Shown here: positions 1 through 64,000 of the stretch, one piece after another
Layout: each line of letters starts with the position of its first letter
How positions within the stretch are numbered: the stretch's first letter is position 1
Assembly: GCF_030915505.1 (NCBI RefSeq)
Contig: NZ_CP133265.1
Location: 3,438,001 to 3,502,000 of the forward strand
DNA: 64,000 nucleotides
Source: Neobacillus sp. OS1-2
GTDB taxonomy: Bacteria > Bacillota > Bacilli > Bacillales > Cytobacillaceae
Direction of reading: 5' to 3'
The notes under the pieces: model-generated
Databases searched by the model: none
What the model was told of the DNA's origin: nothing
The model's input: only the letters and a program-made list of their open reading frames with translations
Position numbers and translations under genes: made by a program

Positions 1-842
1 TTTTGAATTCCTTTTAAGATTTCAATTGCCGCCTCTGAGGTTGGTTCAAGGACATGCAAAGGTTGGAAGCGGCGTTCTAATGCGGAATCCTTTTCAATTT
101 GACGGTATTCCTTTAATGTTGTTGCCCCGACTAGCTGTAGTTCGCCCCGTGCGAGCGCAGGTTTTAAAAGGTTACCCGCATCCATGGAGCCTTCAGCAGA
201 ACCTGCACCAACAAGCAAATGAATTTCATCGATAAACAGAATGATATTTTTTTGCTCCTGCAATTCAGAAATTAATTGCTTCATTCTTTCCTCAAATTGT
301 CCGCGAATCCCAGTATTGGCAACAAGGGAGGCAACATCTAGCAAATATACCTCCTTATTACGTAATTTGCCTGGGACTTCGCCGTTTGCAATTTTAATAG
401 CAAGTCCCTCAGCAATAGCGGTTTTTCCGACACCAGGTTCCCCAATTAAAACCGGATTGTTTTTGTTTCTTCTGTTCAGAATTTCGATTACTCGTTTTAT
501 TTCTTCATCACGGCCAATGACAGGGTCAATAAGACCTGCCTTTGCCATCGTGCTTAAGTTCCGACCGAATTGATCGATAAAGCCGCCATGTTCTGTTTTT
601 CGCTCACCTTGAGGTGGTTGTTGTCCTGTCATATCCTGACCGTATGGCATGCCGTTTGACATAAATAGGTTTTCAAACGGGAAGCTTGGTAATGAATTCA
701 TATTCTGACCAAAACCAGCCCCTAGAGCTTGTTTTTCTCTTTTGTAGCATTCATGACAAAGTTTTATTTCCTTATGTTGACCGTTAAGATTCATCGTTAA
801 TTGGATATTTGCATGATTTTGATTACATTGTTGACAAAGCAT
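1..842 (-). CDS. clpE: ATP-dependent Clp protease ATPase subunit ClpE, 5' part only
   Basis: The gene runs off the left edge, so only about 280 N-terminal residues are present. The start shows a zinc-finger with cysteines at 3, 6, 29 and 32, which separates ClpE from ClpC. A flexible linker follows, and then the first AAA+ domain with Walker A GEPGVGKT near residue 135 and Walker B ILFIDEIH. ClpE is a HSP100 unfoldase that works with ClpP on misfolded proteins after heat stress. The ATG at 842 has a strong AAGGAGG site upstream. The promoter carries two CtsR operators, which fits class III heat-shock control. ykvI diverges from it, as in B. subtilis. Confidence 0.95.
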
Positions 843-883
843 TGAACATAACCTCCTTGGTTTTGTGCTTTTATCAATTTGAC

Positions 884-900
884 TTTGACTATCTTTGACC
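884..900 (-). promoter_or_regulatory. CtsR operator 1 of clpE
   Basis: Read on the minus strand, this is GGTCAAA-GAT-AGTCAAA, a direct heptad repeat with 3-nt spacing that matches the CtsR box. It lies just downstream of the clpE -10. Confidence 0.85.
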
Positions 901-910
901 TTATGACCAT

Positions 911-939
911 AGTATACTCTGACCTTTTTTGACTTTCAA
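911..939 (-). promoter_or_regulatory. SigA-type promoter of clpE
   Basis: On the minus strand, TTGAAA (939-934) and TATACT (916-911) are separated by exactly 17 nt. CtsR boxes flank and overlap it. Confidence 0.8.
918..934 (-). promoter_or_regulatory. CtsR operator 2 of clpE
   Basis: On the minus strand this reads AGTCAAA-AAA-GGTCAGA, a second CtsR heptad pair with one changed base. It fills the spacer between -35 and -10, so a bound repressor would block RNA polymerase. Confidence 0.75.
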
Positions 940-1032
940 GTAATTTGTTTATAGCAATCGTTGCCAATTAAGGAAAAAAGCTCGTCTTTGTTTGTCCCTA
1001 TAATCATATATTGATGATGAGGGGGAGATGGT

Positions 1033-2076
1033 GTGAAGAAGAATTGGACGCAAGCTTTTCAAATTGCGGCAGTCTATGTAGGTACAGTAGTTGGAGCTGG
1101 ATTCGCCACTGGGAAAGAAATCGTGGAATTCTTTTCGCGATTTGGTTTCTTTGGCTTTATTAGTATATTAATGAGCGGCTATTTTTTTGTCGGTATTGGT
1201 TCAAAGATGATGCGAATGGCGGCACACATTGAGGCAAAATCCTATCAAGAATTTAATGAGCACCTATTTGGAAAATGGGCGGGCAGTATCATCAATTTCT
1301 TTATGTTATTCATGCTCCTTGGTGTAAGTGCTGTCATGTTGGCCGGCGCCGGTGCCGTTTTTGAGGAACAGCTCGGCTTGCCAAAAAATCTTGGTGTAAT
1401 TCTAACCATATTTCTTTCGTATCTTGTCATGCTTGTGGGCACAAAGGGTCTTTTTGCGGTCAATACGTTCGTCGTTCCCTTAATGATTACCTTTAGCTTA
1501 ATCTTGATGTTTTTATCACTAGGAATGCCGAACTTTTTAGATCGCTTTTTATTTATACCACCTGCTACAGACGGCTGGAAGAGTGTGATTGCTCCATTTT
1601 CCTATACGGCCTTAAATTTGGGATTGGCACAAGCAGTTCTCGTTCCTGTTGCCACTGAGGTTAAGGATGACTGGACGATAAAATGGGGAGGTATTCTGGG
1701 AGGACTTGCGTTAACACTTATTTTAATTGGCAGCCATTTTACATTAATCATGCTGCCTAACCTTGAATTGTATGATATCCCAATGGCCATTATTATGAAA
1801 AACGTAGCCCCGTTTTTATATTGGATATTTGTACTTGTGATCTTTGGAGAAATCTTTACTTCTGTAATTGGAAATGTTTTTGGCCTTGATAGGCAGTTGC
1901 AGCAATATATCCGTATTCCAACGCTTGTATCGGTTTCGGTCATTTTTACTGTTTCCTATCTCATTAGTTTGGTGAATTATAGTACGTTGCTTTCCTATTT
2001 ATATCCATTGTTTGGCTATATTTGTATGACCTTTTTTATATTATTATGGATGAAACCATTTACACCAAGTAAGTAA
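1033..2076 (+). CDS. ykvI: YkvI-type multi-spanning membrane protein (putative transporter)
   Basis: This is a 347-residue, very hydrophobic protein with about ten predicted membrane segments. The N-terminal GTVVGAGFATGKE stretch resembles the unwound-helix glycine motif of APC/LeuT-fold transporters. It matches B. subtilis YkvI in character and in position, divergent from clpE. The substrate is unknown. The start is GTG at 1033 behind a GAGGGGGAGA site. A strong bidirectional hairpin follows. Confidence 0.75.
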   Translation: MKKNWTQAFQIAAVYVGTVVGAGFATGKEIVEFFSRFGFFGFISILMSGYFFVGIGSKMMRMAAHIEAKSYQEFNEHLFGKWAGSIINFFMLFMLLGVSAVMLAGAGAVFEEQLGLPKNLGVILTIFLSYLVMLVGTKGLFAVNTFVVPLMITFSLILMFLSLGMPNFLDRFLFIPPATDGWKSVIAPFSYTALNLGLAQAVLVPVATEVKDDWTIKWGGILGGLALTLILIGSHFTLIMLPNLELYDIPMAIIMKNVAPFLYWIFVLVIFGEIFTSVIGNVFGLDRQLQQYIRIPTLVSVSVIFTVSYLISLVNYSTLLSYLYPLFGYICMTFFILLWMKPFTPSK

Positions 2077-2081
2077 TAAAA

Positions 2082-2109
2082 GAAGCAGCTGTGAAATCAC
2101 AGCTGCTTC
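2082..2109. terminator. Bidirectional terminator between ykvI and the CPBP gene
   Basis: A near-perfect inverted repeat of GAAGCAGCTGTGA with its complement sits between two convergent genes, with A-rich and T-rich flanks. Confidence 0.8.
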
Positions 2110-2110
2110 A

Positions 2111-2722
2111 TTATGTTAAAGGAATAATGATAAAAATCATGAGATCGAAGATGATATGGGAAACAATCACCAGCGGCATGCTTTTTTTCCAATAATAAAG
2201 GGAACCCCAGACGCAGCCTGAGACAAAGGCCGCAAAGACAAGCAAAAATGAGCCTGCGTAAATATGAACAGATGCAAAAAGTACTGCTGCTAGTAAGATA
2301 CTCCACAGGGGTTTAAAGTTTTTTAATAAACCTTTCTGAATAAATCCCCTCCAGAATAGCTCTTCACCAGGCGCGGCAACCAGCACGAGGGCAATGTATT
2401 GCCAAAATACATGTGGAGCATACCAACGGTACAGTTTTTTTATTGGTTTTTCAAACGGTAGATGAAGAATTTGAATGGTTTGGTATCCTATCCAAAAAAG
2501 TAGATATAACAATAGACCGGAAAGGACGCCTAGAAACAGATATTTGATAAAGGATGCTTCATCATCCACATCCCCTTGAAACATGGCAAATGCTATTAAT
2601 ACAAGTACTGATCCAGTAAAAATGTACCAAAAAATTACTCGATCATGAAATGAAAAAAATAGTAGAGCATGTGCCAGAATTAGGCCAGCTAGAAGGCGAA
2701 TGTTTAAAATGTTTTGCTTCAT
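2111..2722 (-). CDS. CPBP-family intramembrane metalloprotease
   Basis: A 203-residue membrane protein with the three CPBP (Abi/CAAX protease) motifs: GEELFWRGF (EExxxR) near residue 119, FASVH near residue 150 and SHIIFD near residue 190. Together they supply the glutamate, histidine and aspartate residues of the active site. Family members cleave membrane-embedded substrates or mature peptides. The substrate here cannot be told. It converges with ykvI and shares its terminator. Confidence 0.85.
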   Translation of the reverse strand: MKQNILNIRLLAGLILAHALLFFSFHDRVIFWYIFTGSVLVLIAFAMFQGDVDDEASFIKYLFLGVLSGLLLYLLFWIGYQTIQILHLPFEKPIKKLYRWYAPHVFWQYIALVLVAAPGEELFWRGFIQKGLLKNFKPLWSILLAAVLFASVHIYAGSFLLVFAAFVSGCVWGSLYYWKKSMPLVIVSHIIFDLMIFIIIPLT

Positions 2723-2868
2723 TATGTTTTTCCCCTTTAGAACTCAATAAAATATACTTTATCAAAAAATAGATGGAAAAGGAAATGATTGCATTAAACA
2801 TTTTAACCAATTCTTATGATAAGAACCTGAAAAGAAGAAAAAAATAAGTGGGAAGGGAGTGAAAATCT

Positions 2869-2988
2869 ATGAGTAAATCACGTAGCGAACAAGAAAGAGA
2901 ATGGACTGTTAGGAAACAGGATCAAAATCCTCATGGGAAAGTAAAATCCTTGAAGCAGCTGTCAAAAGAAACTGGTCAAGGGAAGTAA
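2869..2988 (+). CDS. Small basic protein, 39 aa, DUF6254-like
   Basis: The open frame starts at ATG 2869 behind a good AAGGGAG site and encodes 39 mostly charged residues containing VRKQDQNPHGKVKSLKQL. This resembles, from memory, the short Bacillaceae family DUF6254 (KxNxHPHGKVKS core); I have not searched it. No function is known. A 12-bp terminator stem follows 18 nt after the stop, which supports a real transcription unit. Confidence 0.65.
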   Translation: MSKSRSEQEREWTVRKQDQNPHGKVKSLKQLSKETGQGK

Positions 2989-3006
2989 CATAAACTATGG
3001 AAAAAA

Positions 3007-3037
3007 GGAAAAAGGCAGTCAATGTCTGCCTTTTTCC
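3007..3037. terminator. Bidirectional terminator (small gene / ykvS)
   Basis: A 12-bp stem GGAAAAAGGCAG / CTGCCTTTTTCC with a 7-nt loop gives U-tracts in both directions. Confidence 0.85.
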
Positions 3038-3045
3038 TAAAACGA

Positions 3046-3237
3046 TTACATATAAGCGCTTTCTTTTACGACTTTATAGTTTTTATGGTTGACAACTGTC
3101 CGCTGATCTAATTCTAAATCACGGTAATTATCCATATAAGTTAAGTCGACTATTACAGAATTTTCATTTACCTTTTCAACAATCCCTTGCAAGCCACCGC
3201 GGAATTCTATGATATTTCCTACTTCTGCTATTTTCAT
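3046..3237 (-). CDS. ykvS: DUF2187 family protein YkvS
   Basis: A 63-residue protein beginning MKIAEVGNIIEFRGGLQG, typical of the DUF2187 (YkvS) family. These are small, KOW-like beta-barrel proteins conserved in Bacillus with no assigned function. The ATG at 3237 is preceded on the minus strand by GGAGAGA. The position near clpE/ykvI matches the B. subtilis ykv region. Confidence 0.8.
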   Translation of the reverse strand: MKIAEVGNIIEFRGGLQGIVEKVNENSVIVDLTYMDNYRDLELDQRTVVNHKNYKVVKESAYM

Positions 3238-3496
3238 TAGTCTCTCTCCTTTGCCTTAAAAACTCTTAAAAACTATTAATAAACCAATTAAATAACAGTT
3301 TGCACTACTTTTTTATATTCGTAAAGGTTTTTGTGTGACAATTTGGTTAATTTTTTCAATTTATACTATTATATAATTAAATAAGGTGTTTAAGAATGAA
3401 AAGCGCTTTCGATAATCAAATTTGTTGAAAACAGAAAGTGGACTTTTTAGATAGTTGATAGGTTACAATAGATGATGGAAAAGAGGGTGTATTGAC

Positions 3497-3691
3497 ATGC
3501 AGGAAGAATTGATTAACGACATATTAAATCGTTTAATGTCGGGAGATCTTTCGGAATATTATGTAAAGAATGATGAATTTATGGAATTTCGAAAGGTTTT
3601 AGTAAAAAGAAAAGATTTTAAACATTTCCGTGGTATCGGGCAGCGTGGCGGGGATGTATTGTATCAATACCTTAAAGAACCGAGAAGCTAA
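3497..3691 (+). CDS. Small hypothetical protein, 64 aa
   Basis: An acidic-to-basic 64-residue protein with no membrane segment, ending in an FKHFRGIGQRGGDVLYQYL stretch. I do not recognise the family. The ATG at 3497 follows GAGGGTG at good spacing. It lies 41 nt upstream of the moxR-like gene on the same strand, so it may be the first gene of that operon. Confidence 0.65.
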   Translation: MQEELINDILNRLMSGDLSEYYVKNDEFMEFRKVLVKRKDFKHFRGIGQRGGDVLYQYLKEPRS

Positions 3692-3732
3692 TCGGATTCT
3701 TGGTTGAACACGGTTACAAAGGGGATGAGAAA

Positions 3733-4683
3733 ATGGCCTTACTAGAAAAGATCTCTCAATTAAAGCAGGAGATTGGTAAAGTGATGGTTGGAAAAGAGAT
3801 AGAAGTTGAATTAATGGCGATCTCGTTATTATTTAATGGTCATATTTTACTTGAGAGTGTACCTGGAACAGGTAAAACACTACTCACAAAAAGCTTTGCT
3901 TCCGCCATTGGCGGGAGGTTTTCCCGTATCCAGTTTACCCCAGATGTTCTTCCAAGTGATGTCACCGGGATTCAATTTTTTAATCCAAAGATTCATGAGT
4001 TTGAACTGCGCCCTGGGCCCATTTGTGCAAACATTGTCTTAGCTGATGAGATTAATCGGGCAACACCAAGGACACAGTCAAGTTTATTAGAGGTAATGGA
4101 AGAGCGGCAAGTAACCATTGATGGTATAACCGTTCCCATGGAAGAACCTTTTATAGTGATTGCGACACAAAATCCTGTAGAATCCCAACAAGGAACCTTT
4201 TCATTGCCTGTTGCGCAAATGGATCGTTTTTTTATCAAGATTAATGTAGGTTATCCCGATTATGAGGATGAAAAAAGGATCTTGCGAATACATCGCAGGG
4301 AAGTAAAAAGGAATACTATAGCACAGGTGTTTTCTCTGACGGAAATTGATCAATTAAAAAAAGCGATTAATGAAATATATATTTCAGACGATCTTGAAGA
4401 TTACATTTTATCGATTGCAAGAAAAACCCGAGAACATAATAGCATTGAGTTGGGTGTCAGCCCACGAGGAACCTTAGCGCTAATGAAAGCTGCTCAAGGA
4501 AAGGCTATATTGAACGATCGTACATATGTTACCCCGGATGATGTAAAGGCGGTTGCTCCATACGTCCTAGGCCACAGAATTATTCTCTCAATGGAAGGGT
4601 CATTAACAAAGACATCAGAATCGATTATTGGTGAAATCCTTGTTTCCATCCCTGCACCAGCTGAAAAGGGTGCAAATGAATGA
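3733..4683 (+). CDS. MoxR-family AAA+ ATPase (YeaC-like)
   Basis: A 316-residue protein with Walker A (VPGTGKTLL), Walker B (VLADEINRA), the MoxR signature LLEVMEERQVT and sensor-1 ATQNP. MoxR ATPases act as chaperones that mature partner proteins, often with DUF58/VWA proteins. The ATG at 3733 follows AAGGGGAT at 7-8 nt; an in-frame TTG at 3700 has no ribosome site. Its stop overlaps the DUF58 start (ATGA), as in B. subtilis yeaC-yeaD. Confidence 0.9.
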   Translation: MALLEKISQLKQEIGKVMVGKEIEVELMAISLLFNGHILLESVPGTGKTLLTKSFASAIGGRFSRIQFTPDVLPSDVTGIQFFNPKIHEFELRPGPICANIVLADEINRATPRTQSSLLEVMEERQVTIDGITVPMEEPFIVIATQNPVESQQGTFSLPVAQMDRFFIKINVGYPDYEDEKRILRIHRREVKRNTIAQVFSLTEIDQLKKAINEIYISDDLEDYILSIARKTREHNSIELGVSPRGTLALMKAAQGKAILNDRTYVTPDDVKAVAPYVLGHRIILSMEGSLTKTSESIIGEILVSIPAPAEKGANE

Positions 4684-5879
4684 GTTGGAATACGTATTCG
4701 ATAGATGATCGAAAGCTTACGGTAATTACCGGCTTGGCCATTGTTCTCATTATTGTAAGCCTCTATATCCAGTCAAAATTAGTATTGTTTCTTTCCATCT
4801 TTATTCTTACGGTCCTAAGCTGTAATCAATTTTATTTAAAAAGAGTCGGAAAGCAGTTGTTTTTCGAAAATATCGCTGAAAAACATCGGTATTTCGTGAA
4901 CGATAAAGGGCAATGGACAATAACGATTCGAAATGAAGGCTACCCCATTTTAAATGCTAAGTTAAAAATATACTTTGATCAATGCGTGATTCCTGAGGGA
5001 AAGACCTTGGAGCCCAATCTTTCGCTCAATGAAATTTCTCTTCGATTTTCGATTTTCGCAAGACAAACCAAACAAATCATTGTCCCATTTTCGGCAAACA
5101 GAAGGGGAATTGCCCAAATCCATAAACTCGAATTCCGTATCCCAAGTTTATTAGGGTTTGGGGAAACGGTGCTGGAATCTAAATGGTATTTAAACCAGCT
5201 GGCTGTAGTTTATCCAGAACCTATTCCCGTTAAAGGATTAAAGGAACAGTTGTCTGTTCATCAAGGAATATATAGTGCCCCTTCCTCTTACTATGAGGAT
5301 CGATTGGGACCAACAGGTACAAGAAACTATATTTCGTCAGACAGCTTTAACCGGATTCATTGGAAAGCAAGTGCCAGAAAACAAGAATTGCAAACGATGA
5401 TCTATGAAAAAATTTCTGAAAAGGGCTGGATGATTGCCTTAAATATCTCCGACGGTCATTCGATAACAGGTAACCTTGAAAAATTGCTTAGTAGTATAAC
5501 CGAGATGGCATATTTTGCATATAAAAATCAAATTCCTTTTTCCCTCTGCATTAATGTACGAACAGCAGGAAGTACCCCATTTCTTTATCTTCCAAAGGGA
5601 GAAGGAAAAGAGCATTTGCAAACTGTCTTGGAAACCATCGCATCCATCAGTAGCCAAAATATAAGTTTACCATATGAACAGATGCTTTCTTTCTATAGTA
5701 AACATTTGGAATATCAGCCCATTTTCATCCACGCTGGAATTAGGAGAGATGATACGAATCGATTGCTCCTAAACTTGTCCAATAAAGGTGGGAAATTGTT
5801 TAATCTAAAAATTGAAGAGGATCATGGATTACTAAGTGAATTAGATATTCATCATGAACGAAGGGCGCTGTTATGTTGA
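4680..5879 (+). CDS. DUF58 domain membrane protein (YeaD-like)
   Basis: A 399-residue protein with two N-terminal membrane helices (about 15-55), a beta-rich middle and a C-terminal DUF58/VWA-like part. The DUF58 signature is the stretch around residues 218-232 ending in RIHWKASARKQEL. DUF58 proteins are partners of MoxR ATPases. It is translationally coupled upstream (4-nt overlap) and downstream (7-nt overlap). Confidence 0.85.
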   Translation: MSWNTYSIDDRKLTVITGLAIVLIIVSLYIQSKLVLFLSIFILTVLSCNQFYLKRVGKQLFFENIAEKHRYFVNDKGQWTITIRNEGYPILNAKLKIYFDQCVIPEGKTLEPNLSLNEISLRFSIFARQTKQIIVPFSANRRGIAQIHKLEFRIPSLLGFGETVLESKWYLNQLAVVYPEPIPVKGLKEQLSVHQGIYSAPSSYYEDRLGPTGTRNYISSDSFNRIHWKASARKQELQTMIYEKISEKGWMIALNISDGHSITGNLEKLLSSITEMAYFAYKNQIPFSLCINVRTAGSTPFLYLPKGEGKEHLQTVLETIASISSQNISLPYEQMLSFYSKHLEYQPIFIHAGIRRDDTNRLLLNLSNKGGKLFNLKIEEDHGLLSELDIHHERRALLC

Positions 5880-7072
5880 ATCGAGTGGCAGTTATTACCT
5901 ATTACTTCCTTTTGGAACTAATATCAGGGATTCTTTTTTTATTTTTATTTTTTATAAATAAAAGGGAGTTACCTCCACTCCATGTATTGGCAGGTTTGTG
6001 TGTTGGCAGCATCATCATATTTTCACTACTTCTAGTAAGATATCACAATAGGGGGAAATGGCTTTATTTTGTTACGGTATTTCCAACACTCTTGGTGATT
6101 TGCAATCACGCCAATATTTCTCTTTTTAGTGGAGCATGTCTTGGGTTGTTTGTGTTTTGGCGAGGGATTTCCCTGTTGGATGATTTTTCGCTGCATTCCG
6201 AAACATTGTTGTTACTGTTGTCGTTTTTCTTTGGATTAGTTGCCATCATCTACGCTGCAATGAGTCATTACCCCTATCAAAGTGAAATAATCTATCTACT
6301 AATTGGACAGTTAGTTATTGTCCTTATAGGAGAGTTTGTTAGAAAGTGGTATTTGGTCAAGAAGGATCAATCAAAGTTTGTCTTTTATTTTTTACTAATT
6401 ATTGCAGTAATTACATTAATAAGTATTTCTTTTACAACTTTACTAAAATATTTTCAACTTCTCTTTTTTGGCATCTTACAGACCATTTTGTTGCTTTTGG
6501 CTAGTATTGCGAAACCGCTCTTTGCCATCCTGGAATTTCTTGTTAGTCTGGCGGGGAATGAAAGTAAACCAACAAAAATGATAGAAAGTAGTGATTTACA
6601 GGACAAATCGGATAATTACCAAGCTCTCTCCTATGATACGGCAGAGAATATCTTGTATTTCATTCTTATCCTTGCTGCCGTTACTTTTATCATCTATCTG
6701 TTTTATAAAAAGAAACTAAAACCCCGGCCGGTTTCAATTGATTCTTCGTTTGTTATTTCCGTTTCTGAAGGGGTGTTTGGAGCTGTGCACACGACGCTAT
6801 ATCACCGAAGAATCAAACCGCCCGAGGATAAAATTAGGAGGGAAATATTTGAATTAGAAAAATATGCAAAAAGGCTAAATTTAGGAAGATTATCTTTTGA
6901 AACACTTGAAGAATGGTGGCTAAGGGTGGGACTTTCTGGTTCACTGGAATCGCTTAAAATCTATGAAAAAGTTCGCTATGGCGGTGTCCCCTCATCCCTA
7001 GAAGAACAGACCAAGATGAAAACGGAAATTCGCTGTTTGAAGCAGCAATTAAAGGAAATCAAAAAAGCCTGA
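5873..7072 (+). CDS. Membrane protein with C-terminal DUF4129-like domain
   Basis: A 399-residue protein. The first 235 residues hold about eight membrane segments, there is another helix near 265, and a soluble tail carries the DUF4129-like helical segment (FELEKYAKRL ... ETLEEWWLRVG). In B. subtilis the third gene of this cluster (yebA) also has a transglutaminase core. I see no such Cys-His-Asp domain here, so this is a short form. Function is unknown but is probably with the MoxR/DUF58 pair in envelope maintenance. Confidence 0.7.
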   Translation: MLNRVAVITYYFLLELISGILFLFLFFINKRELPPLHVLAGLCVGSIIIFSLLLVRYHNRGKWLYFVTVFPTLLVICNHANISLFSGACLGLFVFWRGISLLDDFSLHSETLLLLLSFFFGLVAIIYAAMSHYPYQSEIIYLLIGQLVIVLIGEFVRKWYLVKKDQSKFVFYFLLIIAVITLISISFTTLLKYFQLLFFGILQTILLLLASIAKPLFAILEFLVSLAGNESKPTKMIESSDLQDKSDNYQALSYDTAENILYFILILAAVTFIIYLFYKKKLKPRPVSIDSSFVISVSEGVFGAVHTTLYHRRIKPPEDKIRREIFELEKYAKRLNLGRLSFETLEEWWLRVGLSGSLESLKIYEKVRYGGVPSSLEEQTKMKTEIRCLKQQLKEIKKA

Positions 7073-7142
7073 TTGGCTATTGTAATAAAGCCCTTTTCTA
7101 TTTATGATAGGAGGAAAAGTGCTGGGAAAGGGTTTGAAAGGG

Positions 7143-7697
7143 ATGGAACAAAAGATATTACCTGCTTCAGCAAACATGAAGGAATTCGAACGTTTTTTGC
7201 AAAGCTCATACGAAATTGGTGTTTTTCTAGATATGCACGTTGCACAATTAAAAAACATTAACATGATGGCCAAGCAAAAAGGAAAGAAAATGATTTATCA
7301 TGTTGATTTAATCCATGGCATTAAAAATGATGAATTTGCTACAGAGTACATCTGCCAAGAGTTTAAGCCCTACGGTTTAATTTCAACGAAGGCTAGTGTT
7401 ATTTTAAAAGCGAAGCAAAAAGGGGTTATCGCTGTCCAAAGAATCTTTCTGATCGATACACATGCGATTGAAAAAAGCTATAAGTTGATTGAGAAAACCC
7501 GTCCGGATTATATTGAAGTGCTCCCAGGTGCAATGCCTTGGATGATTACAGAAATAAAAGAACGGGTTAAAACCCCCATTTTTGCCGGTGGGCTAATTAG
7601 AACGGCAGAAGAAGTTCAGGCTGCATTAGATGCTGGGGCAGATGCGATTACTACTTCTAAGAGAGAGCTGTGGGAAGCTTATGTTAAACAAGGTTAA
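7143..7697 (+). CDS. glpP: Glycerol uptake operon antiterminator GlpP
   Basis: A 184-residue (beta/alpha)8-like protein of the GlpP family. With glycerol-3-phosphate bound it attaches to the leader RNAs of glpFK and glpD and prevents termination. It shows the characteristic LDMHVAQLK, HVDLIHGIKNDEFA and IEVLPGAMPWMI stretches. I choose the ATG at 7143 because ILPA then aligns with the N-terminus of B. subtilis GlpP. A GTG at 7119 with AGGAGG only 4 nt away is an alternative. The target leaders are just downstream. Confidence 0.93.
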   Translation: MEQKILPASANMKEFERFLQSSYEIGVFLDMHVAQLKNINMMAKQKGKKMIYHVDLIHGIKNDEFATEYICQEFKPYGLISTKASVILKAKQKGVIAVQRIFLIDTHAIEKSYKLIEKTRPDYIEVLPGAMPWMITEIKERVKTPIFAGGLIRTAEEVQAALDAGADAITTSKRELWEAYVKQG

Positions 7698-7731
7698 AAT
7701 AGTAATATACTATTTTATCTTTAAAAAGATG

Positions 7732-7760
7732 TTGACACCGCTTTCATAACTTTATATAAT
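7732..7760 (+). promoter_or_regulatory. SigA promoter of glpFK
   Basis: TTGACA (7732-7737) and TATAAT (7755-7760) are both perfect and separated by 17 nt. Confidence 0.88.
7733..7746 (+). promoter_or_regulatory. Candidate CcpA cre site in the glpFK promoter
   Basis: TGACACCGCTTTCA matches the cre consensus TGWAANCGNTNWCA at all defined positions but one. It overlaps the -35 and spacer, so CcpA binding would repress. glpFK is a known catabolite-repressed operon in B. subtilis. Confidence 0.7.
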
Positions 7761-7766
7761 CTAGTT

Positions 7767-7852
7767 AACAAGTTAATATCTTTGTGACGGAGATAAGGAG
7801 ATTCACACAGATGCCCATTTTGGGGTATTTCTGCTGTGAATCTCTTTTTTTC
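7767..7852 (+). promoter_or_regulatory. glpF leader: GlpP antiterminator target and terminator
   Basis: The leader begins with AACAAGTTAATA (7767-7778), which is repeated exactly in the glpD leader. It then has an inverted repeat GAGATTCACA / TGTGAATCTC (7798-7844) followed by seven T. This is the layout expected for a terminator released by GlpP with glycerol-3-phosphate. Confidence 0.85.
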
Positions 7853-7881
7853 GTGAATTTATTCAAGGGGAGTGGAGAAAA

Positions 7882-10229
<2,348 letters not shown>

Positions 10230-10258
10230 TAACGATTCTCATTATAAAAGAAATATGG

Positions 10259-10350
10259 TATAATGAAAACAAGTTAATAAATTGGCTGGAGAATTCGGAG
10301 AGACCACAAAAACATTATCGAAAACGATAATGTCTTTGTGGTCTTTTCTT
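10259..10350 (+). promoter_or_regulatory. glpD promoter and GlpP-controlled leader terminator
   Basis: An extended -10 (TGG-TATAAT, 10259-10264) precedes AACAAGTTAATA (10268-10279), the same 12-mer as in the glpF leader. A long hairpin follows: AGACCACAAA pairs with 10335-10344 and ACATTATCG with 10325-10333 around an AAAA loop, then a T-rich run. This is a second GlpP antitermination leader. Confidence 0.83.
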
Positions 10351-10414
10351 ATTTCCCCTACCTATATTTCGGCATATTAAATACTATCAGCTTGAAAAAC
10401 TGGGAGGAATCACG

Positions 10415-12106
10415 ATGAAATTTTCTAATTTAAATCGGAATGAAATTGTCAATAAGTTAAAAAGTGAACAATATGATGTACTGATAATTGGTGGAGGCAT
10501 TACAGGTGCTGGCATTGCTCTTGATGCCACAGTAAGGGGAATGCATACAGCTCTTGTTGAAATGCAGGATTTTGCAGCTGGTACTTCAAGCAGATCCACA
10601 AAGTTAGTCCATGGCGGACTTAGGTACCTAAAACAATTTGAGGTGAAAATGGTTGCTGAAGTTGGGAAAGAGCGTGCCATCGTCTATGAAAACGGCCCAC
10701 ATGTGACAACACCGGAATGGATGCTACTACCGTTGCATAAAGGAGGGTCCTTCGGCAAATTCAGCACTTCGATTGGGTTACGGGTTTATGACTTCTTAGC
10801 AGGAGTAAAAAAAACAGAGAGAAGGACAATGTTATCAATCGACGAAACATTAGCCAAGGAGCCACTTATTAAGAAGAACGGTTTAAAGGGTGGAGGCTAT
10901 TATGTTGAATACCGAACAGATGACGCCCGTCTGACGATTGAAGTAATGAAAGCGGCAGTTAGTAAAGGTGCTGTTGCCTGCAATTATACAAAAGTAATGA
11001 AGTTGATCTACGAAAATGGGAAAGTTGTAGGGGTCTTAGTAGAGGATCAGTTGACCGGGGAAAAATACCAAGTATATGCAAAGAAAATTGTCAATGCCGC
11101 TGGGCCGTGGGTTGATTCGATTCGTGAGATGGATCAATCAAAGAAAGGGAAGACATTGCAACTTTCAAAAGGGGTTCATCTTGTCATTGATCAATCTCGA
11201 TTCCCGTTAAAGCAAGCTGTTTATTTTGATACGCCTGATGGAAGGATGGTCTTTGCGATCCCGCGGGCTGGTAAGGCATATGTAGGGACAACCGACACAT
11301 TTTATGATAAAGATGCGATTAATCCCAATATGACAATGGCTGACCGCAGTTATATTCTTAATGCCATTAATTACATGTTCCCTGATGTGAAAATAAGCGA
11401 AAAGGATATTGAATCCAGTTGGGCTGGAGTAAGACCACTTATTTATGAAGAAGGAAAAAATGCTTCTGAAATATCCCGAAAAGATGAAATATGGGAATCA
11501 CAGTCCGGTTTGATAACGATTGCGGGTGGTAAATTAACAGGGTACAGAAAAATGGCTGAAACGATTGTTGATGTATTAGCTGATAAATTTAAGCAAGAGG
11601 AAGGAAAGCAATACCCAGCATGTGCAACAGTAACGATGCCGATTTCAGGCGGAGATGTCGGTGGATCGAAAAACTTCCATACATTTGTAAAATCTAAAAT
11701 TGCTCTGGGAATGGAAGCTAATTTAGCCAACGAAGAAGCAGAAGAATTAACAAAAATGTACGGATCTAACGTAGAAGTGGTTTTCAACCTGCTGAAATTA
11801 AACCAATCTGATGCGGAAAAATATAATTTGCCGCTCTCCTTGTTAGCAAAGCTTGTATATGCCATTGAAGAGGAGATGGTTGCAACACCAATTGATTTCT
11901 TAAATCGCCGAACAGGGGCCATTTTGTTTAATATTGATCTAGTGAATAAATGGAAGAAACAAGTTGTTGATTACATGACTGATAAGCTGAATTGGACGGA
12001 AAAGGATAAGAATAAATATTCGTTATTATTAGAGGATGCCATAAAGGCAACCGTAATTCCTGTAGATGAACAAAAAGAATTTCCTCGTGCTGTGGGCGAA
12101 ATTTAA
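10415..12106 (+). CDS. glpD: Aerobic glycerol-3-phosphate dehydrogenase
   Basis: A 563-residue FAD enzyme that oxidises glycerol-3-phosphate to dihydroxyacetone phosphate and feeds electrons to menaquinone at the membrane. The FAD-binding Rossmann motif ([15 protein letters not shown]) is near residue 25, followed by [17 protein letters not shown], typical of GlpD. The C-terminal DUF/DAO_C domain is present and the length is normal. GGGAGGA precedes the ATG. A strong terminator follows. Confidence 0.96.
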
Positions 12107-12109
12107 CCA

Positions 12110-12140
12110 AGAAAGCTGTCGACGACAGCTTTCTTTTTCT
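12110..12140 (+). terminator. glpD terminator
   Basis: AGAAAGCTGT / ACAGCTTTCT stem with a 5-nt loop, followed by TTTTTCT. Confidence 0.85.
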
Positions 12141-12333
12141 ATAGTATTTTTTGGATGATAGTAGATGTTTTTGACAGTTTTGTGAACAATCGCGTTCTGG
12201 ATGTTTTTTAGTTGTTTGAATAAGATGAAAATGCTATTCTAGCTTTTGTATGATTGAAAACATGATGTAAAGTCAATACATGTTTATGTTCGTTTTTGGG
12301 GAAAATAAGTTGAATAAAATTGATTTTTTTCTC

Positions 12334-12381
12334 TAGTCAAGTAGTGATTTAGTTGACTAAACGGCGGGAAATGTTTATTTT
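12334..12381 (+). promoter_or_regulatory. ptsHI promoter with overlapping inverted repeat
   Basis: TTGACT (12353-12358) and TATTTT (12376-12381) are 17 nt apart. A perfect inverted repeat TAGTCAA-N12-TTGACTA (12334-12359) overlaps the -35 and may be an operator. There is no ptsG upstream. The rest of the 285-nt gap after glpD shows nothing else I recognise. Confidence 0.5.
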
Positions 12382-12425
12382 TAATAAAGCAAGTTTTATT
12401 TTATTTTAAAGGAGTTTGATTAAGC

Positions 12426-12692
12426 ATGGCAGAAAAACAATTTAAGGTAATCGCAGAAACAGGTATTCATGCAAGACCGGCAACTTTATTAGTTCAAACA
12501 GCGAGCAGATTTGATTCTGAAGTTAATTTAGAATATAAAGGTAAAACCGTTAATTTAAAATCCATTATGGGCGTTATGTCACTTGGTGTTGGCCAAGGTG
12601 CTGATATTAAGATTTCGGCTCAGGGCAGCGATGCTAACGATGCGTTAAATGCATTAGAAGAAACAATGAAAAAAGAAGGTTTGGCAGAATAA
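12426..12692 (+). CDS. ptsH: Phosphocarrier protein HPr
   Basis: An 88-residue HPr with the EI-phosphorylated His15 (GIHARPAT) and the HprK-phosphorylated Ser46 (NLKSIMGV). It carries phosphate from EI to sugar-specific EIIs. As P-Ser-HPr it is the CcpA corepressor, and as P-His-HPr it activates glycerol kinase. AAAGGAG precedes the ATG. The stop overlaps the ptsI start by one base. Confidence 0.98.
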
Positions 12693-14410
12693 TGACTTTT
12701 TTACAGGGAATAGCTGCATCAAACGGAATTGCGATCGCTAAAGGCTACCGTCTTGTTGAACCTGATCTATCGTTTGAAAAGACCACCATTGAGGATTCCG
12801 CTGCTGAAGTGGAGCGGTTTCAAAGGGCAATGGAGAAATCAAAATCTGAACTTGAAGCTATTCGTGACAAGGCTAAAGTAGACCTTGGTCCAGATAAAGC
12901 AGCTATTTTTGAAGCACATCTCCTAGTTCTAAGTGACCCTGAACTAAATGCCCCGATTGAGGATAAAATTCAATCTGAAAAAGTAAATGCCGAATCTGCA
13001 CTTAAAGATACGGCTGATATGTTCGTTACGATGTTTGAACAGATGGATAATGAATACATGAAAGAACGTGCAGCCGATATCCGTGATGTCACGAAGCGTG
13101 TTCTCGCTCATTTACTAGGTGTTCAATTACCAAATCCAAGCATGATTGCAGAGGAAGTAATCATCGTGGCTGAAGATTTAACTCCATCTGACACAGCGCA
13201 ATTGAATCGTACCTTTGTTAAAGGATTTACGACAAATATTGGCGGTCGTACATCCCATTCAGCGATTATGGCCCGATCAATGGAGATTCCAGCAGTAGTG
13301 GGAACAAAAATGGCAACAAAGGAGATTAAAACTGGTGATCTTGTCATTGTAGATGGACTAAAAGGGGAAGTACATATAAACCCAACACCAGAACTTGTTG
13401 CAGAGTATCGTAAAGTCCATGAAGATTATGAAGTTCAAAAAGCAGAGTGGGCTAAACTTGTGAATGAACCTACAATAACAAATGACGGCCATCGTTTTGA
13501 GTTAGCTGCCAATATCGGTACGCCTAAAGATTTAAAAGGGGTAATTGAGAATGGCGGTGAGGGTGTAGGTTTATATCGAACTGAGTTTCTTTACATGGGA
13601 AGAGAACAGCTCCCAACAGAAGATGAACAGTTTGAGTCCTATAAAGCTGTCCTAGAAGGAATGGCTGGAAAGCCTGTCGTTGTTCGTACTTTGGATATTG
13701 GCGGCGATAAGGAACTCCCATATTTGGATTTGCCAAAGGAAATGAATCCATTCCTAGGCTTCCGGGCCATTCGTCTATGTTTAGAAGAGCAAGGGATTTT
13801 CCGGACACAGCTTCGTGCCCTTTTACGTGCAAGCAGCTTTGGAAATTTAAAAATTATGTTTCCGATGATTGCTACATTGGACGAGTTTCGTGATGCAAAA
13901 GCGATTCTTGAAGAAGAGAAACAAAAGCTCCTTTCCGAGGGTCAAGCTGTTGCCGACAAAATTGAACTGGGAATCATGGTGGAAATTCCATCTACAGCAG
14001 TTTTGGCTGACCAATTTGCTAAGGAAGTAGATTTCTTTAGTATTGGTACCAATGATTTAATTCAATATACTATGGCGGCTGACCGGATGAACCAGCGAGT
14101 ATCTTATTTGTATCAGCCATATAATCCTTCCATTTTAAGACTAGTAAAAATGGTAATTGATGCTGCACATAAAGAAGGTAAGTGGGCCGGTATGTGTGGG
14201 GAAATGGCAGGGGATGAAACTGCTATTCCAGTTCTAATCGGCCTTGGCTTGCACGAATTCTCGATGAGTGCTACTTCCATTTTGAAAGCACGTTCAATAA
14301 TCAAGAATTTGAAAAAGACCGAAATGGAAAAGCTAGCACAAGAAGTGTTAAATATGCAAACTACTTCACAGGTAATTGAAGCAGTTAAAATAGCTACATC
14401 TAAAAACTAA
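12692..14410 (+). CDS. ptsI: PTS enzyme I
   Basis: A 572-residue phosphoenolpyruvate-protein phosphotransferase that transfers phosphate from PEP to HPr. The phosphorylated His189 sits in [13 protein letters not shown]. The C-terminal PEP-binding barrel shows [14 protein letters not shown] and the active-site Cys in GMCGEMAGD. Length is normal. Its ATG overlaps the ptsH stop (TAATG), so the two are translationally coupled. Confidence 0.98.
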
Positions 14411-14417
14411 TGAAACG

Positions 14418-14448
14418 AAAAGACCGGCATAATGTGTCGGTCTTTTTG
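14418..14448 (+). terminator. ptsHI terminator
   Basis: AAAAGACCG / CGGTCTTTT stem extended by a GU and two pairs, with a T-run. Confidence 0.85.
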
Positions 14449-14537
14449 CTATTAATTTTATAGTCACATGTTCCCAAGTATTTCCTTACAATATCTTGTA
14501 TAATAGAATTAACACTGGAAAAGGTAGGAGTGAAATT

Positions 14538-15323
14538 ATGGAATTGAACTTAAGAGGTAAAACTGCTCTTGTAGTGGCTTCAAGCCAGGGGTTAGGATTT
14601 GCTATTGCAGAACGGCTAGTGAAAGAAGGAGCTAATGTGATGATTTCCGGCCGAGAGGAGGAGAAATTGAAACAAAAAGCAAGAGAGCTGGAAACGGTTG
14701 GTTCTGGAAAAGTAGCCTATCAAAAAGCCGACATTACTAATCCTGCTGATATTAAAAAGCTGGTAGCTGGTACAGCTGAAATATTTGGTGGCATCCAATT
14801 ACTAGTCAATAACGCAGGAGGGCCTCCAGCTGCTTCTTTTGAAGAATTGACGGACGAAGACTGGCAAGCCTCCTTTGAATTAAATTTGTTATCTTACGTT
14901 CGTCTGACAAGGGAGTCCTTGCCCTACCTAAAACAACAGGGTGGAAAGATTTTAAATATCGCTTCTTCTTCAGTAAAAGAGCCTATTCCGGGATTGATCC
15001 TTTCCAACACATATCGAACTGGGATAATAGGACTCTCAAAAACACTTGCATCGGAGCTGGCACCCTATAATATTCTAATTAACACGATTGCTCCTGGAAG
15101 GATTGCAACCGACCGTGTTAAGCATTTAGACCAAGTAAATGCAGATAAGCTTAACGTCGAGAGGGAGGCGGTTGAACAACAAATGAAAGCGGGCATTCCA
15201 TTGAAGCGATATGGAACACCTGAGGAATTTGCCAACGTGGCGGTGTTTTTACTTTCTGATGCTAATTCCTATATGACTGGCAGCTCATTCCTTGTTGACG
15301 GCGGTATGATAAAAGCTATTTAA
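14538..15323 (+). CDS. SDR-family oxidoreductase with atypical active site
   Basis: A 261-residue short-chain dehydrogenase/reductase fold. The cofactor loop is ASSQGLG instead of TGxxxGxG, NNAGGP is present, and SxS (about 143-145) is present. Aligning GIIGL with the usual GVIGL places Ser156 and Arg160 where YxxxK should be, with a Tyr at 159. It thus resembles the FabG-like SDR subgroup that lacks the classic tetrad. The substrate is unknown. I choose ATG 14538 because AGGAG lies 7-8 nt upstream; the frame is open further 5'. Confidence 0.8.
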   Translation: MELNLRGKTALVVASSQGLGFAIAERLVKEGANVMISGREEEKLKQKARELETVGSGKVAYQKADITNPADIKKLVAGTAEIFGGIQLLVNNAGGPPAASFEELTDEDWQASFELNLLSYVRLTRESLPYLKQQGGKILNIASSSVKEPIPGLILSNTYRTGIIGLSKTLASELAPYNILINTIAPGRIATDRVKHLDQVNADKLNVEREAVEQQMKAGIPLKRYGTPEEFANVAVFLLSDANSYMTGSSFLVDGGMIKAI

Positions 15324-15411
15324 TTAAAATTCCTTTCTCCATATTTAACCTTTCTTAACGTTTATTACCAATATATTTTGGCTATGGTAAAAATATAAGG
15401 GAGTGTTACGA

Positions 15412-15885
15412 ATGCGCAAGAATTTTCGAACGGTCATTGTCTTCGTCATGGTTGTAATGGGATCATCCTTTTTAAGTGGGTGTGGAATTCTTTTTTCAAA
15501 TGAATTAATTGTTAACCGCTATGCCGATGCCCTGCTCACGAAAAATAATGAACTTCAGTTTCGTTTTCGGATTAATAATGAAATATTGGAAGGTCACCAA
15601 TTATATAAGGTGAAAATTACCATTCATGATGACAAATTGGCTGCAGCAATCGGAAAAAGGGAAATAATTTACGGTGAAGACCAAGTCCTTAATGGAGATT
15701 ATTTGGAAGTCAAAGGGAAAAGTGAGAAATATATTTTTATGGATCCACTTCCTTTACAAAAAGATTTACATATTCAAGAGTTAAAGAATATGATTGTGAG
15801 GGATCAGGCTGTTTCTATTGAAGTATTTAACGATGAAGAAGTTTTTGGACGCACATACTTAACAAATTTTTCTTCAGAGTTATAA
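15412..15885 (+). CDS. Putative lipoprotein, unknown family
   Basis: A 157-residue protein with a signal peptide ending in the lipobox FLSGC (Cys about residue 24), so probably a membrane-anchored lipoprotein on the outer face. The mature part is predicted beta-rich and I do not recognise a family. AAGGGAG lies 8 nt before ATG 15412. It stands alone between an SDR and ykwC, with its own terminator-like hairpin. Confidence 0.75.
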   Translation: MRKNFRTVIVFVMVVMGSSFLSGCGILFSNELIVNRYADALLTKNNELQFRFRINNEILEGHQLYKVKITIHDDKLAAAIGKREIIYGEDQVLNGDYLEVKGKSEKYIFMDPLPLQKDLHIQELKNMIVRDQAVSIEVFNDEEVFGRTYLTNFSSEL

Positions 15886-15951
15886 AAATGGTTTATTTTT
15901 AAACTGTAAAGGACAACATTAGTATGTGCATAAATTTGGAGATGGAGCACG

Positions 15952-15986
15952 AAAGACCGGACGAGCTGGGGCGTACGGTCTTTTTT
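15952..15986 (+). terminator. Terminator downstream of the lipoprotein gene
   Basis: AAAGACCG / CGGTCTTT stem with an inner ACG / CGT, followed by six T. It lies 65 nt before ykwC, so it could also act as an attenuator for that gene. Confidence 0.7.
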
Positions 15987-16050
15987 ATTCCCTTAAAGGG
16001 AAAGGAAGTGCTAAAATAAAAGAAAAATTAGAATGAAGGGAAGGATTATA

Positions 16051-16935
16051 TTGCTTACTCCAGAAAATACCGTAATTGGTTTTATAGGTACAGGTGTAAT
16101 GGGCAGAAGCATGGCACTAAACTTTTTAAATGCCGGTTATTCATTAGTTGTCTATTCACGAACAAAAGGGAAAGCAAATGACCTATTGGATCGTGGAGCA
16201 GTGTGGGCTGCTACGCCAAAAGAGGTTGCGGAAAAAGCAACAGTTATTTTTACTATGGTCGGCTACCCATCAGATGTTGAGGAAGTGTATTTAGGTGAAG
16301 ATGGTTTGCTTCGACACAGTAAACCGGGCAGTTATCTTATTGATATGACAACCTCTTCACCATCGCTGGCTGCAAAAATCTACAATGAGGCGGAAAAAAA
16401 GGAGATCTACGCAATTGATGCCCCGGTTTCAGGCGGTGATGTAGGAGCAAGGGAAGCAAAGCTCTCCATTATGGTTGGTGGCGAGGAGGAGGCCTTTGAA
16501 GCGATTCGTCCGCTACTTGAATTACTTGGGACAAATATTGTACATCAGGGGGAACCTGGCGCCGGACAGCATACCAAAATGTGCAATCAAATAGCCATCG
16601 CTTCGAATATGATCGGTGTCTGTGAGGCCATTATTTATGCCGAAAAAGCAGGATTAGATCCAGAAAATGTCTTAAAGAGTATCACGACAGGAGCTGCTGG
16701 CAGCTGGTCATTAACAAATCTTGCTCCGAGAATGCTAAATGGAAATTTTGAGCCTGGATTTTACATAAAACATTTTATTAAGGATATGAAAATCGCTTTA
16801 GACGAGGCAGAGCGTATGGAAATGGATGTACCTGGATTGTCGCTCGCGAAATCTTTATATGATCAATTAGCTGAAAAGGGTGAAGCGAATAGCGGTACCC
16901 AAGCTCTTTATAAATATTGGGCAAAACTAGCTTAG
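16051..16935 (+). CDS. ykwC: NAD(P)-dependent beta-hydroxyacid dehydrogenase YkwC
   Basis: A 294-residue enzyme of the 3-hydroxyisobutyrate dehydrogenase family. It has the Rossmann motif IGFIGTGVMGRSMA at the N-terminus, the substrate motif DAPVSGGDVGAREA near residue 125 and the catalytic lysine in GAGQHTKMCNQ. Its natural substrate is not known. I choose TTG 16051, which follows AAGGGAAGGA, over ATG 16033, which has no ribosome site. In B. subtilis ykwC is also near patA. Confidence 0.85.
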   Translation: MLTPENTVIGFIGTGVMGRSMALNFLNAGYSLVVYSRTKGKANDLLDRGAVWAATPKEVAEKATVIFTMVGYPSDVEEVYLGEDGLLRHSKPGSYLIDMTTSSPSLAAKIYNEAEKKEIYAIDAPVSGGDVGAREAKLSIMVGGEEEAFEAIRPLLELLGTNIVHQGEPGAGQHTKMCNQIAIASNMIGVCEAIIYAEKAGLDPENVLKSITTGAAGSWSLTNLAPRMLNGNFEPGFYIKHFIKDMKIALDEAERMEMDVPGLSLAKSLYDQLAEKGEANSGTQALYKYWAKLA

Positions 16936-17015
16936 GGATCGGGACAATCTGGTAAGAATAAATTCCTCCTGACTTCAAGAAACTATGATAGAAATCTTGA
17001 TAGGAGGAATTTTTT

Positions 17016-17195
17016 ATGGCAAAACGAACGAAAAAAAATGATGCAAAGCAAAAGAACAAAAAGGGTTTTGATTCTGCAGTATTAAACGAAGAATTTGCCC
17101 ACGAAATGGGATCAGCTGCTGCCAATCAAATTCATAAAGACAAAGCAAAAAAAGAAAAGGCCGCTAAAAATAACGGTGAATATAAGGGACAATAA
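17016..17195 (+). CDS. Small lysine-rich protein, 59 aa
   Basis: ATG 17016 has TAGGAGGA 7 nt upstream and encodes 59 very hydrophilic residues, lysine-rich at both ends, with NEEFAHE in the middle. The EFAxE pattern is faintly like gamma-type small acid-soluble spore proteins, but this is a weak guess. A 19-bp terminator stem follows at once. The gene is too regular to be chance, but I cannot assign it. Confidence 0.65.
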   Translation: MAKRTKKNDAKQKNKKGFDSAVLNEEFAHEMGSAAANQIHKDKAKKEKAAKNNGEYKGQ

Positions 17196-17203
17196 GCCAA
17201 TTT

Positions 17204-17251
17204 GTTCAACAAAAAACCCTCACATCTAATGTTGAGGGTTTTTTGTTGAAC
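17204..17251. terminator. Bidirectional terminator with 19-bp perfect stem
   Basis: Arms 17204-17222 and 17233-17251 are perfectly complementary and contain AAAAAACCC / GGGTTTTTT, which gives U-tracts both ways. The right arm reaches the last base of the patA stop codon. Confidence 0.88.
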
Positions 17252-18405
17252 TATGAGAAGGTACTGAAATAATGCTCCATTCGATTTAGGCCTTTCTCTA
17301 ATGTGTCCATTGAACAAGCGAAAGAAAGCCGGAAATATCCTTCGCCATACTCGGAAAATGCGCTACCAGGGACAACAGCTACCTTTGTCTTTTGAACAAG
17401 ATCAAGCGCAAAATTAAAGCTATTAAACGGAATATGAGCAGGTATTTTAATGAAGAAGTAAAAAGCACCATCCGGGTTAACGACATCCAGCCCCATGGAG
17501 GTTAATCGATTCAATACATATGCTCTTCTTGTTAAATATACCTCCTTCATGACAAGTGCGTCGTCAATTCCCGTAGTCAAGGCTTCATAAGCAGCTTTCT
17601 GAGCAATAGAATTCGCACAAGACACATTATATTGGTGCACCTTTAAAATATGCTTGGTGATGTTTTCAGGCGCAAATAAAAGGCCAATTCTCCAGCCGGT
17701 CATCGAGTGGGATTTGGAGAGCCCGTTGATCACGATTGTCTGTTCCTTTAAAAAGCTTGCAATCGAAGTATGTTTTTGATCAAAAGTGAGTTCACTGTAA
17801 ATTTCATCTGCTAGGATAAAAATATCCTTATCGGTTAAAAAGTTGGCTATTTCCTTTAATTCCTTTGCTGATAAGCTGACACCTGTTGGATTAGATGGGT
17901 ATGGCAAGACAACACAGCGGGTTTTTTCTGTAATATACGGTTTGATCATCTCAAGTGTAAAGCGAAAGTGATTTTCACGGATATCGACGTGAACTGGGAC
18001 AGCACCCATCATGCGAATAATCGGTTCGTATCCGGGGTAAATCGGACCGGGTAAGATTACTTCTACCCCTTCTGACAGAATGGTACGAAAGGCAATATCA
18101 ATTGCTTCACTTGCGCCCATCGTCACAATTACTTCTGATTCTGGGGCATAGTCTAAATCGTATTTCTTGGCGACAAACTCACACGCTGCTTTTCTTAATT
18201 CGAGTGTACCTGCATTGTGTGTATAAGACGTAAAGTCCTTTTCAATCGCAGCAATGCCGGCATCTTTTACATGCTCTGGGGTAGGGAAATCAGGCTGCCC
18301 TATGGTAAATGAAATGAGGTCATCGATATGGGCGACCATATTAGAAAATTTACGAATACCCGAGATTTCAATGGTTGTAACTCGCTGATTAATTAAATGC
18401 TCCAC
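17251..18405 (-). CDS. patA: Aminotransferase A (class I/II, PLP-dependent)
   Basis: A 384-residue fold-type I aminotransferase. It shows YTHNAGTLELR, the NPTG motif (SNPTGVSL), DEIYSEL, and the PLP lysine in GLSKSHSMTGWR. B. subtilis PatA is thought to transaminate N-acetyl-LL-diaminopimelate precursors and other amino acids, which would link it to dapH/dapL further on. The ATG is at 18405. The gene converges with the small gene at 17016. Confidence 0.9.
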   Translation of the reverse strand: MEHLINQRVTTIEISGIRKFSNMVAHIDDLISFTIGQPDFPTPEHVKDAGIAAIEKDFTSYTHNAGTLELRKAACEFVAKKYDLDYAPESEVIVTMGASEAIDIAFRTILSEGVEVILPGPIYPGYEPIIRMMGAVPVHVDIRENHFRFTLEMIKPYITEKTRCVVLPYPSNPTGVSLSAKELKEIANFLTDKDIFILADEIYSELTFDQKHTSIASFLKEQTIVINGLSKSHSMTGWRIGLLFAPENITKHILKVHQYNVSCANSIAQKAAYEALTTGIDDALVMKEVYLTRRAYVLNRLTSMGLDVVNPDGAFYFFIKIPAHIPFNSFNFALDLVQKTKVAVVPGSAFSEYGEGYFRLSFACSMDTLEKGLNRMEHYFSTFS

Positions 18406-18514
18406 TTTTGTCCATCCCTTTTCATAAGAATCTCTGTCTACTTTGAATATGTTGATTATAGACTAAAAATCGTGAGAGATTCTACTATTTAAGGTAGACC
18501 CATTAGAAAAAATA

Positions 18515-18550
18515 AAAAACGGTCTCGCATTTTTAGGCGATACCGTTTTT
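18515..18550 (-). terminator. Terminator of the Cys-rich small gene
   Basis: AAAAACGGT / ACCGTTTTT stem with an inner TCGC / GCGA, and a U-tract on the minus strand. Confidence 0.75.
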
Positions 18551-18586
18551 GGGGGAGGGGAGTATATATCAAATTTAAGAGTAATA

Positions 18587-18787
18587 TTAATAGCCGTAAT
18601 CCCAATCAACATCATTTTCATGCCAGAAAACAGGTGATACAGAACCGAATTCCACCGTCTTTTCATCAAGCGTGCAGCTGCAATGTTCACAACCGCATTG
18701 CTCTTTGATTTCCTCGAATAAAGAATGTTCAACATCCTCAATAAACGTAATAGTCTGCTCCTGAAAAAGAATGGCTGTTCCTTTCAT
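18587..18787 (-). CDS. Small cysteine-rich hypothetical protein, 66 aa
   Basis: The acidic 66-residue product has the cluster CGCEHCSC (Cys31, 33, 36 and 38 with His35), which looks like a metal-binding knuckle. The tail is aromatic and acidic (DVDWDYGY). I do not recognise a family. The ATG at 18787 has a GAGGTG site on the minus strand and a terminator follows, so it is a complete unit. Confidence 0.7.
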   Translation of the reverse strand: MKGTAILFQEQTITFIEDVEHSLFEEIKEQCGCEHCSCTLDEKTVEFGSVSPVFWHENDVDWDYGY

Positions 18788-18965
18788 TTACATACACCTC
18801 ATTAAAATAATATTTCTTCATCATGAAAAAGTATTGCTTATGACGTAAGTTTACTTCTGATTGAACGAGACGTCCATTATTTTGTGATGCCGTTCACAAA
18901 ATTCTCAAGAAGATATTGCAAAAAGGGGAATTTCCATAAAAATCATTGAATGTTGGAAAACGAAA

Positions 18966-18993
18966 AAAGTCAGGAGCTCTTTTCCCTGACTTT
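18966..18993 (-). terminator. ykyB terminator
   Basis: AAAGTCAGG / CCTGACTTT stem; a T-rich stretch follows on the minus strand. Confidence 0.75.
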
Positions 18994-19003
18994 CTGAATT
19001 TTT

Positions 19004-19486
19004 TTAAGAGTATCGCTCGCCTAACTTTTTGAAAATTGGTTTTTGGTAGGCTCGTTTTTTATTTTGAGGATTCGATGGTGGGTTCCTAAACTCAGATAGC
19101 CCAGTATAGGATTGTAACATTGCTTTTGCCGTATTAAGTGAGAGTGTTGCCCTTGGGTTTCTGACACTTCCATCTAGTTTTCCGAGATGTGGGAGATCTT
19201 GGAAATCTGATTTAGTAGGAGGGATATGAAAGGTATAGCGGCCACATTCAACAAGTACATCGGATTGCTGTTGACTATTTCGCGGATGTTCAGAAAAATG
19301 AAGGCCAATTTTACTTGCCTTGCCCTCAGTAATTAACTTTTTTAGTGCCTCCTGTTTTAATTTGTACAAATATTTGGGATTTGTTGCAGTCTTTGCATGG
19401 CGATTCACGATAAAGACAGCTTGTGCGAGGTTATCAATGGATAAAATTAGATCTGTTGGTAGGGGATATTTCTGATCGTGATTCAA
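19004..19486 (-). CDS. ykyB: YkyB family protein
   Basis: A 160-residue protein with the strongly conserved YkyB stretches VNRHAKTATNPKYLY, SQQQSDVL and FHIPPTKSDF. The function is unknown. I choose TTG 19486, since AAAGGAG is 8 nt upstream and the length then matches B. subtilis YkyB; the frame is open to 19516. It lies near patA as in B. subtilis, but cheV is not in between. Confidence 0.82.
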   Translation of the reverse strand: MNHDQKYPLPTDLILSIDNLAQAVFIVNRHAKTATNPKYLYKLKQEALKKLITEGKASKIGLHFSEHPRNSQQQSDVLVECGRYTFHIPPTKSDFQDLPHLGKLDGSVRNPRATLSLNTAKAMLQSYTGLSEFRNPPSNPQNKKRAYQKPIFKKLGERYS

Positions 19487-19740
19487 CGTGTGTTCTCCTT
19501 TCATTCTTTCAAACAACTACAATTATACCTTTTTTTCTTTTACCTTTCAATTCAGTAAAAATGCAGTTTAAGATAGGTTGTTTACTCATCATTTAATGGA
19601 TAAAGAAAAAACTTTAGTAAAATAATCATTATTTTCTATAAATTACTTCCTTTCAGTTAATTTCATTGTAAAATAGAAATGGTAGAATGTAAAAACATTA
19701 TTTTAAAAAATTTAAACTTTCTTGATTGAAGGATGATTTC

Positions 19741-21861
19741 ATGGATCCATTACATAATTTTTTAACCAACGAATTAGATTCCGGCAAAACCAGTGAAATA
19801 ATACAGAAAATTATTTTTGATATCATTTTTCAACATGTACAGGATATGGTTTTTGTGATGAAAGTTGAAAAAGGCCCACGCTTTCGTTATTTATTTGTTA
19901 ATGAGTCAGGAATGAAAAAGGCAAACTTAACGGTCAATTCAATCGGAAAAACGTTTCAGGAAGCACTTCCTGATGAATTCGCCCATCCTTTGCAGCAAAA
20001 GTACGAGAGGCTATTAAAAAGAAAAGAGATTGTCATATTTGATGACCAATTCGTTTTTGAAAATGGAAAGATACTTTATGGAGAAACCATTTTAACACCA
20101 ATCTATAATGAGGAAAACTCAATTTGTTATGTAGTTGCTGTAACAAGAGACGTCACGGAATGGTCGATTAAGAGAAATAAAATTGTCGAAAGTGAACAAA
20201 GGTATCGTTCCATCATTGATAATAACCTTGATGCTATTTTTACGATAAGCCCTCAGGGAAAGATACTTGAGGCAAATCCCGCTGCAGCTGAATTGACTGG
20301 AAATACTCAAAAACAAATGCATCTCAGGTCTATTTATAATTTCATGAATGATCAAGATTTAGAAAAATTTAAGACATTGTTAGAAAAAACCTGTTCAGGT
20401 TATGCACTCGAATCATTGGATTGTAAAATTATGCACGCAAAAGGGCATCTGCTCATGGTGCATATTAAAACCGTCCCGATTGCCATCCATGGAAACATTA
20501 AAGGCCTATATGTCATATTCAAAGATATATCCCAGCAAACAAAGGATACAGAAATGATAAGGTTTATGGCTTTTCATGATCATTTGACGGGTTTGTTAAA
20601 TAGAAGAGTGTTACTCGAACATTTAAATCAACATATTTATTCACCTTCTAAATATTCTCAAGAATTTGCGTTGATTTCAATTGATTTAGATCGATTTAAA
20701 TATTTAAATGACACGCTTGGTCATCTTGCGGGGGATGAAATTTTAAAAAGGGTTGCCGAGCGTATAGCCCAATTTCAAAATGAAAAATGCCTTGCATATC
20801 GTGTTGGAGGGGATGAGTTTAATATTTTGCTCCTTTCAGCTGACCGGAAAACAACAAGCACTTTTGTAAAAAAGGTATTTTCTGTCTTCTCGAATTCGTT
20901 TTATTTTAATTCACAAGAATATTTTATTTCACCAAGTATTGGGATCAGCATGTATCCTTATGATGGGACAGATGCCGAACTGTTGATCAAGAATGCAGAT
21001 GAGGCGCTTTTTCGTGTGAAGGAACGGGGAAAGGCCCATTTTCAATTTTATCGATCAGATATGAATGCTGTTTTTTCCAATGTCGTTACGTTAGAGACAC
21101 ACCTAAGAAAAGCCATAGACAAAGATGAACTTTCGTTGTTTTTCCAACCGCAAATTGACGTGATCACTGGTGAGGCGAAAAGTTTTGAAGCGTTACTTCG
21201 CTGGAATGACAAAGAATTTGGTGCCATATCACCGGAAGTGTTTATTCCGCTCGCAGAAGATACAGGTTTAATTATTCCGATTGGAAATTGGGTAATCGAA
21301 CAAGCATGCAGGCAAATTCGGTCCTGGAATGAAAAGGGAATTTCTACTATACGGGTTGCCATAAACATTTCACCCAAACAATTTCAACATTCAAATCTTG
21401 TTCCGTTTATTCAATGTATGATAGAAAAATATCAAATATCGGCTTCCTCGTTAGAAATTGAAATCACCGAGGGTGCCATGAGTGATACAAAGGAAACCAT
21501 TCCAATATTAAAAAAGGTAAAAGACCTAGGCATTTCGATATCAGTGGATGATTTTGGGACGGGTTACTCATCGTTAAGTTATTTAAAGCAATTTCCAATA
21601 GATGTATTGAAAATAGACCAATCCTTTATCAGGGATATTCTAATAGATCAAAAGGACGCTGCGATAACCACAACGATTATTCATCTAGGTAATAGCCTAG
21701 ATCTGGAAGTTATTGCTGAAGGTGTAGAAAATAAAGATCAAGTAGAATTTCTCGCCAATGCTGGCTGTCATAAGATTCAGGGCTTCTTTTACTCAAAGCC
21801 GCTGCCAGTTGAAAAATTAGAGGAGCAATATCTGAGTAAACAAAAAAATCCTTGTCATTAA
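19741..21861 (+). CDS. PAS-PAS-GGDEF-EAL signalling protein (c-di-GMP turnover)
   Basis: A 706-residue soluble protein. Two PAS-like domains (about 20-135 and 145-265) precede a GGDEF domain (intact GGDEF at 356-360) and an EAL domain (EALLRW at 483, DDFGTGYSS at 603). Both catalytic motif sets are intact, so it could make and break c-di-GMP. The allosteric RxxD site before GGDEF is not conserved. ATG 19741 has AAGGA upstream. It shares a terminator with the convergent ykuE. The organisation resembles B. subtilis DgcW (YkoW), though the context differs. Confidence 0.9.
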   Translation: MDPLHNFLTNELDSGKTSEIIQKIIFDIIFQHVQDMVFVMKVEKGPRFRYLFVNESGMKKANLTVNSIGKTFQEALPDEFAHPLQQKYERLLKRKEIVIFDDQFVFENGKILYGETILTPIYNEENSICYVVAVTRDVTEWSIKRNKIVESEQRYRSIIDNNLDAIFTISPQGKILEANPAAAELTGNTQKQMHLRSIYNFMNDQDLEKFKTLLEKTCSGYALESLDCKIMHAKGHLLMVHIKTVPIAIHGNIKGLYVIFKDISQQTKDTEMIRFMAFHDHLTGLLNRRVLLEHLNQHIYSPSKYSQEFALISIDLDRFKYLNDTLGHLAGDEILKRVAERIAQFQNEKCLAYRVGGDEFNILLLSADRKTTSTFVKKVFSVFSNSFYFNSQEYFISPSIGISMYPYDGTDAELLIKNADEALFRVKERGKAHFQFYRSDMNAVFSNVVTLETHLRKAIDKDELSLFFQPQIDVITGEAKSFEALLRWNDKEFGAISPEVFIPLAEDTGLIIPIGNWVIEQACRQIRSWNEKGISTIRVAINISPKQFQHSNLVPFIQCMIEKYQISASSLEIEITEGAMSDTKETIPILKKVKDLGISISVDDFGTGYSSLSYLKQFPIDVLKIDQSFIRDILIDQKDAAITTTIIHLGNSLDLEVIAEGVENKDQVEFLANAGCHKIQGFFYSKPLPVEKLEEQYLSKQKNPCH

Positions 21862-21875
21862 TTTGAAAGGATTTT
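21845..21875. terminator. Bidirectional terminator, GGDEF-EAL gene / ykuE
   Basis: AAAATCCTT / AAGGATTTT; the stop codon of the GGDEF-EAL gene lies inside the loop. Confidence 0.7.
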
Positions 21876-21880
21876 ATTGT

Positions 21881-22750
21881 TTATTCAGATTTAAATGTAA
21901 ATATAGATAGTTCGGGTTTAGCCATAAATCGGAAAGGGAGCCTAGTTGTTCCTATTCCTCTATTTACATAAAGGGTTAAGGGAGTTAGGTCACCTAAAGT
22001 ATAAAGGCCTTCGGGAAACTTTTGGGCAAATGGAGGCGTGACAAGTGCTCCGATAAATGGAAGTTTAACCTGTCCGCCGTGGCTGTGACCGCTGATTTGC
22101 CAATGGATTGGATAGTGCGAGGCGGTTTCAGCAAGATCAGGGGCATGGGATAATAATAAGGTGAATTGATTCTTTGGTACCCTTTTTAATGCCAATGGCA
22201 AATCTGGATTTCCTAACATGGCATCATCAATTCCTACCAGGTAAATGCTGCTGCCATCCTTCAATTGAATGGGAATGGATTCATTTAATAGGACGGTGAA
22301 ATTAGTAATCTCCATAATATTGCGATAAATTTCAGATCCATAGCCGCCATGGTCATGGTTACCAAAAATGCAGTATTTCCCAAGAGGAGCATGTAATTTT
22401 TCTAATATAGGGACTAATTTATTCATTTCAGCATATTTATTTGGCTCGTCCATCAAATCACCAGTAAATATGATAATGTCAGGCTGAAGGTCATTGATTT
22501 TAGCGGCTAATTTTTGAAATTGGCCTAGATTGTACTGAAAACCGAGGTGGGTATCACTAAATTGAACCATTTTAATTCCGTCGAAGCTTTTTGGGATGTG
22601 GTGATGTTTGATATCCAGTTCAGAAATATCAAGAAGGCTGGGTTCAATTCGATGGGCATAGAGATATCCCCCTGAACTTAGCCCCAGAACGGCAAGAAAT
22701 GAACCAAATGAACGTTTTAGAAATGTTCTCCGCGTTTGTTTTTCAGCCAT
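21881..22750 (-). CDS. ykuE: Metallophosphoesterase YkuE with Tat signal
   Basis: A 289-residue exported phosphoesterase. The twin-arginine signal TRRTFLKRSF is followed by a hydrophobic stretch. The metal motifs are FSDTHLG, GDLMDEP, GNHDHGG and SGHSHGGQ. B. subtilis YkuE is a Tat-dependent, cell-wall-associated phosphoesterase. I take ATG 22750. An in-frame TTG at 22762 is possible. Confidence 0.9.
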   Translation of the reverse strand: MAEKQTRRTFLKRSFGSFLAVLGLSSGGYLYAHRIEPSLLDISELDIKHHHIPKSFDGIKMVQFSDTHLGFQYNLGQFQKLAAKINDLQPDIIIFTGDLMDEPNKYAEMNKLVPILEKLHAPLGKYCIFGNHDHGGYGSEIYRNIMEITNFTVLLNESIPIQLKDGSSIYLVGIDDAMLGNPDLPLALKRVPKNQFTLLLSHAPDLAETASHYPIHWQISGHSHGGQVKLPFIGALVTPPFAQKFPEGLYTLGDLTPLTLYVNRGIGTTRLPFRFMAKPELSIFTFKSE

Positions 22751-22898
22751 TTTTTCTACCAACCTATCTTTATTTCACCCTCCCTAAAACAGAAGGCCCA
22801 TATGTATTTTCTTGATAAACAGGTGATATTGCAAGTGAAAAGGGTGTTATAAGTATTTATTCAAACTTTTTGGGAATAGTCCAAAATTGTATACTCAA

Positions 22899-22907
22899 TG
22901 CTATAAT
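22899..22907 (+). promoter_or_regulatory. Candidate extended -10 promoter upstream of ykuI
   Basis: TGC-TATAAT without a clear -35. A second, weaker extended -10 (TGG-TATAGT, 22991-22999) lies beyond the repeat relic at 22938. Confidence 0.4.
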
Positions 22908-22937
22908 GGTATCCTTTTTAATAATATCAGAAATTAA

Positions 22938-22959
22938 GACCAGGGGGCTTGCGCTTTTC
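22938..22959. repeat. Degenerate copy F of the stop-codon-associated repeat
   Basis: It shares GACCAGGG-N-GCTTGCGCTTTTC with the right end of the full copy at 51749-51909, with one mismatch. It is oriented as if it followed a minus-strand gene, and a TAG lies 1 nt before it, but no gene is left there. Confidence 0.6.
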
Positions 22960-23025
22960 TCTAAAGAACGGATAACAAGAACGAAGCGTATGGTATAGTG
23001 AGAAAAATTTTTTGGAGGAACTTGG

Positions 23026-24237
23026 ATGGATGCATTAGAAATCCTATCGGATCTTGAAAACTGTTTTCCGTATTTTCAGCCGATTTTTAGTGCCGATGAG
23101 CAATGTATTATCGCCTATGAAGTACTAGGTCGTTATCAATCTGGGGATGGAGTCATTAGCTTAGGTCCCTTTTTTCTGGATGATCAAATTCCAGATGAAT
23201 ATAAATTTGAAGTCGATTTATTGTTGGTGAAAAAGGCACTTGATAAAGCGCTTCAACTTGATGAGGATGTCCTTATTTTTTTGAATCGAAATGCCGATTT
23301 ATTAATGTATGGGCATGGGGAACCATTTTTACAAGAACTTTTAGCATTTGAAAAAAAGGGACTGAGTTTAAAGCGAATTGTTCTTGAAATTTCTGACCGG
23401 AACTATCATGGTGATATCGATCAATTTGATCATCTCCTGCAATATTATCGGACATACGGTTTAAAAATAGCGATTGCAAGTATTAGCGGTGAAAGGCATT
23501 ATTTTGAACGAATTGGCCAGCTTGGGCCGGATATTATCAAAATCAACCTTCAAGCCTTGAAATCAACATCAACAGGGATAAACTTTAATGATGTTTTGTA
23601 TTCATTGTCTCTTTTGGCAAGAAAAATCGGGGCGACCCTCTTATTTGAAAATATTGAAATGAGTTATCAACTGCAGTTTGCCTGGAAAAATGGTGGACAT
23701 TATTATCAAGGGTTTTATTTACATCCACCTGGAGCCGATTTTATTAAGCATGATATATTAAAGTATCGCTTAAAAGAAAAATTTCATGACTTCATTTCAT
23801 ATGAAAAACGAAAATTAGAAGCTGTCTTTACAACAACTGAATATTTCCATGCAATGGTACAAGAAATAGTGATCAAAAACAGAAAGTCGGGCTACGATAT
23901 CCTTTTTCAAGCATTAATAAAGGAATTTGACGAAATTGCTTTTCGTATGTATGTCTGTGATGAAGACGGATTTCAAAAGTCAGCCAATATTTTTAAAGGA
24001 AAAACAGGCTGGAGTGTACAGTCTGAATACTTGGATAAAAATTGGAGCTGGCGACCTTATTTTTTGGAAAATATCATAAAGTTGCGCCTTGAACAAAAGG
24101 GAAGATTATCTGATCCGTATTGTGATATTGAAACGGGTGAGACGATTCGGACTTTTTCATTTCCAGTGAATGAAACTGATTATTTATTTATCGATATATC
24201 TTACCAATATTTATTTGAACACGACCAATTACTGTAA
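23026..24237 (+). CDS. ykuI: YkuI, degenerate EAL-domain c-di-GMP binding protein
   Basis: A 403-residue protein with an N-terminal EAL fold (about 1-240) and the YkuI C-terminal domain. The EAL motif is EVLGR (32-36) and DDFGTG is missing (IASISGERHY in its place). B. subtilis YkuI binds c-di-GMP but shows no phosphodiesterase activity, and the same is likely here. TTTGGAGGA precedes the ATG. It is the start of the ykuI-ykuJ-ykuL order. Confidence 0.92.
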   Translation: MDALEILSDLENCFPYFQPIFSADEQCIIAYEVLGRYQSGDGVISLGPFFLDDQIPDEYKFEVDLLLVKKALDKALQLDEDVLIFLNRNADLLMYGHGEPFLQELLAFEKKGLSLKRIVLEISDRNYHGDIDQFDHLLQYYRTYGLKIAIASISGERHYFERIGQLGPDIIKINLQALKSTSTGINFNDVLYSLSLLARKIGATLLFENIEMSYQLQFAWKNGGHYYQGFYLHPPGADFIKHDILKYRLKEKFHDFISYEKRKLEAVFTTTEYFHAMVQEIVIKNRKSGYDILFQALIKEFDEIAFRMYVCDEDGFQKSANIFKGKTGWSVQSEYLDKNWSWRPYFLENIIKLRLEQKGRLSDPYCDIETGETIRTFSFPVNETDYLFIDISYQYLFEHDQLL

Positions 24238-24460
24238 GAATGCGATACCAGGGGCCTACTTTTTCATCCTTTTTAAAAAAAATTACACATTTTTTTAATT
24301 TTACTTGGACAAATGATGTCTATTATTTTATGCTTTTACTATTGGCATTAAAAAGATCCACCTGTAATATTTTGATAAAAATCCATCAGGATAGAATCAT
24401 GCCAAATGAGAAACATAATTACAGACAGTTTGTTTTGTGTTTGAAAGGAGGAAAAGCCTT

Positions 24461-24697
24461 ATGTCACAGCTCCAAGGTATATTAACAAGGTTAAAAAACC
24501 TTCAGGAACAATCCACAAGTGGTGAGCCGGCACAACGCTATTTTGAGGTAAATGGTGAAAGAAAGTGTCAGGTAACATTTCATCCAAAAACGGAAACATT
24601 TGAATTAGAAGTATATAATGAAAAAGAAAAGCCGAAGAGATATCAATTTGACAATATTGATATGATTACCATCGAAATTTTTGATTTAATTCAGTAG
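24461..24697 (+). CDS. ykuJ: YkuJ family protein
   Basis: A 78-residue soluble protein. Its position after ykuI and its sequence (RYFEVNGERKCQVTF) fit YkuJ, a small Bacillus protein of unknown function. ATG 24461 has AAAGGAGG at 9 nt; the frame is open to 24437. The B. subtilis genes ykuK and abbA that follow ykuJ are not found here. The 220 nt between ykuI and ykuJ hold nothing convincing. Confidence 0.8.
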   Translation: MSQLQGILTRLKNLQEQSTSGEPAQRYFEVNGERKCQVTFHPKTETFELEVYNEKEKPKRYQFDNIDMITIEIFDLIQ

Positions 24698-24721
24698 GGA
24701 CCTTTAGGGGTTCCTTTTTTT
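24697..24721 (+). terminator. ykuJ terminator
   Basis: GGGACC / GGTTCC stem and seven T, starting at the last base of the stop codon. Confidence 0.7.
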
Positions 24722-24802
24722 ATGTATCTAAAATTAACCAGGCCTCAGAAAACTATGATAAAATAAGTCTGTAGAAAAACAAACATTGAGGAGTTTTCGG
24801 TG

Positions 24803-25249
24803 ATGATTAGTCTTCCCAGTGGAGAATTTTTAGAGTTAACAATAAAAGAATTAATGATACCATCAGAGCGGGTTGCCCATGTGCAAATCGGAAATAATCT
24901 TGAGCATGCCCTGCTAGTATTGACGAAAAGTGGATATACAGCTATTCCAGTATTAGATCCACATTACAAACTACACGGGTTAATTAGCACCCCAATCATT
25001 ATGGATTCAATTCTGGGGCTTGAACGAATTGAATTTGAACAACTTGAAAATAAACGGGTAGAAGAGGTAATGAAAAGGGTGATTCCACGGGTATCTGTAT
25101 CAGAGTCAATCATTGTCTGCTTAGATGAACTTGTACATCATCCGTTTCTTTGTGTTGAAAATGAAGATGGTTTTTTTGAAGGTATTTTACCAAGGAGTAC
25201 CGTTTTAAATCAATTAAATAAAATTGTAAAAAGGTTTAAAAAGCAATAA
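24803..25249 (+). CDS. darB: c-di-AMP-binding CBS protein DarB (CbpB, YkuL)
   Basis: A 148-residue protein made of two CBS motifs (about 10-65 and 75-140), matching B. subtilis YkuL/DarB. Without c-di-AMP, DarB binds and activates the (p)ppGpp synthetase Rel and pyruvate carboxylase; c-di-AMP releases it. The pycA gene is also in this window. GAGGAG is 9 nt before ATG 24803. An adjacent GTG at 24800 is possible. Confidence 0.88.
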   Translation: MISLPSGEFLELTIKELMIPSERVAHVQIGNNLEHALLVLTKSGYTAIPVLDPHYKLHGLISTPIIMDSILGLERIEFEQLENKRVEEVMKRVIPRVSVSESIIVCLDELVHHPFLCVENEDGFFEGILPRSTVLNQLNKIVKRFKKQ

Positions 25250-25255
25250 GATTCA

Positions 25256-25282
25256 AGCTCCCAATAGGGGGCTATATTTTTC
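25256..25282 (+). terminator. darB terminator
   Basis: AGCTCCC / GGGGGCT stem (one GU pair) followed by ATATTTTT. Confidence 0.65.
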
Positions 25283-25298
25283 GGTTTGAGGTGTTCAG

Positions 25299-26801
25299 AT
25301 GGATACGGATGGGAAGTCTCCTGTAAATTGCTCTCAAAAAAAACTAACGAAAAAATCACTTGTGCTTGTCTCGGTGATGCTTTCCATGTTTATGGGTGCG
25401 ATTGAAGCAACAATTGTTTCAACTGCGATGCCGGCAATTGTTGCCGATTTAGGTGGGTTCAAACTTTATAGCTGGGTTTTCTCTGCGTACTTATTAATGA
25501 ATGCTGTTACCGTGCTGATCTATGGAAAACTGTCAGATTTATTTGGTAGAAAGCCCATTCTGACAGTCGGAATCATACTATTTTTAATCGGTTCTATTCT
25601 CTGCGGTTTTTCCACATCTATGAAAACACTAATCATCTTTCGCTGTATTCAAGGTTTTGGTGCAGGAGCAGTTACACCAATAGCCACTACTATCGTCGGA
25701 GACATTTACACAGCGGAAGAAAGGGCAAAAATTCAAGGATATCTTTCAAGTGTATGGGGGATTTCTGCGATCACAGGTCCGGCAATCGGGGGCTTACTTG
25801 TCCAATATGTAAGTTGGCATTATGTCTTTTGGATCAACATTCCTTTGGGAATTCTATCATTAGTGGGACTTTGGCTGTTTTTACATGAAAATATAGAAAA
25901 GAAAAAACATAAAATAGACTATTGGGGTGCCACTCTATTAACCATCACAATTTCAACGCTTATGTTTGTTCTTGTTGAGGGCGGGGGCAAATGGGGATCA
26001 TGGCAAATGGTAAGTCTACTCATTTTGTCTGGAGCGGCTTTAATAGCGTTTATTTTTCAAGAAGGGCGAGCATCTGAACCAGTTATGCCTTTTGCGATTT
26101 GGAAGAAAAGATCGATATGTATCGCCAATATCACATCACTGACAACTGGTGTCATGTTAATTGGAATCTCTAGCTTTTTACCGACCTTCGTGCAGGGTGT
26201 GATGGAACAAACCCCAATTGTAGCCGGGTTTACGCTAACAACAATGTCAATCGGTTGGCCGATTGCATCGACACTGTCGGGGCGATTGCTGGTGACAATC
26301 GGTTACCGGAAAACTTCGATTATAGGCGGGGCTTTCTTAATTGTCGGGAGTATTGCTTTCGTAACGATGTCGGCTTCGTCCGGTCCGGTATGGGCGGCAG
26401 TTGGTTCCTTTTTCATTGGACTGGGTATGGGGCTGACATCCACTGCCTTTATAGTCTCGATTCAAAGCACTGTTAGCTGGGAGCAGCGGGGAATTGCCAC
26501 AGCGGCGAATATGTTTATGCGAAATCTTGGCAACACGATTGGTGCCGCCTTGTTAGGAGGGATCCTTAATTTCCGAATGAATGAATATTTTCATAAACAA
26601 GATCTTTTGTTAACAGTGGATGATGCTAATAAGCTCCTAAAAGCAAGTGATCGGAATAGTCTGAGTGAATCCGTTAAAAGTATTTTACAGGATGGACTGA
26701 CATTTTCTTTACACTCTGTTTATTATGTAGTTTTTACCTTTGCTATCGTTAGTTTGATATTAATATTTTTTATTCCTAAAAAAAACAATGGCTCTGTCTA
26801 A
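25299..26801 (+). CDS. DHA2-family MFS multidrug exporter (EmrB/QacA type)
   Basis: A 500-residue transporter with about 14 membrane helices. It has motif A GKLSDLFGRKP between helices 2 and 3 and motif C-like GPAIGGLLVQYVSWHYVFWINIP, the mark of proton-driven drug exporters of the DHA2 group. The substrate is unknown. It lies between darB and ccpC, where B. subtilis has no such gene, so it may be an insertion. ccpC follows 32 nt later. Confidence 0.85.
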   Translation: MDTDGKSPVNCSQKKLTKKSLVLVSVMLSMFMGAIEATIVSTAMPAIVADLGGFKLYSWVFSAYLLMNAVTVLIYGKLSDLFGRKPILTVGIILFLIGSILCGFSTSMKTLIIFRCIQGFGAGAVTPIATTIVGDIYTAEERAKIQGYLSSVWGISAITGPAIGGLLVQYVSWHYVFWINIPLGILSLVGLWLFLHENIEKKKHKIDYWGATLLTITISTLMFVLVEGGGKWGSWQMVSLLILSGAALIAFIFQEGRASEPVMPFAIWKKRSICIANITSLTTGVMLIGISSFLPTFVQGVMEQTPIVAGFTLTTMSIGWPIASTLSGRLLVTIGYRKTSIIGGAFLIVGSIAFVTMSASSGPVWAAVGSFFIGLGMGLTSTAFIVSIQSTVSWEQRGIATAANMFMRNLGNTIGAALLGGILNFRMNEYFHKQDLLLTVDDANKLLKASDRNSLSESVKSILQDGLTFSLHSVYYVVFTFAIVSLILIFFIPKKNNGSV

Positions 26802-26833
26802 ACAAGGGCAGGGTTTTTTAAGGAGAGATTTTC

Positions 26834-27724
26834 TTGTCCTCACTATCAGAATATCAATTATTATCTGTATTGGCTCAGGAAATGAATATGCGTAAGGCAT
26901 CGGAACGATTATTCGTTTCGCAGCCGGCTCTTTCTCAGCGGTTACAGACAATCGAAAAAGAGTGGGGAACAAAATTATTTATCCGCTCACAAAAAGGCTT
27001 GGCACTAACCCCTGCAGGTGAACATGTAATTGACTTTGTTGATGATGTTCTAAGTAAACAAGAAAAGGTACGCGAAACCATCCATTCTCTCCAATCAGGA
27101 GTTTCCGGAACACTGAAAATTGCTGTGGCTTCGATTGTAGGTCAAAATTGGCTCCCTCAGGTTTTAAAGAAGTTTATTGATAGGTATCCACAAGCAAAGA
27201 TTTCCCTCATAACGGGCTGGAGCAGTGAAATATTGAAATGCTTATACGACGATCAAGTCCATATTGGAATAATCCGTGGGGGGTCGCCGGACTGGAAAGG
27301 GATAAAAGTCCATCTTTTTAACGACCCACTTTATTTAGTTGATCGAGAAATTACGAAACCTGAACAGGTGTTAGCGACCGATCGTCCGTTTATTCAATTT
27401 AAAAGTGACTCTAATTATTATCAGGAAATTCAAGATTGGTGGATGCGCAACTTTAAAACCTCCCCAAAGAGGACGGTGGTCGTGGATCAAATTGAGACAT
27501 GCAAGCAGATGGCCTTTAATGGTATTGGCTATGCAATTTTGCCGTCAATTACACTATCGAAGGCGGAAAGGGACATTTTCAAAATTCCGCTAGTAGATGA
27601 GAATAACGAACCGTTAAAACGTGATACATGGCTTTTAGGGTATGAGTCAGCCTTTCAATTAAAACAAGTATCAGCCTTTGTTGAGTTGATTAAGGAACAC
27701 ATCGCTGAATCTTCTGAAGATTAG
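26834..27724 (+). CDS. ccpC: LysR-type regulator CcpC
   Basis: A 296-residue LysR regulator with an N-terminal winged helix (MNMRKASERLFVSQPALSQ) and a C-terminal effector domain. The stretch SLITGWSSEILK and the close overall similarity identify CcpC, the citrate-responsive repressor of citB (aconitase) and citZ in B. subtilis. It starts with TTG 26834 after AGGAGAG. Its position before dapH matches the ykuM-ykuQ order. Confidence 0.92.
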   Translation: MSSLSEYQLLSVLAQEMNMRKASERLFVSQPALSQRLQTIEKEWGTKLFIRSQKGLALTPAGEHVIDFVDDVLSKQEKVRETIHSLQSGVSGTLKIAVASIVGQNWLPQVLKKFIDRYPQAKISLITGWSSEILKCLYDDQVHIGIIRGGSPDWKGIKVHLFNDPLYLVDREITKPEQVLATDRPFIQFKSDSNYYQEIQDWWMRNFKTSPKRTVVVDQIETCKQMAFNGIGYAILPSITLSKAERDIFKIPLVDENNEPLKRDTWLLGYESAFQLKQVSAFVELIKEHIAESSED

Positions 27725-27797
27725 TGTTGTTTTTCTTGTTTTCATTACTTTTGTTTGTTAAAGTATTTTTTAGTACATATCTATAGGGGGTAACATT

Positions 27798-28508
27798 ATG
27801 AAAGTAATGGATGCAAATGAAATTATTTCTTTTATTCAAAATAGTAAAAAGTCTACACCTGTTAAAGTTTACTTGAAGGGTGAATTAGAAGGAATTAATT
27901 TTGGAAGCGGGGCAAAAGCCTTTATTAGTGGGAATACTGGTGTGGTCTTTGGCGAATGGTCTGAAATCAATGCAGCACTAGAAGCAAACAAGACAAAAAT
28001 TGAAGATTTTGTGGTCGAAAATGACCGCCGGAATTCAGCCATTCCATTGTTAGATACCAAACACATAAATGCGAGGATTGAGCCGGGTGTCACCATTCGT
28101 GACCAGGTAGAAATTGGTGATAATGCGGTAATTATGATGGGTGCAGTGATAAATATTGGAGCTGTAATTGGCGAAAAAACGATGATAGATATGGGGGTTG
28201 TCCTTGGCGGAAGAGCTACGGTCGGGAAAAATTGTCACATCGGTGCCGGAACGGTTTTAGCAGGGGTCATTGAGCCGCCATCTGCAAAACCAGTTATCAT
28301 TGAAGATGATGTCCTCATTGGTGCAAATGCCGTAGTCCTTGAGGGTGTCACAGTGGGAACAGGATCAGTTGTTGCAGCAGGAGCAGTTGTTACTCAAGAT
28401 GTCGCTCCGTTTACTGTGGTTGCCGGTATGCCAGCAAGAAAAATCAAGGATATTGACGAAAAAACGAAATCAAAGACGGAGATTATGCAAGAACTTCGAC
28501 AACTATAG
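27798..28508 (+). CDS. dapH: Tetrahydrodipicolinate N-acetyltransferase
   Basis: A 236-residue enzyme that acetylates tetrahydrodipicolinate in the acetyl branch of the lysine/diaminopimelate pathway. The N-terminal domain is followed by a left-handed beta-helix with repeated hexapeptides (about 90-215). AGGGGG precedes the ATG. The TAG stop is the first position of a dispersed repeat (its G starts GAAAAGCG). It is followed by dapL. Confidence 0.95.
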
Positions 28509-28552
28509 AAAAGCGAAAGCGCCCCTAGGCGCTGTAGCTAGACAATTCTTGA
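28508..28552. repeat. Copy A of the stop-codon-associated repeat (short form)
   Basis: GAAAAGCGAAAGCGCC begins at the G of the dapH stop TAG. An inner inverted repeat AGCGCC-CCTA-GGCGCT follows, then GTAGCTAGACAATTCTTG, the complement of the left end seen in other copies. Confidence 0.85.
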
Positions 28553-28632
28553 AGTAAGAATTGATTTTACTTTTATAAAATTTACAGGCGTGGATCCCAT
28601 CCACGCTTCTTTTTAAAAGGAGAGATACATAA

Positions 28633-29763
28633 ATGAACCCATTAATTACTATTCGTCGTGACCTGCATCAAATACCGGAACTGGGTTTTCAAGAGTTTAA
28701 AACGCAGGCATATTTATTAGCCTACATACAGTCATTACCACAAGAACGTATCATAATTAAAAAATGGAGAACTGGCTTGTTTGTAAAAATTCAGGGTCTA
28801 AAACCGGTCAAAACAATAGGTTATAGAACCGATATTGATGGTCTGCCAATTGAGGAAGAAACAGGATTACCATTTTCATCGTCACATCAAGCAAGAATGC
28901 ATGCCTGTGGACATGATTTTCATATGACCATCGCCCTAGGCGTACTGACTCACTTTGTTGCTAATCCAATTAATGATGACCTTTTATTTATCTTCCAACC
29001 CGCTGAGGAGGGACCTGGCGGGGCAGAACCCATGTTGAAATCAGAGGAAATGCGGGAGTGGATGCCGGATACCATTTTAGCCCTTCATATTGCACCAGAG
29101 TATCCTGTGGGGACAATTGCGCTTAAAGAAGGTTTATTATTTGCCAATACATCTGAATTATTTATCGATTTAAAGGGTAAGGGAGGTCATGCCGCTAGAC
29201 CCCACGAAACGAATGATATGGTTATTGCAGCCTGTTCACTCGTTCCGCAGCTGCAAACTATTATCTCCAGAAATATCGATCCGTTAGATAGTGCTGTTAT
29301 TACGATTGGGAAAATCACAGGCGGTACAGTTCAAAATATTATCGCTGAAAAGGCAAGGCTTGAAGGAACGATTCGCACTTTATCACCGGAATCGATGAAA
29401 AAGGTAAAACATCGTATTGAGGCGCTCGTAAAAGGAATTGAAATAGGCTTTGAATGTGAAGCAGTTATCGACTATGGATCAATGTACCATCAGGTATATA
29501 ACTCGGAAACCGTCACTAGAGAGTTTATCCATTGTATTGAACAGGATCCGGAAATAAATGTGATCGAATGTACCGCGGCGATGACGGGCGAGGATTTCGG
29601 CTATATGCTTAAGGAAATCCCTGGTCTCATGTTTTGGCTCGGTGTCGATTCAACTTTTGGACTACATCATGCAAAATTAAACCCAAATGAGGCGGCAATT
29701 GATGTAGCTATAAAAGTTATGACACGCTATATATCCTATAAAGGGAATCTGGCAATTGAATGA
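28633..29763 (+). CDS. dapL: N-acetyldiaminopimelate deacetylase
   Basis: A 376-residue M20-family amidohydrolase that removes the acetyl group from N-acetyl-LL-diaminopimelate. Metal-binding stretches [20 protein letters not shown] and the C-terminal HHAKLNP are visible. The genes dapH-dapL together give the acetyl pathway to mesoDAP for cell wall and spores. AAAGGAGAG precedes the ATG. No clear terminator follows. Confidence 0.94.
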
Positions 29764-29782
29764 AATTAACAGGCCATTTTAT

Positions 29783-29811
29783 TTGGTTCTGGCAGGAAAT
29801 CATGTTACTAT
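29783..29811 (+). promoter_or_regulatory. Candidate promoter of ykuU
   Basis: TTGGTT and TACTAT with 17-nt spacing, about 100 nt before the gene. Confidence 0.4.
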
Positions 29812-29913
29812 GAAAAAGGAATAATGTTACATATTGTCGTTTATTCTCGTTGGAAATAGGCAAAACTGTCTAAGGGGATTAGTGATCATTAAATAATATT
29901 TGGAGGGATTCTA

Positions 29914-30462
29914 ATGCCAGAACGTATGGTAGGCAAACAAGCTCCACGCTTTGAAATGGATGCGGTCATGCCGAACAAAGAATTTAAAAAAGTAAGCCTG
30001 GAAGAAAACATGAAAAATGATAAATGGACTGTATTGTTCTTCTACCCAATGGACTTTACATTTGTATGTCCAACTGAAATTACAGCGATGTCTGATCGTT
30101 ACGAAGAGTTTGATGATCTTGATGCAGTTGTTATCGGTGCTTCAACTGACACTATCCATACACACCTTGCATGGATTAAAACAGACCGTAAAGAAAATGG
30201 TCTTGGCGAGTTAAACTATCCTTTAGCTGCAGATACAAATCATGTTGTTGCACGTGATTATGGTGTATTAATTGAAGAGGAAGGTATTGCTCTTCGTGGT
30301 TTGTTCATCATTGATCCAGAAGGCGAATTAAAATATTCTGTTGTAAACCACAACAATATTGGCCGTGATGTGGATGAAACATTACGCGTGCTTCAAGCAT
30401 TACAAACTGGCGGTCTCTGCCCTGCAAACTGGAAGCCTGGACAAGCCACTTTAAACGCTTAA
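29914..30462 (+). CDS. ykuU: 2-Cys peroxiredoxin YkuU
   Basis: A 182-residue typical 2-Cys peroxiredoxin that reduces peroxides. The peroxidatic Cys52 lies in DFTFVCPTE and the resolving Cys169 in GGLCPANWKPG. TTTGGAGGGA precedes the ATG. The codons are more biased than in neighbours (many CGT and GGT), as in highly expressed genes. It is followed by the thioredoxin-like ykuV, as in B. subtilis. Confidence 0.93.
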   Translation: MPERMVGKQAPRFEMDAVMPNKEFKKVSLEENMKNDKWTVLFFYPMDFTFVCPTEITAMSDRYEEFDDLDAVVIGASTDTIHTHLAWIKTDRKENGLGELNYPLAADTNHVVARDYGVLIEEEGIALRGLFIIDPEGELKYSVVNHNNIGRDVDETLRVLQALQTGGLCPANWKPGQATLNA

Positions 30463-30476
30463 GTTAACTAAACATG

Positions 30477-30512
30477 ATAGACCTAACCTTCCATAAGTGT
30501 TAGGTCTATTTT
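30477..30512 (+). terminator. Hairpin between ykuU and ykuV
   Basis: ATAGACCTAAC / GTTAGGTCTAT stem and TTTTAAAA; partial read-through into ykuV is likely. Confidence 0.7.
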
Positions 30513-30529
30513 AAAATAGGGGGTAAAAC

Positions 30530-30985
30530 ATGAAATTACGCGAACCAATGCCAGAATTAATCGGTGCAACTGAATGGTTAAACGGTCAAGTCACAAAAGA
30601 TGAATTAATTGGCGACAAGCCAACATTGCTTCATTTTTGGTCAATAAGTTGCCATCTATGTAAAGAAGCAATGCCACAAGTGAATCAATTCCGTGATGAT
30701 TTTAAAGAAAAATTAAATGTGGTCGCGGTTCATATGCCACGCTCTGAAAATGATTTAGATCTTGAAGAAATCAAGAAAGTTGCTGCAGAACACGGTATTA
30801 CACAGCCGATTTTTGTGGATAGCGACCATAAACTAACAGATGCTTTTGAAAATCAATATGTTCCAGCCTACTATGTTTTTGATCGTGAAGGAAAGCTCCG
30901 CCACTTCCAAGCAGGCGGGAGCGGCATGAAAATGCTCGAAAAGCGTGTCAATCGCGTATTAGATGAATTGGAAAAAACTGAATAA
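30530..30985 (+). CDS. ykuV: Thiol-disulfide oxidoreductase YkuV
   Basis: A 151-residue thioredoxin-fold protein of the AhpC/TSA-like group with the active CxxC (Cys41-His-Leu-Cys44). B. subtilis YkuV is a soluble thiol-disulfide reductase. Paired with ykuU it probably recycles the peroxiredoxin or other thiols. GGGGG precedes the ATG, and a strong terminator follows. Confidence 0.9.
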   Translation: MKLREPMPELIGATEWLNGQVTKDELIGDKPTLLHFWSISCHLCKEAMPQVNQFRDDFKEKLNVVAVHMPRSENDLDLEEIKKVAAEHGITQPIFVDSDHKLTDAFENQYVPAYYVFDREGKLRHFQAGGSGMKMLEKRVNRVLDELEKTE

Positions 30986-30991
30986 GGGTAT

Positions 30992-31032
30992 AAAAATAGC
31001 TGTTCGTTATCAGGTAACGAGCAGCTATTTTT
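30992..31032 (+). terminator. ykuV terminator
   Basis: AAAAATAGCTG / CAGCTATTTTT with an inner CGTTA / TAACG stem. Confidence 0.85.
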
Positions 31033-31124
31033 ATGTTCCTTTCTGTAACCTTGTTTTCTATTTATCGTCCGTATTAGTAATGAGTGATTCTTTTTTTTGA
31101 TAATAAAAAGAGGGGGTTAGGGGA

Positions 31125-32042
31125 TTGAAAAAGGGAGTAAAGATACTTCCGGTTTTTATTTTTGCCATTATCGTTGGAATTGCCGGCTGCAGTTCTAGCA
31201 GCAAGAGTGAGGATCGTGCAAAGATGAGTATGGAAAATAAATCAGTAATGGATTCCTCCCAGTCTGACGGTGGTGAGCAACCTGCGCTTGTAAAAGGGGA
31301 TAATGCGAAGGCAAATCAAACTCCACCCACTGCTAATTTAGAAGTACCAAACCAGATGGTGATCTATCAGGCTGACCTCCAGTTGCGCATAAGGAATTTT
31401 GAGCAGACTGTCAAGCGCTTAGAAGAAAAAGCAGAGAAATATGGTGGATATATCGCTGAGTCCAGTGCGTCTAAAGGAGATAAAGACCAGGTAAGCGGCA
31501 GTCTGAAAATAAGAATACCTCAAAAGTACTTTCAAGATTTTTTACATGATGCTGAAGGCCAAGCAGCTGAGGTGCTGCACAGGAACATAACGGGACAGGA
31601 TGTTACAGAGGAATATGTCGACCTAGAATCAAGACTGAAATCAAAAAAAGCTGTTGAGGAGCGGCTGTTAGCCTTTATGAAGGCTGCAGTCAAAACGGAG
31701 GATCTACTGAAAATATCAGCGGATTTAGCGGCTGTTCAAGAGGAGATCGAGGTGATTGAAGGGAGAATGAAGTTTTTAGAGAACCAAACATCGCTTTCGA
31801 CTATAACCATCACCATGTATGAAAATAAGGTCATTATTCCAAATATAGATAAAGACAAGTTAAATACTTGGGAGAAAACGAAACAGCAATTTATGAAAAG
31901 TATCAATTTATTATTGGCGTGCCTATCCGGATTCGTTGTATTTATTATTGGAAACATTCCCATATTAGCTATTTTCATCATTATTGGAGTTGTGTTCATT
32001 GCATTTTATAAAAAAAGGAAAAATAGAAATAGTCAGGAGTAA
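31125..32042 (+). CDS. DUF4349 lipoprotein
   Basis: A 305-residue membrane-anchored protein. The signal peptide ends in the lipobox GIAGC, a low-complexity Ser/Gln-rich stretch follows, then the DUF4349 domain (about 80-235) with the coiled-coil part AAVQEEIEVIEGRMKFL, and a C-terminal membrane helix (about 262-294) with a lysine-rich tail. Function is unknown. TTG 31125 follows GAGGGGGTTAGGGG. Confidence 0.82.
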   Translation: MKKGVKILPVFIFAIIVGIAGCSSSSKSEDRAKMSMENKSVMDSSQSDGGEQPALVKGDNAKANQTPPTANLEVPNQMVIYQADLQLRIRNFEQTVKRLEEKAEKYGGYIAESSASKGDKDQVSGSLKIRIPQKYFQDFLHDAEGQAAEVLHRNITGQDVTEEYVDLESRLKSKKAVEERLLAFMKAAVKTEDLLKISADLAAVQEEIEVIEGRMKFLENQTSLSTITITMYENKVIIPNIDKDKLNTWEKTKQQFMKSINLLLACLSGFVVFIIGNIPILAIFIIIGVVFIAFYKKRKNRNSQE

Positions 32043-32128
32043 GTGTTGATAACTCTCTCTATAAAATTATGCTGAGGAATGCTACAATTAACTACAGATT
32101 GGATCATTGTTTTTGCGGGGGAGTTTAT

Positions 32129-32788
32129 ATGAAAAAGAGTTTTGCTGTAATAGGGCTTGGTCGGTTCGGAGGAAGTATTTGCAGGACTTTAACGGACGAG
32201 GGAATGGAAGTATTAGGCATCGATGAAAATGAAGAACGTGTCAATGAATTTGCCATGATTGCATCCCATGCAGTAGTTGGTGATTCAACCGATGAAAACG
32301 TCTTAAAAAGTTTAGGAATTCGCAATTTTGATCATGTAATTGTTGCGATTGGCGATGATATTCAGGCGAGTATTCTCACAACCCTTATTCTAAAGGAATT
32401 GGGGGTCGGCTGTGTGACTGCAAAGGCCCAAAATGATTATCATGAAAAGGTTCTTCGGAAAATAGGCGCCGACCACGTGGTCCATCCAGAACGGGACATG
32501 GGTAGGAGGATTGCCCATAATATGGCTTCAAGTAATGTTGTTGATTATCTTGAGCTCTCAGATGAACATAGTATCGTTGAAATTGTGGCAAACGGGAAGT
32601 TAAGTGGCCGCACCATAATGGATATGGATATTCGTAAGAAATATGGATTAAATATTGTCGCCATTAAACGGGGAGAAGAAATTATTGTATCCCCGCAAGC
32701 CAAAGAAACCCTTTATGAAAATGACGTGTTAATTGTAATTGGAAATGATACGGACATCGATAGATTTGAAAGAAAAGTTTTAGAATAA
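32129..32788 (+). CDS. ktrC: K+ uptake regulatory subunit KtrC
   Basis: A 219-residue RCK protein with RCK_N (GLGRFGGSI, about 1-135) and RCK_C (about 140-219), nearly identical in key parts to B. subtilis KtrC. It gates the KtrD potassium channel subunit; ATP/ADP binds RCK_N and c-di-AMP inhibits through RCK_C. No ktrD is seen here. ATG 32129 has GGGGGAG upstream. It converges with rnjA. Confidence 0.94.
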   Translation: MKKSFAVIGLGRFGGSICRTLTDEGMEVLGIDENEERVNEFAMIASHAVVGDSTDENVLKSLGIRNFDHVIVAIGDDIQASILTTLILKELGVGCVTAKAQNDYHEKVLRKIGADHVVHPERDMGRRIAHNMASSNVVDYLELSDEHSIVEIVANGKLSGRTIMDMDIRKKYGLNIVAIKRGEEIIVSPQAKETLYENDVLIVIGNDTDIDRFERKVLE

Positions 32789-32830
32789 AAAAAGGAAATG
32801 CCCCCCTAGATATCGGGCATTTCCTTTTTT
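32788..32830. terminator. Bidirectional terminator ktrC / rnjA
   Basis: A 16-bp stem, AAAAAAGGAAATGCCC with its full complement. Confidence 0.9.
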
Positions 32831-32831
32831 A

Positions 32832-34499
32832 TTATACTTCCATGATGATAGGTAAAATCATTGGTCTTCGTTTTGTTTTTTCATAGAGGAAAGGCGCTAA
32901 TGTATCCGTGATTTCATTTTTAATCTCAGACCATTGACTTGTCTTTCTTTCCATCACTTTATTTAGGTGTTTGGTAATCAAATTTTGAGCGTCGTTGATG
33001 AGATCGCCTGATTCACGCATATAAACAAATCCACGAGAAATGAGGTCAGGACCGGAAGCGATTTTAAAATCTTTCATGTTAATACTCACGACAACGACTA
33101 CTAAACCTTCTTCTGAAAGAATTCTACGATCCCTTAATACGATATTTCCGATGTCACCTACACCGCTGCCATCAATATAAACTGAACCAGATGGAATCTT
33201 TCCGGCAACCTGTGCTGTTTGGTCGGAGAGAGCTAGTACTTCTCCATTGTCCATGATAAAGCAATTTTCTTCTTCCACACCGCAATCGACAGCAAGCTTT
33301 GCATGCATTTTCTGCATTCTATATTCACCGTGGATCGGCATAAAGAATTTCGGTTTAATTAACCTTAGCATTAACTTTTGTTCTTCTTGTCCCCCGTGTC
33401 CAGATGTGTGGATGTTACTTAATTTTCCATGAATGACTTCAGCACCTGCACGGTAAAGCAAGTTGATCGTTCTGCTAACACTGATCGTGTTTCCTGGGAT
33501 GGGTGACGATGAAAATACGACAGTATCTCCGGGAATAATTTGAATTTGTCTGTGTGTCCCGTTGGCAATACGAGAAAGGGCTGCCATCGGCTCACCCTGG
33601 CTTCCAGTGCATAAAATTGTAACCTTATCAGCAGGAATCCGGTTAATTTGATTTGGTTCAATAAATGTTTCCTTTGGAGCCATAATATAACCTAAATCAA
33701 GGCCAATATTGATTGCGGCTTCCATACTCCGACCAAAAACGGCAACTTTTCTTCCATTTTCTACTGCAGCCTCTACCACTTGTTGCAGTCTGTGAATATT
33801 TGAAGCAAAGGTGGCAAATATGATCCGGCCATCCACTTTTCTAAAAATATCTTGGATGCTTTCACCAACCCGGCGTTCAGACATGGTAAAATCAGGTATT
33901 TCACTATTTGTACTATCTGAAAGTAAACAAAGTACGCCTTCTTTACCAATCTCCGCCATTTTGGTTAAATTGGCAGGTTCCCCTACAGGAGTAAAATCAA
34001 ATTTAAAATCACCAGTATGGACAACTTGTCCTGGAGGTGTCTTTACGACGATTCCATAGGAATCAGGAATACTGTGCGTAGTTCGGAAAAAAGTAACGGA
34101 TGTTTTGCGAAACTTAATGATATCGTCCTCTTTGATTTCAATCAATTTCGCATTTCTGAGCAGGCCGTGCTCTTCCAATTTATTTTTAATTAGCCCCAAG
34201 GCTAGTTTGCCACCGTAGATAGGGATATTTACTTCCCGCAATAAATAGGGGATTCCGCCAATATGGTCTTCGTGTCCGTGTGTGACGAATAGACCCTTTA
34301 TTTTTTCCTCATTTTTTACTAAATAGGTGTAATCAGGTATAACATAATCAATACCTAATAATTCATCCTCAGGGAATTTAATTCCGGCATCAATTAAAAT
34401 AATTTCATCTTGGAACTGTACTGCATACGTATTTTTGCCGATTTCGCCTAAACCACCGAGGGCAAAAACAGCCGTTTGATCATTTTTAACAAATTTCAT
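32832..34499 (-). CDS. rnjA: Ribonuclease J1
   Basis: A 555-residue metallo-beta-lactamase/beta-CASP nuclease with 5'-3' exonuclease and endonuclease activity for mRNA turnover and rRNA maturation. The zinc motif HGHEDHIGG lies near residue 74, HTGDFKFD at about 165, the beta-CASP GSQGE part near residue 300, and [11 protein letters not shown] further on. It is transcribed with rpoY (3-nt gap), as in B. subtilis. Confidence 0.97.
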
Positions 34500-34502
34500 A
34501 AA

Positions 34503-34715
34503 TTATCCAATCTCCAATACTTTAAAGTCTTCATTTTGTTTCTCATATTCTAAATGTGCTCCTGATACTTCTTGTACAATTTCAACATTATATCCGCGAT
34601 CGGCAATCTTAATACGAACATCTCTTACCGATTCTCCTTTAATAAAAAGGGTTTTTGTGTTTTCCCTTACAGGGACCTGATTAATGCTTTCTTGATAATA
34701 TACTTTATATATCAT
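34503..34715 (-). CDS. rpoY: RNA polymerase epsilon subunit
   Basis: A 70-residue protein matching RpoY (YkzG, omega-1), the small auxiliary subunit of Firmicutes RNA polymerase. It begins MIYKVYYQE and holds the TKTLFIKGES and VRIKIADRGYNVEIV parts. It precedes rnjA in one operon, which is the standard arrangement. AAGGAGCG lies before the ATG on the minus strand. Confidence 0.95.
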   Translation of the reverse strand: MIYKVYYQESINQVPVRENTKTLFIKGESVRDVRIKIADRGYNVEIVQEVSGAHLEYEKQNEDFKVLEIG

Positions 34716-34895
34716 GACAAATTCGCTCCTTACTCAATCATAACTTTTTCTATTATATATAATAATTTCATCTTTTTCATTTATTTTCTTTGGTGGGTCA
34801 TGGACTTTTATGAAAAAGTAGGTAAAAATCAGCTATTTTTACAATTTACAATAACGAAGGAGCCCTTCTTGTTTTGGAAGGGCCCTTAAAAATAA

Positions 34896-34967
34896 TTAGG
34901 CAATGGATTTTTTTCTAAGCAAATCTTTCCACTGTTTTAAAAGCTTTTTCCTTAGCTTCTTTAACAT
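34896..34967 (-). CDS. Candidate 23-aa cationic amphipathic peptide
   Basis: On the minus strand ATG 34967 opens a 23-codon frame rich in Lys and Leu (10 basic residues, LxxLxxxLLxxW spacing), which would form an amphipathic helix. AAGGAG lies 10 nt upstream. A TTGCTT-N18-TATAAA element lies 26 nt before the start. An overlapping 20-codon frame from ATG 34977 uses the same region, so the coding choice is uncertain. I know no homologue. Confidence 0.4.
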   Translation of the reverse strand: MLKKLRKKLLKQWKDLLRKKSIA

Positions 34968-34992
34968 AGTGGATCATCTCCTTACCTCTTAT

Positions 34993-35022
34993 TTTATACG
35001 AACCTTGTCCAATGTAAAGCAA
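34993..35022 (-). promoter_or_regulatory. Candidate promoter of the small peptide unit
   Basis: TTGCTT (35022-35017) and TATAAA (34998-34993), 18 nt apart on the minus strand. Confidence 0.35.
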
Positions 35023-35140
35023 GCAATGGCAGATAATCGAAAATTTTTAAAAATAAATGTTTTTTCCTATTATTATATGATGAATTCGCTGATTTTTTCA
35101 TGGGTAAACATGGAATTACTATGCCCCACAATCATAAAAA

Positions 35141-35172
35141 AAACACAGGGCCTCAAATAAAGGCCTGTGTTT
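35141..35172 (-). terminator. def terminator
   Basis: AAACACAGG-GCCT / AGGC-CTGTGTTT with one bulged G; the minus strand continues into a T-run. Confidence 0.8.
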
Positions 35173-35176
35173 CACC

Positions 35177-35731
35177 TTATCTTTCGATAGCAATGGCATT
35201 TTCAATTGCCATAAATGGATCTTCTTTATTGATATAGTCATAAAACATGATGCCATTTAAGTGATCGATTTCATGTTGAAAACAAATAGCGGCGAGTCCT
35301 TTTAAGCGAAGTTTGACCTCTTCACCAGCAAGCGTGATCCCTTTAACTGTGACCCTAGCGTGTCTAGGAACGAACCCCGGTATCGGTTCATCCACCGAAA
35401 GACAGCCCTCTCCTGCTTGTAAATACGATTTTTCAACGGAGTGGCTGATGATTTTGGGGTTATATAAGGCATAGCTATAAAGCTTCCCTGTGTCGTCAGT
35501 TAAATGAACAGCAATCATTCTTTTTGAAACATTTATTTGCGGAGCAGCTAAACCAATTCCCGGACGTAAACTATATTCCGCAGCAATTTCGCCATTTTGG
35601 CTATTAATAACATATTCTAAAAGGCTGGCTAAAATTTGTTGATCCTCTTCTGATGGCGGCATGGCGACTTCCGCAGCTACCTTTCTAAGGGTAGGATGGC
35701 CATCTCGAATAATATCCTCCATCGTTAACAT
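35177..35731 (-). CDS. def: Peptide deformylase
   Basis: A 184-residue metal-dependent deformylase that removes the formyl group from nascent proteins. It has the three motifs GIGLAAPQ, EGCLS and QHEIDHLNG. Its length and the insert before motif 2 make it a type 2 (Gram-positive) enzyme, corresponding to DefB (YkrB). GAGTGAAG precedes the ATG on the minus strand. Confidence 0.95.
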   Translation of the reverse strand: MLTMEDIIRDGHPTLRKVAAEVAMPPSEEDQQILASLLEYVINSQNGEIAAEYSLRPGIGLAAPQINVSKRMIAVHLTDDTGKLYSYALYNPKIISHSVEKSYLQAGEGCLSVDEPIPGFVPRHARVTVKGITLAGEEVKLRLKGLAAICFQHEIDHLNGIMFYDYINKEDPFMAIENAIAIER

Positions 35732-35901
35732 GAACCTTCACTCCTGTGTTCAAAAAAGTTATTAGCAATCATTAGTCTATCAAACATTAGATAAAATGTT
35801 AACAATTGATTGATAAAACATCGCTATTTTTTTGCCCCGAATATTGTCAAACAAATAAAGTATAGATATAGTAAAGGTGGAAGTAGTTAGGAGGTATTCA
35901 A

Positions 35902-36567
35902 GTGTTGTTTAAACAAAGTGGTCGTTATTTACTATCTCTAATAGCTATATCTTTGTTGATTTTATCGGGTTGTGTTGGAAACAAGACACCTGCTGAAAAA
36001 ATGTATGATGTTTTAGAGGATGTAGTAACAAAAGAAAAAGTTTTTGAAGAACAACAAGACCCCCTTGTTACGTTAGAAAAGAAAGAAAAAAATATATATG
36101 ACCAAATTATTGAACTTGGAATGAAAGAATATGACCAGATCGTCAAGCTTTCAGACGAGGCCATTCAATTAACAAATGAAAGAAAAAATCATATGGAAAG
36201 AGAAACAAAAAGCTTGAAAGAATCTGAGCAGGCATTTAAGAAAGCAGCCGGCATTAAGGATGACTTTGATGATACGAAAGTTAAAAAAACGGCTAATGAA
36301 TTATACGATATCATGATGCAGCGGTATCAAGCACATGAATGGCTATATAAGGAATATTCTTCTGCTTTAACATATGATAAAGAATTATATGGTATGTTTA
36401 AAAATAAGAACTTGCCTTTAGAAGACTTAGAAGCACAAGTAAATAAATTAAATGAACAGTATAAACAGGTTTTTGAAGCTAATGAAAAGTTTAATATGCT
36501 CACGGATCAATATAATGATAAGAAACAATTATTTTATAAAAAGGCAGGATTAAAATCGAATAACTAA
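35902..36567 (+). CDS. ykyA: YkyA-like cell-wall-binding lipoprotein
   Basis: A 221-residue lipoprotein with the lipobox ILSGC (Cys about 24). The mature part is nearly all charged and predicted to be long helices or coiled coil. It matches the YkyA family by composition and by its place between def and pdhA. The role is unknown. GGAGG precedes GTG 35902, the start. A terminator follows. Confidence 0.8.
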   Translation: MLFKQSGRYLLSLIAISLLILSGCVGNKTPAEKMYDVLEDVVTKEKVFEEQQDPLVTLEKKEKNIYDQIIELGMKEYDQIVKLSDEAIQLTNERKNHMERETKSLKESEQAFKKAAGIKDDFDDTKVKKTANELYDIMMQRYQAHEWLYKEYSSALTYDKELYGMFKNKNLPLEDLEAQVNKLNEQYKQVFEANEKFNMLTDQYNDKKQLFYKKAGLKSNN

Positions 36568-36584
36568 TCGTCACTCCATTGATT

Positions 36585-36616
36585 AGCATTGGCAGAATAC
36601 TGCCGATGCTTTTTCT
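36585..36616 (+). terminator. ykyA terminator
   Basis: AGCAT-TGGCAG / CTGCCG-ATGCT stem and five T. Confidence 0.8.
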
Positions 36617-38080
<1,464 letters not shown>

Positions 38081-38083
38081 GCC

Positions 38084-39061
38084 ATGGCTCAAATGACAAT
38101 GATCCAAGCAATTACAGATGCATTACGTACGGAATTACGTAATGATCCGAATGTGTTAGTATTCGGTGAAGATGTAGGTTTAAATGGCGGTGTATTCCGT
38201 GCGACAGAAGGACTGCAAAACGAATTTGGCGAAGATCGTGTATTTGACACACCACTTGCTGAATCAGGTATTGGTGGTTTAGCAGTCGGACTTAGTTTAC
38301 AAGGATTTCGACCCGTACCAGAAATTCAATTCTTCGGGTTTGTCTTTGAAGTAATGGACTCCATTTCTGGCCAGGCTGCCCGACTTCGCTATCGTACAGG
38401 CGGAAAATTTAATGCTCCGGTAACATTCCGTTCGCCTTTTGGAGGCGGCGTACATACACCCGATATGCACGCTGACAGTTTAGAAGGTCTAATGGCACAA
38501 TCACCAGGTGTGAAGGTCGTTATTCCGTCAACACCATATGACGCTAAAGGTCTTCTAATATCATCTATCCGTGATAATGATCCGGTTATTTTCCTTGAGC
38601 ACATGAAGTTATATCGTTCATTCCGTCAGGAAGTACCTGAAGAGGAATATACCATCCCATTAGGGAAAGCTGATGTGAAACGAGAAGGTAAAGATGTATC
38701 CATCATTACTTATGGGGCAATGGTTCACGAATCATTAAAAGCTGCAGAAGAGCTAGAGAAAGAAGGGTACTCTGCGGAAGTAATTGATTTACGAACAATT
38801 AGCCCAATTGATATTGAAACGATTATTGCCTCTGTAGAAAAAACAGGACGTGCAATTGTTGTTCAAGAAGCCCAAAAACAAGCTGGGATTGCAGCAAATG
38901 TTGTAGCAGAAATTAATGACCGTGCCATCTTGAGCTTAGAAGCACCTGTACTGCGGGTTGCGGCACCAAATACTGTATTTGCGTTCCCGCAAGCGGAATC
39001 CGTTTGGCTTCCTAACTATAAGGATATAATCGAAACAGCTAAAAAGGTATTAAATTTCTAA
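38084..39061 (+). CDS. pdhB: Pyruvate dehydrogenase E1 beta subunit
   Basis: A 325-residue transketolase-like subunit that completes the E1 heterotetramer. It shows the N-terminal [18 protein letters not shown] and the [18 protein letters not shown] substrate loop. The gene starts 3 nt after the pdhA stop and has AAAAGGAG overlapping the end of pdhA. A 120-nt gap with a hairpin follows before pdhC. Confidence 0.97.
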
Positions 39062-39102
39062 ATCTTTGCAGGATACTTCTGTAAAGTTCGACAATCATAT
39101 TC

Positions 39103-39124
39103 GGGAAAAGGCTTTTCTTTTCCC
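39103..39124 (+). other. Hairpin in the pdhB-pdhC gap
   Basis: An 8-bp perfect stem GGGAAAAG / CTTTTCCC with a 6-nt loop and no following U-tract, so a processing or stability element is more likely than a terminator. Confidence 0.5.
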
Positions 39125-39181
39125 ATCTTTCATCATAGCAAAGTTGACAAAAATTTATGTAAAAATAGGAGATGAATCTCA

Positions 39182-40486
39182 GTGTCATTTCAATTTAAAA
39201 TGCCTGACATCGGTGAAGGTATTCATGAAGGGGAAATCGTCAAATGGTTTGTAAAGCCAGGTGATAAAGTCCAAGAGGATGATGTCCTATGCGAAATACA
39301 AAATGATAAAGCAGTAGTAGAAATTCCTTCCCCAGTTGAAGGTACAGTTCAGGAAGTTTTAGTTGGAGAAGGAACTGTTGCTACTGTTGGTCAGGTTCTT
39401 GTTACTTTTGATGCACCAGGGTATGAAAACTTACAATTTAAAGGCGATGAGCATGCTGAAGAAGCTCCAAAACAAGAAGCAGCACCTGCACAAGAAGTAA
39501 AACAAGAGACTGCAGCTCCGGCAGCAGAAGCAGAGCAACAAGCAGAGGTTGATCCGAATCGTCGAGTAATTGCGATGCCATCTGTTCGTAAATATGCGCG
39601 TGAAAAAGGTGTTGAAATTCGTCTTGTTGCCGGTTCCGGAGATAACGGACGTGTACTAAAGACAGATATTGATGCATTCTTAAACGGCGGTGCAGCTGTT
39701 CAAGCTTCAGAAACAACGACAGCTCCAGCTCCTGAAGAAGCCAAAACAGAGGCTCCAAAGGCTGCTCCAATTCCACAAGGTGAATACCCAGAAACAAGAG
39801 AGAAAATGAGCGGTATTCGTAAAGCAATTGCTAAGGCAATGGTTAATTCTAAACACACGGCACCACATGTAACTTTGATGGATGAAGTGGATGTGGCAAA
39901 ACTTGTCACACATCGTAAGAAATTTAAGGAAGTTGCTGCTGCGAAAGGTATTAAGCTTACTTTCTTGCCATACATCGTAAAGGCTTTAACAAGCGCATTA
40001 CGTGAATTCCCAGCATTAAACACATCACTTGATGATGCAACAAGTGAAATCATTCATAAGCATTACTACAATATTGGGATTGCAGCGGATACAGATAAAG
40101 GCTTGTTAGTACCAGTTGTGAAGGATGCAGACCGTAAATCAGTTTTTACTATTTCAAATGAAATTAATGAATTAGCTGGTAAAGCACGTGACGGTAAACT
40201 TGCTCCACATGAAATGAAAGGTGCATCATGCACGATTTCGAACATTGGTTCTGCAGGCGGACAATGGTTTACACCTGTTATAAACCACCCTGAGGTAGCC
40301 ATTTTAGGTGTTGGACGTATTGCAGAAAAACCAATTGTGAAAAATGGTGAAATTGTTGCTGCCCCTGTTTTGGCACTTTCATTGAGTTTTGATCACCGGA
40401 TGATTGACGGCGCAACAGCTCAAAATGCATTAAATCATATTAAACGTTTATTGAACGATCCTGAACTATTGTTAATGGAGGCGTAA
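39182..40486 (+). CDS. pdhC: Dihydrolipoyl acetyltransferase (E2)
   Basis: A 434-residue core of the pyruvate dehydrogenase complex. It has one lipoyl domain (lipoylated Lys43 in [10 protein letters not shown]), an Ala/Pro/Glu-rich linker (about 90-118), a peripheral subunit-binding domain (about 122-163), a second linker and the catalytic domain with [11 protein letters not shown] 39182 is the start, with GGAG upstream. Confidence 0.97.
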
Positions 40487-40490
40487 TCTA

Positions 40491-41906
40491 ATGGTCGTTG
40501 GAGATTTCCCAATTGAAACAGATACTATAGTCATCGGTGCAGGCCCTGGGGGGTACGTGGCAGCCATTCGTGCCGCCCAGCTGGGACAAAAAGTAACGAT
40601 TGTTGAAAAGGAATATGTAGGCGGCGTTTGTTTAAATGTCGGTTGTATTCCATCAAAAGCATTAATAGCGGCAGGCCATCGGTACGAAACAGCGCTACAT
40701 TCTGAGTCTTTCGGAATTACTGCTGAAAACGTAAAAGTTGATTTTTCCAAGGTTCAGGAATTTAAAGCCGGAATCGTTAAAAAATTAACAGGCGGTGTGT
40801 CAGGATTATTAAAAGGAAATAAAGTCAATATTGTCAATGGTGAAGCATACTTTGTTGATGCTAATACACTTCGTGTAATGGATGAAAATTCAGCTCAAAC
40901 GTATACGTTTAAAAACGCGATTATCGCGACAGGTTCCCGTCCGATTGAGCTTCCTACTTTTAAGTATACAAAACGTGTTCTAAATTCTACCGGAGCACTT
41001 AACCTTAATGAGGTCCCTGAAAAAATCGTTGTCATTGGCGGCGGTGTAATCGGAATTGAGCTTGGCGGTGCCTACGCAAACTTTGGCAGTCAAGTGACTA
41101 TCCTTGAAGGCGCTGATGAAATTTTAGGTCTTGGTGTTTTTGATAAACAAATGGCCGCACTTGTTAAACGCAGCATGAAGAAAAAGGGTGCGGAATTCTA
41201 TACAAAAGCACTGGCTAAAGGCGTTGAAGAGACAGAAAACGGTGTGGTTGTCACTTTCGAAACAAAAGGCGAAGAAAAGAAAATCGAAGCTGATTATGTA
41301 TTCGTCATGGTTGGCCGCCGTCCAAACACTGATGAAATGGGCTTAGAACAAGCAGGTGTAAAACTAAGCGATCGTGGACTAATTGAAATCGACAAACAAT
41401 GTCGCACGAATGTAAGCAATATTTATGCGATTGGTGATGTTGTTCAAGGACCACAATTAGCACATAAAGCATCATATGAAGCTAAGATTGCTGCCGAAGC
41501 AATTTCTGGTCATCCTTCTGAAATTGATTACTTAGGAATTCCGGCTGTTGTCTTCTCAGAACCTGAGTTAGCATCGGTTGGGTATACAGAAGCACAAGCT
41601 AAAGAAGAAGGTATTGAAGTAAATGCTGCTAAATTCCCATTTGCAGCAAATGGACGTGCCCTTTCACTTGATAGCGGTGATGGTTTCTTAAAATTGATTA
41701 CACGTAAAGAAGACGGTCTTGTGATTGGCGCCCAGATTGCTGGAGCAAGTGCATCAGACATGATTGCCGAGTTAGGTTTAGCGATTGAAGCTGGCATGAC
41801 TGCTGAAGATTTAGCGATGACAATCCATGCACATCCAACACTTGGTGAGATTACAATGGAAGCAGCAGAAGTTGCTCTTGGAACTCCAATCCATATTATT
41901 AAATAA
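40491..41906 (+). CDS. pdhD: Dihydrolipoamide dehydrogenase (E3)
   Basis: A 471-residue FAD disulfide reductase that reoxidises lipoamide with NAD. The FAD motif [10 protein letters not shown] is near the start, the redox disulfide is in [12 protein letters not shown], the NAD motif is GGGVIGIE and the catalytic HxHPTLGE is near the C-terminus. It starts 4 nt after pdhC and ends the operon at a strong terminator. Confidence 0.97.
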
Positions 41907-41910
41907 TGAA

Positions 41911-41954
41911 AAAATAAAGTCCTTTCATCGAAAAGATGAAAGGACTTTATTTTT
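41911..41954 (+). terminator. pdh operon terminator
   Basis: A 19-bp perfect stem (AAAATAAAGTCCTTTCATC) with a 5-nt loop and T-run. Confidence 0.9.
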
Positions 41955-42115
41955 ATGTGGCGAATTAGTTTAGTAATTAAGGATTGAAGGGTCATTTCCA
42001 AAAATGTGAAAGTCCATTAAAAATGAAATATATCCCATCCTTCCAGAACATATACTTATAACACTAGATGTCTTTGCTCATTCTTAAGATCAATAGATTA
42101 TGAGTGGTGATAAAT

Positions 42116-42358
42116 ATGAGAAACTATGTGGTATTATTGCTCCAGTTTATTATTTGGAGTGGGTATACACTGATAGAATTTATCTCAAAGCATGATCAGC
42201 TCATTTACAAGATAATGATGTTTTTTGTATTTTTTTATCTGGCCTTTTTATTAGGAAACCAAGTAACAAAATCAAAGCGAAAAGGGCTCTTTATAACCGT
42301 ACTGAGTTTAGTCATTTATACTTCCATCCATTATACATTGTTCCAGTTTTTACATTAA
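42116..42358 (+). CDS. Small membrane protein, 80 aa, unknown
   Basis: Three predicted membrane helices (about 4-20, 30-47 and 58-78) with a basic loop KSKRKG. I do not recognise the family. ATG 42116 has a modest GAGTGGTGA site. It converges with the next gene and shares its hairpin. Confidence 0.6.
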   Translation: MRNYVVLLLQFIIWSGYTLIEFISKHDQLIYKIMMFFVFFYLAFLLGNQVTKSKRKGLFITVLSLVIYTSIHYTLFQFLH

Positions 42359-42362
42359 AAAA

Positions 42363-42379
42363 GCTCCGTACAGGAGCCT
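42363..42379. terminator. Bidirectional terminator
   Basis: GCTCC-GTACA-GGAGC, flanked by AAAAAA and CTTT. Confidence 0.65.
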
Positions 42380-42814
42380 TTACTTTCTTGGATAGTAATA
42401 CATGATTCTTTCGTTAAAAAGATGCAATTCACCTTGCAGCTTTTTAGCAAGGAATTTGGCAAATTCGTTTGCCTTTCCTTTGTCTCCATGTGTAGATTGT
42501 TCTGGGAGTGTAATTTGAATGTTCACCTGCTCGCTTTCCTGTCCATCCTCACTACGAACCGATTCTTTGTCAATACCAATTAAGATAGCATAATAGCGCT
42601 CATGATTTGATTTTAAATAAAACCACTTTCCTTTGCCTTCTTCTGTTTCTTTAATTTCATACGGAAAGGCGGAATCACCGTACTGCCAATTCAATTGGTC
42701 ACCCGTTTTAGTAGTAATATTTTTATAGTAATGAAATAAGTCCATTACCTCTTCAATTGTTACTGTTTGTTTTGCAGATGAGGGCACTAGCTTAATAAAT
42801 GCGTTTTCAGCCAT
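42380..42814 (-). CDS. DUF1885-like family protein
   Basis: A 144-residue soluble protein, charged at the C-terminus. NAFIKLVPSSAKQTVT and the general pattern recall the DUF1885 family known from a Geobacillus structure; this is from memory. Function is unknown. There are three ATGs in a row (42820, 42817, 42814). I choose 42814 because it gives the best spacing from AGGGGGGGA. Confidence 0.65.
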   Translation of the reverse strand: MAENAFIKLVPSSAKQTVTIEEVMDLFHYYKNITTKTGDQLNWQYGDSAFPYEIKETEEGKGKWFYLKSNHERYYAILIGIDKESVRSEDGQESEQVNIQITLPEQSTHGDKGKANEFAKFLAKKLQGELHLFNERIMYYYPRK

Positions 42815-42975
42815 CATCATTCCCCCCCTAATGTCTATTGATTATGCAATTCTATTCTAGCATTGATTAAAAAGTACTGACAACATTTACCGAAATAAAA
42901 CCTGTGTTTTCTTGTTATTTTTTAGAAAGTAAATTATAATAATATTCTAAATATTTAATGAAAGGTAGGGGTCCA

Positions 42976-43275
42976 ATGGAATTATTTGATAAACTCTATG
43001 ATGAGCATGAAAATGCAAAGGTGAGGTTCATTGGTTTTACCACAGAAGATACTCGATATGATTTCGGTATTATTTATACAAATTTGTTTTTTGGAAAACC
43101 ACTTGTTGTCTGCATGCAAACCGGCCGTTCAACTCTCCTCGATCCTAAAGACATTGAAGATATTGATTACCTTCAAACTGTATTCCGTATCCCAGATAAA
43201 CAACAGGCAGCAGATTTAGCTGATTTTTTTAGCACTACACTTCCAACTATTCCTTTTGTTACCCAATATGATTGA
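42976..43275 (+). CDS. DUF3055-like cytosolic protein
   Basis: A 99-residue soluble protein with MELFDKLYDEHE, VRFIGFTT and CMQTGRSTLLDPKDIED, as in small DUF3055 proteins of Bacillales. Function is unknown. ATG 42976 follows AGGTAGGGG; the frame is open to 42958. A short terminator follows. Confidence 0.7.
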   Translation: MELFDKLYDEHENAKVRFIGFTTEDTRYDFGIIYTNLFFGKPLVVCMQTGRSTLLDPKDIEDIDYLQTVFRIPDKQQAADLADFFSTTLPTIPFVTQYD

Positions 43276-43289
43276 AGTATTTTGAAAAT

Positions 43290-43312
43290 GGCCCAAATAG
43301 GGGCCTTTTTTT
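43290..43312 (+). terminator. Terminator of the DUF3055-like gene
   Basis: GGCCC / GGGCC stem followed by seven T. Confidence 0.75.
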
Positions 43313-43347
43313 AATGAAATTTATTTAATGTGACATACAATTTAGGC

Positions 43348-43376
43348 TTGAAATTTTAAATGTGATATATTATTAT
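43348..43376 (+). promoter_or_regulatory. SigA promoter of SR1
   Basis: TTGAAA (43348-43353) and TATTAT (43371-43376) at 17 nt. Confidence 0.75.
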
Positions 43377-43389
43377 TGAATTAAGGATA

Positions 43390-43403
43390 TTTAAACGCTT
43401 TCA
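43390..43403 (+). promoter_or_regulatory. Candidate CcpA cre site of SR1
   Basis: TTTAAACGCTTTCA matches TGWAANCGNTNWCA except at position 2. It lies just downstream of the transcript start, a position that would block transcription. SR1 in B. subtilis is repressed under sugar, mainly by CcpN and slightly by CcpA. Confidence 0.6.
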
Positions 43404-43443
43404 AAATTCATGATCATTCAATTAAGAAAAGGGGATTGAACAG

Positions 43444-43566
43444 ATGGGTACTCTTGTATGCCAAACATGTAACTCTACTATTGATCATTTTGAAGATGAA
43501 AAAGTAACAGTACTTTATTCGAAGTGTAACTGTTGCGAGGACCATCATACTGCTGAAGAAAAATAA
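43444..43566 (+). CDS. sr1P: GapA-binding peptide SR1P
   Basis: A 40-residue peptide with cysteines at 6, 9, 28, 30 and 31 (MGTLVCQTCNSTIDHFEDEK). B. subtilis SR1P is 39 aa with the same zinc-ribbon-like character; it binds GapA and promotes its interaction with RNase J1, which is also in this window (rnjA). AGGGG is 9 nt before the ATG. It is too short for usual gene calls. Confidence 0.85.
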   Translation: MGTLVCQTCNSTIDHFEDEKVTVLYSKCNCCEDHHTAEEK

Positions 43567-43596
43567 TTTCATTAACCATTCTTATAAAAAATGAAA

Positions 43597-43625
43597 ACAG
43601 GATTCCTTTTCGGAATCCTGTATTT
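43597..43625. terminator. Terminator of SR1, shared with speA
   Basis: ACAGGATTCC / GGAATCCTGT with a 5-nt loop, T-run on plus and A-rich before on minus. Confidence 0.85.
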
Positions 43626-45098
43626 TTATTTAATTGCTTTGTACTCTTTTATCACATGGATAAATTTAATTTCATCGTCTTCAGGTCCTTGAACAGGCAA
43701 TCCTGCTTCAAGATTTTCATGAATGTAATGAAGGTTTTCTTTTGTAATGATTTCTCCGGGAATAAAAATTGGAATCCCTGGTGGGTAAACCATAACAAAT
43801 TCAGCAATGATTCTGCCCTCTGACTCAGCAAAAGGAATGACTTCCGTTTCAGCATAAAAAGCATCACGGGGTGTTAATGCAAGAATTGGAATTTCAGGCA
43901 GTAGAACCTCTACAGGTTCAATTTTTTCTGGACGATAAGCACATTCAGCTGCAAGTTCCTTTAAAGCATTAATTAATAGGGCTGCTTCATTCTCTGTATC
44001 ACCGAGTGCGATAATACAAAGGATGTTATAAAGGTCTGATAATTCAACTTCAATATTGTGTTTTTCTCTAAGCCAATTTTCAACCTCATAGCCAGTTAAA
44101 CCAAGCTCTTTTACCGAAATAATAAGTTTTGTTGGATCATAATCAAAAGTAGCTTTGGATCCTAAGATTTCTTCACCAATACAATGAATATGATCGATTT
44201 CATTGATTCGTTGGCGAATCGACTGTGCTAATTGTATCGTTCTGCTGATCAAATCTTTTCCCTTTGTTGCTAACTGCTTGCGTGCAACATCCAGTGAGGC
44301 TAATAATAAATAGGATGTAGACGTTGTTGTCAACATGCTTAAAATCGATTGAACATGTTTAACAGATACCAATCCTTCTTTTACATTTAGAATGGAGCTT
44401 TGCGTCATGGAGCCTCCTAGCTTATGGACACTAGTTGCGGCCATGTCAGCACCAGCCTGCATGGCTGAAAGTGGGAGCTCATCATGGAAATGGATATGGA
44501 CACCATGTGCCTCGTCAACTAGAACAGGTACTTGGTAGGAGTGGGCGATTTCTACAATCTTCTTCAAATCTGCCGAGATACCAAAGTAGGTAGGATTAAT
44601 GACTAATACTCCTTTTGCATCTGGGTGTTGCTCGAGTGCCTTTTCTACAGCATCTGTCGTAATTCCATGGGAAATTCCTAATTCTATATCAATTTCAGGA
44701 TGAATAAATACAGGAATGGCACCGGAAAAAACTATCGCTGACATAACGGATTTATGGACATTTCTAGGAACGATGATTTTATCCCCAGGTCCGCAAACAG
44801 CCATTACCATGGTCATAATTGCCCCGCTTGTACCCTGGACAGAAAAGAATGTATGGTCTGCGCCAAAGGCTTCAGCAGCTAAATCCTGTGCTTGTTTAAT
44901 CATTCCCTTTGGGTGATGGAGATCATCAAGGGGGGCAATGTTAATAAGGTCAATTGAAAGGGCATTATCACCAATAAACTGGCGAAATTCTGGATCAATT
45001 CCTGTACCTTTTTTATGGCCTGGAATATGGAATTGAACCGGATTTCTTTTTGCATGGGCTACTAAACCGCTGAATAACGGTGTTTGATTTTGTGACAA
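43626..45098 (-). CDS. speA: Arginine decarboxylase (Orn/Lys/Arg decarboxylase family)
   Basis: A 490-residue PLP enzyme that makes agmatine, the first step of polyamine synthesis. VDEAHGVHIHF and the PLP lysine in ATSVHKLGGSMTQSS are visible, followed by the C-terminal Orn/Lys/Arg domain. The start is TTG 45098 after AGAGGTG at 9 nt. It converges with SR1, as in B. subtilis. Confidence 0.93.
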   Translation of the reverse strand: MSQNQTPLFSGLVAHAKRNPVQFHIPGHKKGTGIDPEFRQFIGDNALSIDLINIAPLDDLHHPKGMIKQAQDLAAEAFGADHTFFSVQGTSGAIMTMVMAVCGPGDKIIVPRNVHKSVMSAIVFSGAIPVFIHPEIDIELGISHGITTDAVEKALEQHPDAKGVLVINPTYFGISADLKKIVEIAHSYQVPVLVDEAHGVHIHFHDELPLSAMQAGADMAATSVHKLGGSMTQSSILNVKEGLVSVKHVQSILSMLTTTSTSYLLLASLDVARKQLATKGKDLISRTIQLAQSIRQRINEIDHIHCIGEEILGSKATFDYDPTKLIISVKELGLTGYEVENWLREKHNIEVELSDLYNILCIIALGDTENEAALLINALKELAAECAYRPEKIEPVEVLLPEIPILALTPRDAFYAETEVIPFAESEGRIIAEFVMVYPPGIPIFIPGEIITKENLHYIHENLEAGLPVQGPEDDEIKFIHVIKEYKAIK

Positions 45099-45311
45099 TG
45101 ATTACTACACCTCTTTATGAAAAAATACTCATCTTTACTATGGTCAATAAAACATAAAGCAAAAGGAATTATAGCACTATTCCAAGGGGTTGCATAGATT
45201 TCTTAAATATTTCTTTGTTTTTATTTGTTTCAAGTTAGTTTCCCATTAATACAGGAAATTTAACCTTTTAAGGCGAAATAACAAATTAACAAATTATTTG
45301 GGGGGATCCAT

Positions 45312-46271
45312 TTGAATTGGCAAACAAAAGTGACCGAGATTTTAAATATTCGTTATCCGATTATCCAGGGAGGGCTTGCCTATTTGGCATATTCTGAATT
45401 GGCAGCGGCTGTTTCAAATGCTGGAGGGTTGGGTCAAATTACCGCGATGTCATTAAGCAGCCCCGATCAACTTCAAAAGGAAATTCGAAAAGTAAAAGAG
45501 TTAACGAATAATCCCTTCGGGGTTAATTTTGCTATTGGACAGCATGGCAGACCATTTGCTGATTTCCTTCAGGTAGCCATTGATGAAAACGTTCCTGTTG
45601 TCTCGATGACAGGCGGAAACCCTGCCCCCATTTTTGAACAGTTAAAAGGAACATCCATAAAAACACTTGTCCTAGTTGCAGCGAGACGGCAGGCGATGAA
45701 GGCAGAACAGTTGGGAGCAGATGCAGTTATGGTCGTGGGGCAAGAAGGAGGCGGCCACCTTGGCAGAGATGATATTGGTACCATGGTGTTAATTCCACAA
45801 GTGGTCGATGCTGTTTCTATTCCAGTAATCGCCTCTGGCGGGATTGGTGACGGAAGGGGCTTGATGGCAGGCTTAAGTTTAGGGGCTGAAGGAATTGAAA
45901 TGGGAACGAGGTTTATTGCTACGAAAGAGTGTGTCCATGCACACGAAATATACAAACAAACATTAGTGGAAGGAACAGAGTCAGACACGGTGGTGATCAA
46001 GCGAACATTGGGAGCGCCGGCAAGGGCCATTGCCAACACCTGGACGGAGAAAATTATTGAAATTGAGCAATCAAAGGGTGAATATGATCAGTTAAAGGAC
46101 TTCATCAGTGGAACCGCTAATAAACGATACATATATGATGGAGAAACAAATGAAGGCTTTGCGTGGGCCGGCCAGGTGATGGGACTGATTAAGGATGTAC
46201 CTGCCGTTACAGATCTTTTTTCCCGAATGATTAGTGATGCGGAACAAATTCGTGCAAAATGGGGAAAATAA
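45312..46271 (+). CDS. Nitronate monooxygenase-family FMN protein
   Basis: A 319-residue TIM-barrel flavoprotein of the nitronate monooxygenase / FabK-like group. Motifs are PIIQGGLAYLA, GGLGQITA, VVGQEGGGHLGR and IASGGIGDGRGL (FMN phosphate binding). It could be a nitronate monooxygenase or an FabK-type enoyl-ACP reductase; the sequence alone does not settle this. TTG 45312 follows GGGGGGA. It is upstream of yktA on the same strand. Confidence 0.85.
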   Translation: MNWQTKVTEILNIRYPIIQGGLAYLAYSELAAAVSNAGGLGQITAMSLSSPDQLQKEIRKVKELTNNPFGVNFAIGQHGRPFADFLQVAIDENVPVVSMTGGNPAPIFEQLKGTSIKTLVLVAARRQAMKAEQLGADAVMVVGQEGGGHLGRDDIGTMVLIPQVVDAVSIPVIASGGIGDGRGLMAGLSLGAEGIEMGTRFIATKECVHAHEIYKQTLVEGTESDTVVIKRTLGAPARAIANTWTEKIIEIEQSKGEYDQLKDFISGTANKRYIYDGETNEGFAWAGQVMGLIKDVPAVTDLFSRMISDAEQIRAKWGK

Positions 46272-46312
46272 AGGTATGATTCACTATAGTGAAAAAGTTA
46301 GCAGGTGAAAAA

Positions 46313-46585
46313 ATGGAATATCAATATCCGATCGATTACAATTGGTCTACAGATGAAATTGTTGATGTCATTAAATTTTTTGAGGCAGTTGAACAGGCAT
46401 ATGAAAAGGGAATTGAACGAGACAAGATTATGATGACTTATAGAAGGTTTAAAGAAATTGTCCCGAGCATCGCGCAAGAAAAAACCATTTGCGGCGAATT
46501 CGAAGAAATAAGTGGATATTCTTCCTATCGAACAATTAAAAAAGCAAAAGAATCCGCATCAGGTGACAGAATTAACATGAAATAA
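46313..46585 (+). CDS. yktA: UPF0223 protein YktA
   Basis: A 90-residue soluble protein with [21 protein letters not shown], the UPF0223 start. Function unknown. ATG 46313 follows CAGGTGA; the frame is open to 46289. Neighbouring yktB and suhB (yktC) keep the B. subtilis order. Confidence 0.88.
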
Positions 46586-46587
46586 CT

Positions 46588-46622
46588 GGAAAAGCTCCCG
46601 AAAAATATTTCGGGAGTTTTTC
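46588..46622. terminator. yktA terminator
   Basis: CTCCCGAAA / TTTCGGGAG stem with U-rich flanks. Confidence 0.8.
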
Positions 46623-46623
46623 C

Positions 46624-46655
46624 AACTGCCCAGCTCCAGGGCGCTTCTGCTTTTC
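46624..46655. repeat. Copy B of the stop-codon-associated repeat (short form)
   Basis: On the minus strand GAAAAGCAGAAGCGCC starts immediately after the yktB TAA (46658-46656), followed by CTGGAGCTGGGCAGTT. Confidence 0.8.
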
Positions 46656-47288
46656 TTATTTCATGTTTTGAGCAATTTTATAGAGGGGAGCCACATTGTT
46701 AAATACATCCTCAATTTGCTGCAATAACCCTTCGGAACCTAACTGGATGGTTTGATCCCTCTCAATGGTAAAACCGCATAATAACTCTGCCTTTTTTACA
46801 TTTTGCAGTCTAGCAAAGTTTGAAAGCAAATCAGCTTTTGACAAATTTCCGTGTTTAATTGTATCAGGCTTCATATGATCTAACGACCAGACGTAGTCTT
46901 TTGGTATTTCCTTAAATATTTTATTGGCCTTTTTTGTAAATCTTGCTCCCATGTCCTCTTTTTGAGGTGCTTCATAAATGACGGCAAACCAAATGAATAA
47001 ATGGGTATGCCACAAGCCTATTTGGAAATGGGGCAGCATTTTATAGCCGCGAGGATTATTGGCAAAGGCCACCCATGTATCTTTTGGCGGATTGATTGTC
47101 CGTCTTGCATGCTTTGCCACATGGACAAACATTTCATCTCCTGTTAAATGAGACAAAGATGGCGCAAAGTGCGCCCCTAGAAGCTCTAATTTAGGACGGA
47201 TTGTCCTTTTAAGTGCGTCCATTCTTGCTTCTAAACCATCTAGTAAGAACACATCAAAATCTTCATTTGTAAATCCATTGAATTCCAT
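46656..47288 (-). CDS. yktB: UPF0637 protein YktB
   Basis: A 210-residue protein of the DUF1054 (UPF0637) family with FTNEDFDVF at the start and GLWHTHLFIWFAVIYE near the middle. Function unknown. I choose ATG 47288, since GGAGGGA lies upstream on the minus strand; the frame is open to 47378. A dispersed repeat begins right at its stop. Confidence 0.88.
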   Translation of the reverse strand: MEFNGFTNEDFDVFLLDGLEARMDALKRTIRPKLELLGAHFAPSLSHLTGDEMFVHVAKHARRTINPPKDTWVAFANNPRGYKMLPHFQIGLWHTHLFIWFAVIYEAPQKEDMGARFTKKANKIFKEIPKDYVWSLDHMKPDTIKHGNLSKADLLSNFARLQNVKKAELLCGFTIERDQTIQLGSEGLLQQIEDVFNNVAPLYKIAQNMK

Positions 47289-47467
47289 CTGTAATCCCTC
47301 CAACACGCAATTCGCCATTAATTGTAGCACATTGCCGAAATTACAAGAAGTTTGGTGCTTATATAGGTTAAAGCACATATTTGTTGCAACCCTTCAAGAA
47401 TCCTCATATGATACAGTAAAAAAATAATCAGAAAAGTCAATCAAAACGGAGGAAGGGGAGGAGAAAG

Positions 47468-47662
47468 GTGAAACAATTAATGAATACTTCATTAAAAAAA
47501 GCGGGCGAAAAAGAAAGAACTGCGGTATTGAGATTAGAAATGGATTATGAATTGGCGGTATTATTTGAAGCAATTGAGGAAAAGAATGAGAGAAAAATGA
47601 AAGAATGTAAACAAAAGTTAGAAAAAATCCGCCAGGAATTATTACGATTTAAAGCTCTTTGA
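47468..47662 (+). CDS. Small coiled-coil-like hypothetical protein, 64 aa
   Basis: A 64-residue, almost fully helical and charged protein (AVLFEAIEEKNERKMKECKQKLEKIRQELL) likely to form a coiled coil. I do not recognise it. GTG 47468 is preceded by AGGGGAGGAG. A terminator follows. It stands alone between yktB and suhB. Confidence 0.6.
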   Translation: MKQLMNTSLKKAGEKERTAVLRLEMDYELAVLFEAIEEKNERKMKECKQKLEKIRQELLRFKAL

Positions 47663-47737
47663 TTGATTGGGGATATTTTAATCAAAGGAGTAATAAATTA
47701 GAATGAACCCAAAAAGAATAAATTATTTGCTTATCTA

Positions 47738-47776
47738 AAACGGACTCCAAAAATGATTGCGAGGAGTTCGTTTATT
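47738..47776 (+). terminator. Terminator before suhB
   Basis: AAACGGACTCC / GGAGTTCGTTT, 11-bp stem with one GU. Confidence 0.7.
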
Positions 47777-47918
47777 ATTGTGCAGATATGTGATATTTTG
47801 AACGTATAGGGAGCTATAAGTTGATGTGTTTCATCAATTTGATTAAGCTAAAGGTACATCAAATAATAGAGCATGCTTGATACTACATACAATAGAAATC
47901 GGGAAATGGAGGGGTATT

Positions 47919-48716
47919 ATGAATTGGGAAGAAATTGATACTTATGCAAAAGAATGGGTAAAGGAAGCAGGAAACAGGATACGTTTATCCTTTGAGAAGA
48001 CATTAAGTATTGAAACAAAGTCAAACGCCAACGATCTTGTGACAAATATGGATAAGGAAATAGAACAATTTTTTATAAATAAAATTAGGGGGATGTATCC
48101 GGAGCATAGAATTATGGGGGAAGAAGGATTTGGTGATGAACTGAACAGCCTTGATGGAATTGTCTGGTTAATTGATCCCATTGATGGAACGATGAATTTT
48201 ATCCATCAACAAAGGAACTTTGCGATATCCATAGGGATTTATGAAAATGGAATTGGCCAAATTGGCCTCGTTTATGATGTGGTCCATGATGAATTGTATC
48301 ATGCAATTCGGGGCAAGGGTGCTTTTTTAAATGGAAAACAACTACCAGTACTTAAGGAATCAAAAGTGAAGGAATCCATCATCGCCCTTAATGCCACATG
48401 GGTAATGGAGAATCATCGTATCGATCATAATTTGTTGATTCCATTAGTTAGAAATGCCAGAGGGACCAGATCCTACGGGACAGCGGCACTTGAATTGGTG
48501 TTTGTTGCAACAGGGAGGGTGGATGCCTATCTTTCGATGCGATTATCGCCATGGGACATTGCTGCAGGGGCAGTTATTGTAGAAGAATTAGGTGGAGTAG
48601 TAACTAATTTAAAGGGGGAAAAACATAATTTTCTTTCCCAAGATTCACTTTTCACGGCAAATCCCGGTTTACATCAAGAAATCTTAAAGGATTATTTAAG
48701 GGTAGGTCAATCGTAA
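47919..48716 (+). CDS. suhB: Inositol monophosphatase-family protein (SuhB, YktC)
   Basis: A 265-residue Li-sensitive, Mg-dependent phosphatase. Metal sites GEEGFG and DPIDGTMNF, plus SPWDIAAG near residue 210, are all present. It may use inositol-1-phosphate or related sugars. ATG 47919 follows GGAGGGG; the frame is open to 47877. A terminator starts at the stop codon. Confidence 0.92.
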   Translation: MNWEEIDTYAKEWVKEAGNRIRLSFEKTLSIETKSNANDLVTNMDKEIEQFFINKIRGMYPEHRIMGEEGFGDELNSLDGIVWLIDPIDGTMNFIHQQRNFAISIGIYENGIGQIGLVYDVVHDELYHAIRGKGAFLNGKQLPVLKESKVKESIIALNATWVMENHRIDHNLLIPLVRNARGTRSYGTAALELVFVATGRVDAYLSMRLSPWDIAAGAVIVEELGGVVTNLKGEKHNFLSQDSLFTANPGLHQEILKDYLRVGQS

Positions 48717-48744
48717 AAAAAAGAAGCCACTTGGCTTCTTTTTT
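48716..48744 (+). terminator. suhB terminator
   Basis: AAAAAGAAGCCA / TGGCTTCTTTTT stem with T-run. Confidence 0.8.
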
Positions 48745-48770
48745 AAGAGATAAGAGAGTATAACTTTTAA

Positions 48771-48817
48771 CTTTGAGAATTGTCCAGCTCCAGCACCCCA
48801 GGGCGCTTCCACTTTTC
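48771..48817. repeat. Copy C of the stop-codon-associated repeat (short form)
   Basis: On the minus strand GAAAAGTGGAAGCGCC begins directly after the ylaF TGA (48820-48818). The left part CTTTGAGAATTGTCCAGCTC matches copy D. Confidence 0.85.
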
Positions 48818-49003
48818 TCATAATTCTCCACTTTCACGCATTTTTCTTTTTGTTTTAAATCCTAGTCCCATGATGACAATTACTGCTAAAATACAGCCAA
48901 TTGCTCCCAGTAAACTTTTTTCACTAATAGCAATACCGATTCCCATGATACTAGCTGCAGCAAGTATTGCATACATAAGTAAAGGCCATTTTACACTTTT
49001 CAT
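48818..49003 (-). CDS. ylaF: YlaF-like small membrane protein (DUF5325)
   Basis: A 61-residue protein with two membrane helices (about 7-23 and 28-47) and a basic C-terminus. Its place divergent from typA (ylaG) matches ylaF. I choose ATG 49003 with AAGGGAT upstream; the frame is open to 49021. Function unknown. Confidence 0.78.
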   Translation of the reverse strand: MKSVKWPLLMYAILAAASIMGIGIAISEKSLLGAIGCILAVIVIMGLGFKTKRKMRESGEL

Positions 49004-49099
49004 TTTTTCAGATCCCTTCAATAGTAAACGGTAACAATCATATTTTTTAGATATATTTTTTATTCTACATAAAATGCTTTAGGGTTTCCACTTTATTTA

Positions 49100-49108
49100 T
49101 GGTATAAT
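49100..49108 (+). promoter_or_regulatory. Extended -10 promoter of typA
   Basis: TGG-TATAAT, 68 nt before the start, without a good -35. Confidence 0.5.
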
Positions 49109-49176
49109 GTTTTAGTTGTAAATGAAAAACTATAAATAGATTTTATTTTTATGAATATAGGCAGGAGTGGAAATTT

Positions 49177-51015
49177 TTGAAAATAAGAAATGATATTCGT
49201 AATATTGCGATCATTGCACACGTTGACCATGGGAAAACAACGTTGGTGGATCAATTATTAAAACAGTCTGGAACGTTTCGTTCAAATGAGCATGTGGAAG
49301 AACGGGCAATGGACTCTAATGATCTAGAAAGAGAGCGCGGAATTACCATCCTTGCTAAAAATACAGCGGTACAATATAAAGATACCCGTATCAATATTTT
49401 AGATACTCCGGGACACGCTGATTTTGGCGGCGAGGTTGAGCGGATTATGAAAATGGTTGACGGAGTATTACTTGTCGTGGATGCTTATGAAGGATGTATG
49501 CCGCAAACTCGTTTTGTTCTTAAAAAGGCATTGGAGCAGAAAATCACACCGATTGTCGTTGTAAATAAAATTGACCGTGACTTTGCTCGTCCAGCAGAAG
49601 TAATTGATGAAGTAATCGACTTATTTATTGAACTTGATGCGTCGGAGGATCAGCTTGAATTCCCTGTTATTTATGCATCAGCCATAAATGGTACAGCAAG
49701 CGTCAATCCTGAACAACAGGATGAAAACATGCAGTCATTGTATGATGCCATCGTTGAATATATTCCGGCACCAGTTGATAATCGTGAAGAGCCATTACAA
49801 TTCCAAGTAGCTCTTCTAGATTATAACGATTATGTCGGCAGAATCGGCATTGGGCGTGTTTTCCGTGGCACGATGCAAGTTGGTCAACAAGTTGCTTTAA
49901 TGAAATTAGATGGTAGTGTAAAACAATTCCGTGTCACCAAAATCTTCGGTTTCTTTGGCCTAAAACGTCAGGAAGTTCAAGAAGCAAAAGCAGGTGACCT
50001 AATAGCCGTCTCTGGTATGGAAGATATTAATGTTGGTGAAACCGTTTGTCCAATTGAGCACCAAGAAGCATTACCAATTTTGCGAATCGACGAACCGACA
50101 CTGCAAATGACTTTTGCCGTAAACAATAGTCCATTTGCTGGGCGAGAAGGAAAATATTTAACTTCACGAAAAATTGAAGAAAGACTTCTTGCACAATTGC
50201 ACACAGATGTAAGTTTACGGGTTGAAAACACAGACTCACCCGATGCTTGGATTGTTTCCGGCCGTGGTGAACTTCATTTATCTATTCTGATTGAAAATAT
50301 GCGCCGTGAAGGCTATGAACTTCAAGTTTCAAAACCTGAGGTCATTGTTAAAGTTATTGATGGCGTTCGTTGTGAGCCTGTAGAAAGAGTGCAAATTGAC
50401 GTTCCTGAAGAACATACTGGTTCTGTTATGGAATCAATTGGTGCACGCAAAGGTGAAATGCTTGATATGATTAATAACGGTTCTGGTCAAGTAAGGTTAA
50501 TCTTTAATGTCCCTGCACGTGGTTTAATTGGGTATACTACTGAATTCTTAACCATGACACGTGGATATGGAATTATTAATCATACTTTTGACAGCTACCA
50601 GCCAATGCTTGCAGGTCAAGTTGGCGGAAGACATCAAGGTGTCTTAGTCTCAATGGAGTCTGGAAAAGCCTCGACATATGGTATTATGCAGGTAGAGGAT
50701 CGTGGTACGATATTCGTTGAACCAGGCACGGAGATATATGAGGGAATGATTGTTGGTGAAAACACTCGTGAAAATGACATTACAGTCAATATCACAAAAG
50801 TGAAGCAGGCAACAAATGTTCGTTCAGCCAATAAAGACCAAACATCAGTTATTAAAAAACCACGTATTATGACATTAGAAGAATCGCTAGAATATTTAAA
50901 TGATGACGAATATTGTGAGGTAACACCAGAATCTATTCGCCTACGTAAGAAAATTTTAGATAAAAATGAACGTGAAAAATCAGCTAAAAAGAAAAAATAT
51001 GCTGAAATGAGTTAA
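49177..51015 (+). CDS. typA: Ribosome-associated GTPase TypA/BipA
   Basis: A 612-residue translational GTPase with G1 [11 protein letters not shown]3 [11 protein letters not shown] and G4 NKIDR, followed by the EF-G-like domains and the BipA C-terminal part ([18 protein letters not shown] stretch). It binds ribosomes and helps growth in stress. TTG 49177 follows GGAGTGG. The gene is followed by ylaH after 17 nt. Confidence 0.96.
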
Positions 51016-51032
51016 TTAATGAGGTGCACGCT

Positions 51033-51374
51033 GTGGAAGATTTAAAATCATTCTCCCCTAGTTTAAGATTTTTTATTGAGCTTGTTGCAGGTAATTCACC
51101 TGTATCACAAAGTGATGTAGAAACTGGTGTGTTACTCCAATATTTATTTATTGTCATTTTAACCATTATTGTCTACAGATTAGGCTTTGCAAAAAAATTG
51201 CCTCTGTTAAAAAACATTGTCATCTATGTCAGCCTTTGCGTTGGATGCCTGATCATGTTGTTCTTTTCTTACGCATTGCCAATTGCTGAAGGGCTCGGTG
51301 TAGCGGCGGTATTATTAATCATTTATAAAATCCGCCGTTACCAATCGGAAAAGAATCATGCGGAAGCAAAATAA
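51033..51374 (+). CDS. ylaH: YlaH-like membrane protein
   Basis: A 113-residue protein with three membrane helices (about 35-53, 62-83 and 85-101) and the conserved LGFAKKLPLLKNIVIY stretch of YlaH. Function unknown. GTG 51033 follows GAGGTG at 6 nt; the frame is open to GTG 51024, which falls inside that site. Confidence 0.85.
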   Translation: MEDLKSFSPSLRFFIELVAGNSPVSQSDVETGVLLQYLFIVILTIIVYRLGFAKKLPLLKNIVIYVSLCVGCLIMLFFSYALPIAEGLGVAAVLLIIYKIRRYQSEKNHAEAK

Positions 51375-51389
51375 CGGGGGTTTAAGTAA

Positions 51390-51683
51390 ATGAATTCCTT
51401 ACAGGATGCACTATATAATTGGCTAACGATAAAGATTGTCTGCGATGCTCGTCCTGATGATTCTGCAGCAAAGGAAACTCGAGATTTCTTTGAAGAAATG
51501 TTAACAAATGAGCATCATGTATCATCTATAGAAACAACAAAAGATGATGTGATGTATTATATTTCCTATCAACAAGGTGAAGAAACTAAAAAACAACGCT
51601 ACCCGCGTGAGTTAATTGAAATCATGCTGGACCAAATTAACAAAGAACCTGAAAAGTATCAGGAATACCCAATAGTGGAATAA
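51390..51683 (+). CDS. Conserved-type hypothetical protein, 97 aa
   Basis: A 97-residue acidic soluble protein (ARPDDSAAKETRDFFEEML, YISYQQGEE). It lies 15 nt after ylaH on the same strand, behind GGGGG, and is probably co-transcribed with typA-ylaH. I do not recognise the family. A strong terminator follows. Confidence 0.75.
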   Translation: MNSLQDALYNWLTIKIVCDARPDDSAAKETRDFFEEMLTNEHHVSSIETTKDDVMYYISYQQGEETKKQRYPRELIEIMLDQINKEPEKYQEYPIVE

Positions 51684-51726
51684 AAAAAGTGCTGGCCTGT
51701 TTTCGTAATGGGCCAGCACTTTTTGT
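51684..51726 (+). terminator. Terminator of the typA-ylaH operon
   Basis: AGTGCTGGCC / GGCCAGCACT stem with A- and T-runs. Confidence 0.88.
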
Positions 51727-51748
51727 AAATAAGAACCAATAGCTATTG

Positions 51749-51909
51749 ACTTTGAGAAATGTCTAGCTCCAGCGCCCTAGCGGCTAGTGTCCTTCGCTCT
51801 CCGCCCTACGATAAGTCAACATCGATTCGCCTCCGGCTCATCGTGTTTCCTTTATCTCAGTTGGAGAGCTCCAGGCCATACGCCGCTGACCAGGGCGCTT
51901 GCGCTTTTC
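51749..51909. repeat. Copy D: full-length stop-codon-associated repeat (about 160 bp)
   Basis: The ends AGCGCCCTAGCGGC (51771-51784) and GCCGCT-GACC-AGGGCGCT (51882-51899) pair over about 100 nt, with inner hairpins such as TGGAG-AG-CTCCA. On the minus strand GAAAAGCGCAAGCGCC starts 3 nt after the ylaI TAA. Its base composition (GC-rich) differs from the flanks. It has no open frame with a ribosome site. Confidence 0.88.
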
Positions 51910-51912
51910 TTT

Positions 51913-52113
51913 TTACCATTCATCTTTTTCCAATTTGGTCCGATATAAGCGGAAATTACCAGTATCAATTCGGGCATTGGTTTTTTCGGTTATTCTAGTG
52001 CTGCAGTTATCGCACATATATGTATGGATTGGACGATTACGAAGACGTTTCGCTATTAATGATTCATCCTCGATCGCTTCAATTTTATCGCAAATGACAC
52101 ACTTTACTCTCAT
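51913..52113 (-). CDS. ylaI: YlaI, zinc-ribbon protein (DUF2197)
   Basis: A 66-residue protein with CVIC near the start and CDNC about 30 residues later, forming a four-cysteine zinc ribbon. It matches YlaI. Function unknown. GAGGTG precedes the ATG on the minus strand. Its stop is 3 nt from the full-length repeat. Confidence 0.85.
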   Translation of the reverse strand: MRVKCVICDKIEAIEDESLIAKRLRNRPIHTYMCDNCSTRITEKTNARIDTGNFRLYRTKLEKDEW

Positions 52114-52282
52114 GAAGCCACCTCATCAATTCTTTCCTTAAATCTGAATGTTTGTATTATAGTATAACATGTGTGAACACAACATGTAATCAATTGGGTT
52201 AGAGTTGATGAAAAAAAGGGATAGTAGTAATATGAGAATATCTGTTTTCAAACAGGTAAGGAAAAATAAAGGGGTTGTAAAA

Positions 52283-52738
52283 ATGGCAAATCAAGTAGAG
52301 CCAAAGCTAATCAAGCCATTATATGATGAAATGCAGAAAGAACGTTTTGTTACATTGGCAACAGTTGATTATGAGACAGGCGGACCAAATGTTAGTGCAA
52401 TTTCTTGGGTGATGGCAATAGATGAAAGCACCATCTATTTTGCGGTTGATAATCGTTCACGGATTTTAGAAAACATTCATAAAAATAACAAGGTAGTTAT
52501 TAATTTAATTGCAAATGAATCTACATATTCGATTCAAGGGGATGCACAGCTAAAAGAAGAAAGATTACAGGATGTTCCATTAAAGCTCGCATTAGTAAAA
52601 GTGACTATACAAGAAGTAAGGGATGTCATGTTTTACGGATCCAAAATTGTCACTGAAGTACAGTATGATAAAACCTATGATAAAAATGCTGCGGAAAAAT
52701 TGGACCGACAAGTAATGGAAGCAATGAAAAAAGCTTAG
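52283..52738 (+). CDS. ylaL: Pyridoxamine 5'-phosphate oxidase-family protein YlaL
   Basis: A 151-residue flavin-binding split-barrel protein (FVTLATVDYETGGPNVSAISWV, then FAVDNRSRILENI). It matches YlaL, whose substrate is unknown. I choose ATG 52283, which follows AAAGGGG at 8 nt. The frame is open to 52205 and ATG 52231 is an alternative. Confidence 0.82.
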   Translation: MANQVEPKLIKPLYDEMQKERFVTLATVDYETGGPNVSAISWVMAIDESTIYFAVDNRSRILENIHKNNKVVINLIANESTYSIQGDAQLKEERLQDVPLKLALVKVTIQEVRDVMFYGSKIVTEVQYDKTYDKNAAEKLDRQVMEAMKKA

Positions 52739-52757
52739 TGAAAACTAAGCTTTTTTT
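52728..52757 (+). terminator. ylaL terminator
   Basis: AAAAAGCTTAG / CTAAGCTTTTT; the stop codon forms the end of the left arm. Confidence 0.8.
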
Positions 52758-52764
52758 GATAAAA

Positions 52765-52781
52765 TGGCGCTTTCGCTTTTC
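52765..52781. repeat. Copy E of the stop-codon-associated repeat (end only)
   Basis: On the minus strand GAAAAGCGAAAGCGCC begins directly after the ylaJ TAA (52784-52782). Only the 17-nt right end is left, next to the ylaL terminator. Confidence 0.75.
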
Positions 52782-53372
52782 TTATTTATGATGATTGGAT
52801 TGATCTTTTTGTTCCTTGTTAAGTTTTTCTTGTTCATTTTCCGGCAGTTTTTTATTAGGCTTCTCTGTTGCATTTTTGGGACTAGGTGTAATTAAATCAC
52901 CAGGTATTTCCGGCATTAATCGCCCTGCCACATCGGCTAGCTCCTCCATAATACCTCGTATAGGTCTGCCTTTTTTTATATCCGCCTGAATTTCCTTTAA
53001 GCGTTCGGTTGTATCCGCATCGGCGACAACAACAGCATTGGCACCATATGGATCTTTTCGCAGGCTCTCCGCAACTGAATATTTAATGGAGCCAACCTGT
53101 GATCGGTCGATTTTTGCATTGACATCAATCCCAACAATGGCATATTTCCCTAAAACTACGGCAGTCGCATCATTTACATTTGGTATACTTGTTGCGAGCG
53201 TTACTAACCGTTTTGAAATTTCCTGTCCTGATTTCGTGTCCACACTTTCAATATAACTATTTTTTACATTTACTAAGGAGTTATTTTCACTTTTGGCAAT
53301 CTCTTTATGTTTATCGGTAGTACAACCAGCTAAGAGTAAACATATTGGGATGGTTAACAATAGTTTTTTCAT
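52782..53372 (-). CDS. ylaJ: YhcN/YlaJ sporulation lipoprotein
   Basis: A 196-residue lipoprotein with the lipobox LLLAGC, a YhcN/YlaJ domain (about 45-145; AVVLGKYAIVGIDVNAK) and a charged Asn/Lys/Pro-rich tail. Relatives occur in spore membranes and support germination, which suggests a spore-former. I choose ATG 53372 with GGAGG upstream; the frame is open to 53402. Confidence 0.9.
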   Translation of the reverse strand: MKKLLLTIPICLLLAGCTTDKHKEIAKSENNSLVNVKNSYIESVDTKSGQEISKRLVTLATSIPNVNDATAVVLGKYAIVGIDVNAKIDRSQVGSIKYSVAESLRKDPYGANAVVVADADTTERLKEIQADIKKGRPIRGIMEELADVAGRLMPEIPGDLITPSPKNATEKPNKKLPENEQEKLNKEQKDQSNHHK

Positions 53373-53542
53373 TTTAAAACCTCCTCCATGAAGATTGATC
53401 ATATGGTCTCATTAACAATTATTGTGTGAAACGTCTTCTATCTTTATTCCAATAAACATATATTTTACCAAAGTCCAATCTAGCAAAGGGTTATTGAACT
53501 GAATTTACAAGCTTGACACCAAGTGAAGCAGGAGGCGTCGCT

Positions 53543-54871
53543 TTGAGTAAAATATACGTGTTAGATACAAACGTTTTATTACAAGACCCGTATTCCATTT
53601 TTTCCTTTGAAGATAATGAAGTTGTTATTCCCGCAGTCGTTCTTGAAGAGGTGGACTCAAAGAAAAGATACATGGATGAGGTGGGAAGAAATGCGAGACA
53701 TGTATCAAGACTAATTGATGGCCTTAGGGCCTCAGGGAAGCTGCATGAAAAAATTCCTCTCGATAGGGGTGGAACGATTAGAATCGAATTAAACCATCGT
53801 TCCTTTCATGAACTTCAGGATATTTTTGTAGAAAAGACAAATGATAATCGGATTCTAGCGGTGGCAAAAAATTTATTTTTAGAAGAGCAAGCAAAAGAAG
53901 ATGGTAAGCCGGTTATTATTGTTAGTAAGGATGCGTTAGTTAGGGTTAAAGCAGATGCAATTGGATTGACCGCAGAAGATTTTTTAAACGACCGTGTGGT
54001 AGAAATTGAACATATTTATACAGGATTTTTTGAGTTACTTCTTCCAATTGAATTATTAGGCCGTTTTTATGAAAAGGGTGAGTTATCACTGTCAGAGGTT
54101 GCAAACCACCCATTTTACCCCAATCAATTCCTATTAATGAAGGATATTCTTGGCGGTTCCGCATCAGCAATAGGGATGGTGGATAAAACTAGTCAGAAAG
54201 TAAGGAAATTAACGCTAAATCAAGAGCATGTCTGGGGCATTCATTCAAGAAATGTCCAACAGACAATGGCGATAGAATTGTTATTACGAAAAGATATTCC
54301 ACTTGTTACCCTAACCGGTAAAGCAGGGACTGGAAAGACATTGCTTGCTCTCGCTGCAGGTTTAATGCACACGGAGGATTTTAGGGAGTATAAAAAGCTA
54401 TTAGTGGCTAGACCCATTGTACCTGTAGGGAAAGATTTAGGATTTCTGCCGGGGGAAAAACAAGAAAAGCTTAGACCGTGGATGCAGCCCATTTATGATA
54501 ATTTGGAATTTCTCTTTAATACAAAAAAGCCTGGCGAACTTGATGCCATCTTAGCTGGGATGGGATCAATCGAAGTGGAAGCTTTAACATATATTCGGGG
54601 CAGAAGCTTACCGAAGCAATTTATTATTATTGATGAAGCACAAAACTTAACAAAGCATGAAGTAAAAACCATCTTAACCAGGGTAGGTGAGGGCAGTAAG
54701 ATTGTCTTAATGGGTGACCCGGAACAGATTGATCATCCATATCTTGATGCCTATAACAATGGATTAACCTACGTCGTTGAAAAATTTAAAGATCAAAACA
54801 TTTCCGGTCATGTAAAATTATTAAAAGGGGAGCGGTCTGGGCTTGCGAGGCTTGCAGCAGATTTATTGTGA
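53543..54871 (+). CDS. ylaK: PIN-PhoH family ATPase YlaK
   Basis: A 442-residue protein with an N-terminal PIN nuclease domain (VLDTNVLLQD, about 1-130) and a C-terminal PhoH ATPase domain (Walker A GKAGTGKTLLA near 265, DEAQNLT near 370). PIN-PhoH proteins are RNA helicase-nucleases in some bacteria. TTG 53543 follows GCAGGAGG; the frame is open to 53513. Confidence 0.92.
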   Translation: MSKIYVLDTNVLLQDPYSIFSFEDNEVVIPAVVLEEVDSKKRYMDEVGRNARHVSRLIDGLRASGKLHEKIPLDRGGTIRIELNHRSFHELQDIFVEKTNDNRILAVAKNLFLEEQAKEDGKPVIIVSKDALVRVKADAIGLTAEDFLNDRVVEIEHIYTGFFELLLPIELLGRFYEKGELSLSEVANHPFYPNQFLLMKDILGGSASAIGMVDKTSQKVRKLTLNQEHVWGIHSRNVQQTMAIELLLRKDIPLVTLTGKAGTGKTLLALAAGLMHTEDFREYKKLLVARPIVPVGKDLGFLPGEKQEKLRPWMQPIYDNLEFLFNTKKPGELDAILAGMGSIEVEALTYIRGRSLPKQFIIIDEAQNLTKHEVKTILTRVGEGSKIVLMGDPEQIDHPYLDAYNNGLTYVVEKFKDQNISGHVKLLKGERSGLARLAADLL

Positions 54872-54877
54872 GAATAA

Positions 54878-54899
54878 ACGGGCGCCAAGAGGCACCCGT
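54878..54899. terminator. Bidirectional hairpin ylaK / hypothetical
   Basis: ACGGG-C-GCC / GGC-A-CCCGT around AAGA, with one mismatch and weak U-tracts. Confidence 0.55.
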
Positions 54900-55397
54900 C
54901 TATTTCAATGTAAATCCCATTACATTTTTTATGGGGTTATCCTGATTCGAACCATCGGGATAAAGGATGTGTACTGGGCCGTCAGAAGACAAAGGTTGGC
55001 CATTTTTTGAAAATCCTAAAATGAACCCATAGGCTTTTTCTAGAGAAAACTCATATTCACCATTTGTTGTATGTACAATCAGGGTCTCTGCATCACCTGC
55101 AGGTTCTGCATTTAATAAAAATGGCTTTAAAGGTATACCAAATGTACCTGTTAATACTTTTTCTTTTAAAAATTTCTTCTCTGTTTTTAATGTCGGCGGA
55201 AAGACGGCCCCTTCCATTATTTCACGATCCCAATGCTTTGAAACAGCCTTGGTATATGCCTCAACTGAATCAGATTTTTCCTTTTCCTTTGTAAAATAAG
55301 TAGTCAAATCAATCCGACGGTCATCAAAAATCCAGACCCCTGGATCAAGTGTAATAGGATATTTCACATTTCCCGATATACTCATAATTGTTTCCAT
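54900..55397 (-). CDS. Hypothetical protein, 165 aa
   Basis: A soluble, beta-rich-looking 165-residue protein (ITLDPGVWIFDDRRIDL ... PVHILYPDGS). I cannot place it in a family. It sits in the position between ylaK and ylaN where B. subtilis has ylaL and ylaM. ATG 55397 follows GAGGGGG on the minus strand. Confidence 0.7.
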   Translation of the reverse strand: METIMSISGNVKYPITLDPGVWIFDDRRIDLTTYFTKEKEKSDSVEAYTKAVSKHWDREIMEGAVFPPTLKTEKKFLKEKVLTGTFGIPLKPFLLNAEPAGDAETLIVHTTNGEYEFSLEKAYGFILGFSKNGQPLSSDGPVHILYPDGSNQDNPIKNVMGFTLK

Positions 55398-55494
55398 TAT
55401 CCATCCCCCTCAGGTTCTAACAAGCTTAAGTATATCTTTTTTTGCGGGGAATGTCATAGTTGTAACATATGTTTTGCAAAATCCTTCATTGTTC

Positions 55495-55523
55495 TTGCAA
55501 TTTAAACTTGTAAACGGTAAAAT
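55495..55523 (+). promoter_or_regulatory. SigA-like promoter of ylaN
   Basis: TTGCAA and TAAAAT with 17-nt spacing, 41 nt before the start. Confidence 0.6.
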
Positions 55524-55564
55524 TTATAGATAAGTTGAATAATCGCTCTGAAACGGGGGGATCA

Positions 55565-55849
55565 ATGGTGGCGTCTGAAATGATCGTGAATCACCAGGAA
55601 AAAGCCTTGGCTTTATTACAGGCTGATGCTGAAAAAATATTAAAGCTTATCAAAGTGCAAATGGACAATCTCACGATGCCTCAATGCCCTCTTTATGAAG
55701 AGGTATTGGATACACAAATGTTTGGTTTATCTAGGGAAATAGACTTTGCTGTTCGATTAGGCTTAATAGATGGTAAGGATGGTAAAGCGATTCTAGCTCA
55801 ATTAGAGAAAGAATTATCGGGTCTACACGATGCATCCTTGAAAAAATAA
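55565..55849 (+). CDS. ylaN: UPF0358 protein YlaN
   Basis: A 94-residue helical protein with the highly conserved [15 protein letters not shown] and [18 protein letters not shown]. YlaN is essential at low iron in B. subtilis and antagonises Fur. ATG 55565 follows GGGGGGA; the frame is open to 55535. ftsW follows. Confidence 0.93.
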
Positions 55850-55855
55850 TGACTT

Positions 55856-55893
55856 AAAAACTCAAACAATTCACCTAATTGTTTGGGTTTTTT
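55856..55893 (+). terminator. ylaN terminator
   Basis: AAAACTCAAACAATT / AATTGTTTGGGTTTT with one GU and a T-run. Confidence 0.88.
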
Positions 55894-56024
55894 ATTAATC
55901 ATATTAAGGTTCAGAATCTTCTTTATTAAAATATTATAACAAATCCACTTTTCCTCAAGTCATATCATTCATTTTCTATTATAATAGAGTTTATATATCA
56001 ATTTTGAAAATGAGGACGTCTTAC

Positions 56025-57233
56025 ATGGTTAAAAAAATACTGAAATCATATGATTATACCCTGATTATTGCCATCATCCTGCTTTGTACATTCGGGCTTG
56101 TGATGATTTATAGTTCAAGTATGGCATCAACCGTACAAAGGTATGGCTATCAAAGTGATTATTTTTACCAAAAACAAAAAGTCTGGCTCTTAGCTTTTAC
56201 GATAATTTTCCTTTTTATGGCGATTGTTCCATATAAAATTATGAAGTTTACCAAGATTCTGGTTTTGATCGTTTTAGCCTCGATTGTCTTGCTCTTAGGT
56301 TTGTTTATGTTTGGACAGGTAAAGAACAATGCACAAAGCTGGTACCAAATTGGTTCATTTTTATTTCAACCTTCAGAGTTTGTAAAGCTTGCTGTCATCA
56401 TTTACTTGGCAGCCGTTTATGCGAAAAAACAGGCCTATATCAACCAATTTAATAAAGGCGTTCTCCCGCCGTTAGTTTATCTTTTTATCGTTTGTGCGTT
56501 GATCATTTTTCAACCAGACTTCGGAACAGCATTTATTATAATGGTCATTGCCAGTATGATCATTTTGTGCTCCGGAATGAATTTTAAAAGTATAGCAAAA
56601 TTAGTAATTCTGGCCTTAATCATCCTTCTGCCGATTATTTTAGTATCGTGGGGAAAGTTTTTTTCTGATGAACAATTAAGTCGATTTGCTGTATTGGAGA
56701 ACCCCTTTTCTGAAAAATATATAAAAGATGAAGGATTTCATCTAGCAAATTCATACATTGCGATTGGATCTGGTGGTGTAAATGGATTGGGTCTAGGTAG
56801 AAGTATCCAGAAGCTTGGCTATTTACCGGAATCACATACCGATTTCATTATGGCAGTAATTGCTGAAGAACTAGGGATATGGGGTGTTGGTTTCGTTATT
56901 TTACTCCTAGGCTACGTCGTCCTTCGTGGAATATATATCGGCTTACAATGTAAGGATCCTTTTGGCAGCCTGTTGGCCATTGGGATTTCAAGTATGATTG
57001 GAATCCAAACCTTTATTAATCTTGCAGGTGTGTCTGGGTTAATTCCGTTAACGGGTGTCCCGCTCCCATATATAAGCTACGGTGGTTCCTCATTGTTAAT
57101 GCTAGGGATTGCAACTGGGATACTTGTAAATGTTTCTATGTTTACTAAATATGAAAAGAAATATAAAGATAAACAAGAACATGGGGTTAAAAAGAAAAAT
57201 TCCCAAGATGGAAAGGTATATTACATTAATTAA
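56025..57233 (+). CDS. ftsW: Cell division lipid II polymerase FtsW
   Basis: A 402-residue SEDS-family protein with about ten membrane helices. It shows SSSMAS near helix 1, FQPSEFVKLA, QPDFGTA and the C-terminal GVPLPYISYGGSSLL signature. SEDS proteins polymerise glycan with a class B PBP at the septum. ATG 56025 has GAGG 9 nt upstream; the frame is open to 56004. Followed by pycA, as in B. subtilis. Confidence 0.94.
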   Translation: MVKKILKSYDYTLIIAIILLCTFGLVMIYSSSMASTVQRYGYQSDYFYQKQKVWLLAFTIIFLFMAIVPYKIMKFTKILVLIVLASIVLLLGLFMFGQVKNNAQSWYQIGSFLFQPSEFVKLAVIIYLAAVYAKKQAYINQFNKGVLPPLVYLFIVCALIIFQPDFGTAFIIMVIASMIILCSGMNFKSIAKLVILALIILLPIILVSWGKFFSDEQLSRFAVLENPFSEKYIKDEGFHLANSYIAIGSGGVNGLGLGRSIQKLGYLPESHTDFIMAVIAEELGIWGVGFVILLLGYVVLRGIYIGLQCKDPFGSLLAIGISSMIGIQTFINLAGVSGLIPLTGVPLPYISYGGSSLLMLGIATGILVNVSMFTKYEKKYKDKQEHGVKKKNSQDGKVYYIN

Positions 57234-57234
57234 G

Positions 57235-57266
57235 ACGCGGGGGACAAGTAATCCCTTGCGTTTTTA
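57235..57266 (+). terminator. Hairpin between ftsW and pycA
   Basis: ACGCGGGGGA / TCCCTTGCGT (two GU) with TTTTT; it lies 31 nt before pycA, so it could also attenuate. Confidence 0.7.
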
Positions 57267-57296
57267 AAAATACATAGAGAATAGAAGGTGCTTTAC

Positions 57297-60200
57297 GTGA
57301 CAAGACAGATAAATAAAGTATTGGTTGCCAATCGGGGAGAGATTGCAATAAGGGTTTTTCGCGCTTGTACTGAACTGAATATTCGCACTGTTGCGATTTA
57401 TTCTAAAGAAGATTCAGGAGCCTACCATCGCTATAAAGCGGATGAAGCCTATTTAGTTGGGGAAGGAAAGAAACCAATTGATGCCTATTTGGACATAGAT
57501 GGAATTATTGCCATCGCTAAAAAAAGCGGTGTGAATGCCATCCATCCAGGCTATGGATTCATGTCTGAAAATATTCATTTTGCAAGAAGGTGTGAAGAAG
57601 AAGGAATTATTTTTATCGGCCCATCGCTTGAGCACTTGGATATGTTTGGTGATAAGGTAAAAGCAAGAAAACAGGCAGAGCTTGCCGATATTCCGGTTAT
57701 TCCTGGTAGTAAAGGGCCTGTTGATAATGTGATGGAAGTAGAAGAGTTTGCAGATGCACACGGATTCCCAATTATTATTAAGGCCTCGCTTGGCGGGGGT
57801 GGACGTGGAATGAGAATTGTTAAAAACCATGGAGAAGTTCGGGAGGCGTTTGATCGGGCAAAATCAGAAGCAAAAGCGGCATTTGGAAATGATGAAGTTT
57901 ATCTTGAAAAATTAATTGAAAAACCTAAACACATTGAGGTTCAAATCATTGGTGACAGCTTCGGAAATATTGTTCATCTATTTGACCGCGATTGTTCAGT
58001 TCAAAGACGCCATCAAAAAGTAGTTGAAGTTGCCCCAAGTGTATCCATCTCGGATGACTTACGGAAACGTATTTGTGATGCGGCTGTAAAATTGATGAAA
58101 AATGTCAATTATCTTAACGCAGGGACTGTTGAGTTTCTTGTGGCCGGAAATGATTTCTATTTCATTGAAGTAAACCCACGTATTCAAGTTGAACACACGG
58201 TTACCGAATTGGTAACAGGTATTGATATTGTCCAAACACAAATATTGGTTTCGGAGGGCCATGAGTTAAACGGGCCAATCATTAACATACCAGAACAAGA
58301 AAAAATCCAATTGAACGGATTTGCCATCCAGTCCCGTGTTACCACTGAGGATCCGCTTAATCATTTTATGCCTGATACAGGGAAAATCATGGCCTATCGC
58401 TCTGGAGGCGGCTTTGGGGTTCGCCTCGATGCCGGAAATGGGTTTCAAGGATCTGTTATAACACCTTATTATGATTCATTGTTAGTTAAACTTTCAACAT
58501 GGGCATTGACATTTGAACAAGCTGCATCAAAAATGGTTCGTAATTTACAAGAATTTAGAATAAGGGGAATTAAGACCAATATTCCGTTTTTAGAAAATGT
58601 GGTCAAGCATGAGAAATTTCGGAATGGAGAGTATGATACCTCTTTCATTGATACAACCCCAGAGCTATTCGTATTCCCTGTTAGTAAAGACCGAGGGACG
58701 AAGATGCTAAATTATATTGGAACGGTAACGGTAAATGGGTTCCCAGGTATTGAGAAAAAGAAGAGGCCTGTTTTCTCTAAACCAAGAATTCCAGCTTTAA
58801 AATATGATTTACCCATTCAAGACGGTACGAAGCAAATTTTAGATAAGTATGGAGCGGACGGACTTGTTCAATGGGTTAAAAACCAAAAACAGGTTTTATT
58901 AACAGATACCACCTTTCGCGATGCGCATCAATCATTGTTAGCGACAAGGATGCGGACAACAGATATCATGCATATTGCGGAACCAACAGCCAAATTATTA
59001 CCTGATTTATTTTCGTTTGAAATGTGGGGTGGAGCAACGTTTGACGTTGCCTATCGGTTCTTAAAAGAAGATCCATGGGATCGATTGTTAACACTCAGGG
59101 AGAACATCCCAAATGTTCTGTTCCAAATGCTCATTCGGGGGGCCAATGCAGTAGGCTATAAAAACTATCCCGATAATCTAATTCGTGAGTTTGTTAACCA
59201 ATCCGCTGCTGCCGGAGTTGATGTTTTCCGGATTTTTGACAGCTTAAACTGGGTAAAAGGAATGGAAGTCGCCATCGATGCAGTGCGGCAGACGGGTAAA
59301 ATAGCAGAGGCCTCTATTTGTTATACGGGTGATATTTTAGACCCATCAAGGGCCAAGTATAATCTTGAATATTATAAAAATCTTGCTAAAGAACTCGAAC
59401 AGCAGGGAGCCCATATATTGGGAATTAAGGACATGGCAGGACTGTTGAAACCGGAAGCAGCTTACCGTTTAGTGACTGAATTAAAAGAAGTAGTTGAGAT
59501 CCCAATCCATCTTCATACCCATGATACAAGTGGAAATGGAATCTTTACTTATGCCCGTGCCATCGAAGGTGGGGTTGACATTGTTGATACGGCATTAAGT
59601 ACTATGGCAGGGTTAACATCACAGCCTAGTGCTAATTCATTATATTATGCTTTAGAAGGAACTGAACGAAAGCCAAAGGTAAATATCGAGGCACTCGAGA
59701 AACTATCGTATTATTGGGAGGATGTCCGCAAATATTATCAGGACTTTGAGAGTGGGATGATGTCACCTCATACAGAAATTTATCAGCATGAAATGCCTGG
59801 GGGACAGTATAGTAATCTTCAACAACAAGCAAAGGCAGTTGGCCTTGGTGAGCAGTGGGAAGAAGTTAAAGACATGTATGCCCGGGTGAATAACCTGTTC
59901 GGTGATCTTGTCAAAGTGACACCTTCATCAAAGGTTGTCGGGGATATGGCATTATTCATGGTTCAAAATGAGTTAACAGAAGATGACGTACTATTAAAGG
60001 GACATTCGCTCGATTTTCCAGACTCAGTTGTGGAATTATTTGAGGGATACCTGGGACAGCCATATGGAGGATTTCCTAGCGAGCTTCAAAAGGTCATATT
60101 AAAAGGAAAGAAGCCTTTAGTGGCGAGACCTGGTGAGCTTCTAGAGCAGGTAGATTTCACCAAACTTCAGGAGGATCTTTTCGCAGAGCTTGGCAGAACA

Positions 60201-60740
60201 GTAACAGCCCATGAAATTGTTTCTTATGCCTTATATCCAAAAGTATTTATGGAATTTATGAAAACGGTAGAACTTTATGGGAAAATTTCTATGCTTGATA
60301 CCCCGACCTTCCTTTACGGGATGAGGTTGGGTGAAGAAATCGAAATAGAAATTGAAACAGGTAAAACATTAATTGTGAAACTTGTTTCAATTGGTCAGCC
60401 TCAGGCTGATGGCACAAGAGTGGTCTATTTTGATTTAAATGGGCAGCCGCGGGAAGTTGTGATTAAGGACGAAAGTATTAAATCCTCTGTGATTTCTAGA
60501 TTAAAAGCAGATCCGAAAAACGATGAACATCTGTCTGCTTCTATGCCAGGAACAGTCATAAAAGTTGTCGTCGAAAAAGGGGAGAAGGTGGAACGTGGTG
60601 ATCATTTAATGATTACAGAGGCGATGAAAATGGAAACGACTGTTCAAGCTCCTTTTTCCGGTATTGTTAAGGATATTTATGTGAAAAGCGGAGACGCAAT
60701 TCTGACAGGAGACCTATTACTTGAATTAACTAAAGCATAA
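57297..60740 (+). CDS. pycA: Pyruvate carboxylase
   Basis: An 1147-residue biotin enzyme that carboxylates pyruvate to oxaloacetate. It has biotin carboxylase (about 1-450, ATP-grasp KASLGGGGRGMR), carboxyltransferase (about 530-800, DTTFRDAHQSLLATR) and a C-terminal biotinyl domain with EAMKM (biotinylated Lys about 1111). GTG 57297 follows GAAGGTG; GTG 57288 lies inside that site. DarB, encoded earlier in this window, activates PycA in B. subtilis. Confidence 0.97.
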   Translation: MTRQINKVLVANRGEIAIRVFRACTELNIRTVAIYSKEDSGAYHRYKADEAYLVGEGKKPIDAYLDIDGIIAIAKKSGVNAIHPGYGFMSENIHFARRCEEEGIIFIGPSLEHLDMFGDKVKARKQAELADIPVIPGSKGPVDNVMEVEEFADAHGFPIIIKASLGGGGRGMRIVKNHGEVREAFDRAKSEAKAAFGNDEVYLEKLIEKPKHIEVQIIGDSFGNIVHLFDRDCSVQRRHQKVVEVAPSVSISDDLRKRICDAAVKLMKNVNYLNAGTVEFLVAGNDFYFIEVNPRIQVEHTVTELVTGIDIVQTQILVSEGHELNGPIINIPEQEKIQLNGFAIQSRVTTEDPLNHFMPDTGKIMAYRSGGGFGVRLDAGNGFQGSVITPYYDSLLVKLSTWALTFEQAASKMVRNLQEFRIRGIKTNIPFLENVVKHEKFRNGEYDTSFIDTTPELFVFPVSKDRGTKMLNYIGTVTVNGFPGIEKKKRPVFSKPRIPALKYDLPIQDGTKQILDKYGADGLVQWVKNQKQVLLTDTTFRDAHQSLLATRMRTTDIMHIAEPTAKLLPDLFSFEMWGGATFDVAYRFLKEDPWDRLLTLRENIPNVLFQMLIRGANAVGYKNYPDNLIREFVNQSAAAGVDVFRIFDSLNWVKGMEVAIDAVRQTGKIAEASICYTGDILDPSRAKYNLEYYKNLAKELEQQGAHILGIKDMAGLLKPEAAYRLVTELKEVVEIPIHLHTHDTSGNGIFTYARAIEGGVDIVDTALSTMAGLTSQPSANSLYYALEGTERKPKVNIEALEKLSYYWEDVRKYYQDFESGMMSPHTEIYQHEMPGGQYSNLQQQAKAVGLGEQWEEVKDMYARVNNLFGDLVKVTPSSKVVGDMALFMVQNELTEDDVLLKGHSLDFPDSVVELFEGYLGQPYGGFPSELQKVILKGKKPLVARPGELLEQVDFTKLQEDLFAELGRTVTAHEIVSYALYPKVFMEFMKTVELYGKISMLDTPTFLYGMRLGEEIEIEIETGKTLIVKLVSIGQPQADGTRVVYFDLNGQPREVVIKDESIKSSVISRLKADPKNDEHLSASMPGTVIKVVVEKGEKVERGDHLMITEAMKMETTVQAPFSGIVKDIYVKSGDAILTGDLLLELTKA

Positions 60741-60776
60741 AAAAAGCTGCCGGGAGAATTTTCACCGGCAGTTTCT
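60741..60776. terminator. Bidirectional terminator pycA / ctaA
   Basis: CTGCCGG / CCGGCAG stem with A- and T-rich flanks. Confidence 0.82.
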
Positions 60777-61685
60777 TTATTGATGATTTCTTTTTGAACG
60801 AGAATATAACAATAAAAAATAACTTAATACCCCAAATAAGCAGGTAATAAAGAAGGCGTGGAGCAGCGCAATATATAAGTTTAATCTGCTAAAGATGATG
60901 AATGCACCTGCTATCACTTGTAATGATACAAGGATAAAAGAGATCATCCATCCATAATAAAGTACCTTTTGTTCTTTGTAATGGCGAATAGTTAAATAAA
61001 AAATATAGGTAATCCAGATAAAGATTAGGCCTGCAGCAGCCCGGTGTCCCATTTGCACCCATTCAAAAATATTGGACGGTAATGAAGGAGCATCGTTTAA
61101 ACATAGAGGCCAATCTCGGCAAATGAGACTTGCTTTCATGTGTCGGACTAGTGCGCCTGTATAAATGACAAGGTAGCTATAGATGGATACACCAAGAATA
61201 TGGAAGCCCATCCTTTTGTCAATGATGACCTTATCTGCATCAAATTTTTTATCAATTTCAAAAATCAGTAGTGTCAATAAAAGGACAGCCGCAAAAGAAA
61301 CGAGAGAAATACCAAAATGTAAGGCAAGAACAAAACCTGATTGGCCCCATTTGACGGCAGCTGCTCCAATCAATGCCTGTAATAGTAAAAAGAAAAAGGA
61401 AAGTATGGAAAGAAATTTCGTTTCCCTAATGTGACCGATTGCCTTCCACGACCAAACTGAAAGAACGAGAACCATAATACCACCCACACCGGAGACAAGC
61501 CGATGGGCAAGTTCAATCATTAATTCAGGGGTTATTTCCAAAGGAAGAAATTTCCCGTGGCACAATGGCCACGATCTTCCGCAGCCCATTCCAGAACCAG
61601 TCTTTGTTACTAATGCCCCGCCAATTAAAATAAATATCATTCCGATTGTAGTTGCAACAGCCAACCACTTCAAAGAACGTCGCAA
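60777..61685 (-). CDS. ctaA: Heme A synthase
   Basis: A 302-residue protein with eight membrane helices in two pseudo-repeats. It oxidises the C8 methyl group of heme O to give heme A. The two histidine-bearing parts ([18 protein letters not shown]) and the [10 protein letters not shown] and CRDWPLCL loops are visible. I choose TTG 61685 because the N-terminus then matches B. subtilis CtaA residue for residue and GAGGTG is 6 nt upstream; GTG 61694 is the other option. Confidence 0.94.
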
Positions 61686-62318
61686 AAAATTCACCTCTTA
61701 AAAAGTTCAATAATTTGTCAATGGATAATTTTGACAGTATAATGAGTGAAAAATAACTAGATGTAAAAGTCCTTACCTATCATAACGAAAAAAAAGAAAA
61801 AGAACAGGATTTACGCATAGATTTTTAGATTACTTTTAATTAATATAGGCGCCTGATGAATAATAAATATTTTTCACTATTATTATAGTGAAAACAGTTG
61901 AAACTTCAGTTTGAGTCTGTTAGAAATATATATATAGGTATTTTATTTAGAATTATTATTTTTTAAAAGTAATATAAATTAATATATATTTGGGTTAATT
62001 ACTCTAGGCTTTTCATGAATATAATATGAATGGATACGAAAGAAAAGAGTTATGATTGGTAACTGTGCTAGTTTTCAACAAATATTTAATTCTGTCACAA
62101 TTTAGTCAAAAATTATTCAAAAAAAGTTCACAAAAATACCGGAAAGTGTGATTTAATATACAGAGAAAGTGTTTTAAAAATCACTACATTTTTTAAAAAT
62201 TGATTTTTACATAATATTATCGGACAAAATTAATAGTGGAGACTTTTAAAAATAATTTTTGTATTTATATCCCCTCGATTGGTTAATATTTGGTAGTAAG
62301 GATTAGGAGGAGAAATAT
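61686..62318. promoter_or_regulatory. ctaA-ctaB divergent control region
   Basis: A 633-nt, very AT-rich gap with no credible open frame. It holds a perfect palindrome at 61871-61894 and, near ctaB, GTTCACAAAAA (62126-62136; TTTTTGTGAAC on the other strand) that resembles a ResD half-site. A possible ctaA promoter is TTTACA-N17-CATTAT on the minus strand (about 61767-61739). In B. subtilis this region is ResD-controlled. Confidence 0.5.
61871..61894. promoter_or_regulatory. Perfect 10-bp-arm palindrome between ctaA and ctaB
   Basis: Arms TTTTCACTAT and ATAGTGAAAA with a 4-nt TATT centre. It lies about 185 nt from the ctaA start. It has operator symmetry and no U-tract. Confidence 0.45.
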
Positions 62319-63257
62319 ATGTCCAACACAAAGGCTTATGGAGACGCTGCCATAGAAAATGGCGCTGCAAGCCTACATACATCATTGGAAAAGACTTCAG
62401 CTTGGAAAGACTTCATGGCCCTTATCAAGATTGGAATTGTGAATTCTAATTTGATTACCACATTTACAGGTCTTTGGCTTGCACTACATTTTTCAGGTCA
62501 AAGCTTTCTAAGTAATTTAGATATTGTATTTTTTACTGTGGCAGGATCTTCCCTAATTATTGCAGGCTCTTGTGCAGTCAATAATTATGTTGATCGTGAT
62601 ATTGATCATTTGATGGAAAGAACGAAAACAAGACCTACTGTTACGGGAAAAATAGTACCCGGAAAAGTTCTTGGATTAGGTATTTTACTGATAGGACTGG
62701 GAACACTGTGTTTATTCTTTACAACCATGACTGCAACAGTAATTGGACTGCTTGGAGTTTTTAGCTATGTTTTCCTCTATACACTGTGGTCCAAGCGACA
62801 ATTAGTTTCGAATACAATCATTGGGAGTATTTCAGGTGCGGTGCCGCCGTTAATCGGATGGGCAGCAGTTGATGCAAATCTTGACATCATGGCCTGGGCA
62901 TTGTTTGTTCTTATGTTTGTTTGGCAACCTCCTCATTTTTATGCACTTGCAATGAGGAGAGTGAAAGAATACAAAGCAGCGGGTGTTCCGATGCTCCCGG
63001 TTGTGAAGGGCTTCAAAACAACCAAAATTCATATTGTCATATGGGTAGCTTTGCTCTTACCCATACCGTTTTTTCTTACCAAATTAGGAATCCCATTTCT
63101 AATTCTTGCGACCGCTTTAAATATTGGTTGGCTGGCATTAGGGATTTATGGATATAGGGTCAAAGATGATATTAAGTGGGCAAAGCTAATGTTTGTTTAT
63201 TCTTTGCAATATTTAACTATTATTTTTGTAGCGATGGTTATAGTTACGCTAATTTAG
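62319..63257 (+). CDS. ctaB: Protoheme IX farnesyltransferase (heme O synthase)
   Basis: A 312-residue UbiA-family prenyltransferase with about nine membrane helices that attaches a farnesyl group to heme B, giving heme O for CtaA. The Asp-rich motif [19 protein letters not shown] (about 88-106) and [10 protein letters not shown] are present. GGAGGAG precedes the ATG. A hairpin separates it from ctaC. Confidence 0.96.
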
Positions 63258-63265
63258 TTTTGTCT

Positions 63266-63300
63266 ACGATTCTTTCCGTCGTATAAAAGGAAAGAATCGT
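63266..63300 (+). terminator. Hairpin between ctaB and ctaC
   Basis: ACGATTCTTTCC / GGAAAGAATCGT, a 12-bp perfect stem without a clear U-tract; terminator or processing site. Confidence 0.6.
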
Positions 63301-63367
63301 CTTACATACTTCTTCGACCAAACACAATTTTTAGAATTCATTAGTGAAAGAGGGGTTTGATTAAGCT

Positions 63368-64000
63368 ATGAAAAGGCTTGCGAAATGGCGCTTGACTTCG
63401 TTGTTTGCGATCTTAGCGCTTATACTTTCCGGATGTAGCGGTGAAAGATATGTTTCCGCACTCCGACCAGCCGGTGAAGTTGCTGACATGCAATATGGTT
63501 TAATGAAGTTAAGCACCTATGTCATGGTGGGAGTAATCATTGTAGTAATGCTTATTTTTGTTATTATAATGGTTCGTTTTAGAAGAAAAGATGATAAAAT
63601 TCCTAAGCAAGTTGAAGGAAGTCATACATTAGAAATATTATGGACGGCAATTCCTATCCTATTGCTTCTAATTTTGGCTGTACCAACTGTTTCTGCAACA
63701 TTCAAACTTGCTGATGTGAAAGAAATGGATAAAAAAGATACAAAAGCGTTAGTTATTAATGTAAGGTCACATTTATATTGGTGGGATTTTGAATATCCTG
63801 GTCAGAAGATTGTGACGAGTCAGGAATTAGTCGTACCAACGGATGAAAAGGTTTATTTCAACCTAAAGTCTTTGGATGTTAAGCACTCATTTTGGATTCC
63901 AGCTGTTGGCGGAAAATTAGATATGAATACTGACAATATTAATAAATTCTGGTTAGAATTTGATGATAAACGTGCAAATGAAGCTGGAAATCTCTTTTAC
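63368..64000 (+). CDS. ctaC: Cytochrome c oxidase subunit II, 5' part
   Basis: The first 211 codons of a lipoprotein-type CtaC. It has a lipobox ILSGC (Cys about 23), two membrane helices (about 46-67 and 88-110) and the start of the CuA cupredoxin domain with the aromatic YWWDFEYPG part and the first Cu-ligand histidine in VKHSFWIP. The Cys-bearing CuA loop lies beyond the window edge. GAGGGG precedes the ATG. It is the first of the oxidase subunit genes ctaCDEF. Confidence 0.94.
   Translation, partial: MKRLAKWRLTSLFAILALILSGCSGERYVSALRPAGEVADMQYGLMKLSTYVMVGVIIVVMLIFVIIMVRFRRKDDKIPKQVEGSHTLEILWTAIPILLLLILAVPTVSATFKLADVKEMDKKDTKALVINVRSHLYWWDFEYPGQKIVTSQELVVPTDEKVYFNLKSLDVKHSFWIPAVGGKLDMNTDNINKFWLEFDDKRANEAGNLFY

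Follow-up and report, generated by a model that had tools for sequence, protein, structure and literature searches.

Why should a dispersed repeat stand directly at the stop codons of five different genes, always in the same orientation relative to the gene? The question is raised by a 64,000-nt stretch of DNA from Neobacillus sp. OS1-2 (hereafter the window), for which a preliminary description had asserted this arrangement. The five copies do read as claimed (Table 1). The dapH gene ends in CTA TAG, wherein the final G (28508) is the first base of the repeat, and the stop codons at the other four copies are TAA (yktB, ylaI, and ylaJ) and TGA (ylaF). The sixth, degenerate copy has a TAG 1 nt upstream at which no gene ends, as had also been noted. 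At up to three mismatches, the window holds eight matches to the repeat versus 1.03 expected, a number reached by none of 100 shuffles; the matches at 42664 and 60683 (three mismatches each) were excluded as copies. DapH was identified by matches to TIGR03532 and PF08503 and YlaJ by matches to TIGR02898 and PF09580, and the remaining three products match DUF1054, DUF5325, and DUF2197, whose genes we take to be yktB, ylaF, and ylaI, respectively.

Table 1. Genes and repeat copies in the window, with the basis of each assignment or a remark.
Feature	Positions	Strand	Basis or remark
Degenerate repeat copy, one mismatch	22944..22959	-	No codirectional gene end adjoining
dapH	27798..28508	+	ORF, TIGR03532, C-terminus frame check; TAG uses first repeat base
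Short repeat copy, 37-nt core, 3' of dapH	28508..28544	+	Tail-like stretch, then terminator-like stem ~28587-28607
Short repeat copy, 29-nt core, 0 nt from yktB stop	46627..46655	-	Then terminator stem
yktB (DUF1054)	46656..47378	-	ORF, domain match
Tail, A-run, and terminator stem of ylaF copy	48723..48780	-	Stem ~48723-48738
Repeat copy, 37-nt core, 0 nt from ylaF stop	48781..48817	-	Sister-strain allele 111 bp longer internally
ylaF (DUF5325)	48818..49021	-	ORF, domain match
Full type-1 repeat core, 150 nt, 3 nt from ylaI stop	51760..51909	-	Sister strain without 118 bp of core
ylaI (DUF2197)	51913..52113	-	ORF, domain match
Truncated repeat copy, 5' end only, 0 nt from ylaJ stop	52766..52781	-	Then terminator stem
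ylaJ (YhcN/YlaJ family lipoprotein)	52782..53402	-	ORF, TIGR02898, PF09580

Throughout the genome, 55 exact copies are present (26 plus, 29 minus) and 146 at up to two mismatches, and a reversed control pattern yields no match genome-wide. We read 122 of the 146 copies (24 are not among them) and determined stop distances for 110 of these, excluding 5 tandem-internal copies, 6 rRNA copies, and, inadvertently, the copy at 876822, whose flank matches the letters of the rRNA filter. According to our own simple gene caller, which overlooks some left genes (e.g., ylaI), a codirectional gene lies 5' of 61 of the 110 copies, and 47 of the 61 start between -4 and +5 nt from its stop codon, where 4.2% are expected (p = 2e-52), with distances that peak at exactly -1, 0, 3, and 4 nt. 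An opposite-strand gene lies 5' of 45 copies, none of which is adjacent to it. The placement at stop codons is thus clearly nonrandom, and the excess of copies close to stop codons extends to the whole genome. The assertion of a constant orientation holds where the 5' end of a copy abuts a stop codon. Genome-wide it does not, since 37 copies are sense to both flanking genes and 34 are antisense to both, and these near-equal numbers count against it.

The preliminary description had further mentioned similar sequences behind stop codons in other Bacillaceae, and this was confirmed. From at least 120 stretches of named Bacillaceae, the first 80 were examined and the other 40 then served as a held-out set; they contain 102 and 61 copies, of which 21 and 8 were dropped for their closeness to an edge and 1 and 3 as duplicates. 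Among the matches listed, copies adjoin the stop codon in 32 of 57 codirectional cases versus 0 of 67 opposite ones overall, and in 17 of 26 versus 0 of 23 in the held-out set. Of 199 genomes from the order, 90 contain the exact 5' motif, and a single genus can include genomes with many copies as well as genomes with none.

The repeat has a constant left end, a rod-like fold with compensatory changes, and a presence that differs between strains. Its left end reads TA(A)GAAAAGCGNAAGCGCC and the right end of its core reads GGCGCTGNAGCTRGACA, an AT-rich tail of ~37 nt is often present, and the element measures ~30 to 190 bp. The fold covaries, both partners having changed in 24 of 35 pairs, and the sense RNA folds better than its complement (consensus -49 versus -33 and -51 versus -37 kcal/mol). 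An asymmetry between G-U and A-C pairs at first looked like strong proof of an RNA stage, but a comparable excess also emerges when the other strand is folded, and therefore only the energy difference was retained. The repeat is an imperfect hairpin, dispersed and extragenic, as REPs are, and it is also short, noncoding, and present or absent between close strains, as MITEs are. Rfam searches of the window and of seven loci gave no match to the repeat, no match to one type-1 copy was found in plasmids and phages, and neither a larger copy among the 122 read nor a parent insertion sequence was found. We classify the family as REP/MITE-like, and we did not find it described in open-access papers, which were searched in full text by the repeat motifs, with one paper as the outcome whose title points to an unrelated subject, and by titles on the topic.

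Many copies differ between two strains of a single species, among them those at 795157, 395171, and ylaI. When ~160 kb of two strains were aligned, the alignment broke at seven points, each of them at a repeat copy. In one strain pair, the TAG of the gene runs into GGAGG at the empty site and into TAAGAAAAGCG at the filled site (gene end checked). Target duplications, as read by eye, fit 2 bp in three pairs (AG, CA, and AA) and are not clean in the others. The left flanks of empty sites (GGTAG, CATCA, GTGAA, and GATTT) have no motif in common, so a left target motif like that of IS200-like elements was rejected. Two polymorphic copies (alignment junctions 5 and 6) lie outside genes, in most relatives the C-termini of four genes extend to an identical final residue, and no gene truncated by insertion was found among these four genes and two junctions.

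In line with what is reported for E. coli REPs near stop codons, the repeat might be kept behind stop codons for a role in RNA, as an exonuclease block or a site of ribosome stalling. The covarying fold, the more stable fold of the sense strand as RNA, and the location of sense copies inside the transcript would agree with such a role, and there is a precedent, in that, of 4,072 REPs predicted in E. coli, an excerpt of PMC12306157 places 446 no more than 15 nt from a stop codon. However, antisense copies, which make up about half of the total, stand behind terminators, presence differs between strains, and at least 12 of 78 orthologous gene ends in 20 relatives carry the repeat, with most orthologs lacking it. 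We therefore consider an RNA role improbable as the reason for the placement.

The first idea in the preliminary description was that translation ends are the target, such that the mover recognizes a stop codon or translation termination, and the exact distances at which copies cluster would suit this. Several observations contradict it. Where no codirectional gene lies before a copy, the three preceding bases are TAA, TTA, or ATA in 18 of 39 cases, versus 9% of intergenic trinucleotides, and, among the matches listed, in 21 of 44 copies without an adjoining stop codon in the named genomes, again versus 9%. At one empty and filled pair, TAA arrived with the element. The TA(A) touching the repeat thus belongs, at least in part, to the end of the element itself. 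The repeat also follows 23S rRNA at 6 of 12 places in the rRNA operons of this strain, where it sits 3 nt behind the gene; because 23S rRNA has no stop codon, these copies speak against a stop-codon target. Moreover, polymorphic copies occur where no gene ends (junctions 5 and 6), and antisense copies are mostly behind terminators. Recognition of stop codons is accordingly very unlikely, and the original interpretation as a whole is only partly supported.

Orientation is instead coupled to terminator stems. Within 150 nt behind a stop codon, a stem intervenes between stop and repeat for 3 sense copies and is absent for 54, whereas for antisense copies a stem intervenes in 23 cases and is absent in 13 (Fisher p 9e-10, in a table that counts convergent gene pairs twice). 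Among the 97 of 122 copies whose 3' end was found, 37 have a stem with an A- or T-tract to the right of the core, versus 100 of 600 controls, and only 4 have a stem with a T-tract to the left of the repeat, versus 71 of 600. An A-run of at least four is present at the tail end of 31 of the 47 copies that have a tail, versus 22% of 8494 control 18-mers and 8 to 12 of the 47 in neighboring windows; type-2 copies lacking a tail show no A-run directly at the core end. With a crude stem finder that overlooks some stems, 66 of 97 right flanks are without an A-tract stem and 16 of 47 tail ends are without an A-run, and several operon-internal copies at a stop codon have no stem behind them. We infer that one rule fits both sense and antisense copies, namely, that the 3' end of the repeat faces a terminator stem or an A-run. 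The 13 antisense copies without a stem, where this rule requires one, are misfits.

We favor, with moderate confidence, a REP/MITE-like family of small nonautonomous mobile elements that insert with the 3' end against an A-run or terminator shoulder. As judged from standing copies, the 3' end of the element would be inserted next to an A-run, which in many cases forms the 5' shoulder of a two-way terminator stem; on the other strand, this point comes directly after the T-tract. Where terminator stems were found (83 of 167 element-free regions), the median distance from the stop codon to the start of the stem is 11 nt. For a codirectional gene, the insertion point would therefore lie in this short gap and the left end would fall on the stop codon, whose function the element's own TA(A) could double or replace. 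For an opposite-strand gene, the same rule would place the element behind the terminator of that gene. Selection presumably removes insertions that hit genes, promoters, or stems. The placement at stop codons thus apparently results from a fixed end that lands facing a terminator hairpin just 3' of the stop. Two findings tell against the model: the precision at stop codons is sharper than an 11-nt gap alone would predict, and the TAA of only 16 of 152 element-free genes continues into four or more A residues.

Alternatively, insertion may be random, with copies surviving only in tiny harmless gaps (stop to stem, stop to ribosome-binding site, or 23S to 5S), which would make the link to stop codons pure survivorship. 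Such gaps are short, copies also occupy the space behind 23S rRNA and gaps within operons, and no known mover was found. Yet the space behind terminators should tolerate both orientations, and 3 sense versus 23 antisense copies are located there; the A-runs at tail ends likewise argue against this explanation, which we hold to be possible but unlikely.

A more speculative reading, to which we assign a rather low probability, is that of a bacterial SINE-like element. Its sense RNA, in a conserved fold, would be reverse-copied into the chromosome by an enzyme not yet tied to any repeat, with copying begun at the T-tract that adjoins a terminator stem on the other strand. The 3' end would then always be directed toward the stem, and copies would come to lie at stop codons and also 3' of 23S rRNA.

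Because group IIC introns also land beside terminator-like stem-loops, we considered whether their reverse transcriptase (RT) moves the repeat in trans. Targets of these introns are DNA stem-loops, as stated in an excerpt of PMC10190682, and behind one terminator the sister strain has the repeat where this strain has a group II intron (RT match at 3548707). Over 60 genomes, however, copy number does not follow RT number (rho 0.08), and of the 12 genomes without an RT match, 11 carry 5 to 74 exact copies. A group II RT is thus not supported as the mover, and we rate it as highly improbable. Movement as a REP by a RAYT (Y1 tyrosine transposase) would fit the hairpin repeats near stop codons, and, of 60 genomes from the genus, 57 encode Y1 proteins. 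Nevertheless, 17 of 20 Y1 loci lack either end motif at up to three mismatches (the other three have isolated hits), several Y1 flanks carry other short palindromes, copy number and Y1 number are uncorrelated (rho -0.06, 60 genomes), and no motif is common to the left flanks at empty sites. In addition, three of the 60 genomes have no Y1 match and carry 52, 41, and 20 exact copies, although these repeats could be relics. A RAYT mover is likewise not supported, and its probability is close to negligible.

Across many genera of a single bacterial order, this repeat family alters gene 3' ends. Because its orientation is coupled to terminators, there is a handle for finding the mover, and the alleles with and without the repeat in two strains of one species constitute a natural experiment on how a strong hairpin behind a stop codon affects translation termination and mRNA decay.

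With the REP/REPIN systems with RAYTs of E. coli, Pseudomonas, and others, the repeat shares the form of dispersed extragenic hairpins, many of them near stop codons; the ends of GTAG-REPs often provide a TAG stop to neighboring genes, according to part of PMC3733652. Unlike them, it has no GTAG/CGTC tag, is not beside the RAYT genes read, does not correlate with Y1 number, and has a 3' end coupled to terminator stems. AT-rich stem-loops directly behind stop codons in low-GC Firmicutes have been read as terminators (PMC1590033, in part), and the hairpin of the repeat is similarly located, but many copies stand before a separate terminator. Like group IIC introns, the repeat lands beside terminator-like DNA stem-loops, and one terminator is followed by an intron or by the repeat depending on the strain. 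Unlike these introns, it is much shorter, has no intron sequence, RT, or Rfam match (neither group II RNA domains nor a 5' GTGYG end was found, and the ends differ), and is present independently of RT genes. The bcr1 element of the Bacillus cereus group (cited in PMC3733652) is a bacterial MITE. Although our repeat differs from such MITEs in that its ends are not clean terminal inverted repeats and that those duplications that can be read measure 2 bp and vary in sequence, it is likewise short, noncoding, mobile by strain comparison, and sometimes transcribed with its neighbors.

Re-reading of the window confirmed the positions of the five repeat copies that the preliminary description had placed at stop codons, together with that of its degenerate sixth copy. 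Family models confirmed the identities of DapH and YlaJ, and the three other stop-adjoining proteins match DUF1054, DUF5325, and DUF2197, which we take to be YktB, YlaF, and YlaI, respectively. The genome of OS1-2 is one contig of 4.73 Mb and holds 55 exact copies of the left end, GAAAAGCGNAAGCGCC (26 plus, 29 minus), and no exact match to its reversed control. When up to two mismatches are allowed, there are 146 copies versus 8 control matches, and the right core end, GGCGCTGGAGCTAGACA, is matched 86 times versus 0 for its control.

The core of the repeat forms a rod that contains a 3x3 internal loop and whose ends read GC-GNA-AGCGCC ... GGCGCT-GNA-GC. When 21 type-2 cores chosen for diversity were aligned, 35 base pairs were obtained, 24 of which are altered on both sides. 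Predicted RNA folding is better for the sense strand than for its complement (consensus −49 versus −33 and −51 versus −37 kcal/mol). Many copies carry a tail of ~37 nt 3′ of the core, and tandem arrays that repeat with a 187-bp step show this tail to be part of the element.

Repeat classes and individual features (positions in the OS1-2 genome unless stated; L numbers are individual loci read)
Feature	Position	Locus	Remarks
Type 1			53 distinct copies, ~150 nt
Type 2			45 distinct copies, ~122 nt
Short forms			26 distinct copies, <=48 nt
23S-5S rRNA spacer copies		L064, L070, L082, L090, L091, L104	
Group II intron	3547998-3550179	L178	~2.2 kb; opposite sister-strain L172, contig C63 near 224229
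Head-to-tail repeat array	1086024-1086345	L016-L018	153-bp step; shorter in sister strain
Different repeat, GGGTTATTGTGCCCGTGAGGAGTAAAAAATCCC-like units	338260-338509	L307	length differs between two strains (L309c)
SR1 small RNA (RF02376)	window 43380-43569		sole Rfam match in window at gathering scores

To classify locations, we used a simple codon-usage gene caller for 110 of the 122 copies read. A codirectional gene lies on the 5′ side of 61 of the 110, and 47 of these 61 copies start between −4 and +5 nt from its stop; by length, 167 element-free regions predict 4.2% for this interval (p = 2e-52). In contrast, none of the 45 copies with an opposite gene on the 5′ side is adjacent to it. 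The near distances are 3 nt (15 copies), 0 (13), 4 (7), −1 (7), and 2 (2), with single copies at 1, −4, 5, and −11 nt. Among the loci listed from other named Bacillaceae, 15 of 31 codirectional versus 0 of 44 opposite cases are stop-adjacent, and the held-out loci listed gave 17 of 26 versus 0 of 23. Thus, the excess directly at stops that had been noticed in the window is real and general. The accompanying claim of a constant orientation relative to the gene holds at stops but not overall, where copies with both neighbors on one strand number 37 sense and 34 antisense.

The earlier proposal of the stop codon as the target is not supported, as TAA, TTA, or ATA (9% of intergenic trinucleotides) precedes non-stop copies as well. 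In OS1-2, one of these trinucleotides precedes 35 of the 55 copies whose left gene is codirectional (18 of 31 in the named genomes listed) and 18 of the 39 whose left gene is opposite (21 of 44 in the named genomes listed). Because the enrichment extends to the latter, the TA(A) end belongs to the element itself or to its landing site, and some excess at stops comes on top of this contribution. In the empty/filled pair L309b, the TAG that ends a gene whose open frame is long (434 aa) is followed by GGAGG in the empty strain and by TAAGAAAAGCG in the filled strain. Distances of 3 and 4 nt may then mean that the gene's own stop precedes the element end, and those of 0 and −1 nt that the element's TA(A) coincides with the gene stop.

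Among sense copies within 150 nt behind a stop, a stem intervenes between stop and repeat in 3 and is lacking in 54, 48 of which sit within 5 nt of the stop; for antisense copies, a stem intervenes in 23 and none was found in 13 (Fisher p 9e-10, with convergent pairs counted twice). Therefore, the repeat 3′ end points toward the stem. To the right of the core, 37 of 97 copies have a stem with an A- or T-tract (control 100/600); to its left, 4 of 97 have a stem with a T-tract (control 71/600). The tail ends in a run of at least four A residues in 31 of 47 copies, versus 22% of controls and 8 to 12 of the 47 copies in adjoining windows. Landing would accordingly be ruled by terminator stems and A-runs, with the stop-codon position as its visible consequence: a terminator was detected 3′ of 83 of 167 element-free genes, and because the median distance from stop to stem start is 11 nt there, a 3′ end aimed at the stem would leave sense copies near the stop. 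However, this rule does not explain all of the stop precision. TAA continues into at least four A residues in only 16 of 152 element-free genes, several operon-internal copies abut a stop with no stem behind, and tail-less type-2 copies have no A-run at the core end.

Comparison of loci with and without the repeat revealed presence/absence differences between strains. OS1-2 and its sister strain, which is listed as the same species, align with seven breaks over ~160 kb of ~99% identity, and every one of these coincides with a copy and reflects presence/absence, array number, or internal deletion; further cases were found as well. By eye, 2-bp duplications (AG, CA, AA) fit three pairs; the others give no clean duplication, and deletion may account for some empty sites. 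Of 78 ends of yktB, ylaF, ylaI, and ylaJ read in 20 further genomes from the same genus, at least 12 have a sense copy no more than 4 nt from the stop, some with an interior unlike that of the OS1-2 copy, and at many remaining ends the stop is, by eye, followed directly by a terminator. Six further copies begin 3 nt past the modeled 23S rRNA end (6 of 12 such ends in OS1-2), where there is no stop codon, and the near identity of these spacer copies suggests homogenization between operons.

Within the genus, 59 of the 60 genomes hold the exact 5′ motif (range 0 to 126 copies per genome). Across the order, it occurs in 90 of 199 genomes, representing 47 of 97 genera, with zero matches to the reversed control throughout. 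Y1 proteins occur in 57 of the 60 genomes of the genus, but RAYT (Y1) was not supported as the mover: neither end motif is found at 17 of the 20 Y1 loci read, a single isolated match occurs at each of the other three, and Y1 number does not correlate with copy number (rho −0.06). Several Y1 gene flanks hold other palindromes, such as the short GGTGCCTGACACC and GGGGACAG...CTGTCCCC beside several RAYT-type genes of the genus (L328-L347; by eye), which are probably REPs belonging to those genes. Group II RT was likewise not supported (rho 0.08 with copy number), as 11 of 12 genomes with no RT match carry 5 to 74 copies; OS1-2 has 23 RT matches and the sister strain has 1. Behind one common terminator lies a group II intron in OS1-2 and the repeat in the sister strain, which is a shared target and not evidence for a shared enzyme. 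A plasmid and phage search with one type-1 copy gave no match.

Our open-literature search found no paper on the GAAAAGCGNAAGCGCC repeat. We consider the repeat best explained as a REP/MITE-like family with landing governed by terminator stems and A-runs. For Escherichia coli REPs, PMC12306157 places 446 of 4,072 within 15 nt of a stop and quotes 260 of 496 near stops from an earlier study. Other reports describe a TAG stop often supplied by GTAG-REP ends (PMC3733652), group IIC introns associated with DNA stem-loops (PMC10190682), and stem-loops near stops in low-GC Firmicutes (PMC1590033).
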